From Antedon mediterranea (lineage: Eukaryota > Echinodermata > Crinoidea > Comatulida > Antedonidae), in the NCBI RefSeq assembly GCF_964355755.1, contig NC_092672.1, forward strand, positions 33,352,501-33,416,500: a stretch of 64,000 bases of DNA, written 5' to 3'. This document shows positions 1 to 64,000 of the stretch, in pieces. Position 1 is the first letter of the stretch. Each line of letters opens with the position of its first letter. The notes under the pieces are model-generated. The model was not told where the DNA came from and did no database searches. It saw nothing but the letters and a program-made list of their open reading frames with translations. The position numbers were made by a program, and so were the translations under genes.

Positions 1-2300
1 GGTTCAGGCGTTGTTGGCTCCGGTGTTGGTGTATTTGAAGTATCATTGGTCTGTGACGTAGTGTTTGATATTCCTGTTGTAAGCGGTTCAGGCGTTGTTG
101 GCTCCGGTGTTGGTGTATTTGAAGTATCATTGGTCTGTGACGTAGTGTTTGATAATACTGTTGTAAGCGGTTCAGGCGTTGTTGGCTCCGGTGTTGGTGT
201 ATTTGAAGTATCACTGTTTTGTGACGTAGTGTTTGATAATACTGTTGTAAGCGGTTCAGGCGTTGTTGGCTCCGGTGTTGGTGTATTTGAAGTATCATTG
301 GTCTGTGACGTAGTGTTTGATATTCCTGTTGTAAGCGGTTCAGGCGTTGTTGGCTCCGGTGTTGGTGTATTTGAAGTATCATTGTTTTGTGACGTAGTGT
401 TTGGTATTCCTGTTGTAAGCGGTTCAAAGGTTGTCGGCTCCGGTGTTGTTGTATTTGAAGTATCATTGTTTTGTGACGTAGTGTTTGATATTCCTGTTGT
501 AAACGGTTCAGACGTTGTTGGCTCCGGTGTTGGTGCATTTGAAGTACCATTAGTTTGTGACGTAGTGTTTGATATTTCTGTTGTAAGCGGTTCAGGCGTT
601 GTTGGCTCCGGAGTTGGTGCATTTGAAGTACGATTGGTTTGTGACGTAGTATTTGATATTCCTGTTCTAAATGGTTCTGAAGTTGTTGGCTCCGATGTTG
701 GTGTATTTGAAGTAACATTGTTTTGTGACGTGGTGTATGATATTTTTGTTGTAAGCGGTTCAAAAGTTGTCGGCTCTGGTGTTGTTGTATTTGAAGTACC
801 ATTGGTTTGTGACGTGGTGTATGATATTTCTGTTGTAAGCGGTTCGAAAGTTGTCGGCTCCGGTGTTGATGCATTTGAAATACCATTGTTTTGTGACGTG
901 GTGTATGCTATTTCTGTTGTAAATGGTATAGACGTTGTTAGTTCTGGTGTTTGTGTATTTGAAGTATCACTGTTTTGTGACGTAGTGTTTGATATTCCTG
1001 TTGTAAGCGGTTCAAAGGTTGTCGGCTCCGGTGTTGTTGTATTTGAAGTATCATTGGTCTGTGACGTAGTGTTTGATATTTCTGTTGTAAACGGTTCAGA
1101 CGTTGTTGGCTCCGGTGTTGTTGTATTTGAAGTATCATTGGTCTGTGACGTAGTGTTTGGTATTCCTGTTGTAAGCGGTTCAAAAGTTGTCGGCTCTGGT
1201 GTTGTTGCATTTGAAGTATCATTGTTTTGTGACGTAGTGTTTGATATTTCTGTTGTAAGCGGTTCAGGCATTGTTGGCTCCAGTGTTGTTGTATTTGAAG
1301 TATCACTGGTCTGTGACGTAGTGTTTGGTATTCCTGTTGTAAGCGGTTCAAAAGTTGTCGGCTCTGGTGTTGTTGCATTTGAAGTATCATTGTTTTGTGA
1401 CGTAGTGTTTGATATTTCTGTTGTAAGCGGTTCAAAAGTTGTCGGCTCTGGTGTTGTTGCATTTGAAGTATCATTGTTTTGTGACGTAGTGTTTGATATT
1501 CCTGTTGTAAGCGGTTCAAAAGTTGTCGGCTCTGGTGTTGTTGCATTTGAAGTATCATTGTTTTGTGACTTAGTGTTTGATAATACTGTTGTAAGCGGTT
1601 CAAAGGTTGTCGGCTCCGGTGTTTTTGTATTTGAAGTACCATTAGTTTGTGACGTAGTGTTTGATATTCCTGTTGTAAGCGGTTCAGGCGTTGTTGGCTC
1701 TGGTGTTGTTGTATTTGAAGTACCATTGGTTTGTGACGTAGTGTTTGATATTTCTGTTGTAAACGGTTCAGACGTTGTTGGCTCTGGTGTTGTTGTATTT
1801 GAAGTACCATTGGTTTGTGACGTAGTGTTTGATATTTCTGTTGTAAACGGTTCAGACGTTGTTGGCTCCGGTGTTGTTGTATTTGAAGTACCATTAGTTT
1901 GTGACGTAGTGTTTGATATTCCTGTTGTAAGCGGTTCAGGCGTTGTTGGCTCTGGTGTTGTTGTATTTGAAGTACCATTAGTTTGTGACGTAGTGTTTGA
2001 TATTCCTGTTGTAAGCGGTTCAGGCGTTGTTGGCTCCGGTGTTGGTGCATTTGAAGTACCATTGGTTTGTGACGTGGTATATGATATTTCTGTTGTAAGC
2101 GGTTCAAAAGTTGTCGGCTCTCGTGTTGTTGTATTTGAAGTATCATTGTTTTGTGACGTAGTGTTTGATATTCCTGTTGTAAGCGGTTCAGGCGTTGTTG
2201 GCTCCGGTGTTGGTGTATTTGAAGTACTATTGGTTTGTGACGTAGTGATCGAAACTCTTGTGGTCAATCGTTCAAGCATTGTTGGTTCCGGTGTTGGTGT
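1..2300 (-). repeat. 84-bp coding VNTR, mucin stalk of gene E (about 27 copies)
   Basis: The unit is 84 bp and encodes 28 residues of the type TTGISNTTSQTNDTSN followed by TPTPEPTTPEPL. Each unit carries N-T-T and N-D-T sequons plus many Thr/Pro O-glycosylation candidates. Units differ by single substitutions, and several adjacent units are almost identical. Units near 2300-2464 are more divergent and mark the N-terminal end of the stalk. The plus strand is also open through the array, but only as a mirror of the repeat. Confidence 0.9.
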
Positions 2301-3398
2301 ATTTGTAGTACCATTGTCTTGTAACATAGTGGTTAATGAATCTGTTGTCCACGGTTCAAAAGTTGTTGACTCTGTTATCGTTATAATTGAAGTACCACTG
2401 CTCTGTGACGTAGGATTCGAATCTGTTGTAATTGGTTCATACGTTGTTGCTTTTATGGTTGAATCTGTTGATTTAAGAGCCATTTTTTATTTAAAAGAAG
2501 TAATTATAATAAATACATTGTCTGTCGTATTAACTATTACCAACAATAGTCATGAACATTATTGCTTTTGTGATTAAATTTAACTGATATTTTTTAAATA
2601 TGAAAATATTTAATTTATGGTAAATCGTCTTAATCCTTATAAAAGAAAATATAATAATGAAACAATATTCATTAAGTTATGAAATATCAAATGTAAGCCT
2701 ACTGTTGATTCTCATTACAAATTTATTGTCAAAAGATCAAAAGAAAGACCGATCACAACATGGATCGCAAACATTCATAGAGGAACTCGCCGACTTATAT
2801 AACAACGTACAGAATGGCGAGTGTGAGACGCACAATGTCTAAATACTCGCGTTTAAGGAGAAAATACTGTATAAAATACAGCATAGTGTCTTCTACTGCA
2901 GTTACTGTTGGTTAACTAAATGTTTGCTTACTATTTAACACGTAAATTAAATCATTAGCAGGGTTAATTTCATTGTAATTTTTCTTAAACATCTTTTCAA
3001 AATCAAATTACAATAACTGAAATATACTTCTATTAATTCGTCAAAAATTCGAAACATCGTCTGGTCTGAACCATCAACATACTCATAAAAGAATAATTTC
3101 TTTGTAAACAAAATTGATAGTTTTGATTTTGGAGTTTGAGTTTGGAAAAGAATAAAATATTAATGTTGTTTTCCTGGAATATATTTCCCAATTCAGTGTT
3201 ATTTATTCAACGTTTTTGTTTTTTATATGTATCATATACATTTAATTTAACAATATTTAAAATAAGAAACATTGTTTGTCTCTGAGAGCTTTTAGTTAAA
3301 CCCGGGTTGTTCTACCAAATCATATTACATTAATCTTACTTACCAGACAAAACTGATACAACAATGACAAGTACTGCTTCAAAATGTGATATAGCCAT
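1..3398 (-). CDS. Gene E: 5' part of mucin-stalked receptor (signal and mucin exons), runs off the left edge
   Basis: Two exons on the minus strand are visible. Exon 1 (3398-3344) starts MAISHFEAVLVIVVSVLS, an 18-residue hydrophobic signal peptide, and ends in phase 1 at a GTAAGT donor. Exon 2 begins at 2464 after a ..TCAACAG acceptor, also phase 1, and stays open to base 1. It encodes a Thr/Ser/Pro-rich stalk of 28-residue repeats. The signal-plus-giant-mucin layout, exon phases and orientation match genes A, B and C, so I infer the same adhesion-GPCR family; no HYR, GAIN or 7TM part is visible here. The rest of the gene lies left of the window. Intron 1 (2465-3343) holds no recognisable feature. 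An in-frame ATG at 2484 would give a signal-less start and is less likely. Confidence 0.7.
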
Positions 3399-4045
3399 TG
3401 TCGCCGGATTCGCGTTATATCGCGTAACTCTCCTGCCAGTAGGATGTGTATCTGCTAAATGCGACTGATAATGAATTTCTTTTGTAACACAATAATTACC
3501 ACACTGATAAGTCATGCCGGATCTGGAGTACTATTGGTTACTTGCTTAAACAAATCGCCAATAAACACCTTTGATTGGTTAATGATTACTGCCTAAATAA
3601 GTATTTACACTGAGTAATCTATGTTTACTCCACTTGAGGAACAAGATTGGAATAATTGTTCATTATATTTGTTTTTACAGAAGTTATGCAGGTTACTCTT
3701 TATAATGATACATTTATTACTCAATCACACAAACCATAATGAACATGTTTTCATCAATGAACTCTAATAATTATGAAATCATCATAAATCCGGCTTGCTT
3801 GTTATTGAGTCACAAGGCATTTATTGGTTTTGTAAATGGTTTTTATGTCCGTTTATGACCCTTGTGTGTAATCTAAGTCCCGTGCGAAGCAAAACATTGA
3901 AACTCCAAAAGAAGCCCATCTCTGCAAAGGTAATCACGAAAAGAAGCCCATCTCGAATCATCTTCTTTACAAGCACGAGGTTTGACGATAATTGAAATAC
4001 ACAATAACATATTAAACTTGCATGTTTTATAGTTGTCTAGTGCAC

Positions 4046-4195
4046 TGTCTACACTATCAAACTAGTTTGACAAAAAAGTGTGATGTGCCCAAATATGGTA
4101 ATGATGTAACCAAATATGGTAGTGATATGACATCATCATGTCCATATATGGGAAGATCTTTATTTTTGTTGTCATAAAGTTTGATAGTGTAGACA
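4046..4195. mobile_element. MITE-like element with TGTCTACACTATCAAAC inverted ends
   Basis: The sequence starts TGTCTACACTATCAAAC and ends with its reverse complement, with only about 115 bp between. The interior has short repeats of CCAAATATGG type. A full second copy lies at 47509-47663 and a right half at about 40925-41000. There is no coding capacity, so I infer a non-autonomous DNA transposon. I cannot assign a superfamily. Confidence 0.7.
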
Positions 4196-4734
4196 GATCT
4201 TAAGTAGTGGTTATTAAATTCTTGAAAATGATTAAAATACAGATTAGATAAATATCTAAGTTGAATTCTTAAAATCTGTCTCTTTTTTGGAGTTACAGTT
4301 AGTAAAACTATTGACGCGGTGTAGTCGATCGCTTAGCGAAAACGTAACATTTACAAGCGATTGTATTTGATAGGGAAACCATAGCAGGCGGAAACGCTCT
4401 TTATCGTAATTCCCATCAAGCAGCTTTGTGTGCGTGTGACTTATCGTAGTTTTTCTATAATAATTCAGTGAATTCAGTTTTAAAAACCAGATAACATTGT
4501 TGTTAACATAATAATCAGAGGAGACTTCTATATAATCTCTTGTCGGTTTTCCTCCAATAGAGTAAATAAGTTTATTCCGACAAAATAATGTTATCAACAA
4601 AATATGTATTTACATTGAATGTATACTGTTTATTTAGTTCAAGTTCTGAATAATAACATTGCAACACTGACACTATCATCCAGTACCAATAATCTGCACT
4701 ACGGAAAAAAAAATTGCGCAATATTGTAATTATC

Positions 4735-4815
4735 CTTTATTGTTGATATATTAGTTCTGAACAGAACTGTTGAGTTTCTCGACGTTTCGATCAATATGCT
4801 TGATCGTCCTCAGGA
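4735..4815 (-). other. Penelope-type terminal relic with hammerhead-like motif
   Basis: On the minus strand this reads CTGAGGA, then a short hairpin (GATCAA/TTGATC), then GAAACGTC. Penelope-like elements carry this CTGANGA..GAAAC arrangement in their terminal repeats, where it forms a hammerhead ribozyme. The Penelope element at 14610-17118 has a related motif in both ends. One extra base lies between the core and the stem, so activity is doubtful. No Penelope coding remnant lies beside it. Confidence 0.35.
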
Positions 4816-5070
4816 GTGAGAATGTAGAAAGTCCAGGAAACTTGGAATATAAGTGGAAAAGGGTGGGATTGGTGTGAAAGCCAGAAATAATGGCAAGTTC
4901 ACACAGTGGGAGGGATTGAAACTAGCTATAGAAGAGCATTGTTTCTCATTATCCTTTAATGACCCGATCAATAATATAAATGGTAATTGGGCAGGCACCC
5001 CTCTCCCCCTTCCCTTTGCTGGGGAAGACTAATTCCAATTGTAAGATTGAAAATTGATAAAAGTTGCATA

Positions 5071-5076
5071 TTTATT
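5071..5076 (-). terminator. Probable polyadenylation signal of gene A (AATAAA)
   Basis: AATAAA on the minus strand, about 110 bp after the gene A stop codon. The flanking 3' sequence resembles the region after pseudogene B (17800-17940), where AATAAA recurs at 17874-17879, so the 3' UTR was part of the duplicated unit. Confidence 0.4.
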
Positions 5077-5184
5077 AGGAGCAAGCTATAAGTTGGTTTT
5101 CATTCTCATACAAATAGTATTCATATACACAAACTGATTGTTTAATGTTACAAAATGCTGATCCATTCCACAAAGTGCAGCAGT

Positions 5185-8100
5185 TTAAACGGATGTGGGC
5201 GTGCTTGTATGGAACCGCTCGACCAAATAGCTATCGTATTGGTCATTATCTTCTTCACTACTTTCAAATGCTGGATTTTCTACCTCAGCTGTAAAGGTAC
5301 CAGTAAAGTGATTTCTCTGAGATGTCATAGTTGGTACTGTTGAATTAGATAATTGTACACTGTTGTTAGGCCTACTGTTGGTAGCCGTTCTATGTAAATA
5401 ATTAACATTGGATAATTGTTGCGGTAAGTACCTATTCGTGTAACGTTTCTTTACATCTTTAAATTCTTGTTGTCTGAACGTAAACAAAACAAATATTGAA
5501 ACTCCCTGGAAAGAATTAAACACACAGAACAAAATTAGAAATACATGGTCAGCTTTGCTATCAAAAGACAGAAATCCAAAAACCCATGTAAAGCCTAAGA
5601 GGAACGATATAGCGATAGAGTTGAAGACTCTTTTTTTAATTTCATCTAGAGTTACATCTTTTGTCGGCAATGTGTTAGATCGCGAGCAGTATAAACTTTT
5701 AAGAACCAATACGAATATAATAGAGTTAAAACAGATGGCAATTGCGATTGGAATAAGAACAGCGTAGATGAAGACGTCGAATTCCTTTGTGTTGAGATAA
5801 CAGCTGTAAGACAATATAAATTAGTTTTTAGTATTTCAGTATTTCAGTATTTATTGGTACTCACTTTAGAATCAGTGGCACACACCTTTCGGTGGTGCGT
5901 CCATACAAATATAAACAACAACATATAAAAGGTAAATGATGATAACACTTACATAATTAACTTACATTGAAACCCCACCCCCCCCCCCAAAAAAAAACAA
6001 AAAAAAAACATAACAAAACAAAAAACAAATGTACAGTAGTAATGTCATAATAATAGTAAAGTACAGTAGTCAAGTTTCCAGTTTAATATGGTCCTGTCCA
6101 ATAGAAAATGTCCAAAATAGTCAAGGACCAATAGACAATGCCCTATAGATATTAACGGTCATTAAAAATCAATAGTTTATTATTATTATTATTAATTTGT
6201 ACTATATAGGTTTATTTTCAATGAAGCATAACGAATATTGGTCATTCAGGCATTCTGGCTGATTAAGTCTCGCGCGTCCTATTTGTATGCAAATGATCAA
6301 GACAAGCACGAACTGCACATGCTCAGAAAATTGTCATGTGTGATATTTTGCAGACGTTGCATACTGTAAACTTGTTTTAAATTTAAAATATATTAATTTA
6401 TTTTATAATAGTATGGATACTTGGAATTCATAATAGTATTTAATTTCATCATTGTTAGTTTTAGTAGGTTGTTAAAACACACATAAATGTTATCGGATAG
6501 AATGCATTAAAAGACACTTACTAGTCATTGTTTTCATAGAAAGACACATCTATTGTTAGTAGAACTACCGGGGGTATGCACGGAATACCTAGAAAAAGTA
6601 GATACATATTTTTAGAGTTTATCCCTGTAAATGTATGGCTTTTTGATAACAATGGTAGATAAAACGAATTATATAACACGGTACGCCAATGTAAACCGTG
6701 TCATATTAATGTGTGAGTGCATTCAGTACATAATCAATCATGCATATCAAGGTGTATTCTTTCGTGACGTCATTGAGGATATTTTGTGTATTCATTAAAA
6801 CATAAAATATTAGATTAGGATTGATTTATCATAAAAAGTCGGTAACATTACAAAACATCACTGCCAACATCTATAAACAAATATCGTACTTACCCCAAGC
6901 GAAAATCATTGAAAACCACAAAAACTTGGCGGTCTTAACGTTGAAAACTTTAACAAATAACAAATACATATTGACTGCTTCCATGGATGTCCATGCGACA
7001 GACGTCAACAGAAAGTAATGTAACAATACAGCTATTGTTGTACAAGCTACAGTTTCTGGAGTTGCAGTATCAATGCCACATATGAATGTGATATACAGAC
7101 AAGTTAGTGAGATGGAAAGGTTTAACAGTATTTTCTGAGGTTGACGTTTGCGAAGAGTTCTGTTGAAAAAGTTATGTATTTGGTGTTATTGGACACGTAG
7201 TGTATAAACTATAGTGTTAGGTCATTCGTATAGTCACCCAGACATGTTTAAACTACGTGAATTGGGTGCGCTCATCAGCATTCATGATTCAATTGCCTAA
7301 TTTTTCCTGGATGAATAGCACACTATAACTTTGTCCAGGCAATTTAGTAAACGTTTTACTTCAGTAATTAATTATGCCTGAGCAAATTAGCTTTAAAAAG
7401 GACTGTAGCTTACTTTATTGATAGACTGACAACGATTGTCATTAGTAGGCACAATATTGACATCACACATCCTACATACGTCACTATGTTCAAAAACACT
7501 TCAAACGTGTACGCCAATTTATTATCAAACTGAAAACATTTTAAAGAAATGAAATTACTCGAACGTTTTTTAATTGTTGATACCGATTTTTAATTTAACT
7601 TAAATGAAAAAAGAAACGTGAAACTTACAAATAAAATTGCAAAATTTGTAAGATGTGTACAGTTACATATAATACTGCCATCGTTGTCGTCCATACCAAT
7701 AAGCGTGCATCCCTCTTCTGACCAATCACCAAAGTCGTTAAGAGTTGTATTCCAAAACACACAGGTAGCATTTTGATTTGCATAAGCCTGCTCAAAATAA
7801 AACATATGCAAATACTTGGTGGTGGTTAGCTTGATTCCCAATTAGACGCAACCCAATAGCGTAAGCGCGTATGAGTAATTTGACAAACTTATGGATCATC
7901 CAAACTGACCCTTGTGATTGGTCAAGCTAACCAAGCTTGAGAGAATGTGTGCGGGTTAACCTAAAACGCATCTCAAAAATAAAAAAACATAAACACTGTA
8001 CCTTAGGAATATTGAAGACAATTTTAACAGGTTCTTCAAACACGGGTGGAAGGCTGTCGTCATACACAGTTGCTGATAGAATAACATCGGATAGGTTGAG

Positions 8101-11100
8101 ATTTCCAGAACTAGATGACTGGAACAATTTTGAATTGTAATATGATGTAAAACTCACGTTTGACAACAGTGTATCTGTTTAAAATAATAAATGTGTATCA
8201 TGGTACAACAACATATACTGTACTGTAGTAATTTTTGCATACAGTAGCATTAACACTAGTACTTTCGCGTAATTGAAACTGTATTTAATGAGTGTGTATA
8301 ATTATGTAGAGGTAGGCCTACTATACAATTGTCTAAATTCAACCAGATCACGTGGTATTTTGATAGACTGGTGATAGAAGCTACAACGTTAATTAACACA
8401 AACTTCAGTTTTTCTTTGATCTTCTTCCCCATGAATAAAATATCATGTCTAAGCTTATCAAAGTAAAAACTCAGTAAGTAACTTAAAATTATCCTGTACG
8501 TACTGTGTGTTAGCAGATCACGTGGTAAAGTTATGGATTGGTAATCTCCACATCTTCCATCAACGCACACTTCAGTTTCTTTCTTATCTTGTTTCGCAGT
8601 GAATACCACATCATGTCTAAGATTATCAGAGTCAAAACTTAAAGTCTGCACAGACAGCGTTTCTTCATTTTGAGTGTAATTCTGACCATCAGTGGCTGCG
8701 GTACTAATTTGTTGCTCCAAAGACTCAAGGATGGCAGAGGTTGTCTCAAGAGGGAGATCAGTGTCTGATGAATCAGATGAGAGCACTGCATCTACAGTAT
8801 CGACTACAGCATCCGTGACCTGGAATCACAGCCATATCACAGTATGATGTGCCCAAAAGGCTTTTGATATACTTCTTAATCTAACTAATTTCAAATGGCA
8901 TATTTTCCATGCGGTTAATAGGACAATATCAAGCATGATGTGTTCTGAGGATCAATTTTATGTTTTTTAACTTACAATTTCGTTTGTTGATTCAATATCA
9001 GTTATTTTTCCCAAAGCTACGGATACTTCTTGTATATCAGCAGGCTGAAGGTCACCAGCGTCTGCTGTTTTCTCTACTATTTCCTCAAGCTCAACTGCAA
9101 CCTCTTCTACATTATCTTCACTGACACCACTCTATTGACAATAATAATCAAGTTCAAAAAACATTTATTTATTCAACAATGGCATTATACAGTATAATAT
9201 AATTATAGGTGTGTACATAAATGAAAACATACTAAAAAGCCATCATTTGGGGTCTTCTCTAGAAGAAAACAAGTTTCTTGTCTCGAGAAAGACCCCAGAA
9301 ACAATACACATACATTTAAACTAATACAATTTATTACATAAAATAATAAAAAAAAACAAAAACGATGAAATAAAAATAGATACTTTCAGTGTACTACAAT
9401 CATAATAATATTAAAATTAGTATAAAGAAATAAGATATTTTTAAACATTTTTACGAAAAGTATAAAGAGATTTAAAATGCTTTAGTTTATCATCAAGATC
9501 ATTCCAGATTCGCGGTCCTGAAACAGAAACAAAATATTCGTAAATTCTCAGTCTAAAAGGAGGTACATCAAGATGCTGAAATTTATTGTCGATACGTAAA
9601 TAGTACTTGTGTGATTTTGTATGATGACTTAATAGATTAGACATTGTCAAAGGAAGCAATTTGTGTTGTAAATAGATCATGTAGACTAAGAATATTGAGT
9701 TTTTTAAGTAAAGGTTGGGAAGGGGCGAGATAGTGAGAGAAAGTAATAATACGGGCAGCACGTTTAATTTGTTTATTAAGTTTTTCTAAATTTGATGGGT
9801 AGTCGGCTGCCCAAATAATGTTGCAATAAAGAAGATGAGGTTGTATAAGGGTGTTATATAACAAGAGTAAGATATGTTGTGGAAAAAAGTGTCTTAATTT
9901 ACAAAGGATGCCAATTACTTTAGATATCTTTTTAGATACATACGCTTGATGACTGGTCCATCTCAAGTATTCATGTAGATAAACTCCGAGGAATAGTACT
10001 TCGGGTTTACGTTCAATAATATTATTGTTAATGTAAATATTAAGATTAGAGAAATCAATTTGTCTTTGTTGAGTACGAAATAAAATGTAATTAGTTTTCT
10101 GTACATTAACAATAAGCTTATTTGAGATGAACCAGTCAGTCATTTTATTTAGTTCAGTGTTAACGGTGTTATATAAGACATTGATATCAGAATGAGAAAA
10201 CAAAATCGTAGTATCATCAGCAAAGGATATGACTTTCAGAGTGTCACTTGATCTAGAAAGATCATTTACATAAATTAAAAAATAGTACTGGTCCTAAAAC
10301 CGACCCTTGAGGCACTCCGCAATTTACAGCCTCCACTGATGATTTAAATGAGCCTAACGCAACATACTGTTTACGGTTTACTAAATAACTTTCAAACCAG
10401 TTTAATGCAATTCCTCTAATGCCATAATTAAATAATTTACCAAGAAGAATTTTATGATTAATGACATCAAAAGCTTTTGACAAGTCTATAAAAAAATAGT
10501 TGTTAAAAGAAACGCACGTTTTTGAGTTTCTAGATTATTGTTTACAAACGTAACTAAATATGAGGAGACGATAATCAAAAACTTACCTGTGTCAGGTTTT
10601 TTATTTGTGTAGATAGACCAGTTTCTATAATATCAACAATTTCAGAATATAAATAATTGCGATTGTTATAATAATATTTAGGAAATCAGCTGGTTCAACT
10701 TCAAGTGTTGGGCAACGAAAATAATAACACAAGTAGCTTAATTTTAAACTGTGCAGGGTTGTAGAATCGAAAGACTTACCTATAGTTATATAAAATGAAC
10801 AAGTATCCGTCTGTCTGACAACATCAGTTGTGGTGCATATAACTTTTGTGATCGATCCAGTTTGATAAGATTCTCCCGGTTTACTGGTACAATAAACCGA
10901 TGGTGGCGGTGTTTCATCATCGTTTGCTATTGGTATTATCCAATCAGGAGATGGGTCCGTCGATGATATGTCACTGGGGCATTCGATTGTTGGTGGGATG
11001 TTATCTATTTTTAATAAACATACTCAGTATTTATTCCAAGAATAACGTGAGCACACTCTCTCATCATAAATAAAAACGTTATTTTAAATTTTATTATTTC

Positions 11101-13968
11101 ATGTGTAGACGCATTAGAATAACACAAATAATAACATACTGTACATAAATTATATATAGGAGGATGCTAAAACTAGTTTCATTGATTTGGCATCAGAGTT
11201 AAGAATAAGAAAAATAATACAAACATTTAGTTGCCAATGGTTCTGATGTCCTCGTATCTGGTGTTGTAAACGATGGAAACGTACTTGTTAGTCCTAAAGT
11301 TGTATCTATCTCAAAAGTGGCTTGTTGCAACGTGGTTCCTGATACTGTTGATTCTACAGTTGTTGTGTCTGCCTCAATAGTGGTTTGCTGTAATGTTGTT
11401 ACTGATTCTGTTGTAAACGATGGCAACGTTGTTTGCTCTACAGTTGCTGTTTCTGTCTCTACGGTGGTTTTCTGTAATGCTGTTCCTGGTTCTGTTGGAG
11501 ATACAAACGTTGTTGGCTCTACAGTTGTTGTATCTGTCTCAATAGTGGTTTGCTGCAACGTTGTTCCTGATTCTGTTGTAGATGTAAACGTTGTTTGTTC
11601 TACAGTTGCTATATCTGTCTCAACAGTGGTTTGCTGCAACGTTGTTCCTGATTCTGTTGTAGATGCAAACGTTGTTTGTTCTACAGCTGTTGTGTCTGTC
11701 TCAACAGTGGTTTGCTGCAACGTTGTTCCTGATTCTGTTGTAGATGCAAACGTTGTTTGTTCTACAGTTGTTGTGTCTGTCTCAACAGTGGCTTGCTGCA
11801 ACGTTGTTCCTGATTCTGTTGTAGATGCAAACGTTGTTGGTTCTACAGTTGTTGTGTCTGTCTTAACAGTGGTTTGCTGCAACGTTGTTCTTGATTCTGT
11901 TGTAGATGCAAACGTTGTTTGTTCTACAGCTGTTGTGTCTGTCTCAACAGTGGTTTGCTGCAACGTTGTTCCTGATTCTGTTGTAGATGCAAACGTTGTT
12001 GGTTCTACAGTTGTTGTGTCTGTCTTAACAGTGGTTTGCTGCAACGTTGTTCTTGATTCTGTTGTAGATGCAAACGTTGTTGGTTCTACAGTTGTTGTGT
12101 CTGTCTTAACAGTGGTTTGCTGCAACGTTGTTCTTGATTCTGTTGTAGATGCAAACGTTGTTTGTTCTACAGCTGTTGTGTCTGTCTCAACAGTGGTTTG
12201 CTGCAACGTTGTTCCTGATTCTGTTGTAGATGCAAACGTTGTTTGTTCTACAGTTGTTGTGTCTGTCTCAACAGTGGCTTGCTGCAACGTTGTTCCTGAT
12301 TCTGTTGTAGATGCAAACGTTGTTGGTTCTACAGTTGTTGTGTCTGTCTTAACAGTGGTTTGCTGCAACGTTGTTCTTGATTCTGTTGTAGATGCAAACG
12401 TTGTTTGTTCTACAGCTGTTGTGTCTGTCTCAACAGTGGTTTGCTGCAATGTTGTTCCTGATTCTGTTGTAGATGCAAACGTTGTTTGTTCTACAGTTGT
12501 TGTGTCTGTCTCAACAGTGGCTTGCTGCAACGTTGTTCCCGATTCTGTTGTAAACGATGGCAACGTTGTTTGCTCTACAGTTGCTGTTTCTGTCTCTACG
12601 GTGGTTTTCTGTAATGTTGTTCCTGGTTCAGTTGTAGATGCAAACGTTGTTGGTTCTACAGTTGTTGTATCTGTCTCAACAGTGGCTTGCTGCAACGTTG
12701 TTCCTGATTCTGTTGTAAACGATGGCAACGTTGTTTGCTCTACAGTAGCTGTTTCTGTCTCTACGGTGGTTTTCTGTAATGCTGTTCTTGGTTCAGTTGT
12801 AGATGCAAACGTTGTTGGTTCTACAGTTGTTGTATCTGTCTCAACAGTGGTTTGCTGTAACGTTGTTTCTGATTCTGTTGTAAACGATGGACACGTTGTT
12901 GGTTCTACAGATGTTGTATTTGTCTCAACAGTGGTTTGCTTTAACGTTGTGCCTGATTCTGTGGTAAACGGTAGAAACGTTGTTGGTTCTACAGTTGTTG
13001 TGTCTGTCTCAATAGTGGTTTGCTGCAACGTTGTTCCTGATTCTGTTGTAAACGATACAAACGTTGTTGTAAACGGCGTAGAAGCTGTTGGTTGCTGTGA
13101 TGAAAACGTTTGTGCATCTGTTAAAACAATTTCATTTAATTTATCATTAAAGTTTTAATATATATAGAATTATATATAGCATGAGACTACAGAACCCAAT
13201 CTATGTTTTATTTCAATTTACTATATGATAGTAAAAGCAAAATATGATATCATTGTTTACATGTTTGTATATAATAAGTACAAAATTAACTAAGAGATTT
13301 TATTTCAAATAATGTTGTGACTGTAAGGCTCCGCTGATAAGTTGAATTTGCGCAATATGAGTTGTTAAAATGAAAAATTAAAAAAAAAAATTGTGCAGTT
13401 TAAAAATTCCGTGATGCTTTCTCACATATAAAAAGACAAAATAAATGTAAAAATTTTACCAAAAACCCATTTACTTAGAGTAAATTTTACTGTTTTTGGC
13501 TTTAAATTACAGTATTTTCAGAAAAATATTTTTTTTGTTTGATCCAATTTTTGGTCAAAGCTATATAACTGTTGACATTAAAATGGTTTATTCAACAAAA
13601 ACATAAAAAATGGGGACAATATATCTTTAACATTAATGTTAAAAATACTAACTAAATTTAAACCATAATATTCTAAATGTAATAAACAAGAGTATACATT
13701 TGGTATTGCCCGTATTATGTAGGTCACAAGCTAGCGAAGAACCCTCCTCTCCCCCCCCCCCCGCCACCGCCACGCCATCCCCCACGCCACCCACACACAC
13801 ACCATCTAAAAAGAAAGTTTTTCTATCAGGAAGTTGCGAACGCTTCGGCCTTAGATGTTTTAACGCCACTTTTGTTTATACAACTTTCAAAAATTAAATA
13901 TACTTACTAGACCATTCTTCTAGAAAAAATACCATCACCGCCGTTAAATATACGAATGCCGGATGCAT
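5185..13968 (-). CDS. Gene A: mucin-HYR adhesion GPCR, complete, predicted 1362 aa
   Basis: Twelve exons on the minus strand: 13968-13908 (signal, MHPAFVYLTAVMVFFLEEWS), 13117-11225 (mucin stalk), 11004-10780 (HYR), 10624-10587, 9131-8976, 8819-8504 and 8174-8002 (GAIN), 7787-7629 (GPS), 7529-7414 (TM1), 7159-6894 (TM2-TM4), 6588-6522 (TM4/ECL2), 5803-5185 (TM5-TM7 and tail). Phases join exactly (4089 nt including stop). The HYR exon has the CP-D start and a C-S-F-Y end. The GPS contains W..W, four Cys and C-N-C-T-H-L-T, so autoproteolysis at HL|T with a tethered agonist is expected from family knowledge. TM6 has the FLLGFTW signature, and a TM3 Cys and ECL2 Cys are present. The tail ends T-S-V, which fits a class I PDZ ligand; C and B end A-S-V. 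Located at the plasma membrane; ligand unknown. The intron at 9132-10586 carries a LINE. Confidence 0.87.
8336..8480 (-). pseudogene. Decayed duplicate of a GAIN exon inside gene A
   Basis: Within the intron between the 8504 and 8174 exon borders lies a diverged copy of the 3' half of the neighbouring 105-codon exon: DKLRHDIL matches DNLRHDVV, and the CACGTGAT block matches the sequence for PRDL. The frame is shifted in the middle and no donor in phase remains, so it is a fossil rather than an alternative exon. Pseudogene B keeps the equivalent of this relic (about 20945-21010) but has lost the real exon. Confidence 0.55.
9160..10505 (-). mobile_element. 5'-truncated LINE in a gene A intron
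   Basis: Minus-strand reverse transcriptase pieces read in three frames. The first has SKAFDVINHKIL and GVPQGSVLGP (10483-10262). The second has the FADD region, FLGVYLHEYLRW and LLYCNIIWAA (10203-9637). The third has GPRIWNDLDDKLK, the usual LINE RT C-terminus (about 9600-9441). An AT-rich 3' end runs to about 9160. It lacks the endonuclease and 5' end and carries at least two frameshifts. It resembles CR1/Jockey-group non-LTR elements and sits antisense-neutral, in the same direction as the host gene. Confidence 0.8.
10780..11004 (-). CDS. HYR-domain exon of gene A (75 codons)
   Basis: Encodes one hyalin-repeat (HYR) module: PPTIECPSDISS near the start, a central SPDWIIPIAND stretch, and TDTCSFYITI at the end. 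HYR is an immunoglobulin-like adhesion module. The exon is flanked by AG (11006-11005) and GTAAGT (10779-10774), phase 1-1. Equivalent exons lie at 21467-21685 (B) and 30997-31221 (C). Gene D has none between its mucin and GAIN exons. Confidence 0.85.
11225..13117 (-). repeat. Mucin VNTR exon of gene A (81/84-bp units, about 21 copies)
   Basis: One exon of 631 codons. Units read TTFASTTESGTTLQQ then TTVETDTTTVEP (27 residues) or have a 28-residue PSFTTESG form. Thr, Ser, Glu and Gln dominate and Cys is nearly absent, as expected of an extended O-glycosylated stalk. Blocks of neighbouring units recur in the same order (the FAST type alternates VETDTTAVEQ and VKTDTTTVEP forms), which suggests unequal exchange. 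The donor is AAAT|GTTTGT and the exon is phase 1-1. Confidence 0.88.
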
Positions 13969-14149
13969 CGTAGGGTGGAGGACATACAGCCCTTAAAAAG
14001 TGGCTACTGATGATAATAGTATAATATCTTATTGTAACAAACACAGTAACCGCTGAACAGTGACTCGTCCGATTCTATTGTACATTCAGATTTGTATTGA
14101 TAATAATGAATAATAATAATTTATTTTGACTTTTTGAAGCAACCTTTGA

Positions 14150-14320
14150 ATGATTTTTGTTAATATTCCACAATTCACCGTACATGATCGTATGTTTGTT
14201 TAATGTTATCATCTATTCATATTTTTATTATTCTTTGCAATAATCCATGAATTTATAATTTAATAACGCAAACCATAATATTATATTTATTGATCATTTA
14301 TATACAACTAACAGTCTTAA
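14150..14320 (-). promoter_or_regulatory. Conserved 5' flank of gene A
   Basis: The stretch around ATAATCCATGAATTTATAA with CAAACCATAATATTATATTT recurs nearly unchanged upstream of B (23865-24045) and C (39120-39300), 250-300 bp before each start codon. It may contain the shared promoter, or may simply be duplicated flank. I see no decisive TATA or initiator element. Confidence 0.35.
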
Positions 14321-14374
14321 CAAAAAGAAATTGAACGGTTTATCTGATAAGAGAACTGAGAACTGTTAGCATAG

Positions 14375-14610
14375 ACACGCCACAAGGGTCAATGATCTCC
14401 CCAATGTTATTCTCTTTGTTCACCAGTAGTTTCAGAGCCAATTCAAACGAATGTAGCATAGTAAAATATGCAGATGACACCGTCATAACTGGATACATTA
14501 CTGGCAATGATGAAATGATGTATAGAAAACCAGGACATGATTTTTATCACCGGCTGTAAAAATATTCTCTTTGTTCACCAGCGGTTTCATAGTCAATTCA
14601 AATGAATGTA
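14375..14610 (+). mobile_element. LINE reverse-transcriptase relic split by a Penelope element
   Basis: The plus-strand sequence translates to TPQGSMISPMLFSLF and SIVKYADDTVITGY, the PQGS and YADD motifs of a reverse transcriptase. Similar sequence (AATGTAGCATAGTAAA.. to the CATGATTTTTATCA block) reappears at about 17140-17245, on the other side of the Penelope element. The relic was therefore the target, or was partly duplicated at insertion. Confidence 0.6.
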
Positions 14611-14740
14611 TTTTTGTGGATTTTTACTTTTATGTTAAACCAAGACAACGAAAAGGAATAATATTACCTTCGTGACGTTTCGCCGACAATCTGTCAGCTG
14701 CTTCAGACTAATGCCTGGGTTGGAATGGTCTGGTTTTTTG
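14610..14740 (+). repeat. Left inverted terminal copy of Penelope element
   Basis: The reverse complement matches 16986-17118 over its full length by eye. It contains CTGAAGCA, a GCTGAC/GTCGGC hairpin and GAAACGTC on the minus strand, a hammerhead-like arrangement found in Penelope terminal repeats. The A expected at hammerhead position 9 is replaced by C. Confidence 0.75.
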
Positions 14741-16980
14741 TAAGTGACGCTGAACAGCGCCACCAGCCGTCTGGTTGGTATTGACGGTAGAGCGTCTCCG
14801 CTGGCCCCCCTCCTGCTTCAACTTTTTCCAGCAAACTATCATATGTATGTGGGAGGTCATACCCACCAATGTCTCTGTTGATATTATGTGGTCTTTTTCT
14901 TATGCAGATAGATTCTTTTATCTTTCTTTTGTCTGTCTGTGCTTCTTTTTCAATAACTCTCGCATTCCAATTTGGAATATGGTCATTCCCTATAGCGTGG
15001 TCAGTTATGGCTGACTTATGTAAAACCTTGGACGAAGAATTTCTATTTGCACGTGTTCTAACTACTTGGTTGTGTGTTGATACGTCTTTTTTATGTTCCC
15101 CAATTCTTGTATTCAGTGCCCTTCCGGTCTCTCCTATATATACTTTCTCACAGTTTAGACAGTTCACTTCGTATATAACCCCGCACATGTCTTCCGTTTT
15201 TATTCTATCTTTTGGGTGGACCAGTCCATTCTTTAATTTATTACTTGGAATGAAGAAAGTGTTCACTTTGTGCTTAGCAAAAGTGCGTCGAATCTTTTCA
15301 GAAATTCCGTGTATGTATGGGATACCTATGTGAGCTTTCATCTTCTCCATTTCCTTTCTTTGGCGTTCTTCTGGTTTGTTTTTTGACTTTTGTTCTTTTC
15401 TCTTGTTTACGACTCTGTCTACTGACCATTTTGGATAGTTACAAATTTTCAATGCTTTTCTAATGTGTTCCAACTCATGTTTTTTATCTTTCTCTTCACT
15501 AACAATTGTGTCTGCTCTATTCACTAACGTGTTAACCACGCTTAGTTTGTGTTCTAAGGGATGATTAGAGTGGAAGTCCAAGTATTGGTCGGTGTGAGTT
15601 GGTTTTCGGTATACCTTGGTAGCGAGTGTTCCATCTTGTTTAATCGTGATACTCATGTCCAAGAATGGTATTTGTTTCTCTGACATTATTTCTGTGGTAA
15701 ACTTGATGTTGCCCGACGGGTCAATGCTATCAAGATGGCGATTGAGGGGGAGAGGTGCATCTTTATGGACAATGGCAAAAACATCATCAACATACCGTCT
15801 CCAAAAACGTGGTTTGATGGTTCTATCTGCGCTCTTAATGGCTTCCTCTTCTAACCATTCTAAATAGATATTCGCTATCAGAGGGCTTACCGGAGATCCC
15901 ATTGCAATACCTTCGTGCTGTTCATAAATCTGTTGTTGAAATGTGAAATATGTCGCATTAATTAACTGGTAGATGAGTTCCATGATGTCTTCTACTGTTA
16001 ATTTCGTTCTCTTATGTAGTGTTGTATCTTTTTCCAAGTATGATCTTACAACCTCCAAGGCTTGGCCTGTGGGTGTTTTTGTAAACAACGAGATGACGTC
16101 AAAAGACACCATCACCTCATTTTCCAGGAGTATCAACTGTTTTAGGTCTTCCGCCAGTTCTTTCGCATTGGTCACATGATATTTACTTAGACCAACCAAG
16201 GGGCTTAACACCTCCTTTGCGATAAACTTAGACACGTGATAAAAAAACAGAGTTGATGTTGTCAACAATAGGTCTGAGAGGCCAGTCAGGTTTATGGATT
16301 TTTGGCAGACAGTAAATTCTAGGTACTACCTCTGCGGTGGGGTACAAACTACATTTTTGTGCCCATGTGATCTTTTCTTCTTTTAAAAATCTACCCAGTG
16401 TCTTTATTAGTTTTTCCTTGTGTTTTTTGGTCGGATTGGTAGTCAACTTTCCATATACCTTTTTATCACTCAGCATTCGATTGACTTTATTTACATAATC
16501 CTCTGTGTTTATAACCACCGTTGCACGCCCTTTGTCAGCTGGCAATACCATCACTTCTTTATCTTTCTTTAACCCTTCTAAAGCATTTCTTTCTGTTCTA
16601 CTTAAAATGGGGAGTGGGGGTTTAGATGATTTAAGAATGCTAGTTACCTTTCCTCTGATGGTATCCTTCTCTTCCAACGGTATGCTATCCAATTTACATA
16701 TCATTTCCGTTGAAACAATTATTTCTTCAATGGACCTGCTGTTGTTTCGATCACCGCTAACCGCATAGTTCAACCCCTTACTGAGCACGTTTTGTTCGTC
16801 TGACGATAGTGTCCTAGACGATAGATTTACCACCCACTTTTCTTTCAATAATTTCCCACTTAAATCGATTTCCGTTTGTAAACTTATATTTATTTTCTTT
16901 GCTTTGTCTTCCCACCATTTAAGCTTCTTAATCTGTCTGGATTTAACACGTGCAAATTCCGATTCTCTAACATTGTTTAA
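14703..16980 (-). pseudogene. Penelope RT/GIY-YIG polyprotein, one frameshift
   Basis: Two overlapping minus-strand frames, 16848-16228 (extending upstream to about 16980) and 16268-14703, make up one protein. The break falls at the run of A/T near 16238-16250, just after the LRPIVDNIN region and before KFIAKEVLSPLVGL. Otherwise the RT (YVDD) and the GIY-YIG catalytic Tyr, Arg and Glu are present. A single homopolymer slip would inactivate it, or it could be an assembly error. Confidence 0.75.
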
Positions 16981-16985
16981 ATGCT

Positions 16986-17118
16986 ACAAAAAACCAGACC
17001 ATTCCAACCCAGGCATTAGTCTGAAGCAGCTGACAGATTGTCGGCGAAACGTCACGAAGGTAATATTATTCCTTTTCGTTGTCTTGGTTTAACATAAAAG
17101 TAAAAATCCACAAAAATA
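16986..17118 (-). repeat. Right inverted terminal copy of Penelope element
   Basis: Carries the same hammerhead-like motif (17029-17055) on the plus strand. It precedes the Penelope coding region, so with the left copy the element has inverted rather than direct terminal repeats. Confidence 0.75.
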
Positions 17119-17399
17119 TTATTTGGAACCAGATGAATTTATTCAATGTAATCAAATGAATGTAGCATAGTAAATATGTAGATGACACTGAATACATGTA
17201 TAGACAACTAGGACATGATTTTTATCATCGGGTGTAAAAATAACAACTTGAAACTTACATTCTATTTTTTTAATGTATGTTTCTTTGGTAATATCATGCA
17301 AAAAGACAAAAACAAGTCGATACAATCAATACTCTAAATATAACTCGAAGAACCAACCCACATAATAGTGATATTATCACAACCCGATAATTAACGAAG

Positions 17400-17640
17400 C
17401 GAGTAAACATTCTCTGTTTAATATTTGTTGAGGCTTTGAAGTTTAATTTTAATTTTCATTATTCATGAATTCATGGTAATAGATAATCATAATCTCTAAT
17501 ATCTATTCGTACTAATTCAGGATTATTTAAAGTAGAATAGTTATAGGTTATGCCGTTAAAATGTGTTTCCCAACCAGAAGGCAACGCAGTAATTTGACCA
17601 ATCACAAACGATGGATTATTCGAACTGTATTGCTTGTTTT
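17400..17640 (-). other. Distal 5' flank of gene A, homologous to 39705-39925
   Basis: The segment from TTAATATTTGTTGAGGCTTTG to CAATCACAAACGATGG recurs upstream of gene C at 39705-39925. This shows that the duplicated receptor unit included about 1 kb of upstream DNA and that the Penelope element was inserted into the A copy afterwards. No coding function is seen. Confidence 0.5.
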
Positions 17641-17990
17641 TAGTCTTTTTAGTAAACTAAATATCGACATATGTCGAAGTTGGAAACCAGCGATCTACGG
17701 CCTAGATTTGGTGAATCACAGTCATAACATTTTCCCGAGTCAAATCTATCTTCAAAATGTATTTGTCTAAGATGAATATAATGGCTTTATAGGTGATTAC
17801 ATCCTACCAGGCACCTTTCCTCTTTGCTGAGGGAGAGGAGTTCTAACTGTATTTTTTAAAGATAAAAGTAGCATTTATTTGGAGCAATCTATAACTTGGT
17901 TTTTATCTTCATGTGAATAATATTCATAGCCTATACAAAGTCTGATTTATTTAAAAAAAAAAATCCCGGATGAATTTAACAAAGCGCTGT

Positions 17991-20900
17991 TCAAACGGAT
18001 GCGGGCGTGCTTGTATGGAACCGCTCGATCAAATAGCTATCGTATTGGTCATTGTCTTCTTCACTACTTTCAAATGCTGGATTTTCTACATCAGCAGAAA
18101 AGCTACTAGCGGTAAACTGATTTCTCTGAGCTGTCATTTTTGGTAATGTTGAATTAGATAATACACTATTGTTACTGTTATCTGTTGTATGTGAATTATT
18201 AACATTGTATAACTGTTTCTTTAAATCTTTAAATTCTTTCTGTCTGAACGTGAACAAATAGAATATTGAGACTCCCTGGAAAGAGTTAAAAACGCAGAAC
18301 AATATTATAAACACAAGGTCAGTTTTGCTCTCAAAAGACATAAATCCCAAAACCCATGTCAGGCCTAATAGCAAAGAAATAGCGATTGCGTTGAAGAACC
18401 GTTTCCTTTTCTCTTCTAAAGTTGCATCTTTTTTCAGCATTGCGTTAGATTGCGAGCAGTATAAATTTTTAAGAACCAATACGAATATAATACCGTTAAA
18501 CAAGATGGCAATTGCGATTGGAATAAGAACAGCGTAGATGAAGATATCGAATTGCATTGTGTTGAGATAACAGCTGTAAGATAATATAAATTTGTTTTTA
18601 GTAATAAAGTATATCACGATAGTAAAGTAACAGTGTAGTCAGACACGGTCCAATAGACAAGGACCAATAGATAAGAAGGACCAAGAAAATGGCCAATAGA
18701 ATCGGATCGAATGTTAAGATAATAACGGTCATTAAAAATAAATATATGAGTTTATTATTAATAAATGAATGTTTACTATAGGTTTGTTTTTGATGAGGCA
18801 TTAGTATAATATTGCTCACATGAGTATTCGGGCAGATTTAATCTTTCGCGTCCTATTGTTATGCAAATGAGCCAGATAAGCCCAATCTGCGTTGCTGACT
18901 ATACATTTATTTTCAATTCAAAATATATTATTTTGAGATTAATTTATTTTATAATAGTATGGATAATTGGAATTCATAATAGTAGTTAATTTCATCATTG
19001 TTAGTTTTAGTAGGTTGTTAAAACATACATTGTTATGAAAGGATGCATTGGAAGACAGTACACTTACTAATCTTTGTTTTCATAGAACGACACATCTACT
19101 GTTAGTAGAACTATCTGTGGTATGCATGGAATACTTAGAATAAGTAGTTACGTACATCAATTTATTTATATCACTGACTAGGCGGTTTACAGTTTCTGTA
19201 AGCTTAATTATGACAATTTACGCGAATAACAACTGTTTAGTGCAGGTTCTAGATCGAAATCAATAAAAAGATAATAATATTTTGGCACATATAGCGTTTC
19301 ATATGTATAATACATGTGCAGACAAAAATCGAAATGCCGACTGCCTGGTGAACTAACATTAAACATAATACAGACTTGGGTCAAGTCTGCACAAGTTCGG
19401 GTCAAGTTCTACATAGATTAGAAATGATTTATCCTAGAAAGTCGGTAAAAACAAGGAAGAGCTGTGGCAGCTGCTCTTCCATGTTAACATTAATCAACAT
19501 CAATGCTAACATGTATGGTACTTACCACAAGCAAAGATCATTGAAAACAACAAAAACTTGGCGGTCTTGGCGTTGACAACAAATAACAAATCGGTTGCTT
19601 CCACGGATGTCCATGCAATAGACGTCAACAGAAAGTAATGTAACAATACAGCTATTGTTGTACAAGCTACAGTTCCTGGAGTTGCAATATCAATGCCACA
19701 TATGAATGTGATATACAGACAAGTTAGTGAGATGGAAAGGTTCAACAGTATTTTCTGAGGTTGACGTTTGCGAAGTTTGACGTTTGAAAAAGTAATACGA
19801 TTATTTATGTATTTGGTGTTATTGGACAAGTAGTGTATATACTATAGTGTTAGGTCATTCGTATAATAGTCAAACATACATTTTAATTAGGTGCTCTCGT
19901 CAGCATACAATTGCCTAGTTTGGCTGGATAAATAGCACACTATAAATTTATCCAGGCAGTTCGTGCAAACGTTAAACTTATATAATATGCCTGAGCAAAT
20001 GAGCTATAAAAAAGACTGTAGCTTACTTTATTGATAGACTAACAACGATTGTCACCAGTAGGCACAATATTGACATCCCACATCCTGCATACGTCACTAT
20101 GTTCAAAAACACTTCAAACGTGACCGCCGAGTCATTATCAAACTAAAAACATTTGAAAAAATTAAATTGTTCGATTCTTCAAAAATGAAACATTTTATCA
20201 TTTGAATGTTGATACAATACCTACATTAATTAATTAATTAATTTAACTTAAATGAAGGTATAAACGTGAAACTTACAAAAAAAACTGCAACATTTGTAAG
20301 ATGTGTATAGTTACATGTAATACTGCCATCCTTGTCGTCCATCCATACCAACAAGCGTGCATCCCTCTTCTGACCAATCGCCAAAGCAATTGAGAGTTGA
20401 GTTCCAAAAAACACAAGTGGCATATTGATTTGCATAAGCCTGCTCAAAATAAAACAAAAAATATTATGCAAATATTCGGTGGTGATGGTGGTGACTAAGC
20501 TTGATTCCCAATTGGATGCAACGAAATAGCGTAAGCGCATTACGAGTAATTTGACCAATATAACTGATGGATCATCCCACTCACTTGCATTGGGCCAAAG
20601 TCTTTTGAAAGAATGTGTGTAGGTTAACCTAACACGCATCTCATAAATTAAGTTTTTTTCTGAAAATTACACGGTACCTTAGGAATATTGAACACAATTT
20701 TAACAGGTTCGTCTAATACAGAATGAAGGCTGTCGTCATACTCGACTCGACGACTGGAACAATTTTAAATTGTAATATGATGTAAAACTCACGTTGGACC
20801 ACATATTATGTGTTTAAAATAATAAATGTGTATCATGGGGAACAAAATATACTGTACTGTAGTAATGTTAGCATACAGTAGCATTAAAACTAGTACGTTC

Positions 20901-23652
20901 GCGTAATTAAAACTGTATTTTATAATTATGTAGAGGTAGGACTACTATACAATTGTTTAAATGCAACCAGATCACATGGTATTGTGATAGACTGATCATA
21001 GGCGCTTCAACGATAATTAACTCAATCTGATCAATTTTATGTTTTTTAACTTACAATTTCGTTTGTTGATTCAATATCAGTTATTTTCCCCAAAGCTACG
21101 GATACTTCTTGTATATCAGCAGGCTGAAGGTCACCAGAGTCTTCCGCTTTCTCTACTATTTCCTCAAGCTCAACTGCAACCTCTTCTACATTATCTTCAC
21201 TGATACCACTCTATTGACAATAATAGTTATTAAAGAAACGCATGTTTTTTGAGTTTCTAAATTACTATTTTACAAAATTAACTAAATATGACAAGACGAT
21301 AATCATAAACTTACATGTATGAGATTTTTGATTTGTGTATATATGTCGTTATCAAAAAATAACGATTGATATTGTTATAATAATATTTAGGAAACCAGCT
21401 AGCAATAATAACATACGTTAGCTTAATTTTAAACCTTTTACAGCGTTGTACAATCGAAAGACTTACCGACAGTTATGTAAAATGAGCAAGTATCGGTCTG
21501 TCCGCCAACTTCAGTTGTGGTGCATATCACTTTTGTAATCGATCCAGTTTGATAAGATTCTCCAGGTTTACTTGTAGAATCAACCGATGGTGTTTCATCG
21601 TCGTTTGCTATTGGTATTATCCAATCAGGAGATGTGACCGTCGATGAAATGTCACTTGGGCATTCGATTGTTGGTAGAATGTTACCTATTTTAATAAACA
21701 TGCACAGTTTCTTTTATTCTAAGAACAACTTTAGTTAACACTCTCATCATAAATAAAAACGTTATTATTTGATGCTTAGACACATTAAAATAATTTAATA
21801 CATAATGTACATAAACTTATATAGGAGGATGCTAAAACTAGTTTCATTGATTTGGCATCAGAGTTAAGAATAAGAAAAATAATACAAACCTTTAGTTGCC
21901 AATGGTTCTGATGTCCTCGTATCTGGTGTTGTAAACGATGGAAACGTACTTGTTAGTCCTAAAGTTGTATCTGTCTCAACAGTGCTGCAACGTTGTTCTT
22001 GATTCTATTGTGAACAATAACAACGTTGTTGGTTCTACAGTTTATGTGTCATTTTCAACAGCGGTTTGCTGCAACGTTGTTACTGATTCTGTTGTAAACG
22101 ATTGAAACGTTGTTGGTTCTACAGTTGTTGCATTTGTCTCAATAGTGGTTTGCTGCAACGTTGTTCCTGATTCTGTTGTGAACGATGGAAATGTTGTTTG
22201 TTCTACAGTTGTTGTGTCTGTCTCAACAGTCGTTTGCTGCAACGTTGTTCCTGCTTCTTTTGTAAACGATGCAAACGTTGTTGGTTCTACAGTTGATGTG
22301 TCTTTTTCAACAGTGGTTTGCTGCAACGCTGTTCCAGATTTTGTGGTAAACGATGCAAATGTTGTTGGCCCTACAGTTGTTGTGTCTGTCTCAACAGTCG
22401 TTTGCTGCAACGTTGTTCCTGATTCTGTTGTAAACGATGGAAACGTTGTTGGCCCTACAGTTGTTGTGTCTGTCTCAACAGTCGTTTGCTGTAACGTTGT
22501 TCCTGATTCTGTTGTAAACGATGGAAACGTTGTTGGCCCTACAGTTGTTATGTCTGTCTCAACAGTGGCTTGCTGCAACGTTGTTTCTGATTCTGTTGTA
22601 AACGATGGAAACGTTGTTGACCCCACAGTTGTTGTATCTATCTCAACAGTGGTTTGCTGCAACGTTGTTCCTGATTCTGTTGTAAACGATGGACACGTTG
22701 TTGGTGCTAGAGTTGTTGTGTCTGTCTCAACAGTTTGCTATAATGTTGTTCCTGATTCTGTTGTAAATGCTGGAAGCCGTCGATACCACCACCACCATGT
22801 AGTTGTCGGAGGTGGAGGTGGATAAGTAGTAGTCGTAAGTGTGGTTTGCTGCAACATTGTTCCTGATTCTGTAAACGATGGACAAGGTGGTGGTAACGTT
22901 TCTGCCTCCTGTCGGAAACACAGATATGAATTAGTCAGTTAATGTAATCATAGAAAAAAGTGTTTAAGATATAAGTAACGTAATAATAGAGGTGTGTAAT
23001 ATACATATACATATATATATTATTGTGACTTATAACCCGTTTGACTCCTACCTTCTTACCCTTTGTTTTTAAATAAAATTCTGAACCAAGCAAGCACATA
23101 GAACTTAAAAAAATATGTTCAAGCTTTAGCTAGCGACTTTGACTAGAATTTTGCCTACTGTTTAACCTTACTACTACATTCAAATACCGTACCATCCAGA
23201 AAATATCTATGTACCTTTGTACGCAGACCGTACTGTCGGCGAAAATATTCGGAAAAACTCGTAACTTATTTAGCAGCTATTTTTGTTAAGTCGAAACTCG
23301 CGGTACATAACTGTATCAACTAAACACATCTATTGAGAACATTTTCAAAATGAAATTTTTGTAGTTCGCCAATTGAATAACGGTGTTATGGTGCAAGTCT
23401 TTGTTTATGTAGAGCATCTTGTGTATATGTTTGTCTTGTGAATGGGATTACCACCTTTGAGAAGGATAGTGAATGAATTCACTTGTGGTAATCCTTGGAA
23501 ATTTGCCTAAAATGAGAATAAACAAAAAATAAAGAGATTTTAGCACCACTTTTGTTTAAAAAACTTACAAAAATATACTTACTAGACGATTTTTCTAGAA
23601 AAAATACCATCACCATCACCATTATATATGGTAAACCAAATGTCGTATGCAT
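17991..23652 (-). pseudogene. Gene B: decayed mucin-HYR adhesion GPCR
   Basis: Remnants in order: signal exon 23652-23583 (MHTTFGLPYIMVMVMVFFL), mucin 22901-21890, HYR 21685-21467 (open), GAIN exon 21210-21055, GPS near 20440-20276, TM1 20142-20027, TM2-TM4 near 19775-19528, ECL2 19134-19068, last exon 18573-17991 (TM5-TM7 and tail, open). Breaks: TAG stop at 22738-22740; 5-bp loss near 21982 that shifts the mucin frame; the 38-nt helix exon has lost its acceptor; the 105-codon GAIN exon is deleted; an internal deletion in the next exon; a 4-bp duplication at about 20339 in the GPS that leads to a stop; GPS C-N-C changed to C-N-Y; the acceptor of the TM2 exon is lost and 15 nt deleted after TM3. 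No functional receptor can be made. Confidence 0.85.
21890..22760 (-). repeat. Mucin VNTR of pseudogene B (about 10 units of 84 bp)
   Basis: Units of the TTFPSFTTESGTTLQQ and TTVETDTTTVGP type are closely related to gene A units. The array carries a TAG stop near its N-terminal end and a 5-bp deletion near its C-terminal end. Confidence 0.8.
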
Positions 23653-23864
23653 CGTTGAGTTGAGGACGTACAGCCCTTAAAGTGGCTACTGATGAGAATA
23701 ATATAATCTCTTATTGTCATCAGTAACAAACACAGTAATCGCTAAACAGTCCGAGTCGTTCGAGGACGTCGTACTATCAGAAAAACAACCAGTACACGTC
23801 TACAGCATTTACTTGCTGATTGAATTAATTTTTGTTTTACTTTTATAAACAACTTTTGAATGGT

Positions 23865-24045
23865 TTTTGAATATCCCACAATTCACTGTGCATGATCGTA
23901 TGTTTGTTTATGGATATCATTATATATCTTCTTATTTTTATTATTCTTTCTAATAATCCACGAATTTATAATGTAATAACACAAACCACAATATTATATT
24001 TATTGATTATTTATATACAATTTAATAGTCTCGCTGCCTCGATAA
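23865..24045 (-). promoter_or_regulatory. Conserved 5' flank of pseudogene B
   Basis: Homologous to 14150-14320 and 39120-39300. It keeps the same spacing to the signal exon. It may be the decayed promoter. Confidence 0.3.
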
Positions 24046-24099
24046 ACTTATATATGTTTTAAATGCGTTTTTATTGAATGTAATAATAATAATAATAAC

Positions 24100-24715
24100 T
24101 AGAGGGTACTCCGAGAGTACAAACCTCCGCCTACTGTAAAATTCCCCTACATAAAATGCCCGCAGAATATTTTTTTTTTACATTTTTTTTTATTAGTTCT
24201 AAGTGTAAATATGTTAACTGCACACTACAAAGTTGTGGATGACAGTGTGGTGTAATGGTTATGTATCCAGCCTCTCACAGTTGAGATCGCTGGTTCAAGT
24301 CCCACTAAGGGTTTTTTTTTAATTATTTTTTTATTTTTATTTTTTTTTTTTTGTGGACCTTGATCTTTGACCCTGACCCTTCAAAATTTAACCACAATTA
24401 TATGATGTGTCATTGATCATTGTGGCTAAGTTTGGTGACAATCAGATCAAAACTGTGGTCTCTGGGCAGTAAAATAGTATTTTGTTAGTTGTGACCTTGA
24501 TCTACTGTATCACCTTTTCCCTTCAAATTCGAACTCATCCAAGCTTTTGGGGTATAGATTATTGTGGCCAAATTTGGTGGCCTCCAGGCTGTTCACAGAC
24601 ACACACACAAACACAAAAACACACACACAAACACACAAACACACACACAAACACACACACAAACATACAGGGGTGAAAACATAGCCTCCTTGGCGGAGGT
24701 AATAATAATTTATTG
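24100..24715 (+). mobile_element. Repeat with internal tRNA-like Pol III promoter, copy 1
   Basis: Contains TGGTGTAATGGTTATG (A-box-like) and GGTTCAAGTCCC (B-box-like) at 24250-24303, spaced as in a tRNA. T-runs, a CTTTGACCCTGACCCTT block and a CA-rich tail follow. A second copy lies in opposite orientation at 63440-63995. The ends carry small hairpins (GTACTC..GAGTAC; CCTCC..GGAGG). I infer a tRNA-derived SINE or SINE-bearing composite. The DNA between 23660 and 24100 is the gene B flank. Confidence 0.6.
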
Positions 24716-24897
24716 GGAACTTCACTTTTATAACAGTGGCACACTTCACATTTTGAATGTATAATAAAAAAAATAAAAATATATAATAAATGAATGCACA
24801 AAATAGACAAATACATAAGTAATCTTACTTTATCTACAGTACATAACATCTAATAAACCCATTCACAATGCTTTAAAAATGGGATGTTCAGTGCTGT

Positions 24898-27800
24898 TCA
24901 AACGGATGCGGGCGTGCTTATATGGCACCGCTCGACCGAATAGCTATCTTTGTGGTCATTGTCTTCTTCACTACTTTCAAATGCTGGATTTTCTACATCA
25001 GCTGTAAAGCTACTAGCGGTAAACCGATTTTTCTGAGGTGTGATTTTCGGTAATGTTGAATTAGATAATACACTGTTGTTACTGTTAGCTGGTCTATGTG
25101 AATAATTTGATAACTTTTGCGGTAAGTACCTTTTCGTGTTACGTTTCTTTAAATCTTTAAATTCTTTCTGTCTGAACGTGAACAAATAGAATATTGCGAC
25201 TCCCTGGAAAGAGTTAAAAACGCAGAACAATATTACAAACACGTGATCAGCTTTGCTCTCAAAAGACAGAAATCCAAAAACCCATGTCAGGCCTAAGAGG
25301 AAAGATATAGCGATAGCATTGAAGACCCGTTTCTTCTTTTCTTCTAGAGTTGCATTTTTGTTCAGCATTGCGTTAGATCGCGAGCAGTATAAACTTTTAA
25401 GAACCAATACGAATATAATAGAGTTAAAAAAGATGGCGATTGCGATTGGAATAAGAACAGCGTAGATGAAGACGTCGAATTCCATTGTGTTGAGATAACA
25501 ACTGTAAGACATTATAAATTAGTTTTTAGTAATAAGGCATGATCAATGATATTATATAGCCAACTTATTACAACTCTCTGGGCATGATAGATATCAGGAT
25601 CAAGAAAATGGCCAATAGAAGAAAATATGTGTACAAGTTTATTATTACTATTGTAAAGGCAGTACACTTACTAGTATTTGTTTTCATAGAACGACACATC
25701 TACTGTTAGTAGAACTATCGGTGGTATGCACGGAATACCTAGAGAAATTAATTTCTTGTTTATCACCTACTAGCTATAATATAGTTGGTGATATATTTTA
25801 TTATTATTAATATCTTTATTTTTTTTTATTTTATTCATTTCGGCAATAAACATGAAATAATAATTACAAAACATAGATATATATATATAAGAAGTACAAG
25901 ACACAAAGCCGAGGAGAGACAAAAGCATTAAACAAAACGCTGTCACCGGTAAGGTGTGTCTCTGAATGCCTGTTTGAAAAGTATTATGTGATAACTATAA
26001 ATGGTAGAAAAACTAATTATATAACATAGTACGTCAATCAACGTGTCACACATTAATAGTGAGTGCATTTAGTATATAATAAATCTTGAACATTAATGCT
26101 GTATACTGTATATCCTTTCGTGACGTCACTGAGGATGTTTTATGTATTCATTAAAAAATTAAATACGACTTTACACTTAGATTAGAATTGATTTAGCATA
26201 GAAAGTCGATAACATTAATCAACAACATTGCCAACATCTATAAACATATGGTACTTACCCCAAGCGAAGACCATTGAAAACCACAAAAACTTCGAGGACT
26301 TTGCGTTGAAAACTTTAACAAACAACAAATACATATTGACTGCTTCCATGGATGTCCATGCGACAGACGTCAACAGAAAGTAATGTAACAATACAGCTAT
26401 TGTTGTACAAGCTACAGTTTCTGGAGTTGCAGTATCGATGCCACATATGAATGTGAGATATAGGCAAGTTAGTGAGATGGAAAGGTTTAACAATATTTTC
26501 TGAGGTTGACGTTTGCGAAGAGTTCTGTTGAAAAAGTAAAACTATTATTTATGTATTTTGATATAACCTATTGACCCTTTTCGACCAAACGAAATTAATA
26601 ATAATTGTTGAAACAAACCCAGGTAAATAAAAGCTATGGAATTATCAGTGAATGTTGGTTCTAGCATTCTAGCTAGTGTATAAACTACAGCTTTGGGTCA
26701 ATCGTACACCCATTCAATTGCCTAATTTTGCCTGAATGAATAGCACATTATAAATTCTTCCAGGCAGTTTAGTAAAAGTTATACTTTAATAATTATGCCT
26801 GAGCAAATCAGTTTGAAAAAAAGGAAGACTTACTTTATTGATAGACTAACAACGATTGTCACCAGTAGGCACAATATTGACATCACACATCCTACATACG
26901 TTAATATGTCCAAAAACAATTCAAACGTGTCCGCCAAGTCATTATCAAACTGAAAACATTTGAAAAAAATAAAATTGCTCGATTCTATTATCATTTGAAT
27001 GTTGATAAGAATTTTCAATTTAACTTAAATGAAAGAATAAACGTGAAACTTACAAATAAAACTGCAAAATTTGTAAGATGTGTACAGTTACATGTAATAC
27101 TGCCATCGTTGTCGTCCATATCAACGCGCGTACATCCCTCTTCTGACCAATCACCAAAGTCATTGAGAGTTGTGTTCCAAAACACACAAGTAGCATTTTG
27201 ATTTGCATAAGCCTGCTCAAAATAAACAAAAATATTTTGAATCAACGCAATAGATTGATTCCCAATTAGAGCGCGTTACGAGACATTTGACCAACAATTA
27301 TAACTTATGGATCATCCAAACTGTCCATTGTGATTGGTCAACTCACTGGCATTGCGCCAACGTCGTTGCGTAAAAATCAAGCTTAAGAAAAATGTGTAGG
27401 TTAACCTAAAACACATCATAAATAAAGTTTTTTTCTGAACATTACACTGTACCTTAGCAACATTGAAGACAATTTTAACAGGTTCTTCGAACACGGGTGG
27501 AAGGCTGTCGTCATACACAGTGGCTGATAGAATAACACTCGATAATTTTAGATCTTGATAACTCGACGACTGGAATAATTTTGAATTGTAATATGATATA
27601 AAACTCACGTTGGACCACGCATTATCTGTTAAAAATAATAAATGTGTATCATTTGGGCCACAAGACATACTGTACCCTAGTAACTTCGGCATAGCATTAA
27701 CACTAGTACTTCTGTGTACTTAAAACTGTAATTCAATCAGTTTGACTATTATGTAGAAGTACTAACAATTGACCAAATGTAATACTGTGTACATACCTCG

Positions 27801-30800
27801 TGTAACCAGATCACGTGATAAGGTGATAGACTGGTCATAGGCGCTACAACGACCATCATCACAAACCTCAGTCACTTTCTTATCTTCTTCCACCAGGAAT
27901 ACAACATCATGTCTAAGATTATCAGAGTCGAAACTTAAAATCTGCACAGACAGCGTGTCTTCATGTTCAGTATAATTCTGACCATCAGTGGCTGCTGTAC
28001 TAATTTGTTGTTCCAATGACTCAAGAATGCTAGAGGTTGTCTCATGAGGGAGGTCAGTGCCTGATGAATCAGTTGAGAGCACTGCATCTACAATATCAAC
28101 TACAGCATCGGTCACCTATAAACAGCCATAACACAGTATAATGCACGGTTTATGCTCTAAAGGCTTCACTAAAATATGAAATTACTAGTACTGGTGTGCA
28201 GAATAGATGGCATTTCACATGTACTTTTCATGTTTTGGTTACTACTCTACTGTACATCCAGAAATCAAAACCATGAATCATTGGAACCAATTATCTATGT
28301 GGTGTATATCATCATATTTCATGTAGGTTATGCATGCGGTTAATATCAATATATCAACCATCATGTATTCTAAGTTTCAATTTGTGTTTGTGTTTTTTTA
28401 AAACTTACATTTTCGTTTGTTGATTCAATATCAGTTATGGTTTCCAGAGCTACGGATACTTCTTGTATATCAGCAGGTTGAAGGTCACCAGAGTCTTCTG
28501 CTTTCTCTACTATTTCCTCAAGCTCAACTGCAACCTGTTCTACATTCTCTTCAATGACACCACTCTATTAAAAATAACAATAAGAATAAGATAAGATTTT
28601 TTTTGAGTTTCTAACTTAATTTTTACAAAATTTAACTAAATATGACAATGAGCCTAAACTTACCTGTGTGAGGTCTCTGATTTGTGTAGATAAATCAGTT
28701 TCTATAATATCAAAACATTCAGAATAATATTAAAAATAACGATTGTTATTGTTGTAATCAAGTGTTTTTTTTTTTTTTTATCTTATGTGGGTTCATCCCA
28801 CTTTTATTTCCAAACCACTGTTCTCTTTACATATATTTTTCACTATACACTATACATATCATTATATTTACAATGTTTGTTTAATCATCTGTATACATAT
28901 ACTTATTTATTCATTTGTTTACATATTATCACATTGATTAAACATATTATCTGTAACACATTTTCATTAACAAGCTTATTTTTTTTCTTACATAGTTGTT
29001 TTTGATTTTTTCATCTACCACATTTTCATTTAACAATGCATATTCTCTGTTATACTCATTACTTACTACATGTTTACTGTTAACATAATATTGTTCTCAT
29101 CCTTTAACATTAATATTAATATTTTTGTTCTTTAATGTTTACAAAACCAGCAGATCCTTTTTTGCATCTATAACTTCTTAAATTTTCATTTAACTTTTTT
29201 ACTTTCTTCTCTTATGTGGATTCATTCCACTTTTTTTTTTTTTACTTATTTTCTTTAAAAAAAAACTATTTCCATATATTATTTTGTTTATACATACATT
29301 ATCATTTAACCACATTGATTACATAGTTTCCTCTTTTTATACATATTATCTATAACACATTTTCATTAACAAAGCTTATTTTTTCTTACATAGTTGTTTT
29401 TGTTTTTTTTTTCATCTACATGCATATTTATTTCATACAATTATAATACGTTTATGTTTAATAAATCCATCCCATGGGTTTGTCCCATTTTATTTTTCTT
29501 TGGATTTATCTATGCAAACATATTTTCATTTAAACAATGCATATTCTCTGTTATACTAATTACTTACTAACTTTTTACTGTTAACATTATATTTTCCTCA
29601 TCCTTTAACATTGATTTTTTGGATCTTTAAATGTTTACAAAATTTATTTCCAACAGATTATCCTTTTTTTGCATCTACAGTATAACCCATCAAAGTTTCA
29701 TTTAACTTTTTTTTTCCTATGTGGGTTCATTCAATTATTTTTTTTTACTTATTATTTATTCTATTATTTTTTTATACATACATTATCATTTAACAACATT
29801 TGTGTTTAATGATCCATTAAAAAAATTAGACATTCTTTTTTTTCTTTTTAACCATTTTATCATTTCAAAATTCCACATGCAGTAAGAATGTGCAAATTAC
29901 ATATATACGGTATATACCTATAATATGAAAGCTTTGATGAAAACACTTCCCCACTTAAACCTAAACCTTCTTATCCTTCATATTTTTTTTTCTTTTTCCA
30001 ATAAACTTAATATCTTTACTTTATAAATACAAAATGCTCCTAAAGTGTATAATTTATTTACGTAATTATTGTAAGTTTCAAATAAAAGTCTTTTGAAAGA
30101 AAAAACAGGAATATGTATGCTTACTGCTCTAATTATTTCGTTTATCTCTCTCCATAAACATTTTACTGTTATGCACTCTACTAACATATGTTTATCATTC
30201 TCAATAACATTGCATGTGTCACAACATGGGGAATTTACAAGTCTCCACCTATGTAATCTTTCATTTGTTGGCAATATTCTGTGCAACAATTTAAAATTAA
30301 AATGTGCCAGTTTTTTTTCTTTAAGACCAGAAACTTTCTTAACCCATATTTTTGTCCATAGCATATTACCAAATATGGATTCCCACTTAACCTGTGCCGT
30401 AGGTGTAATATATTGAGCATCTATTATGAATCTATATAATTGTCTAGACGTCATATTTAAGACCTTATTGTTTGTAATAGGTATATCATTTACATTAATG
30501 TCATGTGTTGATTTTAAAATACATTTCCATTCTTTTGGAATGGCTTTCAATATACATGAATATTCACTGATCCAATTTTGTGTACATCTTAACCTTCTTT
30601 TTATCTCTATCGCAGGCTTAAACACATTATTATTTATTACATCATATATTTTTAAAAACCCTGAACTAATCCAGTTACAGTTATATAACGGCTTCTTTTT
30701 AATACATATAGACTCATTACCCCATAATGATTGATTAATAATGTCATCATAGCTTATTGGTTCCTTATTTAATCTATTATTACAAGCATTAGCTACTGCT

Positions 30801-33800
30801 ATAGACTTAATAACTGAGAGGTAAAATGGTGGTACGGATATATTACACGGAACTTTTGATAAATTTGAGGTTAATGATTTTGGGCCTATCTTTTCTATAT
30901 GTATGTAATCAAGTGTTTGGTAACGGCAATAATAACATAAAAGTAGCTTAATTTTAAACTCTACTTTGTATAGCGTTATATAATTGAAAGACTTACCGAC
31001 AGTTATGTAAAATGAGCAAGTATCCATCTGTCCGCCAACATCAGTTGTGGTGCATATAACCTTTGTAATTGATCCAGTTTGATAACATTCTCCCGGTTTA
31101 CTTATACAATTAACCGACGGTGGTGGTGTTTCATCATCGTTTGCTATTGGTACTATCCAATCAGGAGATATGTCCGTCGATGATATGTCACTTGGACATT
31201 CGATTGTTGGTGGAATGTTACCTATTTTTAATAAATATGGACAGTTTTTTTTTTATAGATATAACTAACATGATATAACTAACATTAAGTTATTTTAAGT
31301 TATAATATTATTTGATGCATAGACTCACTGAATTGAACATACTGTACGTAAACATGATATACGAGGATGCTAAAACTAGTATTGTTTCATTGATTTGGTA
31401 ACAGAGAGTTAAGAATAAGAAAAATAATACCAACGTTTAGTTGCTAATGGTTCTGATGTCGTCGTATCTGGTGTTGAATACGTTGTTTTTTGCGAAGTTG
31501 TTGATTTTGTAGACACTGTCGTTGTTCTTAGTAACTCTGTTATAAATTGTGTTGGTTCTAAAGTCGTTGTGTCTATCTCAATAGTGGTTATCTGTAACGT
31601 TGTTCCTGGTTCTGTTGTAATGGATAATAACGTTGTTGGTTCTAAAGTTGTTGCATCTGTCTCAACAGTGGTTTGCTGCAACGTTGTTCCTGGTTCTGTT
31701 GCAATGGATAATAACGTTGTTGGTTCTACAATTGTTGTGTCTGTCTCAATAGTGATTTGCTGCAACGTTTTTCCAGATTCTATTGTAAATGATGATAACG
31801 TTGTGAGGTCTACAGCTGATGTGTCTGTCTCAGCAGTGGTTTGATGCAACGTTGTTCGTGATTCTGTTGTAAACGATGGAAACGTTGTTGGTTCTACAGT
31901 TGTCGTATCTATCTCAACAGTTGTTGCATTTGTCTCATTAGTGATTTTCTGCAACGTTGTTCCTGGTTCTGTTGTAAACGATAGAAACGTTGTTGGTGCT
32001 AGAGTTGTTGCATTTGTCTCATTAGTGATTTGCTGCAACGTTGTTCCTGATTCTGTTGTAAACGGTAGAAACGTTGTTGGTGCTAGAGTTGTTGCATTTG
32101 TCTCATTGGTGATTTGCTGCAACGTTGTTCCTGATTCTGTTGTAAACGATAGAAACGTTGTTGGTGCTAGAGTTGTTGCATTTGTCTCATTGGTGATTTG
32201 CTGCAACGTTGTTCCTGATTCTGTTGTAAACGATAGAAACGTTGTTGGTGCTAGAGTTGTTGCATTTGTCTCATTAGTGATTTTCTGCAATTTTGTTCCT
32301 GATTCTGTTGTAAACGATAGAAACGTTGTTGGTGCTAGAGTTGTTGCATTTGTCTCATTAGTGATTTGCTGCAACGTTGTTCCTGATTCTGTTGTAAACG
32401 ATGGAAACGCTGTTGAGTCTACAGTTGTTGCATTTGTCTCATTTGTGATTTGCTGCAACGTTGTTCCTGATTCTGTTGTAAACGATAGAAACGTTGTTGG
32501 TGCTAGAGTTGTTGCATTTGTCTCATTAGTGATTTGCTGCAACGTTTTTCCTGATTCTGTTGTAAACGATAGAAACGTTGTTGGTGCTAGAGTTGTTGCA
32601 TTTGTCTCATTAGTGATTTGCTGCAACGTTGTTCCTGATTCTGTTGTAAACGATAGAAACGTTGTTGGTGCTAGAGTTGTTGCATTTGTCTCATTAGTGA
32701 TTTGCTGCAACGTTGTTCCTGATTTTGTTGTAAACGATAGAAACGTTGTTGGTGCTAGAGTTGTTGCATTTGTCTCATTAGTGATTTGCTGCAACGTTGT
32801 TCCTGATTCTGTTGTAAACGATGGAAACGTTGTTGGTGCTAGAGTTGTTGCATTTGTCTCATTAGTGATTTGCTGCAACGTTGTTCCTGATTCTGTTGTT
32901 AACGATAGAAACGTTGTTGGTGCTAGAGTTGTTGCATTTGTCTCATTGGTGATTTGCTGCAACGTTGTTCCTGATTCTGTTGTAAACGATAGAAACGTTG
33001 TTGGTGCTAGAGTTGTTGCATTTGTCTCATTAGTGATTTGCTGCAACGTTTTTCCTGATTCTGTTGTAAACGATAGAAACGTTGTTGGTGCTAGAGTTGT
33101 TGCATTTGTCTCATTTGTGATTTGCTGCAACGTTGTTCCTGATTCGGTTGTAAACGATGGAAACGGTGTTGGTGCTAGAGTTGTTGCATTTGTCTCATTA
33201 GTGATTTGCTGCAACGTTGTTCCTGATTCTGTTGTAAACGATGGAAACGTTGTTGGTGCTAGAGTTGTTGAATTTGTCTCATTGGTGATTTGCTGCAACG
33301 TTGTTCCTGATTCTGTTGTAAACGATAGAAACGTTGTTGGTGCTAGAGTTGTTGCATTTGTCTCGTTAGTGGCTTGTTGTAACGTTGTTCGTGATTCTGT
33401 TGTAAACGATGGAAACGGTGTTGGTGCTAGAGTTGTTGCATTTGTCTCATTAGTGATTTGCTGCAACGTTGTTCCTGATTCTGTTGTAAACGATAGAAAC
33501 GTTGTTGGTGCTAGAGTTGTTGCATTTGTCTCATTAGTGATTTGCTGCAACGTTGTTCCTGATTCTGTTGTTAACGATAGAAACGTTGTTGGTGCTAGAG
33601 TTGTTGCATTTGTCTCATTGGTGATTTGCTGCAACGTTGTTCCTGATTCTGTTGTAAACGATAGAAACGTTGTTGGTGCTAGAGTTGTTGCATTTGTCTC
33701 ATTAGTGATTTGCTGCAACGTTTTTCCTGATTCTGTTGTAAACGATAGAAACGTTGTTGGTGCTAGAGTTGTTGCATTTGTCTCATTTGTGATTTTCTGC

Positions 33801-36800
33801 AACGTTGTTCCTGATTCTGTTGTAAACGATAGAAACGTTGTTGGTGCTAGAGTTGTTGCATTTGTCTCATTAGTGATTTGCTGCAACGTTGTTCCTGGTT
33901 CTGTTGTAAACGATAGAAACGTTGTTGGTGCTAGAGTTGTTGCATTTGTCTCATTAGTGATTTTCTGCAACGTTGTTCGTGATTCTGTTGTAAACGATGG
34001 AAACGGTGTTGGTGCTAGAGTTGTTGCATTTGTCTCATTGGTGATTTGCTGCAACGTTGTTCCTGATTCTGTTGTAAACGATAGAAACGTTGTTGGTGCT
34101 AGAGTTGTTGCATTTGTCTCATTAGTGATTTGCTGCAACGTTGTTCCTGATTCTGTTGTAAACGATGGAAACGTTGTTGGTGCTAGAGTTGTTGCATTTG
34201 TCTCATTAGTGATTTGCTGCAACGTTGTTCCTGATTCTGTTGTAAACGATGGAAACGCTGTTGAGTCTACAGTTGTTGCATTTGTCTCGTTAGTGGCTTG
34301 TTGTAACGTTGTTCGTGATTCTGTTGTAAACGATGGAAACGGTGTTGGTGCTAGAGTGGTTGCATTTGTCTCATTAGTGATTTGCTGCAACGTTGTTCCT
34401 GATTCTGTTGTAAACGATGGAAACGTTGTTGGTGCTAGAGTTGTTGCATTTGTCTCATTGGTGATTTGCTGCAACGTTGTTCCTGATTCTGTTGTAAACG
34501 ATAGAAGCGTTGTTGGTGCTAGAGTTGTTGCATTTGTCTCATTAGTGATTTGCTGCAACGTTTTTCCTGATTCTGTTGTAAACGATAGAAACGTTGTTGG
34601 TGCTAGAGTTGTTGCATTTGTCTCATTAGTGATTTGCTGCAACGTTGTTCCTGATTCTGTTGTTAACGATAGAAACGTTGTTGGTGCTAGAGTTGTTGCA
34701 TTTGTCTCATTGGTGATTTGCTGCAACGTTGTTCCTGATTCTGTTGTAAACGATAGAAACGTTGTTGGTGCTAGAGTTGTTGCATTTGTCTCATTAGTGA
34801 TTTGCTGCAACGTTTTTCCTGATTCTGTTGTAAACGATAGAAACGTTGTTGGTGCTAGAGTTGTTGCATTTGTCTCATTAGTGATTTTCTGCAATTTTGT
34901 TCCTGATTCTGTTGTAAACGATAGAAACGTTGTTGGTGCTAGAGTTGTTGCATTTGTCTCATTAGTGATTTGCTGCAACGTTGTTCCTGATTCTGTTGTA
35001 AACGATGGAAACGCTGTTGAGTCTACAGTTGTTGCATTTGTCTCATTTGTGATTTGCTGCAACGTTGTTCCTGATTCTGTTGTAAACGATAGAAACGTTG
35101 TTGGTGCTAGAGTTGTTGCATTTGTCTCATTGGTGATTTGCTGCAACGTTGTTCCTGATTCTGTTGTAAACGATAGAAACGTTGTTGGTGCTAGAGTTGT
35201 TGCATTTGTCTCATTAGTGATTTGCTGCAACGTTGTTCCTGATTCTGTTGTAAACGATAGAAACGTTGTTGGTGCTAGAGTTGTTGCATTTGTCTCATTA
35301 GTGATTTGCTGCAACGTTGTTCCTGATTTTGTTGTAAACGATAGAAACGTTGTTGGTGCTAGAGTTGTTGCATTTGTCTCATTAGTGATTTGCTGCAACG
35401 TTGTTCCTGATTCTGTTGTAAACGATGGAAACGTTGTTGGTGCTAGAGTTGTTGCATTTGTCTCATTAGTGATTTGCTGCAACGTTGTTCCTGATTCTGT
35501 TGTTAACGATAGAAACGTTGTTGGTGCTAGAGTTGTTGCATTTGTCTCATTGGTGATTTGCTGCAACGTTGTTCCTGATTCTGTTGTAAACGATAGAAAC
35601 GTTGTTGGTGCTAGAGTTGTTGCATTTGTCTCATTAGTGATTTGCTGCAACGTTTTTCCTGATTCTGTTGTAAACGATAGAAACGTTGTTGGTGCTAGAG
35701 TTGTTGCATTTGTCTCATTTGTGATTTGCTGCAACGTTGTTCCTGATTCGGTTGTAAACGATGGAAACGGTGTTGGTGCTAGAGTTGTTGCATTTGTCTC
35801 ATTAGTGATTTGCTGCAACGTTGTTCCTGATTCTGTTGTAAACGATGGAAACGTTGTTGGTGCTAGAGTTGTTGCATTTGTCTCATTGGTGATTTGCTGC
35901 AACGTTGTTCCTGATTCTGTTGTAAACGATAGAAACGTTGTTGGTGCTAGAGTTGTTGCATTTGTCTCGTTAGTGGCTTGTTGTAACGTTGTTCGTGATT
36001 CTGTTGTAAACGATGGAAACGGTGTTGGTGCTAGAGTTGTTGCATTTGTCTCATTAGTGATTTGCTGCAACGTTGTTCCTGATTCTGTTGTAAACGATAG
36101 AAACGTTGTTGGTGCTAGAGTTGTTGCATTTGTCTCATTAGTGATTTGCTGCAACGTTGTTCCTGATTCTGTTGTTAACGATAGAAACGTTGTTGGTGCT
36201 AGAGTTGTTGCATTTGTCTCATTGGTGATTTGCTGCAACGTTGTTCCTGATTCTTTTGTAAACGATAGAAACGTTGTTGGTGCTAGAGTTGTTGCATTTG
36301 TCTCATTAGTGATTTGCTGCAACGTTTTTCCTGATTCTGTTGTAAACGATAGAAACGTTGTTGGTGCTAGAGTTGTTGCATTTGTCTCATTTGTGATTTG
36401 CTGCAACGTTGTTCCTGATTCTGTTATAAACGATGGAAACGCTGTTGAGTCTACAGTTGTTGCATTTGTCTCATTTGTGATTTGCTGCAACGTTGTTCCT
36501 GATTCTGTTGTAAACGATAGAAACGTTGTTGGTGCTAGAGTTGTTGCATTTGTCTCATTAGTGATTTGCTGCAACGTTGTTCCTGATTCTGTTGTAAACG
36601 GTAGAAACGTTGTTGGTACTAGAGTTGTTGCATTTGTCTCATTGGTGATTTGCTGCAACGTTGTTCCTGATTCTGTTGTAAACGGTAGAAACGTTGTTGG
36701 TGCTAGAGTTGTTGCATTTGTCTCATTAGTGATTTGCTGCAACGTTGTTCCTGATTCTGTTGTAAACGATGGAAACGTTGTTGGTGCTAGAGTTGTTGCA

Positions 36801-38971
36801 TTTGTCTCATTAGTGATTTGCTGCAACGTTGTTCCTGATTCTGTTGTAAACGATGGAAACGCTGTTGAGTCTACAGTTGTTGCATTTGTCTCGTTAGTGG
36901 CTTGTTGTAACGTTGTTCGTGATTCTGTTGTAAACGATGGAAAGGGTGTTGGTGCTAGAGTTGTTGCATTTGTCTCATTGGTGATTTGCTGCAACGTTGT
37001 TCCTGATTCTGTTGTAAACGATAGAAACGTTGTTGGTGCTAGAGTTGTTGCATTTGTCTCATTAGTGATTTGCTGCAACGTTGTTCCTGATTCTGTTGTA
37101 AACGATAGAAACGTTGTTGGTGCTAGAGTTGTTGCATTTGTCTCATTAGTGATTTGCTGCAACGTTGTTCCTGATTCTGTTGTAAACGGTAGAAACGTTG
37201 TTGGTACTAGAGTTGTTGCATTTGTCTCATTGGTGATTTGCTGCAACGTTGTTCCTGATTCTGTTGTAAACGGTAGAAACGTTGTTGGTGCTAGAGTTGT
37301 TGCATTTGTCTCATTAGTGATTTGCTGCAACGTTGTTCCTGATTCTGTTGTAAACGATGGAAACGTTGTTGGTGCTAGAGTTGTTGCATTTGTCTCATTA
37401 GTGATTTGCTGCAACGTTGTTCCTGATTCTGTTGTAAACGATGGAAACGCTGTTGAGTCTACAGTTGTTGCATTTGTCTCGTTAGTGGCTTGTTGTAACG
37501 TTGTTCGTGATTCTGTTGTAAACGATGGAAAGGGTGTTGGTGCTAGAGTTGTTGCATTTGTCTCATTGGTGATTTGCTGCAACGTTGTTCCTGATTCTGT
37601 TGTAAACGATAGAAACGTTGTTGGTGCTAGAGTTGTTGCATTTGTCTCATTAGTGATTTGCTGCAACGTTGTTCCTGATTCTGTTGTAAACGGTAGAAAC
37701 GTTGTTGGTACTAGAGTTGTTGCATTTGTCTCATTGGTGATTTGCTGCAACGTTGTTCCTGATTCTGTTGTAAACGGTAGAAACGTTGTTGGTGCTAGAG
37801 TTGTTGCATTTGTCTCATTAGTGATTTGCTGCAACGTTGTTCCTGATTCTGTTGTAAACGATGGAAACGTTGTTGGTGCTAGAGTTGTTGCATTTGTCTC
37901 ATTAGTGATTTGCTGCAACGTTGTTCCTGATTCTGTTGTAAACGATGGAAACGCTGTTGAGTCTACAGTTGTTGCATTTGTCTCGTTAGTGGCTTGTTGT
38001 AACGTTGTTCGTGATTCTGTTGTAAACGATGGAAAGGGTGTTGGTGCTAGAGTTGTTGCATTTGTCTCATTGGTGATTTGCTGCAACGTTGTTCCTGATT
38101 CTGTTGTAAACGATAGAAACGTTGTTGGTGCTAGAGTTGTTGCATTTGTCTCATTAGTGATTTGCTGCAACGTTGTTCCTGATTCTGTTGTAAACGATGG
38201 AAACGTTGTTGGTGCTAGAGTTTTTGCATTTGTCTCATTAGTGATTTGCTGCAACGTTGTTCCTGATTCTGTTGTAAACGATAGAAACGCTGTTGAGTCT
38301 ACAGTTGTTGCATTTGTCTCGTTAGTGGCTTGTTGTAACGTTGTTCGTGATTCTGTTGTAAACGATGGAAACGGTGTTGGTGCTAGAGTTGTTGCATTTG
38401 TCTCATTAGTGATTTGCTGCAACGTTGTTCCTGATTCTGTTGTAAACGATGGAAACGGTGGGGCGGTAGAAGCTGGAGTTGTTGTTTGGAACAAATTAGT
38501 TGGGGGAAAATTCGTTAAAGCATCTGTCAAAAACAATTTTATTCCATTTATCACTAAAGTTTTAATTAATTATAGAATACATATAACAGCATGAGGCTGC
38601 ATAACACAATGTCATTCATTGTTTTATTTCAATTTACTTATGAAAAGCAAATTATGATAATTTAAATGTAATTAGTACAAACATAATTAAGAACTTTGAT
38701 GTCAACAAATGTTGTGACTGTAGGTATAACGTTCCACTGATAAGTTAAATTTGCGCAATAAGGTGTTAAAGATGTATTTTCCTCGAAAAGATGAAAAATG
38801 AAGATTAATAATTAAATTTATAAATTTTCACTTATAAAAGGACAAAATAAACGATTCCCAATTGGCACCTCTTTTGTATATAAAATTTACAAAAATGTAC
38901 TTACCAGACGGTTCTTCTAGAAATATTACTACAACAGCCATTAAATATGGTAAACCGAATGCCGTATACAT
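24898..38971 (-). CDS. Gene C: mucin-HYR adhesion GPCR with giant stalk, predicted 3092 aa
   Basis: Twelve exons on the minus strand: 38971-38905 (signal, MYTAFGLPYLMAVVVIFLEE), 38523-31435 (mucin, 2363 codons), 31221-30997 (HYR), 28701-28664, 28564-28409, 28115-27797, 27625-27453 (GAIN), 27212-27054 (GPS), 26949-26834 (TM1), 26524-26259 (TM2-TM4), 25738-25672 (ECL2), 25501-24898 (TM5-TM7 and tail). The total is 9279 nt, whole codons, all open. GPS C-N-C-T-H-L-T and the TM6 FLLGLTW motif are intact. The tail has the same ENPAFESSEEDND block as A but ends A-S-V. An in-frame ATG at 39064 would add 31 residues; the shorter start matches A and B. The intron between HYR and the first GAIN exon carries an L1-like relic. 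The ligand is unknown; by family rule it signals through heterotrimeric G proteins. Confidence 0.87.
25800..25990. mobile_element. Possible retroelement tail in a gene C intron
   Basis: A T-rich block with TTTCGGCAATAAACATG, followed by AAGCCGAGGAGAGAC and CTGTCACCGGTAAGGTG, is absent from the matching introns of A and B. It looks like the 3' end of an inserted element in minus orientation. No coding remnant is seen. Confidence 0.3.
28760..30930 (-). mobile_element. L1-like LINE relic (C-terminal part) in a gene C intron
   Basis: The ORF at 30930-29978 encodes the region after the reverse transcriptase of L1-type LINEs. It includes a zf-RVT-like Cys/His cluster (HRWRLVNSPCCDTCN, KHMLVECITVKCLW) preceded by AHFNFKLLHRILPTNERL. 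The RT itself is missing. A long AT-rich 3' region with tandem repeats follows to about 28760. It sits between the HYR and first GAIN exons in the same direction as gene C. Confidence 0.7.
28784..29745 (-). repeat. Tandem repeats in the 3' region of the L1-like relic
   Basis: The block TATGTGGGTTCATCCCAC starts three degenerate units (28784, 29213, 29716) of roughly 430-500 bp. TATCTGTAACACATTTTCATT recurs at about 28949 and 29347. This is probably a repeated LINE 3' UTR. It is very T-rich on the plus strand and otherwise empty. Confidence 0.55.
30997..31221 (-). CDS. HYR-domain exon of gene C (75 codons)
   Basis: Single HYR module: PPTIECPSDISS, SPDWIVPIANDDE, MDTCSFYITV. Compared with A it has two further Cys (NCISKPGEC), so an extra disulfide is possible. 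Phase 1-1, with AG acceptor at 31223-31222 and GTAAGT donor. Confidence 0.85.
31435..38523 (-). repeat. Giant mucin VNTR exon of gene C (about 80 units of 84 bp)
   Basis: The main unit is 28 residues, TTFLSFTTESGTTLQQ then ITNETNATTLAP, with two N-glycosylation sequons (N-E-T and N-A-T). Variant units carry SRTTLQQATNE, TVDSTAFPSF or TPFPSF. The last five or so units (about 31450-31930) are A-like (VETDTT) and lack the sequons. Higher-order structure: rare variants at 32281 and 32721 recur at 34885 and 35325, an offset of exactly 2604 bp (31 units). A 6-7 unit block recurs near 36613, 37201 and 37705. The array therefore expanded recently and is probably length-polymorphic. Confidence 0.92.
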
Positions 38972-39119
38972 CGTAGAGTTGAGGACGTAAAGCGGTGATG
39001 ATAATAATACTAGTGACTCGTCTAAATCGCTCGAGTAAGTTGTACTATTAGAAATCAAACACATCTACATCTACTTGGGATTTTAGGCTGCCACTGTACG
39101 TTCAATTGTGTATCGTTTT

Positions 39120-39300
39120 TATAAACATTATTTGAATGAATATCCCACAAATCACAATACATGATCGTATGTGTGTTTTAGGTCATCATAATACATCTTC
39201 TTATTTGTATTATTCTTTCCAATAATCCATGAATTTATAATTTAATAACGCAAACCATAATATTATATTTATTGAAAATTTATATACAATTTAGTAGTCT
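39120..39300 (-). promoter_or_regulatory. Conserved 5' flank of gene C
   Basis: Shares ATAATCCATGAATTTATAA and the following AT-rich block with the flanks of A and B, about 250 bp upstream of the start codon. Probable promoter-proximal DNA. Confidence 0.35.
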
Positions 39301-41490
39301 CAACAACATCCGGGTATGAATTCTAAGCATAGTAATTATGACAAGTAAACCCGCAATTTACCTCAAATCAAAATTAATTTATTTATGTTTTACAGGCGTA
39401 TTTATTAATATTCTGACCCTGAAATGACTAGGAATTTTATTTGTCCCACGTGAAGCATTTGGTAAATACTGGTATATGCCTACTGTATTATTTTTTAATA
39501 GGCTCCAAAAGTGTTATTCACATTTTTAAAAGAACATACATTTTAATCTGTTGTGAAGGTTTTTAAATTGATAATTTGTCATGATTTCTGTGTTTGGACA
39601 AAGATGTCTGCGTATTTGTCATGATTCTCACAAACCTGAAGCTGTGCTTTATGTGAAAAATATTGCGACAAAAATCCAGTTGTTAAAGCTACCGGATCAT
39701 TAAACATGTTTAATATTTGTTGAGGCTTTGAATCTGAATTATAATTTTAATATTCAGTATTCTTGGTAAAAAATAATTATAATCTCTCATATTTATCCGT
39801 ACTAACTCAGGATTATTTAAAGTAGAATAGTTATAGGTTTTGCCGTTAAAGGTTAAAGTGAGGCAACGTACGTAAGTAATTTGACCAATCACAAACGATG
39901 GAATATTTGAACTGTATCACTTGTAATTCGTCAACTCAATTCCGCAGCCGAATCTCGGTACTGTATCTACTTCCAAAGTATCATAGGAATGTTCGGTACT
40001 ACAACATCACATGTGTTTCACATGTAGTAACCTAACCTTTAACATAACCTGACATGATACAGGGACCACATGTGATATAAATATGATGCTGTATTACCAA
40101 ATATTCCTATTAGATACATGTGGAGATACAGCACTGGCAATCTGTTGCGTCCAAGCTGGATGTATAAATGGGTACCTGATTAGATCAATCACAACGTTGC
40201 GTTGGTTACTAGCTATATTTATAGGAGAATATTTCTATACGTGTTTGATAAAAAAAAAGACCGGGGTAATAATAATGAAGCGCTTAGAAACATTGTGCAA
40301 TAAGCGGTATATAAGAATATTATTATAGGCGCGCTTACCACCTTTGATTAAGTTATCAGTGTGTATCTTCAAAGAGTGACGTCAATATTAAATAGCGCGC
40401 TCTCTATTGGTCTCTGTTTTTTATCAAGTAGTTCTCCTGGTTTCTGAGCGATTTATATAATATAGAAATCACCTTTATATCGTTTATATTGTTTTTGATT
40501 ATTTTTTTGTTGCTATCAATACCGTATACTACAAGAATGATATAAAACCCACAAGCATTATGTTTCTTCGAAATCAAATTTAATCAAAATTCTTGCTGGT
40601 GGTATTCTACATAAACACTTTATTTATTCTAAAATTATCCGGTGTGTATATACGGTAAATTAATTTACATAACCTAATGTCAATGTCCGTAAGTTCGATG
40701 ATACACTGTTTTTAGAAATGTTTTACCTCTCGCAACACGCAGATCAGCCGCGGCTAATTGAAAGCGTCAGCTTATACGCATGCGTATTCATATTTTCATA
40801 CCCTCCATTTTATTTCCTTGAGTTTTTCACTTCAGTGAAATTAGTAGGCCTATAATTTATAATAGTCAGCGAATAGTTTCTACTTTTTGCGAAGCGAAAA
40901 ATTGAGCAGTTATGACGCATTCAAATATGGACACGATCACTACTATATTTGGGCACATTACACTGTTTGTCGTTTGACAAATTAGTTTGATAGTGTAGAC
41001 ACAGCGTAGGAAATGAACATGGCAGCTATTAGTTCTTTTGTCACGTGTTTCATGAATATAATAGTATTCGGTGTTTTTGCATTATGAGTACAACATCCTT
41101 AATTTACACGTGTTTCCTGCAGTACAAAGTTTACATTTTAGTGCGCTGCTTATTATATTAGATTCATCACTGTTTAAAGGATAGTTCCTGGTTTAATATT
41201 GCTATTATTTGTTATAATATATAAACCTTTGGAATAACAATGATGTAACAAATATCTACCGTTAGTGGCACCATACTCGACAAACAAATGCGTACTTAAA
41301 TTAACGTAATCTAAATTCATTTTAACTGATTTCAGGCCACTGTTCATTTTATATTTGAGGGTGGAATGTTCTGTGTTCGTGTGCATGACATACTGTAAGC
41401 CTCCTGAGACTTAACTTTCTAAAAAAGTCGTTGAATGGCCGTTCACACCACAGAATGCTCGACCACCAAACAGCGATTCATATTATTTGT
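39301..41490. other. Intergenic region between genes C and D
   Basis: Holds distal gene C flank (39705-39925 matches 17400-17640) and half of a MITE-like element (about 40925-41000). No exon was recognised. Small ORFs at 39710, 40083 and 41174 look random. Confidence 0.45.
40925..41000. mobile_element. Right half of a MITE-like element
   Basis: Contains the CAAATATGG interior motif and ends AGTTTGATAGTGTAGAC, as in 4046-4195 and 47509-47663. The left inverted end is not present. Confidence 0.5.
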
Positions 41491-41491
41491 A

Positions 41492-44400
41492 TTAAATGTT
41501 TTCGTCACTAGTTTCAAATGCTGGATTTTGTACGTCAAAGGTACTAACGTTATTTCTTTGCGCTGTCCTGGTCGTCGATAACGTTGGCATGGTTGATGCA
41601 CTGTTGCTGCTGTCGTTAGTTGCTCTATGTGAACGATGTTGCGGTGAATAAGTTGTGTAACGTTTCTTTAAATCTTTAAATTCTTTCTGTCTGAACGTGA
41701 ACAAGTAGAATATTGCGACTCCCTGGAAAGAGTTAAACACGCAGAACAATATTACAAACACGTAATCAGCTTTGCTCTCAAAAGACATAAATCCCAAAAC
41801 CCATGTCAGGCCTAAGAGGAAAGATATAGCGATAGCGTTGAAGATCCGTTTCTTCTTCTCTTCTAGAGTTGAATCTTTATTCAGCATTGCGTTAGATCGC
41901 GAGCAGTATAAACTTTTCAGAACCAATACGAATATAATAGCGTTAAACACGATGGCGATTGCGATTGGAATAAGAACAGCGTAGATGAAGATATCGAATT
42001 CCATTGTGTTGATATAGCAACTGTAATAAAAAATAAATATAAATATTTACTAGTATCCATAAGAAAAAGAGCAGAGGAAAATTAGACTAATTGTCACAAA
42101 ATGCCAATTGTCACATAAACATCAATTGTCACATAAAGACCAATTGACATTGTAATGATTTTTTACCTAATTTTTGAGTGATTAAGATACAAAATGATGA
42201 AAAATTGAAATAGAAACAATAATATTACTGTACTTACAAGTCTTTGTTTTCATATAACGACACATCTACTGTTAGTAGAACTATCGGCGGTATGCACGGG
42301 AGCCCTAAACAAGATAAACGACAAATGTAATAAACATATAATATAACATATGTGCGGCTGTTGGGGCCAAACTAACAAATGCCAGTAAAAGATTGTCATA
42401 TACACGATACAAAAAAGGCAGGCTTAAATGAGGAAAGGACAAGCTCAAACGCGGAAAGGACAAGAGAAAATGCGGAAAGGACAAACGCGAAAAGGACAAA
42501 TGTAAACGCGCACGGAAAGGACAAACGCGAAAAGGACAAATGCAAACGCGCGCGGAAAGGACAAACGCGAAAAGGACAAATGTAAACGCGCACGGAAAGG
42601 ACAAACGCGAAAAGGACAAATGCAAACGCGCACGGAAAGGACAAACGCGGAAAAGATCAACTCAAACGCCGAAAGGAGCAATGCATACCCGAAAAGGACC
42701 AACTGAAGCGCGGAAAGGACAAACGTCGTAAACGTGCAACAAATCACAACGAAATGAAAGATCAGTCAATCTTATAATTCCTTATTTTTAATTGTCACTG
42801 ACCAAATCTCTAAGACTTACCCCAAGCAAAGATCAAGGAAAACCACAGCAACTTTGAGGTATTAGCGTTGAAAACTTTCACAAATAACAAGTACATATTG
42901 ACCGCTTCTACGGATGTCCATGCAACAGACGTCAACAGAAAGTAATGTAACAATACAGCTATTGTTGTACAAGCTACAGTTCCTGGAGTTGCAGTATCGA
43001 TGCCACATATGAATGTGATATACAGACAAGTTAGTGAGATGGAAAGGTTTAACAGTATTTTCTGAGGTTGACGTTTGCGAAGAGTTCTGTTGAAAAAAGT
43101 ATACGAATAGACATTATGAACTAACTTTAAAAAATGTATGTGAATTAAGACTTTCAACTTGTATCATCTGTTACAGACTGAATGTTTCTACTTTATCGTC
43201 ATTTATCCATGCATTTACAGAAATATGGATGCTTTCACATGGCGCCCGGATTCGGTTCTGCGCCCTGAATCCTGGCATGATGTGAAAGCAGCTTAACGTT
43301 TGTATTGTATATTGTAATGTTGATGAACGGTGTACTGTAACTTACTTTATTGATATGCTAACAACTATTGTCACCAGTAGGCAAAATATCGATACTCCAC
43401 AACCTACATACGTCACTATGTTCAAAAACAATTCGAAACCTTTCGACACCTTGTTATGAAACTGAAACATTAAAAAAACATTTTGAAAAATGAACGTTCT
43501 TTTATATATAAAAAAGATAAAACATTTTTCATTTGAGTGTTTTTATAAATTTGATTGGTTGTCCAAAGTAATTGAAGAACGGATTAAGAAATACAATAAG
43601 AGTGGAACGTACAAATAAAACAGCAAAATTTGTAAGATGTGTACAGTTACATGTAATACTGCCATCAGTGTTCATATAAACGCGCGTACATCCCTCTTCT
43701 GACCAATCACCAAATCCATTAAGAGTTGTGTTCCAAAATACACAAGTAGCATTTTGATTTCCATAAGCCTGCTGCTCCAATGAAAAATAACAAAATAAAT
43801 ATGTCATAATTTTATTTGTAAATTGTGACCCAGGTCTTTATGTGAATACAGTTGTTAATTGCATCATAGATTCGAAAAAAATAATGGTAGATTTTTACGT
43901 CTGTTTTCCATTTGTTGAATTCATTCGCGCGAACGAACGCAATTTTTCGCTGAGAAGACAATCCGTCGTTTGTCTGCTGAGCTTTTCGATTCACAAAAAG
44001 CCGAAAGAATTCGAACTACCAAATCTAAAGAACTAGAATTCGTCGCAGAAAGGAATTTAGAGGATGGAAACACGAATACGCATGCGTAGGCTGACGCTTT
44101 CGATTCGCGCGAACAAATTCGCCTATTGGAAAAAAAGGGAATTGGTTCGGGATTTTAGTTTTCTGAAATGACAGTAGTCTAATCACCTTAGGAGTATTGA
44201 AGACAATTTTAACAGGTTCTTCAAACACGGATGGAAGGCTGTTGTCATACACGGTGGCTGATAGAATAACACTTGATAATTTTAGATCTGGATAACTCGA
44301 CGACTGGAACAATTTTGAATTGTAATATGATGTAAAACTCACGTTGGACAACGCATTATCTGTTTAACAAATTAATGTGAAGCAGAGATATGCCTATTAT

Positions 44401-47400
44401 ATATTATATAACATTATTACTACTGTTATTTTAAAAAGTACGGACGGACTATAACTATGCAGAGGTACTACCAACTGAGTAATGCAATGTAGGCTTACAT
44501 ACCGTTTGTAACCAGATTACGTGGTAATGTGATTGACTGGTGATAACGTCTACAACGACCATCAACACAAACCTCAGTAACTTTCTTAGCTTCTTCCACC
44601 ATGAATACAACATCGTGTCTAAGATTATCAGAGTCAAAACTTAAAGTCTGCACAGACAGCGTTTCTTCATTCTGAGTATAATTCTGACCATCAGTGGCTG
44701 CCGTACTAATTTGTTGCTCTAAAGACTCAAGGATGACAGAGGTTGTCCCAGGAGGGAGATCAGTGTCTGATGAATCAGATGAGAGCACTGCATCTACAGT
44801 ACCAACTACTGCACCAGTCACCTGTAAGAATAATCATACTCGATACACAGTTCTTAATGCTCTAAAGGTTTTAAACCATTGTACGAAAGATGACGAGTTA
44901 TGAGTTATGATGCGTTATTTTGTATAGATGGAAATTGTGCCCAATGTTCTTAAAAAGGAAATATTTTTGGCATCCAACCCATTTTTAGTCGCTTAGTGGC
45001 GTGAAAACGCGACTCTACAGCTCACTCTTTCGGTCGATTGGTCGGTAAAATTTGGGCAAGCGACTGCAGCCATGTATATGACCTTGTTAGTTTCTACCAA
45101 GTAGTAATAATAATAATATAATTCGTTCTTTGTATAAATAAAAGTAGTTTATTTTGTTATATTTACAAGTTTAATTTGTTCTAATTCCCGAAATAGTAGC
45201 CATGTGAGTATTGTTTACATTAGTTCTGAAATATTATACAAGTAATGAATGTTTATGAGTGTAATAGTACAAATAAATGCATGAGGTGAATGATGAAAGG
45301 TTATATATTAACGAGGAAACGCCGAGTTGATATTTAACCTTTCATCATTCACCAAAGGCCATTATTTGTACCATTACATGAATATAAAACATTCATTATT
45401 GGTTTGATATAACATCTAAATAGATTCCTGTCATTTGAATCAAATAAAAAGTAGCCCTAGCCAAGGCCTACATTTCATTCACATTGATTAAAAAAGTAAT
45501 ATTTGGTTTTTAATAATATTATATTAAATGTTATATTTATATGGAATTTATAAATACACCTACTTTAGTGTTAATTATGTCGACAAACGGCCGAACAATC
45601 CTAGGCCTAGCAAGGCTAAACCGCCTAGACTAGGCCTAGCCTAATATTAACAGGCCTAGGCCTACTAAGCTAGACCTAGTACAAGCTTGGCTGAAAGGCA
45701 AAACTTTGACAGACAATTGGAACTTATCTAGGCTAATTATGGTTTTTCCAACGATTCCACGTCTTGTAGAGATGTTCCCAATAATTAATCAAAATCCAAC
45801 ACACGATCTAAAGCTAATTAAAAAATGCCTTTTGATCTAAATTAGTACATATATCTCTCCAGAAATGTACTTTCATCGCAAAAAAACCAGTCATCATAAC
45901 ATTCAAATCGCCGCGAAAGTACAAATAGGTGGCGCTGTTGTATTTCCTAAGCAATAGTATAAAACAGAATATTTTCCAAACACGAAAGGATTTTTAGTAG
46001 CGTGCAACGCGACTCTACAGCTCACTCTCTCAGTCGGTTGGTCGGTTGGTTGGTCGGTCGGTTTGTCGGTACACACTAACTTGAGCACGCGACTGCAGCC
46101 ATCTATATGGCCTTGTTTTTTTCATACACAAAAAAGAGTACTATTAAACGATCGTTTAATAGTTCGTACTATTGCACGCCATGTGACCCACATTCGTCCA
46201 ATCAAATGACAGGAATTTATTTGGGCGTTATATAATATTTTTTATTGTTTCATTCGTTGTGTCTTTGTGTACAAGAAATTACATGATGATTTTTATGGTT
46301 TGAACAAGTTATGTTATTTCCTATGGTTTCAACAAGTTATGTTATTTCCTATGGTTTGAACAAGTTATGCTATTTGCTATGGTTTGAACAAGTTATGCTA
46401 TTTCCTATGGTTTGAACAAGTTATGCTATTTGCTATGGTTTGAACAAGTTATGCTATTTGCTATGGTTTGAACAAGTTATGCTATTTGCTATGGTTTGAA
46501 CAAGTTATGCTATTTCCTATGGTTTCAACAAGTTATGCTAATTGTTATGGTTTGAACAAGTTATGCTATTTTCTATAGTTTGAACAAGTTATGCTATTTC
46601 CTATGTTTTGAACAAGTTATGCTATTTGTTATGGTTTGAACAAGTTATGCTATTTCCTATGGTTTCAACATGTTATGCTATTTCCTATGGTTTGAACAAG
46701 TTAGGCTATTTGCTATGGTTTGAACAAGTTATGCTATTTCCTATGGTTTCAACATGTTATGCTATTTCCTATGGTTTGAACAAGTTATGTTATTTGCTAT
46801 GGTTTGAACAAGTTATGCTATTTGCTATGGTTTGAACAAGTTATGCTATTTGCTATGGTTTGAACAAGTTATGCTATTTGCTATGTTTTGAACAAGTTAT
46901 GCTATTTCCTATGGTTTGAACAAGTTATGCTATTTGCTATGGTTTGAACAAGTTATGCTATTTCCTATGGTTTGAACAAGTTATGCTATTTGCTATGGTT
47001 TGAACAAGTTATGCTATTTTCTATGGTTTGAACAAGTTATGCTATTTCCTATGTTTTGAAAAAGTTATGCTATTTGCTATGGTTTGAACAAGTTATGCTA
47101 TTTGCTATGGTTTGAACAAGTTATGCTATTTGCTATGGTTTGAACAAGTTTTGCTATTTGCTATGGTTTGAACAAGTTATGCTATTTGTTATGGTTCGAA
47201 CAAGTATTGCTATTTGCTATGGTTTGAAAAAGTTTTTGAAGTTATTATTATTTTTCTTACATTTTCGTTTGTTGATTCAATATCAGTTATTGTTTCCAAT
47301 GATCCTGATACTTCTTGTACATCACCAGGTTCAAGGTCACCTGCTGCTTCTTCAACTATTTTCTCAAGCGCAATAGCAACCTCTTCTACATTCTCTTCAT

Positions 47401-50400
47401 CAACGCTCTAATAGTTATTAAAATGATAATACTAGTTTAAGAATACTGAAAACTCCACTAAGTGTACACCATCGAGTAGGGAAAGGTGTATACGGAGGTG
47501 TCGCTAAAGCTCTGTCTACACTATCAAACTTTATGTGGAAATAATAAGACGTGCCCATATAGACATGATGATGTCATATCATTGCCATATTTGGGCATAT
47601 CACTACCATATTTGGGCACACCACACTTTTTTGGTCAAACTAGTTAGATAGTGTAGACAGAGCACATTAGGTTCTGATGATTATAAATGGCCAATCTTTT
47701 TAACACTCTTATGCTAGGTGCATTTTTTTTATTACAAAGAAAACTTTTTTTGTGTGTTCAGTGAGGTTTTTAATGTTTCACGCGACCCCTCTAACGTCAT
47801 GAAAGATCGTTAAAAAAATGAAAAGTTTAGAATCCTACCTTGGTGAGATTTCTTATTTTTGTAGTTAGATTAGTTTCTATAATTAATAATAAAACAAAAA
47901 ATATGTCTTTTACAAGTCATTAGTACTACTATTATTATTCATTGACATGGGTGATTTACTTTTATAAATTCATTAAGGCCAACTCAGACAGCGTCGTACG
48001 ACGAGACCCGAGGAAACACTCTGTTTCTGAGTTGAATCCCGACGATACAAGTCATCTTGAGATAGCGTCGGGTGTAGTTTTTAGGTCGTCGAGAGAACTT
48101 TAAACATGTTAAGTCTTCTCCCGACGATCATTATCAAATCACAAGTGTGTATTTCAACAATTTTTAGTTGGCATACATTGGCATAAGAGTACAGAAGGAA
48201 AGGAGGAAAGGGAAAGATATTTGTGTAAAGTTTGAATATATTCTATTAATGGTATCAATGCTGATCAAGCCTCTAGCCTCTCAATTTTGTTGGTGTTATC
48301 AGTCAACAAAATCATTATTTGTATTGTAATACAAAAACACAATAAACCTTTTGTATTCACTGATTCCGACAATGTAACTGCTGAAAACGTTGTTGGTTCT
48401 GTACTTCTTGTTACTGGTGCTGATGGTTCAAACGTTGTTGGTTCTGCACTTGGTGTTACTGGTGCTGATGGTTCAAACGTTTTTGGTTCTGTACTTATTG
48501 TTACTGGTGCTGATGGTTCAAACGTTGTTGGTTCTGCACTTGTTGTTACTGGTGTTGATGGTTCAAGCGTTGATGGAAACGTTGTTAATGCACCTGTCGT
48601 ATGTAATAATACAATTTAACATTTATTTATTTTAAAAACGTAAGAAGTAGATCCCTTAAGTGAACACCTTCGAAAAAAGTGTGTAACTTAATCATACACA
48701 ATGTACCTGAATCCCATCATGAAGACTCAAAAGATAGAAGGAAGGAAGACACTGTGTACATTGACGATGTTTTCAATGCCTGTCAGGCCACTGGTTCGAC
48801 GTTATCCTCAGTTATAAGATTGGGAAAAAGAGAAAGAGAAGGAAACAAGCCAAGGCTGCTAAAAGTGACAGTTGATTCGGTAGCCACAAAGAGGAACATC
48901 CTTGGCGGAACAAAAAACCTAAGGGACGGCAAAAGTGATAAATGGAGTAACATATATGTCACGCCAGACCTGACCCAAAAGGAGAGGGAGAAAAACAAGC
49001 TGTTAAGGGAGACGCTATCATTCAGAAGAAATGAAGAAGGCAATGAGTCCTTAGCTATAAGAAGAGGTAAAATCGTTGATCTGTCTAAAGAACGTGTAAA
49101 TTTAAACGCTAAAGAAGGATCAATAAAGGGCAACCAGCCCTTTCCAAGATAGCAGGAACCTTAACATATTTAGTACCAAAGAAAGTTGTTTAGTTTCATC
49201 TACTATTAGTGATAAAGAAACACATTATTTATGTTCCGAGTCCAATAACAAAAAAAGTCCTGAAGAAAATGTTTCAGTTTCGTCAAATAGAAGTGATAAA
49301 GAAAATAACTATTTATTTTCTGATTCTGATTCAAAAAATGATGTTATATTGGAAGACCACAATAGTTCCAATGATACAAGTGGATCGAGTGATGATACAG
49401 AAGATATCTTACGAGCCAATAAAAAGGACCTCAATAGTAAAAAGAAACTATATTGTGTGTATACAAATGTAGATGGTCTAATCAACAAAAAAGCAGAACT
49501 AGAGAGCTACTTAAGCAGCAAAACTGATGCACCGGATATTCTAGCAATTACAGAAGTATTTCCTAAGCGACGAAGTAGTGATATCGATACAACAGTCCTT
49601 CAGCTAAATGGGTATGACATGTTTATAACAGACCAGCTGGGTAGAGGAGTTTGTATATATACAAATAAGGTGCTAAAAGCAACAAGTGTAAACTTCGACA
49701 CACAAGTAAACAACTTTAATGAAAGTGTCTGGTGCGAGATCAGACTTGAAAATGAAGAAAATATATTAGTGGGATGCATATATAGAAGTCCAAACTCTTC
49801 CAAAGAGAATAATGATGCTTTGTTAGAATTGATATCAACAGCCTGTAGAAGGAAGTACCCTTATCTTTTGATAACTGGTGATTTCAATTATAGAGAGATA
49901 GACTGGACATCGTGGATTTCGAGAGCTAGTGAGAATCATGGTAGTAGTAAGCTTGTTGATTGTCTTCAGGACAACTTTCTTTACCAAGTATCTAACCGAA
50001 ATACAAGATATAGAGATGGTAATAGACCAAGTCTGTTAGATTTAATCATTGTGAACGATGAACTACTAATTGATGAAGTATCTGAATACAGCCCACTTGG
50101 AAAAAGTGATCATGTAATTCTTGAATTTTATTTAAACTGTTATTGTAAGATTGATGATTATCAACCAAGTAGATTTAAATTTTGTAATGGAAACTATCAC
50201 AATTTAAGAAATGATTTAAAGGAAGTCAACTGGACTGAAATGAATGATAAAGATGTAAACACAGCATGGAGTTTTTTTTATAGATGCAATACATGAGGCA
50301 ACTTCAGCAAATATTCCCAAAACTAAACCGAAAGATGGAATCAAAAAGAAAAGAAAATCAGCAGTATGGATGAACACGGAAGCTCTAGCTAAAATAAAGA

Positions 50401-53400
50401 AAAAGTACCATGCATGGAAGCGTTATACTGCTACAAAGCACTACAAAGATTATGAGAAATATACAAAATTAAGAAATGCAGCTTCAAAGGAGTCAAAGAA
50501 AGCTAAACGGATCTTTGAGAAAAAACTTGCAAAAGAAGTTAAGACTAACCCAAAATGCTTTTGGAATTATGTAAGGTCTAAAACAAGGATAAAGTGTGGA
50601 ATTAGCCACCTGACTAAACCTGATGGGTCTAAAACAAAAAATGATGAAGAAAAAGCTTTTATCTTGAATAATTTCTTTTGTAGCACGTTTACATGTGAAG
50701 ACATATCCGATGTACCAGAACTTACAAATAGATATAATGGTGTACCATTGAGCACATTAGTATTTTCAAGAGAGCAAGTCCTAAAGAAGCTGATGAGTCT
50801 AAACCCTTCAAAATCTCCGGGCCCAGACAGCATACATCCTCGTGTACTAAAAGAAGCAGCAGAACTAATCGCTGATCCACTAACAAACATATTTAATAAA
50901 TCCATAAAGGAAGGTATCATTCCTGACGACTGGAAGGTAGCTCATGTTTCCGCTATATTTAAGAAGGGCAACCCTACTAATCCAAGCAACTATAGGCCCA
51001 TCAGTTTGACATCAGTGATATGTAAAGTAATGGAATCCTTAATCAGAGATGATCTAATGATGTTTCTGGAAGGCAATGATCTTATAAGTAACCATCAATA
51101 TGGATTTAGAGCAGGCAGATCATGTGTAACACAACTGATAATGGTACTTGATAAATGGACAGCTATGATTGATGAAGAAGGTGGTGTAGACGTAGCATAC
51201 CTGGATTTTAGCAAGGCCTTCGATACTGTCCCACACCAACGACTACTGAAAAAAATACAAGCATATGGAATTAATGGTAATCTTTTAAAATGGATAGAAT
51301 GTTTCTTACTTGGAAGGAAGCAGCGTGTTGCAATTAAAGGAACCTTATCGTCTTGGTCTCATGTTACAAGCGGGATACCCCAAGGAAGTGTCCTCGGACC
51401 TATACTATTCTTGATCTACATAAACGATTTACCCGATATATTAGAAAGCCACACAGAGATGTTTGCTGATGATACCAAACTGTTCAATCATATTAAGAGT
51501 CGGGCTGACTGTGAAGCCCTCCAACGTGATATTGATGCTGCTAACGATTGGGCAAAAACTTGGCAGTTGCAGTTTAACGTCAATAAGTGCTGCATTATGC
51601 ATCTTGGCAGGAACCTTGAATTGTACAATTATACGATGTCAGCGGAGGCTTTGCAGGCAAAAGAGGAAGAAAAAGACTTGGGCGTTATATTTGACCAGAC
51701 CCTCAAGTTCAGCAAACACGTTGGAATCGTCAGTAATAGAGCCAATAGAGTTGTTGGTCTGATCAGACATACATTTAACTACCTTGATGAGGAAATGTTT
51801 GTTCCACTTTTTAAATCTTTAGTGAGACCTCACCTTGAATATGCTAACTGTGTATGGTCTCCGTTTCTTCGTAAAGATATAACATGCATTGAAAAAGTTC
51901 AAAGGAGGGAAACAAAAGCAATTCCATCATTAAAAGACCTGGATTATACAGAACGCCTAAAACGACTAAATCTACCAACATTGGCCTTTAGAAGATTACG
52001 AGGAGATATGATTCAAGTTTTTAAAATGGTGACAGGCCTAAGTGGTAGTGGAATGCGTAACTTCTTCCCTATGAAAACATACGAGAGAAACCTAAGAAGA
52101 CATCGATACACCATATATAAGCGACGACCTAAACTGGGTATCCGCAAGTACAATTTTTCTTACAGAATTGTTAACCTATGGAATAGTCTACCAGAGGAAG
52201 CCGTTAACACCACCACAGTAAACGCCTTTAAAAATAAACTTGATAAATTCATTGAAAGAAAATACAACAAATTTACTTTTATGGGATAAAGTGTATTGTA
52301 GAAGAATTTAAATCAAGGAAACCAATGAAAAAAAAAAAAAAACCAAAAAAAAAACCATGCAGTGATGACTTGATGAAAGTGGGAGGGCATGACATGTACC
52401 ATACAGAAATGTATGGTCTACTTACGAGCCCGACAAGACAGGTGATTACAGGTGATTACAGGTGATTAAGTTCGTTCGACCTGGAACATCTGAAAACAAC
52501 TGCAGATTTCCAAATATCAAACTAACAATTTCAACCTTACGATCACGAGATAAATGACCAACTTTCTCTTCAATGTTTGCAAGAACATCTGAATTACTGA
52601 ACTTAACACATGTATCAGGATCCCCAAACTCTTCAGAATTCTCTTCAACAACACACGCAACTGGTGTTGACGTACAGGTATCACTATTATTTCTCACTGT
52701 GTATGGTTTCAACATGTTTATATGACACAGTCGCTTCTTCTTACGCCTATCTGGAGTATCTAACACATAGTCAACTTCTCCTACTCTTTCTAATACTTTG
52801 TAAGGACCAGCAAATCTTGTAGATAATGGTTGACTGGGAAGAGGCAACATAACTAACACTTCATCACTTGAATTAAAGCTTCTCTTTTCTGATTTCCTAT
52901 CAAACAATCTCTTCATTTTACCCTGAGCCTTCACAAGATTCTTTCTAGCCATCTCACGAGCACGATTTAATCGATCACGAAATTCAGACACATAATCTAG
53001 TATCGATACAGACTCTTCTGCATTCCCTAACAGCCTTTCTTTGACTATTTTAAGAGGGCCTCGGACCGAATGACCATACACCAACACAAATGGGCTAAAC
53101 CCTAAGGACTCTTGCACTGTTTCACGAACAGCGAATAACAATAAGGGAACTCCCTCATCCCATTCCTTTTCAAATTGAAAACAATAGGTTTTAATCATAT
53201 TCTTAAGTGTTTGATGAAATCTCTCAAGTGCCCCTTGAGACTGTGGATGGTAAGCACTTGAATTTATATGGGCAACACCTAACTGCTCTAAGACTTGTTT
53301 AAATATCTTTGACATGAAGTTTGATCCTTGATCGGACGGAACAGCTTTAGGCAATCCTACCCATGTAAAGAATTTTACCAATGCTTTAACAACATTCTTA

Positions 53401-56400
53401 GCTGTAATACGCCTAAGAGGAATCGCTTCTGGAAACCTACTTGATGCACACATTATTGTTAATAGATACTCATTTCCATTTTTAGTACGTGGTAATGGAC
53501 CCACACAATCAACAATAACCCTTGAAAATGGTTCACCGAATGCAGGAATAGGCTTAAGTGGGGCTACTGGAACCTTTTGATTAGGCTTCCCCACTACCTG
53601 ACACGCATGACAGGATTTACAATAGTTAGACACATCTTTTCTAAGACCTGGCCAAAAGAAATGCCTGAGAATTTTGTCTACCGTTTTATTGACACCTAAA
53701 TGACCTGAAAGAGGATCATCATGCGCAATACAAATAATATCCTGACGGTATCCACTAGGAATAACTATCTGGTGAATCACATTCCAAACCTCACTACTTG
53801 GAATATCTGGTGGCCTCCACTTACGCATAAGTATGCCATCCTTTATATAATAACAAACAGGAACAATAGACATTTCCTCTACAGAAAGAGCTTTCTGACC
53901 AAATGACACCAAATCAGGATCATTACTCTGCTCTTCCACTAACCTAGACCGATTGAGAACTGTCGGACCGAAATCACACACTTTTGGGTGCTGTTGTTCA
54001 GCCTGGGCAGTGTGTGACTCGGGACCTGAGCAGACAGCCTCTTGGGAAACGCGATCCGTAATGTCTCCGTAAAAACTATCACATAAGTCAATACTCTCAT
54101 CCTCATCTATGGTTTTATTTGCCATAGATCGCGTCACCGCACATGATGGAAACACATGTGATAATTCTTTCTCTAAACACACCGTGCTTTCGTCTTCAAC
54201 AGGACTCTTTCACACAACCGGTTCTCCTGTCACTCTGTCTCCGGCCAAATCATTCCCCAAAAGGAGTGCGACACCCCACACCGACAACAAAATCTCCGCT
54301 AACAATATCTGTTTCAATCCGAATTACATGAAGTGGGACTTCCTTATAACCCCCTTCAACACCTTGGATGAGCACACTTGCTCCAGCAGAAGACTCGTTT
54401 GAAAATGACAATGCCGATTCTATTATCAGGGATTGTGACGCCCCTGTGTCTCTTAAGACACGAACTTTACTCAGATTCACATCGTTGATCAATGCTACAG
54501 AACCAGTAGAGAGGAAAGGCTTAAATAGCTTTCGCACTTATATCCCCAACAATTACAAGAATCATAAATCACTCCTTCACAACATGTAAATTCCCAAATA
54601 CGTGGAAAATAGCAAAGGTCACGCCAATTTTTAAGAATGGTGAAAAAATTAACCCTAATAATTATCGTCCCATTTCCGTCCTACCTATACTTTCAAAAAT
54701 AATTTAACGAGTCGTTTTTAATCAACTTTATGCTTTTTTGAATAATAATAATCTGTTATGTATAAATCAATCAGGTTTTTGACCATCATACTCAACATCT
54801 ACTGCACTTACAAAAGTGACGGAAGACTGGTATAGTGCAATAGACGAGGGTAAGCTGGTCGGAATCTGTTTACTAGATTTTAAAAAGGCCTTTGATACGG
54901 TAAACCATAACATACTATTAAGCAAATTGAGACTTTATGGTTTAAGTAAATATGTTTTAAAATGGTTCGAGAGCTATCTGTCTGAGCGAAAGCAATTCAC
55001 AAATGTAAATAATACATTGTCTGACTATACACACATCCAATGTGGAGTGCCTCAGGGGTCAATCGTGGGCCCACTTGCTTTCCTCTTATATATAAATGAC
55101 CTATCGAAAGTTGCAAACAAATGTAAAATAAGTATGTATGCTGACGATACTATAATTTATTGTTCTTCAAAAAATGGAAATGAAATATACCAAAGTATAA
55201 ATGAAGAACTTATACAAATCTACGATTGGTTAAAAAATAATAAATTGAGTCTAAATGTCTCTAAATCCGAGTTCATGTTGATCGGATCGACAAACCGATT
55301 GGCAACCACCAAAGAAAAAAATAGATCAGTTAATATAGATAACGATGTTGACGCGTTCGATATTGCCAACATCTCGGTATCATAATAGACGAACATTTAT
55401 CATGGAAAAATCAGATTGAATACATTCGAGGTAAAGCTCTAAATGGATTGGGTATGCTTAGACGATGTAGCTATTATTTTCCACAAAACATATTAAAACA
55501 TATTGCAAACTCTATTGTAATACCTTACTTGAGCTATTGTAACATAATTTGGGGAAATAGTAGTCAAACTCTAATGAAAAGAGTTCAAACTATCCAAAAC
55601 AGAACAGCTCGAATCGTGTGTGGTCTAACATGGGACACACCTAGTAGTGAGGCACTAAGGCAAATTAATTGGTCACCTTTATTTTATCAAGATAGATATG
55701 AGACTGTTAAGGAAGGTTGAAGCTTATGGTATCTCCGGTAACGTCTATAATTGGATTCAAGACTTCTTAAAAGGTAGAAGACAACGAGTAATGTTAAATG
55801 GGACTCTGTCGAAATGGTCGGATGTGATAAGTGGTGTTCCGCAAGGAAGTGTGCTTGGTCCGATTTTATTCTTACTCTTTATCAATGACTTGCCTGAAGT
55901 TGCAGTATCAGAAGTTAAGCTTTTCGCTGATGATACTAAAGTTTATGATTATGGGGAACCCAAAGAAAAATTGCAGATCTCACTTGATAATATGTTTAAT
56001 TGGTCGACCAGATGGCAACTACCTTTCAATGCCAACAAGTGCAAGATGTTGTATATAGGGAAAACAAATGAGAAGAATGAGTATTTTGTAAATGTACAAG
56101 ATAAAGTTAAAATTGAAGAGACTGCTATAGAAAGGATCTCGGAGTATACTTTGATCATAAATTGAACTGTGATTATCATATAAATTGCTGTGTTGCTAAG
56201 GCAAATAAAATAGTGGGTCTCATCAAAAGGACTTTTTGTTACAACGATAAGGATATGTTTCTTAGTCTATACAAATCTTTAGTCCGCCCTATCTTGGAAT
56301 TTAACTGTTGTGTCTGGGCACCTCATCAAATTGGACTGATTAAGAAAATCGAGTCGGTTCAGCGAAGAGCTACCAAATCATTGTCAGAAATAAAACATTT

Positions 56401-59400
56401 GGCATATCCGTATAGATTGAAGTTTTTGGGTTTACCTACACTGGAGTACAGACGATTAAGAGCGGATATGATCCAAATCTTCAGAATTATAAATGGTCTT
56501 GACGCTATTGAATGCAGAAAGTTTTTTACATTTGTTGATTGTCATGGAACTAGAGGTCATGAATACAAGCTATATAAAAACAAGTTTAGGCTTAATTCCA
56601 GGAAGTTTTCCTTCAGTTGTAGAGTTGTGGACTCATGGAATAACTTACCATCTAATGTTGTAAAAGCTCCAAATTTAAATCTGTTCAAGTCACTCCTCAA
56701 TGGTCATTGGAAGTCCCTTGACTGCAAGTTTACCTTTTCATATTTATAATCACTTTGGAACATTATGTGTACACCCGGAGCCCGGAGTCATACGAAGACA
56801 GGAAGGGTCATATAAGCTATATTTAGCTTTCTAACCGACCCATAACATCAAGCAAGTATCAAGCAAGTATATGAATGTTGTATGGTTATATATAAGGTTT
56901 TGACAGATAATGCCCCACCTTACCTAAATAATGTATTTACATTCAATGATATAAATTATAATCTAAGGCACAGTGATACACATCTATTCATCTCAAAGCC
57001 AAAAACCGATTTTAAAAAACGAAGTCTGTCTTATCGTGGAGCAATTATATGGAATAGTCTCAATGTTGATACCCTTCCAAATTCAGTTAAGTTGTTTAAA
57101 ACGTATCTGAAAAATGCATTGTAAACATAATGGTATGGTAATCTACGATCTACATCCAACTTTTAAAATGGCTAAATACTATGTAAAATGTGTGTTTTAT
57201 CACTATTATTTTAAGGTAAATGAAATCCAAAAGATTTATTATGTATTACAGTTGAATCCCCATGAATTATACACTTCGATAAGGGTTTCCGTTTACACGG
57301 GAAGTACCGGTATGGTGTACCCTAAATAGAGGTGTCAGATGAAGGGGATTCTGCTGTAATTTTGTTTCTTTTCAATTTCAATTTTTTTCGTTTCTGTTGT
57401 ATTTATAAGGTGTTGATTTTTGTTTGTTTTGTAATACAGTATCACGAACTTGTGTAAAAACAATCAATATTGATTGAACGAGTTGTACTGCACATCAGTC
57501 TCGTGTCTAAATAAAGTTTATATATATTCCGGACCTGAAGATTGGATCAACTTCACTTTCATCAACGTCATGACTCGCTGTCACTTTCAACGGGACTGTA
57601 TTTACCAACGTGTTTGGAAGTGATTGGGGTTTCTTATTATCCCCTTTAGATTTGCTTTGAAACAGCCAGCAATCTGCCTTTATATGACCCTTTTTCTTGC
57701 AGTGAAAACAAGTTCTGACAAATTTACTACTACGTACTATTAACTGTAGTTTTCTGACTTTGGACCTTAGAATCATCAACAGATTTGGAAACCGATTTGG
57801 TATTTACCACCTTGTGCGTGACCACATAATTATCGGCAACAGAAGCCGCTTTCATTAAATTATCAACTTTCTGCTCCTCTAGATGTGTACGAACTTCAGT
57901 AGGGGAACAAGATTTAAACTCCTCAACTAACATAAACTCACGAAGCTTTCCAAATTCACCCTTTACTCCTTCCGAACTACACCATCTATCAAAAAGAATC
58001 TGCTTCTTACGTGCAAATTCTGTAAACGTTTGATCATAAGGTTTACTTAAGTTCCAAAATTTCTGACGATACGCCTCTGGAACTAACTCATAAGCTGACA
58101 AAACAGCAGTTTTGACCGCTTCATAGCTTTCACATTGATCATCAGCCAATGCAGAAAATACCTCTTGGGCTTTACCCTTAGGTTTACTTAAGTTCCAAAA
58201 TTTCTGACGATACGCCTCTGGAACTAACTCATAAGCTGACAAAACAGCAGTTTTGACCGCTTCATAGCTTTCACATTGATCATCAGCCAATGCAGAAAAT
58301 ACCTCTTGGGCTTTACCCACAAGAGCAGTTTGTAACAACACAGTCCAGTGTCTAGCAGGCCACTTTAATCTATTAGCAATTTTCTCAAAAGCTAAAAAAT
58401 ATGTCTCTACCTCGTCCTCATTAAACTTGGGAACTCATTGAATATTCTGAGTAATCTCTGAATCATTAGGTGTAGAAACCCGTGTGGTGTGACCCATTTG
58501 GTTAGCTAATTCTAATTTCCTTAACTCAAATTCATGTTTTTCTTTTTCCATTTCTCTTTGAGTTTGCATCTCTAGAATCTCTATTTTTCTTCTTTCAAAA
58601 ATTAATTTTTCACGTTCCAATGCGATTCTAGCCAACTCTACCTCATTTCCCGCAGTATTTACGGATTCATGAGTAATTAAACGAACATGACTTCCAATCA
58701 CATTTATCAAGTCATATTTATAATATTCATGGAATCATTTATAGATGCTCCAACCCTAGTACCTAGGAGTCGCAAACGTTCCTCTGATAGCTGAGCTACC
58801 ACCTCAATGGACATGCTAGTATCCAAAAATTCCTCGTCAAAATCACTTTCTGACATAGTTTCTATTTGAAACAAACAAACAAAAATACAGGTTAAAATAA
58901 TAACCAATATGACGATAATTAAGGCACCAGTAATGAAATACCTGCCAAGCCCACACAGTATTAAACCTACCGTGCGCCGTGGTCTCAATAACTAGACCCC
59001 TAAAATCAAAGCCAAACCGACTTCTACTATCACAGGCAAGCCTACACAAGCCTAAAACAACAACACAGTGTACTACTACTGGCTCGACGACCGCCAAACC
59101 TCGTTCGCTATAAAACGCCTCTAAACCTAAAACCAGCTTAGAATAAGCAACAAAAATTACCATCAGTTCGATCTACAACTACAATTCCGTACTTTGTTTC
59201 ACGGATGACCCCCCAATTTGTTACGGGCTCGCTCTTTAGGCAGAAACCAACAATAAGAACATAACAAAACACGTTGTAGTTGTCGTCCATCTTTATTCAT
59301 CTCTTCCCTTTTACTCTAGAGGGCTCACTTCCGTGTGACAAACCCATCACAGTATGTATGTTTGTATGTTTGTTACTTGGCAAAAAAGAATTTTGACATG

Positions 59401-62400
59401 TATAGTATTTACTTTGTTTGTATGTATGTATGTATGTATGTTTGTTTGTATGTATGTTTGTTACTTGGCAAAAGAATGTTGCCAAGTATAGTATTTACTT
59501 TGTTTGTTACTTGGCCAAATTGAAAATTGGCCAAGTATGTTGATCTGTTTGGTTTGTGTGTTTGTTACTTGGCCAAATTGAAAATTGGCCAAGTATGTTG
59601 ATCTGTTTGGTTTTTGTGTGTGTTTGTTTGTTTGTTTGTTTGTTACTTGGCCAAATTGAAAATTGGCCAAGTATGTTGATAGGTGCGGTTTGTGTGTGTG
59701 TGTGTGTGTGTGGGTGTGTTTGTTTGTTTGTTTGTCATCACTCTAGCGCTCACAGTTTTGATTCGAATGACTCCAAATTACTACCATGCATGTCACCTGG
59801 TGCAAGGACGACACTGTCCAATTTTGGTTAAAATCTGGACTACGGTCCAAATTCTGGACCACTTTTAAAAATTATTTTCAGACCTGCTAGTGTTAAAAGA
59901 TAGGACAGAAGCTAAATGAAATTCTTTCAAGAGATAGGACAGAATTATCAAAAGCAGGTTAGCAGTCCTAACGTAAACTTAAATTGTATTTTCTCGGGAA
60001 CTACTTGTCCAAAAAACTTCTTTTTTGTACAAGAGGCAAGTGTTATAATTTGTGTTTTGTAATTTTGAAACATAATTAGATTTAATGTACAGGTTTTTTT
60101 ATGCGAGTAGTTTACAAAACCTATTTCTTTTCAAATTCACCCGTGTGTTTTTCGCGTTGCTGTTCTATTGTTAGCCAACTGAAGCTATTGTTCGTTGAAA
60201 GGCTGGTTACATAACCTGTAAACCTAAATCTCACAGCATAAGACACACACTTTTGGTGAAAATTGAGTCAATGTCAGGAGGCCAATTTTGATTTGGCCAA
60301 GTATCGCGCTATGCGCGAAGGCTAGTTTGTTTGTTACTTGGCCAAATTGAAAATTGGCCAAGTATGTTGATCTGTTTGGTTTGTGTGTTTGTTACTTGGC
60401 CAAATTGAAAATTGGCCAAGTATGTTGATCTGTTTGGTTTGTGTGTGTGTTTGTTTGTTTGTCATCACTCTAGCGCTCACAGTTTTGGTTCGAATGACTC
60501 CAAATTACTACCATACATGTCACCTGGTGCAAGGACGACACTGCCCAATTTTGGTTAAAATCTGGACCACGGTCCCAATTCTGGACCACTTTCAAAAATT
60601 ATGTTCAGACCTGCTAGTGTTAAAAGATAGGACAGAATTATCAAAATCCGGTGAGCAGTCTTAAATTAACAAGTAAACTAAAATTGCATTTTCTCGAGAA
60701 CTACTTGTCCAAAAAACTTCATTTTTGTACAAGAGGCAAGTGTTACAATTTGTCATTTGTAATTTTAAAATATAATTAGATTTAATGTACAGGTTTTTTG
60801 ATGCGAGTAGTTTACAAAACCTATTTCTTTTCAAATTCACCCGTGTGTTTTTTACGCGTGCTGTTCTATTGTTAGCCGACTAAAGCTATTGTTCGTTGAA
60901 AGGCTTGTTACATAACCTGTAAACCAAACTCGTATACACATGATTGTAGTGAAATTAGCCTAAATCTCACAGCATAAGACACACACTTTTGATGAAAATT
61001 GGGTCAATGTCAGGAGGCCAATTTTTATTTGGCCAAGTATCGCGCTATGCGCGAAGGCTAGTTTGTTTGTTTGTTTGTCATCACTCTAGCGCTCACAGTT
61101 TTGATTCGAATGACTCCAAATTACTACCATACATGTCACCTGGTGCAAGGACAACACTGCTCAATTTTGGTTAAAATCTGGACTACGGTCCAAATTCTGG
61201 ACCACTTTTAAAAATTATTTTCAGACCTGCTAGTGTTAAAAGATAGGACAGAAGCTAAATGAAATTCTTTCAAGAGATAGGACAGAATTATCAAAAGCAG
61301 GTTAGCAGTCCTAACGTAAACTTAAATTGTATTTTCTCGGGAACTACTTGTCCAAAAAACTTCTTTTTTGTACAAGAGGCAAGTGTTATAATTTGTGTTT
61401 TGTAATTTTGAAACATAATTAGATTTAATGTACAGGTTTTTTTATGCGAGTAGTTTACAAAACCTATTTCTTTTCAAATTCACCCGTGTGTTTTTCGCGT
61501 TGCTGTTCTATTGTTAGCCAACTGAAGCTATTGTTCGTTGAAAGGCTGGCTACATAACCTGTACACCAAACTCGTATACACATGATTGTAGTGAAATTAG
61601 CCTAAATCACACAGCATAAGACACACACTTTTGGTGAAAATTGGGTCAATGTCAGGAGGCCAATTTTGATTTGGCCAAGTATCGCGCTATGCGCGAAGGC
61701 TAGTTTGTTTGTTTGTTTGTTTGTCATCACTCTAGCGATCACAGTTTTGATTCGAATGAATCCAAATTACTACCATACATGTCACCTGATGCAAGGACGA
61801 CACTGCCCAATTTTGGTTAAAATCCGGACCACGGTCCCAATTCTGGACCACTTTTAAAAATTATTTTCAGACCTGCTAGTGTTAAAAGATAGGACAGATT
61901 TATCAAAAGCCGGTGAGCACCAAACTCGTGAAAAAATGTAATTGCTTTTCTAAATTTATAATTTAAAATTTAGTTCTTACATTATTTCCAAAAATAGAAA
62001 AGATGCTCTTTGTATTTAAATGTCCGCTAAGATTTAATTATTATTATTTTTTTTTATTATTGTACTGTACCGTTTGTGGTAAACAACAAATGCGTTTTGT
62101 TTTTACTCCATTCATAAAAATCAATCATGTACACGTATTTATCTTTTTTATGGGAAAGTAATTATATTGTATTGCTGTGAAATTCGGTGATTTGTTTAAT
62201 GTTTACAAGTGGTATGCCATGTAACGATAACGAGTGCATTTCAAAGCTATAAATATGAAAATATCTTGTTAATGTAATGTGGAATATTGTTATTGTTGTT
62301 ATAATGTAAAATATGAAACATAAGTATTATCACAGTGCATTCCAAGCTAAATGGAAGTAATTGGGAGTAATTTATTTTGTGGATGATAACTGGGTTTTAT

Positions 62401-62829
62401 TTGGACGTTGTTGAAGGCTTATGTCATGTCTGTGGTCCACATAAAGATCATTTTAAAAGCGATAACATAAGTTAAGACACACACAATTACCATTTGTTAA
62501 AGCTGTTACTGTTGCATGGAATCCTCTATATGTCTTACTAGAGTCCGTGTAGAAACGTATCCACAGTGTCGAGTTTTCGGAAATTATAGAATGAATGGTG
62601 GATGAACCTGTGAAAGTATACTCATAACTGTTTTCTTCAAACCCAACATACAGATAATCCCATCTATACTCTAGTTGAAAGTCGTTGAACTGAAGGAGAA
62701 TGACAAACTCTGATGAGGTGGACACTGTCCATTCGCAATTTAAATTGTTGTAGTAATTATTCGGATAATTTGGAGACGAAAATGAATATAAAACATTCGC
62801 ATCCTCAAGATATATATTGGTTATGCATT
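41492..62829 (-). CDS. Gene D: HYR-less adhesion GPCR, probably with an N-terminal CUB; 5' end outside window
   Basis: Minus-strand exons: 62829-62491 (CUB, assignment inferred), 48593-48348 (short mucin), 47876-47839, 47407-47261, 44821-44503, 44359-44187 (GAIN), 43768-43613 (GPS), 43461-43346 (TM1), 43086-42821 (TM2-TM4), 42304-42238 (ECL2), 42020-41492 (TM5-TM7 and tail). All phases join. No HYR exon lies between the mucin and GAIN exons. GPS C-N-C-T-H-L-T is intact. The tail stops early after QNPAFETSDEN; the last 15-20 residues of A and C, with the C-terminal motif, are missing. The CUB exon is 13.9 kb upstream across transposons. It is linked by strand, phase 1-1 and the lack of any other host exon between. 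A signal exon is not visible. If CUB belongs to another gene, D begins at or before 48593. Confidence 0.75.
42430..42740. repeat. Minisatellite, about 20/40-bp unit, in a gene D intron
   Basis: Degenerate repeats of AACGCGAAAAGGACAAATG and AACGCGCACGGAAAGGACAA alternate to give a 40-bp period. All six frames are rich in artificial ORFs. Located between the ECL2 and TM2-TM4 exons. Confidence 0.85.
44983..45090 (+). repeat. Interspersed repeat, copy 1 (ACGCGACTCTACAGCTCACTC)
   Basis: Shares GCGACTCTACAGCTCACTCT, a GGTCGGT run and GCGACTGCAGCCAT with 45989-46118, same orientation, 1 kb apart. The two may be long terminal or flanking repeats of one unit that encloses the hairpin at 45245-45397. 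No coding potential. Confidence 0.5.
45245..45397. repeat. Imperfect 153-bp palindrome (foldback element)
   Basis: Two arms of about 68 bp are near reverse complements around a short GAGGAAACGCCGA centre. The best-paired part is GGTGAATGATGAAAGGTTA against TTAACCTTTCATCATTCACC (the latter on the plus strand). Probably a MITE or foldback element. Confidence 0.65.
45590..45690. other. AGGCCT-rich cluster
   Basis: In an otherwise AT-rich intron, the palindromes CTAGGCCTAG and AGGCCT recur at least four times within 70 bp. No gene is seen; it may be dispersed repeat debris. Confidence 0.4.
45989..46118 (+). repeat. Interspersed repeat, copy 2
   Basis: Direct copy of 44983-45090 with an expanded GGTTGGTCGGTCGG tract. 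It ends CATCTATATGGCCTTGTT, against CATGTATATGACCTTGTT in copy 1. Confidence 0.5.
46297..47235. repeat. 28-bp satellite array (about 33 copies) in a gene D intron
   Basis: Unit GGTTTGAACAAGTTATG followed by CTATTTGCTAT (28 bp), head to tail with single-base variants (TTTGCTAT, TTTCCTAT, TTTTCTAT). It ends within about 25 bp of the donor side of the GAIN exon 47261-47407. No spacers separate the copies, so it is not a CRISPR. The ORFs here are repeat artefacts. Confidence 0.93.
47509..47663. mobile_element. MITE-like element, second complete copy
   Basis: Left end GCTCTGTCTACACTATC, right end GTGTAGACAGAGC, with CATATTTGGGCA repeats inside. Matches 4046-4195. Lies in the gene D intron between exons 47407 and 47839. 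Confidence 0.7.
48390..48575 (-). repeat. 45-bp coding repeat, gene D mucin (4 units)
   Basis: Four 15-residue units EPSAPVTPSAEPTTF make up most of the 82-codon exon 48593-48348. The exon is phase 1-1, with a ACATACGACAG acceptor and an AAAAG|GTTTAT donor. The unit differs from those in A, B, C and E, yet the Thr/Pro/Glu bias is the same. Confidence 0.8.
48679..49152 (+). CDS. LINE ORF1-like protein (157 aa, probably 5'-truncated)
   Basis: Contains NLIIHNVPES, VIRLGKRER, PRLLKVTVDS and IYVTPDLTQKEREKN, the pattern of a LINE ORF1 RNA-binding domain. The protein starts in the middle of the expected domain, so upstream ORF1 sequence is missing or in another frame. Nucleic-acid chaperone role by family analogy. 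Confidence 0.6.
   Translation: MCNLIIHNVPESHHEDSKDRRKEDTVYIDDVFNACQATGSTLSSVIRLGKREREGNKPRLLKVTVDSVATKRNILGGTKNLRDGKSDKWSNIYVTPDLTQKEREKNKLLRETLSFRRNEEGNESLAIRRGKIVDLSKERVNLNAKEGSIKGNQPFPR
49349..50296 (+). CDS. LINE apurinic-type endonuclease domain
   Basis: Carries YTNVDGLINKKAEL, ILAITEVF (catalytic Glu), VGCIYRSPNS, LLITGDFNY, SLLDLIIVND and GKSDHVIL (SDH motif): the N- to C-terminal order of the APE domain in LINE ORF2. It nicks target DNA to prime reverse transcription. The frame is lost in the T-run near 50270-50280, where the RT frame takes over. Confidence 0.8.
   Translation: MEDHNSSNDTSGSSDDTEDILRANKKDLNSKKKLYCVYTNVDGLINKKAELESYLSSKTDAPDILAITEVFPKRRSSDIDTTVLQLNGYDMFITDQLGRGVCIYTNKVLKATSVNFDTQVNNFNESVWCEIRLENEENILVGCIYRSPNSSKENNDALLELISTACRRKYPYLLITGDFNYREIDWTSWISRASENHGSSKLVDCLQDNFLYQVSNRNTRYRDGNRPSLLDLIIVNDELLIDEVSEYSPLGKSDHVILEFYLNCYCKIDDYQPSRFKFCNGNYHNLRNDLKEVNWTEMNDKDVNTAWSFFYRCNT
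50298..52289 (+). CDS. LINE reverse transcriptase
   Basis: Has NPSKSPGPDSIHPRVLKE, NYRPISLTSVICKVMES, YLDFSKAFDTVPHQRLL, SGIPQGSVLGPILF, MFADDTKLF (catalytic ADD), and the C-terminal VQRRETKAIPSL and LWNSLPEEAVN. All RT motifs are present without internal stops from 50370 to 52289. In the intact element it would be fused to the upstream endonuclease. Confidence 0.85.
   Translation, partial: ATSANIPKTKPKDGIKKKRKSAVWMNTEALAKIKKKYHAWKRYTATKHYKDYEKYTKLRNAASKESKKAKRIFEKKLAKEVKTNPKCFWNYVRSKTRIKCGISHLTKPDGSKTKNDEEKAFILNNFFCSTFTCEDISDVPELTNRYNGVPLSTLVFSREQVLKKLMSLNPSKSPGPDSIHPRVLKEAAELIADPLTNIFNKSIKEGIIPDDWKVAHVSAIFKKGNPTNPSNYRPISLTSVICKVMESLIRDDLMMFLEGNDLISNHQYGFRAGRSCVTQLIMVLDKWTAMIDEEGGVDVAYLDFSKAFDTVPHQRLLKKIQAYGINGNLLKWIECFLLGRKQRVAIKGTLSSWSHVTSGIPQGSVLGPILFLIYINDLPDILESHTEMFADDTKLFNHIKSRADCEALQRDIDAANDWAKTWQLQFNVNKCCIMHLGRNLELYNYTMSAEALQAKEEEKDLGVIFDQTLKFSKHVGIVSNRANRVVGLIRHTFNYLDEEMFVPLFKSLVRPHLEYANCVWSPFLRKDITCIEKVQRRETKAIPSLKDLDYTERLKRLNLPTLAFRRLRGDMIQVFKMVTGLSGSGMRNFFPMKTYERNLRRHRYTIYKRRPKLGIRKYNFSYRIVNLWNSLPEEAVNTTTVNAFKNKLDKFIERKYNKFTFMG
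52446..54182 (-). CDS. Gypsy integrase with N-terminal zinc finger, start of RT
   Basis: Open for 578 codons. It has an H2C2 finger (SGHLGV, CKSCHACQ at about residues 158-195) and a core with DCVGPLP, SDQGSNF and GALERFHQT, giving a D-D-35-E spacing between the second Asp and the Glu. A C-terminal chromo/GPY-like region follows (AGPYKVLERVGEVDYVL). The last 60 residues (HLSRDRKVEI, LFSDVPGRTNL) are the beginning of a gypsy RT. It inserts the cDNA into the genome. The frame upstream is broken by a shift near 54260 and a stop. Confidence 0.82.
   Translation of the reverse strand: MCLEKELSHVFPSCAVTRSMANKTIDEDESIDLCDSFYGDITDRVSQEAVCSGPESHTAQAEQQHPKVCDFGPTVLNRSRLVEEQSNDPDLVSFGQKALSVEEMSIVPVCYYIKDGILMRKWRPPDIPSSEVWNVIHQIVIPSGYRQDIICIAHDDPLSGHLGVNKTVDKILRHFFWPGLRKDVSNYCKSCHACQVVGKPNQKVPVAPLKPIPAFGEPFSRVIVDCVGPLPRTKNGNEYLLTIMCASSRFPEAIPLRRITAKNVVKALVKFFTWVGLPKAVPSDQGSNFMSKIFKQVLEQLGVAHINSSAYHPQSQGALERFHQTLKNMIKTYCFQFEKEWDEGVPLLLFAVRETVQESLGFSPFVLVYGHSVRGPLKIVKERLLGNAEESVSILDYVSEFRDRLNRAREMARKNLVKAQGKMKRLFDRKSEKRSFNSSDEVLVMLPLPSQPLSTRFAGPYKVLERVGEVDYVLDTPDRRKKKRLCHINMLKPYTVRNNSDTCTSTPVACVVEENSEEFGDPDTCVKFSNSDVLANIEEKVGHLSRDRKVEIVSLIFGNLQLFSDVPGRTNLITCNHL
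54250..54537 (-). CDS. Gypsy aspartic protease fragment
   Basis: VRVLRDTGASQSLI contains the D-T-G-A-S catalytic motif of retropepsins; one Asp per subunit, dimer expected. A downstream frameshift at about 54264 puts the LGNDLAG part in another frame. Its 5' junction with gag was cut by the LINE insertion. Confidence 0.72.
   Translation of the reverse strand: MRKLFKPFLSTGSVALINDVNLSKVRVLRDTGASQSLIIESALSFSNESSAGASVLIQGVEGGYKEVPLHVIRIETDIVSGDFVVGVGCRTPFGE
54523..57537 (+). mobile_element. LINE inserted in the gypsy element, itself interrupted
   Basis: The RT starts as NTWKIAKVTPIFKNGEK and NYRPISVLPILSKII. It has stops near 54704 and 54781, then continues open (FKKAFDTVNHNIL, CGVPQGSIVGP, MYADDTIIY) to about 55385 and after a shift to 55697. 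The RT C-terminus (VLTDNAPPYLNNVF, IIWNSLNVD) resumes at 56878. The 3' UTR ends with AATAAA near 57512. It is 5'-truncated and degenerate. The gene order proves it landed in an existing gypsy copy. Confidence 0.8.
55697..56875 (+). mobile_element. Second LINE nested in the first (5'-truncated, CR1/L2-like)
   Basis: Begins mid-RT at LLRKVEAYGISGNVYNW, then SGVPQGSVLGPILF and LFADDTKVYDYG to about 56165. After a one-frame shift it continues through VQRRATKSLSEIKHL to CRVVDSWNNLPSNV (56746). Its RT is related to that of the LINE at 50298-52289. The 3' end carries a doubled ATCAAGCAAGT near 56855. Third level of nesting. Confidence 0.78.
57507..58856 (-). pseudogene. Gypsy gag, SCAN-like capsid and CCHC knuckle, broken
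   Basis: Start MSESDFDEEFLDTSMS at 58856. A Glu/Lys-rich coiled-coil-like stretch (EREKLIFERRKIEI) follows, then a capsid with FWNLSKPYDQTFTEF and LREFMLVEEFKSCSP that resembles a SCAN domain, and a zinc knuckle CFHCKKKGHIKADC. Breaks: frameshift near 58708, in-frame TGA at 58435-58437, frameshift near 57750, and an in-frame 141-bp tandem duplication (58040-58180 and 58181-58321) of 47 codons. It cannot make a normal capsid. Confidence 0.72.
58040..58321 (-). repeat. 141-bp in-frame tandem duplication in gag
   Basis: The 47-codon segment beginning GKAQEVFSALADDQ is repeated head to tail with essentially no difference, so the duplication is recent or an assembly artefact. It would duplicate part of the capsid N-terminal half. 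Confidence 0.85.
59198..59216 (-). other. Putative primer-binding site of gypsy element
   Basis: Just inside the LTR, the minus strand reads TTGGGGGGTCATCCGTGA. This is close to the TGGGGGCTCGTCCGGGA used with proline tRNA by many LTR elements. The position 2-3 bp after the LTR end fits. Confidence 0.5.
59219..59351 (-). repeat. Putative 5' LTR of gypsy element (about 133 bp)
   Basis: On the minus strand it begins TGTGATGGGTTTG and ends GAGCCCGTAACA (TG..CA). It contains AATAAA followed by GATGGACG. It is short for an LTR. No partner LTR was found in the window because the 3' part of the element is lost, so the outer border is uncertain. Confidence 0.5.
59345..59734. repeat. GTAT/GTTT microsatellite and palindromic minisatellite
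   Basis: Tracts of GTAT, GTTT and GT alternate with a palindrome ACTTGGCCAA..TTGGCCAAGT (28 bp in all). Full copies lie at about 59511, 59568 and 59644, and two decayed ones near 59372 and 59462. Each palindrome is followed by TATGTTGATCTGTTTGGTT. Further copies occur at about 60340, 60395, 63348 and 63401. Confidence 0.85.
59735..60325 (+). mobile_element. Helitron-like non-autonomous unit, copy 1
   Basis: Starts TCATCACTCTAGCGCTCAC and ends with a GC hairpin CGCGC-TAT-GCGCG, 4 bp, then CTAG followed by T. A TC 5' end, a 3' hairpin and a CTRR end are Helitron features. The 5' neighbour is G rather than A, so the assignment is tentative. No Rep/helicase coding region. Confidence 0.5.
60462..61061 (+). 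mobile_element. Helitron-like unit, copy 2
   Basis: Same ends as copy 1, with an internal deletion of the AAGCTAAATGAAATTC segment and a different 3' half. Preceded by two palindromic minisatellite units (60330-60460). Confidence 0.5.
61078..61703 (+). mobile_element. Helitron-like unit, copy 3
   Basis: Ends as in copy 1. Its first half shares the AAGCTAAATGAAATTC insertion with copy 1, so copies 1 and 3 are closer to each other than to copy 2. Separated from copy 2 only by GTTT repeats. Confidence 0.5.
61724..61925 (+). mobile_element. Helitron-like unit, copy 4 (3'-truncated)
   Basis: Begins TCATCACTCTAGCGATC and follows the copy 2 version to about 61920, then leaves homology. The following 61930-62490 is AT-rich and shows no gene or repeat that I recognise. 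Confidence 0.45.
62491..62829 (-). CDS. CUB-domain exon (113 codons), probable N-terminal module of gene D
   Basis: Encodes a CUB fold: SPNYPNNYYNNLNCEW, then FNDFQLEYRWDYLYV, FTGSSTIHS, STLWIRFYTDSS and GFHATV. Only the first Cys pair (ECIT and LNCEW) is present; the second pair of classical CUBs is missing. AG acceptor at 62831-62830 and GTAATT donor; phase 1-1, like the mucin and HYR exons. CUB domains are extracellular binding modules and occur in some adhesion GPCRs. No signal peptide is found between 62830 and 64000. Confidence 0.8.
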
Positions 62830-63109
62830 CTGAAAAATATAACAAAAAATTAAAGAGTAAAGTAGTTATTATCCAGTGACAGTTTAAGTTTGGTCATCCA
62901 GGTAAGTAAATATATATTTAATTATTTATAATAAGTGAGAGAAAAAAAAAACTACTTCTTTCTTTCGTCAAATTGACAAATGAAATTAAACAAAGGGGCA
63001 CAAAAAAGGAAAAAAAGAACAGTCTTAAAGCAATTGTGAAGTACTAATGTTTTAAATAGTTTGAAATAAGTATTTGTTTGTATTTTGTTTTAAATGAATT
63101 ATTTATGAT

Positions 63110-63320
63110 GGGTATTTCCTTTAGAGACAAAAGAGTAGTGGGCCAATGATTGACCCTTGACCCCACAGGTAACATGCAAGAGTTGAGAATTGGTTGAGTG
63201 TATTAAGTATATTGTTAGCGAAATGATAAGTAGTCTTTTAAAAGTAGTAGTGGAAGGCCTCTGAAATAATAATGTTATGATTTATGGTGTCAAATGCTTT
63301 GGACTAATCTAAAAAAATAC
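63110..63320 (-). mobile_element. Small LINE RT relic
   Basis: The minus strand reads FLD-SKAFDTINHNII near 63312-63255 and a decayed CGV..QS equivalent of the PQGS motif near 63175-63130. It is similar to the RT of the LINE inserted in gene A. Too short to classify. Confidence 0.5.
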
Positions 63321-63339
63321 CGATAGTATGGTGCTTGTT

Positions 63340-63440
63340 TGTTTGTTACTTGGCCAAATTGAAAATTGGCCAAGTATGTTGATCTGTTTGGTGTGTTTGT
63401 TACTTGGCCAAATTGAAAATTGGCCAAGTATGTTGGTTGG
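63340..63440. repeat. Palindromic minisatellite, distal pair
   Basis: Two copies of ACTTGGCCAA..TTGGCCAAGT with the TATGTTGATCTG follower, as at 59511-59700. They directly join the GT-rich end of the tRNA-promoter repeat at 63440. Confidence 0.8.
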
Positions 63441-63995
63441 TGCGGTTTGTGTGTGTGTGTGTGTGGGTGTGTGTGTGCCTGTGAACAGCCTGGAGGCCAC
63501 AGTTGTTATCCGATTCTCACCAAATTTGGCCACAATGATCTATACCCCAAAAGCTTGGATGAGTTCGAATTTGAAGGGAAACGGTCATAGGTCAAGGTCA
63601 CAACTAACAAAATACTATTTTACTGCCCAGAGACCACAGTTTTTATCCGATTCTCACCAAAGTTAGCCACAATGATCAATGACTCATCATATAATTTTGG
63701 TTAAATTTTGAAGGGTCAGGGTCAAAGATCAAGGTCCTAAAAAAAAAATAAAAAAATAATAAAAAAAAAACCCTCAGTGGGACTTGAACCAGCGATTTCA
63801 ACTGTGAGAGGCTGGATACATAACCATTACACCAAACTCTCATCCACAACTTTGTAGTGTGCAGTTAGCCTTTTTACACTTTTAAAACTAATAAACAAAA
63901 TTTTAAAAAATATATATATATTTTCCGGACACATTTTATGTAGGGGAATTTTACAGTAGGTGGAGGTTTGTACTCTCCGAGTACCCTCTAGTTAT
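63440..63995 (-). mobile_element. Repeat with internal tRNA-like Pol III promoter, copy 2
   Basis: Reverse-orientation copy of 24100-24715. The minus strand has TGGTGTAATGGTTATG and GGTTCAAGTCCC at about 63775-63835, the CTTTGACCCTGACCCTT block, and the CTAGAGGGTACTC end at the window edge. The high similarity of copies 40 kb apart supports a mobile repeat. Confidence 0.6.
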
Positions 63996-64000
63996 ATATA

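Follow-up and report, generated by a model that had tools for sequence, protein, structure and literature searches.

A tandem array of adhesion GPCR genes

The window analyzed here, a 64,000-nucleotide stretch (C3:33352501-33416500) of the 354-Mb, 18-contig assembly of Antedon mediterranea, carries genes that, by the sequence features tested, are adhesion GPCRs. Exons were mapped by homology across the window and its flanks (30 kb to the left, 70 kb to the right), and matching C4 and C8 loci and two outgroup loci were also compared. The same minus-strand exon order recurs from copy to copy, with acceptors and donors common to the aligned copies: signal, mucin, HYR, a 13-amino-acid (aa) microexon, pre-GAIN, GAINa, GAINb, GPS, TM1, TM2-4, TM4b, and TM5-7 plus tail, whose successive junctions lie in phases 1, 1, 1, 0, 0, 1, 0, 0, 2, 1, and 2. 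The chain of gene D starts with signal, CUB, and mucin exons, both junctions in phase 1, and lacks an HYR match; mucin, HYR, and CUB exons are all phase 1-1. Splice sites were picked for agreement among copies, not blind, and at some exons a rival AG scored equally. Signal exons were sought as an ATG followed by a hydrophobic stretch and a phase-1 donor, with thresholds set after the exons of A, C, and D had been seen; for each of A, C, D, E, and G a single candidate came out, and for Z, whose signal exon is uncertain, there were two. Pfam searches of exon ORFs within the window matched 7tm_2, GPS, and CUB, and an Rfam search of the window gave no match.

Window positions are used below, and all features lie on the minus strand unless stated. 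The exon map places the HYR, GAIN, GPS, and 7TM exons of gene E to the left of the window; the 5′ part of its mucin exon fills positions 1 to 2464 (the whole exon, 4854 bp, extends to C3:33350111), and its probable signal-peptide exon, MAISHFEAVLVIVVSVLS, the sole scan candidate at E, lies at 3344 to 3398. Gene A comprises 7TM exons at 5185 to 7529 (TM1, 7529-7414; TM2-4, 7159-6894; TM4b, 6588-6522; TM5-7 and tail, 5803-5185), GAINb and GPS exons at 7629 to 8174 (GAINb, 8174-8002; GPS, 7790-7629), GAIN exons at 8504 to 10624 (microexon, 10624-10587; pre-GAIN, 9131-8976; GAINa, 8819-8504), an HYR exon at 10780 to 11004 placed by the exon map, copy alignment, and Pfam, a mucin exon at 11225 to 13117, and a signal-peptide exon at 13908 to 13968 found by the scan. 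The exon map also registers a partial GAINa-exon duplicate (8341-8427) within an intron of this gene. Between A and B, at 14703 to 16983, lies what appears by eye to be a Penelope-like element (a reverse transcriptase, then a GIY-YIG-like stretch).

Locus B (17991 to 23652) has a signal exon, mucin, HYR, and pre-GAIN exons, and broken GAIN, GPS, and TM exons, and its lesions mark it as a pseudogene. They comprise a 41-bp deletion in GAINb, a 4-bp insertion in GPS, a 5-bp deletion from the mucin exon, which also has in-frame stops at 22740 and 22044, two 6-bp deletions and loss of the acceptor AG in TM2-4, and the absence of the GAINa exon save for a remnant. Gene C has 7TM exons at 24898 to 26949 (TM1, 26949-26834; TM2-4, 26524-26259; TM4b, 25738-25672; TM5-7 and tail, 25501-24898), GAINb and GPS exons at 27054 to 27625 (GAINb, 27625-27453; GPS, 27215-27054), GAIN exons at 27797 to 28701 (microexon, 28701-28664; pre-GAIN, 28564-28409; GAINa, 28115-27797), an HYR exon at 30997 to 31221, a mucin exon at 31435 to 38523, and a signal-peptide exon from the scan at 38905 to 38971. 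A plus-strand ORF of 2,249 codons (31845-38594), antisense to the C mucin, was set aside as a gene and is likely a compositional by-product.

Gene D has 7TM exons at 41492 to 43461 (TM1, 43461-43346; TM2-4, 43086-42821; TM4b, 42304-42238; TM5-7 and tail, 42020-41492), GAINb and GPS exons at 43613 to 44359 (GAINb, 44359-44187; GPS, 43771-43613), GAIN exons at 44503 to 47876 (microexon, 47876-47839; pre-GAIN, 47407-47261; GAINa, 44821-44503), a mucin exon at 48348 to 48593, and a CUB exon matched by Pfam at 62491 to 62829; its signal exon, from the scan, lies just outside the window (C3:33417674-33417608). A 28-bp satellite of 33.6 copies (46294-47234) sits within an intron of gene D, and LINE-type and Gypsy-type ORFs, recognized by eye (49127-58434), occupy much of its 14-kb CUB-mucin intron. 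The first-pass annotation had described a tandem array of at least four, probably five, genes, A to E. Genes A, C, D, and E stand and B drops out as a pseudogene. The annotation's same-strand GAIN, GPS, and 7TM exons in identical phases were recovered for A, C, and D by Pfam and the exon map, with usable splice sites, as were the signal and mucin layout of gene E and the CUB exon of D.

Extent of the array and its relatives in the genome

Exon homology bears out the array and shows it to be larger than first described: it overshoots both window ends, with gene Z to the left of E and genes F and G to the right of D. Exon models joined at phase-matched GT/AG sites leave Z, E, A, C, D, F, and G, all seven of the C3 genes tested, open from the microexon to the stop codon (553 to 637 aa), giving seven open GAIN-GPS-7TM cores. 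The spliced core of the C4 copy is open as well; in this model a small deletion makes one exon end run 6 bp too far. In addition, the exon map contains a diverged opposite-strand gene left of the window (C3:33.326-33.335 Mb) and two further relatives on C8; C4 carries a D-type gene with a truncated C-type locus after it. In a 52-row tree of the TM2-4 exon, from which 26 of the 66 non-array TM2-4 matches were left out, the array (B included) and the C4 and C8 copies formed a single clade of 11 rows (support 96/92).

Genome-wide, 139 GPS matches were obtained among 150 scored sequences, drawn from 180 candidates. The many other GPS loci indicate that GPS-gene expansion is general in this genome. 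At C7:2285068-2320980, 11 almost identical GPS matches, 10 of them scoring 48.6 bits and one 47.8, follow one another every ∼3 to 6 kb on one strand; they probably form a tandem array, very recent in origin, of a different GPS family. Other GPS clusters lie at C9:18.6-19.0 Mb and at C1:6.5-7.3 and 39.0-39.7 Mb, the C1 clusters with many HYR matches; for HYR, 150 of 1,415 first-look candidates genome-wide were scored.

A conserved GAIN-GPS-7TM core

The spliced core of gene C matched 7tm_2, the Pfam model for a class B2-type 7TM, at 140.5 bits (profile positions 4 to 250) and GPS at 50.8 bits, and single exons of A and D also matched 7tm_2. When gene C was compared with solved structures (phmmer), the best match was ADGRG6 (GPR126; E = 3.7e-45), over query positions 30 to 546 and spanning GAIN and 7TM jointly; this is a sequence match, and no orthology is claimed. 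Because the sole match to a GAIN-related Pfam model, in gene C, reached 15.6 of the 21.7 bits of the cut-off, the GAIN assignment relies on the ADGRG6 alignment. The GPS cleavage motif CTHLT (HL/T) is present in all seven spliced C3 cores. It is accompanied by a putative tethered-agonist sequence, TNFA[VI]LF in six of the seven and TNLAVLF in G (C3:33458.5 kb); we take the TNFAVLF-type sequence after the cleavage site to be the tethered agonist. Given the conservation of both sequences, self-cleavage with agonist release would be the default mechanism.

Mean pairwise aa identity was 87% for TM2-4, 86% for GAINb, 82% for GAINa, 80% for TM5-7, 79% for pre-GAIN and for GPS, 77% for TM4b, 76% for HYR (4 genes), 71% for TM1, and 40% for the tail; identities of single pairs ranged from 61 to 99% per exon, tail excluded. 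The 7TM half had initially been called constant, which describes TM2-4 well and does not extend to the cytoplasmic tail, the least uniform part, most of which is missing in F. Near the C terminus, the tails of E, A, C, D, and G carry NPAFE, which resembles an NPxF sorting motif; Z has NPAI, and the motif is absent in F.

Silent divergence was lowest in TM2-4 (0.23). For Z, TM5-7 was more diverged at silent sites than TM2-4 against all six paralogues (Fisher P of 0.0066 or less), a contrast that suggests gene conversion, and the uneven per-exon dS also favors it. In a run test on 123 silent columns no pair survived correction (best, E-D, P = 0.006), and in a per-exon heterogeneity test F-G, the best of 21 pairs (P = 0.005), was not significant once corrected. 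When all 547 polymorphic columns were used, E-C, E-G, and D-F reached P = 0.001, a result that constraint could produce likewise. TM2-4 has possibly been homogenized between copies by gene conversion.

Mucin stalks differ in length, with near-neutral variation among units

The mucin exons encode 2,363 aa in C, 1,618 in E, 631 in A, and 82 in D, a ∼29-fold range. The first-pass description of the stalk as hypervariable holds between paralogues, the sole level of comparison. The unit counts that it gave were also recovered: 4.3 units of 45 bp in D, 10.2 in B, 21.1 in A, ∼82 in C, and 29.2 in E within the window (55.9 in the whole exon). Units are 28 aa long in E, B, C, and Z, 27 to 28 in A, and 15 in D and F. 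Thr and Ser together make up 41 to 47% of the long stalks of A, C, and E (631 to 2,363 aa; Thr alone is 40% in A) and 39% of the 82 aa of D. The mucin segments are probably glycosylated. At the 2.5 Å per residue given for ADGRG4 in the text of PMC10687090 cited here, the stalks would span ∼0.59 μm in C, 0.40 μm in E, 0.16 μm in A, and 0.02 μm in D.

The C unit matched 76 times genome-wide (E ≤ 0.001), always within A, B, C, or a C4 locus. In relatives at C3:0.38 Mb and on C9, no long Ser/Thr/Pro-rich repeat ORF was found in the 17 to 18 kb covered upstream; the former has two short Ser/Thr/Pro-rich ORFs there (78 and 81 aa), and the latter an 18-bp repeat. In one of the C8 relatives there is a Ser/Thr/Pro-rich ORF of 136 aa with 33-bp units.

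These arrays raise the possibility, which we consider real and on balance doubtful, that stalk length is largely neutral: any sufficiently long glycosylated linker would work, and the 84-bp arrays would drift as minisatellites with their frame kept. Gene E has an exact self-repeat of 1,091 bp (offset, 13 units) and gene C one of 723 bp (offset, 31 units); they indicate recent block duplication of mucin units, as drift would have it. Anchor motifs (78 in C, 44 in E, and 22 in A) served to locate the units, and with those off the modal length excluded (3/77, 7/43, and 6/21, respectively), pN/pS against each gene's own consensus was near neutral at 0.78 in C (74 units), 0.82 in E (36 units), and 1.31 in A (15 units). 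The mucin exons are free of stops over 2,363, 1,618, and 631 codons in C, E, and A, so frame and composition have been kept and sequence hardly at all. A purely neutral stalk sits poorly with two observations: the CUB/SRCR genes D and F have 15-aa units and short linkers, whereas the HYR genes have units of 27 to 28 aa, and N-sequons are distributed very unequally (155 in C, 114 in E, 1 in A, and 0 in D). Near-neutral unit variation of this kind is as compatible with a drifting stalk length as with function.

Two classes of ectodomain

As judged from exon content, the genes fall into two ectodomain classes, signal-mucin-HYR (E, A, and C) versus CUB/SRCR-associated with short mucin linkers (D, F, and G). 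Gene Z, with its uncertain signal exon, has the layout of the first class. HYR exons matched PF02494 at E ≤ 1 in all six cases scanned (B excluded), the best at 1.8e-8, with gene C at 15.2 bits, under the cut-off of 21.7; a structural model of the gene C HYR exon (mean pLDDT 83) had no PDB match at E of 0.001 or less. No HYR match appeared in D, F, or G in the exon map. Upstream of the F linker lie one SRCR domain (103 bits) and four CUB domains, and upstream of the G linker three CUB domains; the CUB domains of D, F, and G scored 25 to 68 bits in Pfam. Their order and strand suggest that splicing adds all of these heads to F and G. Such domains ahead of the linkers of D, F, and G are in keeping with a surface receptor that engages a binding partner. 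Genes A, C, and E showed no globular head ahead of the mucin, the signal-to-mucin introns of A and C having been inspected by eye; the signal exon lies 790 bp from the mucin exon in A and 381 bp in C. The exons scanned with Pfam gave no pentraxin or HRM match, nor was an EGF module matched among 20 sequences, a search that small exons could escape.

The first-pass annotation took a constant signaling core with a variable stalk to be the layout of a diversifying recognition receptor (for microbes, self/nonself, or gametes). In such a family, variable ectodomains on a common engine would be chosen for ligand diversity. The conserved core and the very unequal stalks and modules are there, and the heads of D, F, and G, the tandem array with its dead copy B, and the truncated C-type copy on C4 are what such a family would present. 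Diversifying selection, however, was not seen: pooled pairwise dN/dS was 0.24 to 0.37 in folded exons (HYR, 0.26 in 4 genes; GAIN and GPS exons, 0.26 to 0.37 in 7 genes) and 0.62 in the tail among the seven C3 genes, with B, the C4 and C8 copies, and the CUB/SRCR heads left out. With the long-stalked A, C, and E yielding no head and the comparison covering paralogues of one assembly only, we consider a recognition role in this sense rather unlikely.

Probable joining of mucin and 7TM exons

The weak mucin 3′ donors (GTTTG, GTTGG, and GTTTA) would favor separate, secreted mucin-like genes whose mucin exons remain unspliced to the 7TM exons, as would C4:22.107-22.110 Mb, where signal, mucin, and GAIN exons occur and the stretch covered downstream yielded neither a GPS nor a 7TM exon. 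The donors are nonetheless phase-consistent (phase 1) in the five loci A to E and share an A-rich context, AC(T/A)AAAN/GTT, in A, C, D, and E, B being alike; the same exon order recurs from A to C, D, and E; and the C4 mucin is itself spread over two frames. Separate mucin genes are accordingly most improbable. False tandem duplication or misjoined repeats in the assembly, which highly similar copies and long near-identical arrays might suggest, is hardly credible, as the copies differ in introns, inserted elements, and residues at the single-pair identities given above, and the mapped stretches contain no N.

Probable tethered-agonist receptors on variable stalks

In our main reading, to which we assign a probability of about 0.6, the array forms a tandem clade of adhesion GPCRs that cleave themselves and carry a tethered agonist, the glycosylated stalks serving as spacers or levers. 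Clade and family membership rest on sequence, and we infer cleavage, glycosylation, and function. The GAIN domain, encoded by five exons and bearing the HL/T motif, would cut itself, and the glycosylated mucin segment would hold the N-terminal fragment at a distance of 20 nm to ∼0.6 μm from the membrane. Binding or drag, on glycans in the long class and on CUB/SRCR heads in the short class, would then pull the fragment away and free the agonist. Ectodomain modules would be swapped as phase 1-1 exons, and stalk length would shift through block duplication of ∼84-bp units.

The spacer or lever role is suggested by analogy with ADGRG4 (GPR112), an adhesion GPCR whose mucin-like stalk spans ∼2,000 residues (279 to 2244); the cited text proposes a shear or distance sensor, with the stalk as spacer or force lever (PMC10687090). 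ADGRG4 is a single gene with a pentraxin-like head and an HRM domain, whereas the array consists of tandem genes with stalks of 82 to 2,363 aa and HYR or CUB/SRCR modules. The ADGRE/EGF-TM7 receptors (EMR2, EMR3, and CD97) are likewise adhesion GPCRs and related; EMR2 is reported to have undergone concerted evolution with CD97 and EMR3 through gene conversion (cited in PMC2720389). Unlike them, the array genes gave no EGF match in the exons scanned and have tandem-repeat stalks of up to 2,363 aa. SRCR ectodomains in adhesion GPCRs of amphioxus and sponge and CUB ectodomains in those of amphioxus (PMC2246102, PMC4302439) are shared with the array (SRCR in F; CUB in D, F, and G); the sections of these papers cited here do not name HYR, nor do those of the amphioxus paper name mucin. 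No paper found in the open-access literature searched describes a tandem array that combines graded repeat stalks with two classes of ectodomain, a weak sign of novelty. A known receptor family seems to have been elaborated locally here.

A more specific version of the tethered-agonist reading is speculative, and we hold it to be improbable as a whole: one array would couple two input modules to a nearly interchangeable self-cleaving engine, headless mucin antennae of 0.16 to 0.6 μm versus short-linked CUB/SRCR heads, with antenna length, an unstable coding minisatellite polymorphic between individuals, setting the activation height or force threshold. The paralogues differ ∼29-fold in mucin length, and also in sequon density and heads, on core exons that average 71 to 87% identity. 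With such unequal stalks on alike cores, the question of what stalk length does would be directly testable in chimeras. Moreover, since the stalk is a coding minisatellite, individual variation in a signaling receptor would be testable by resequencing.
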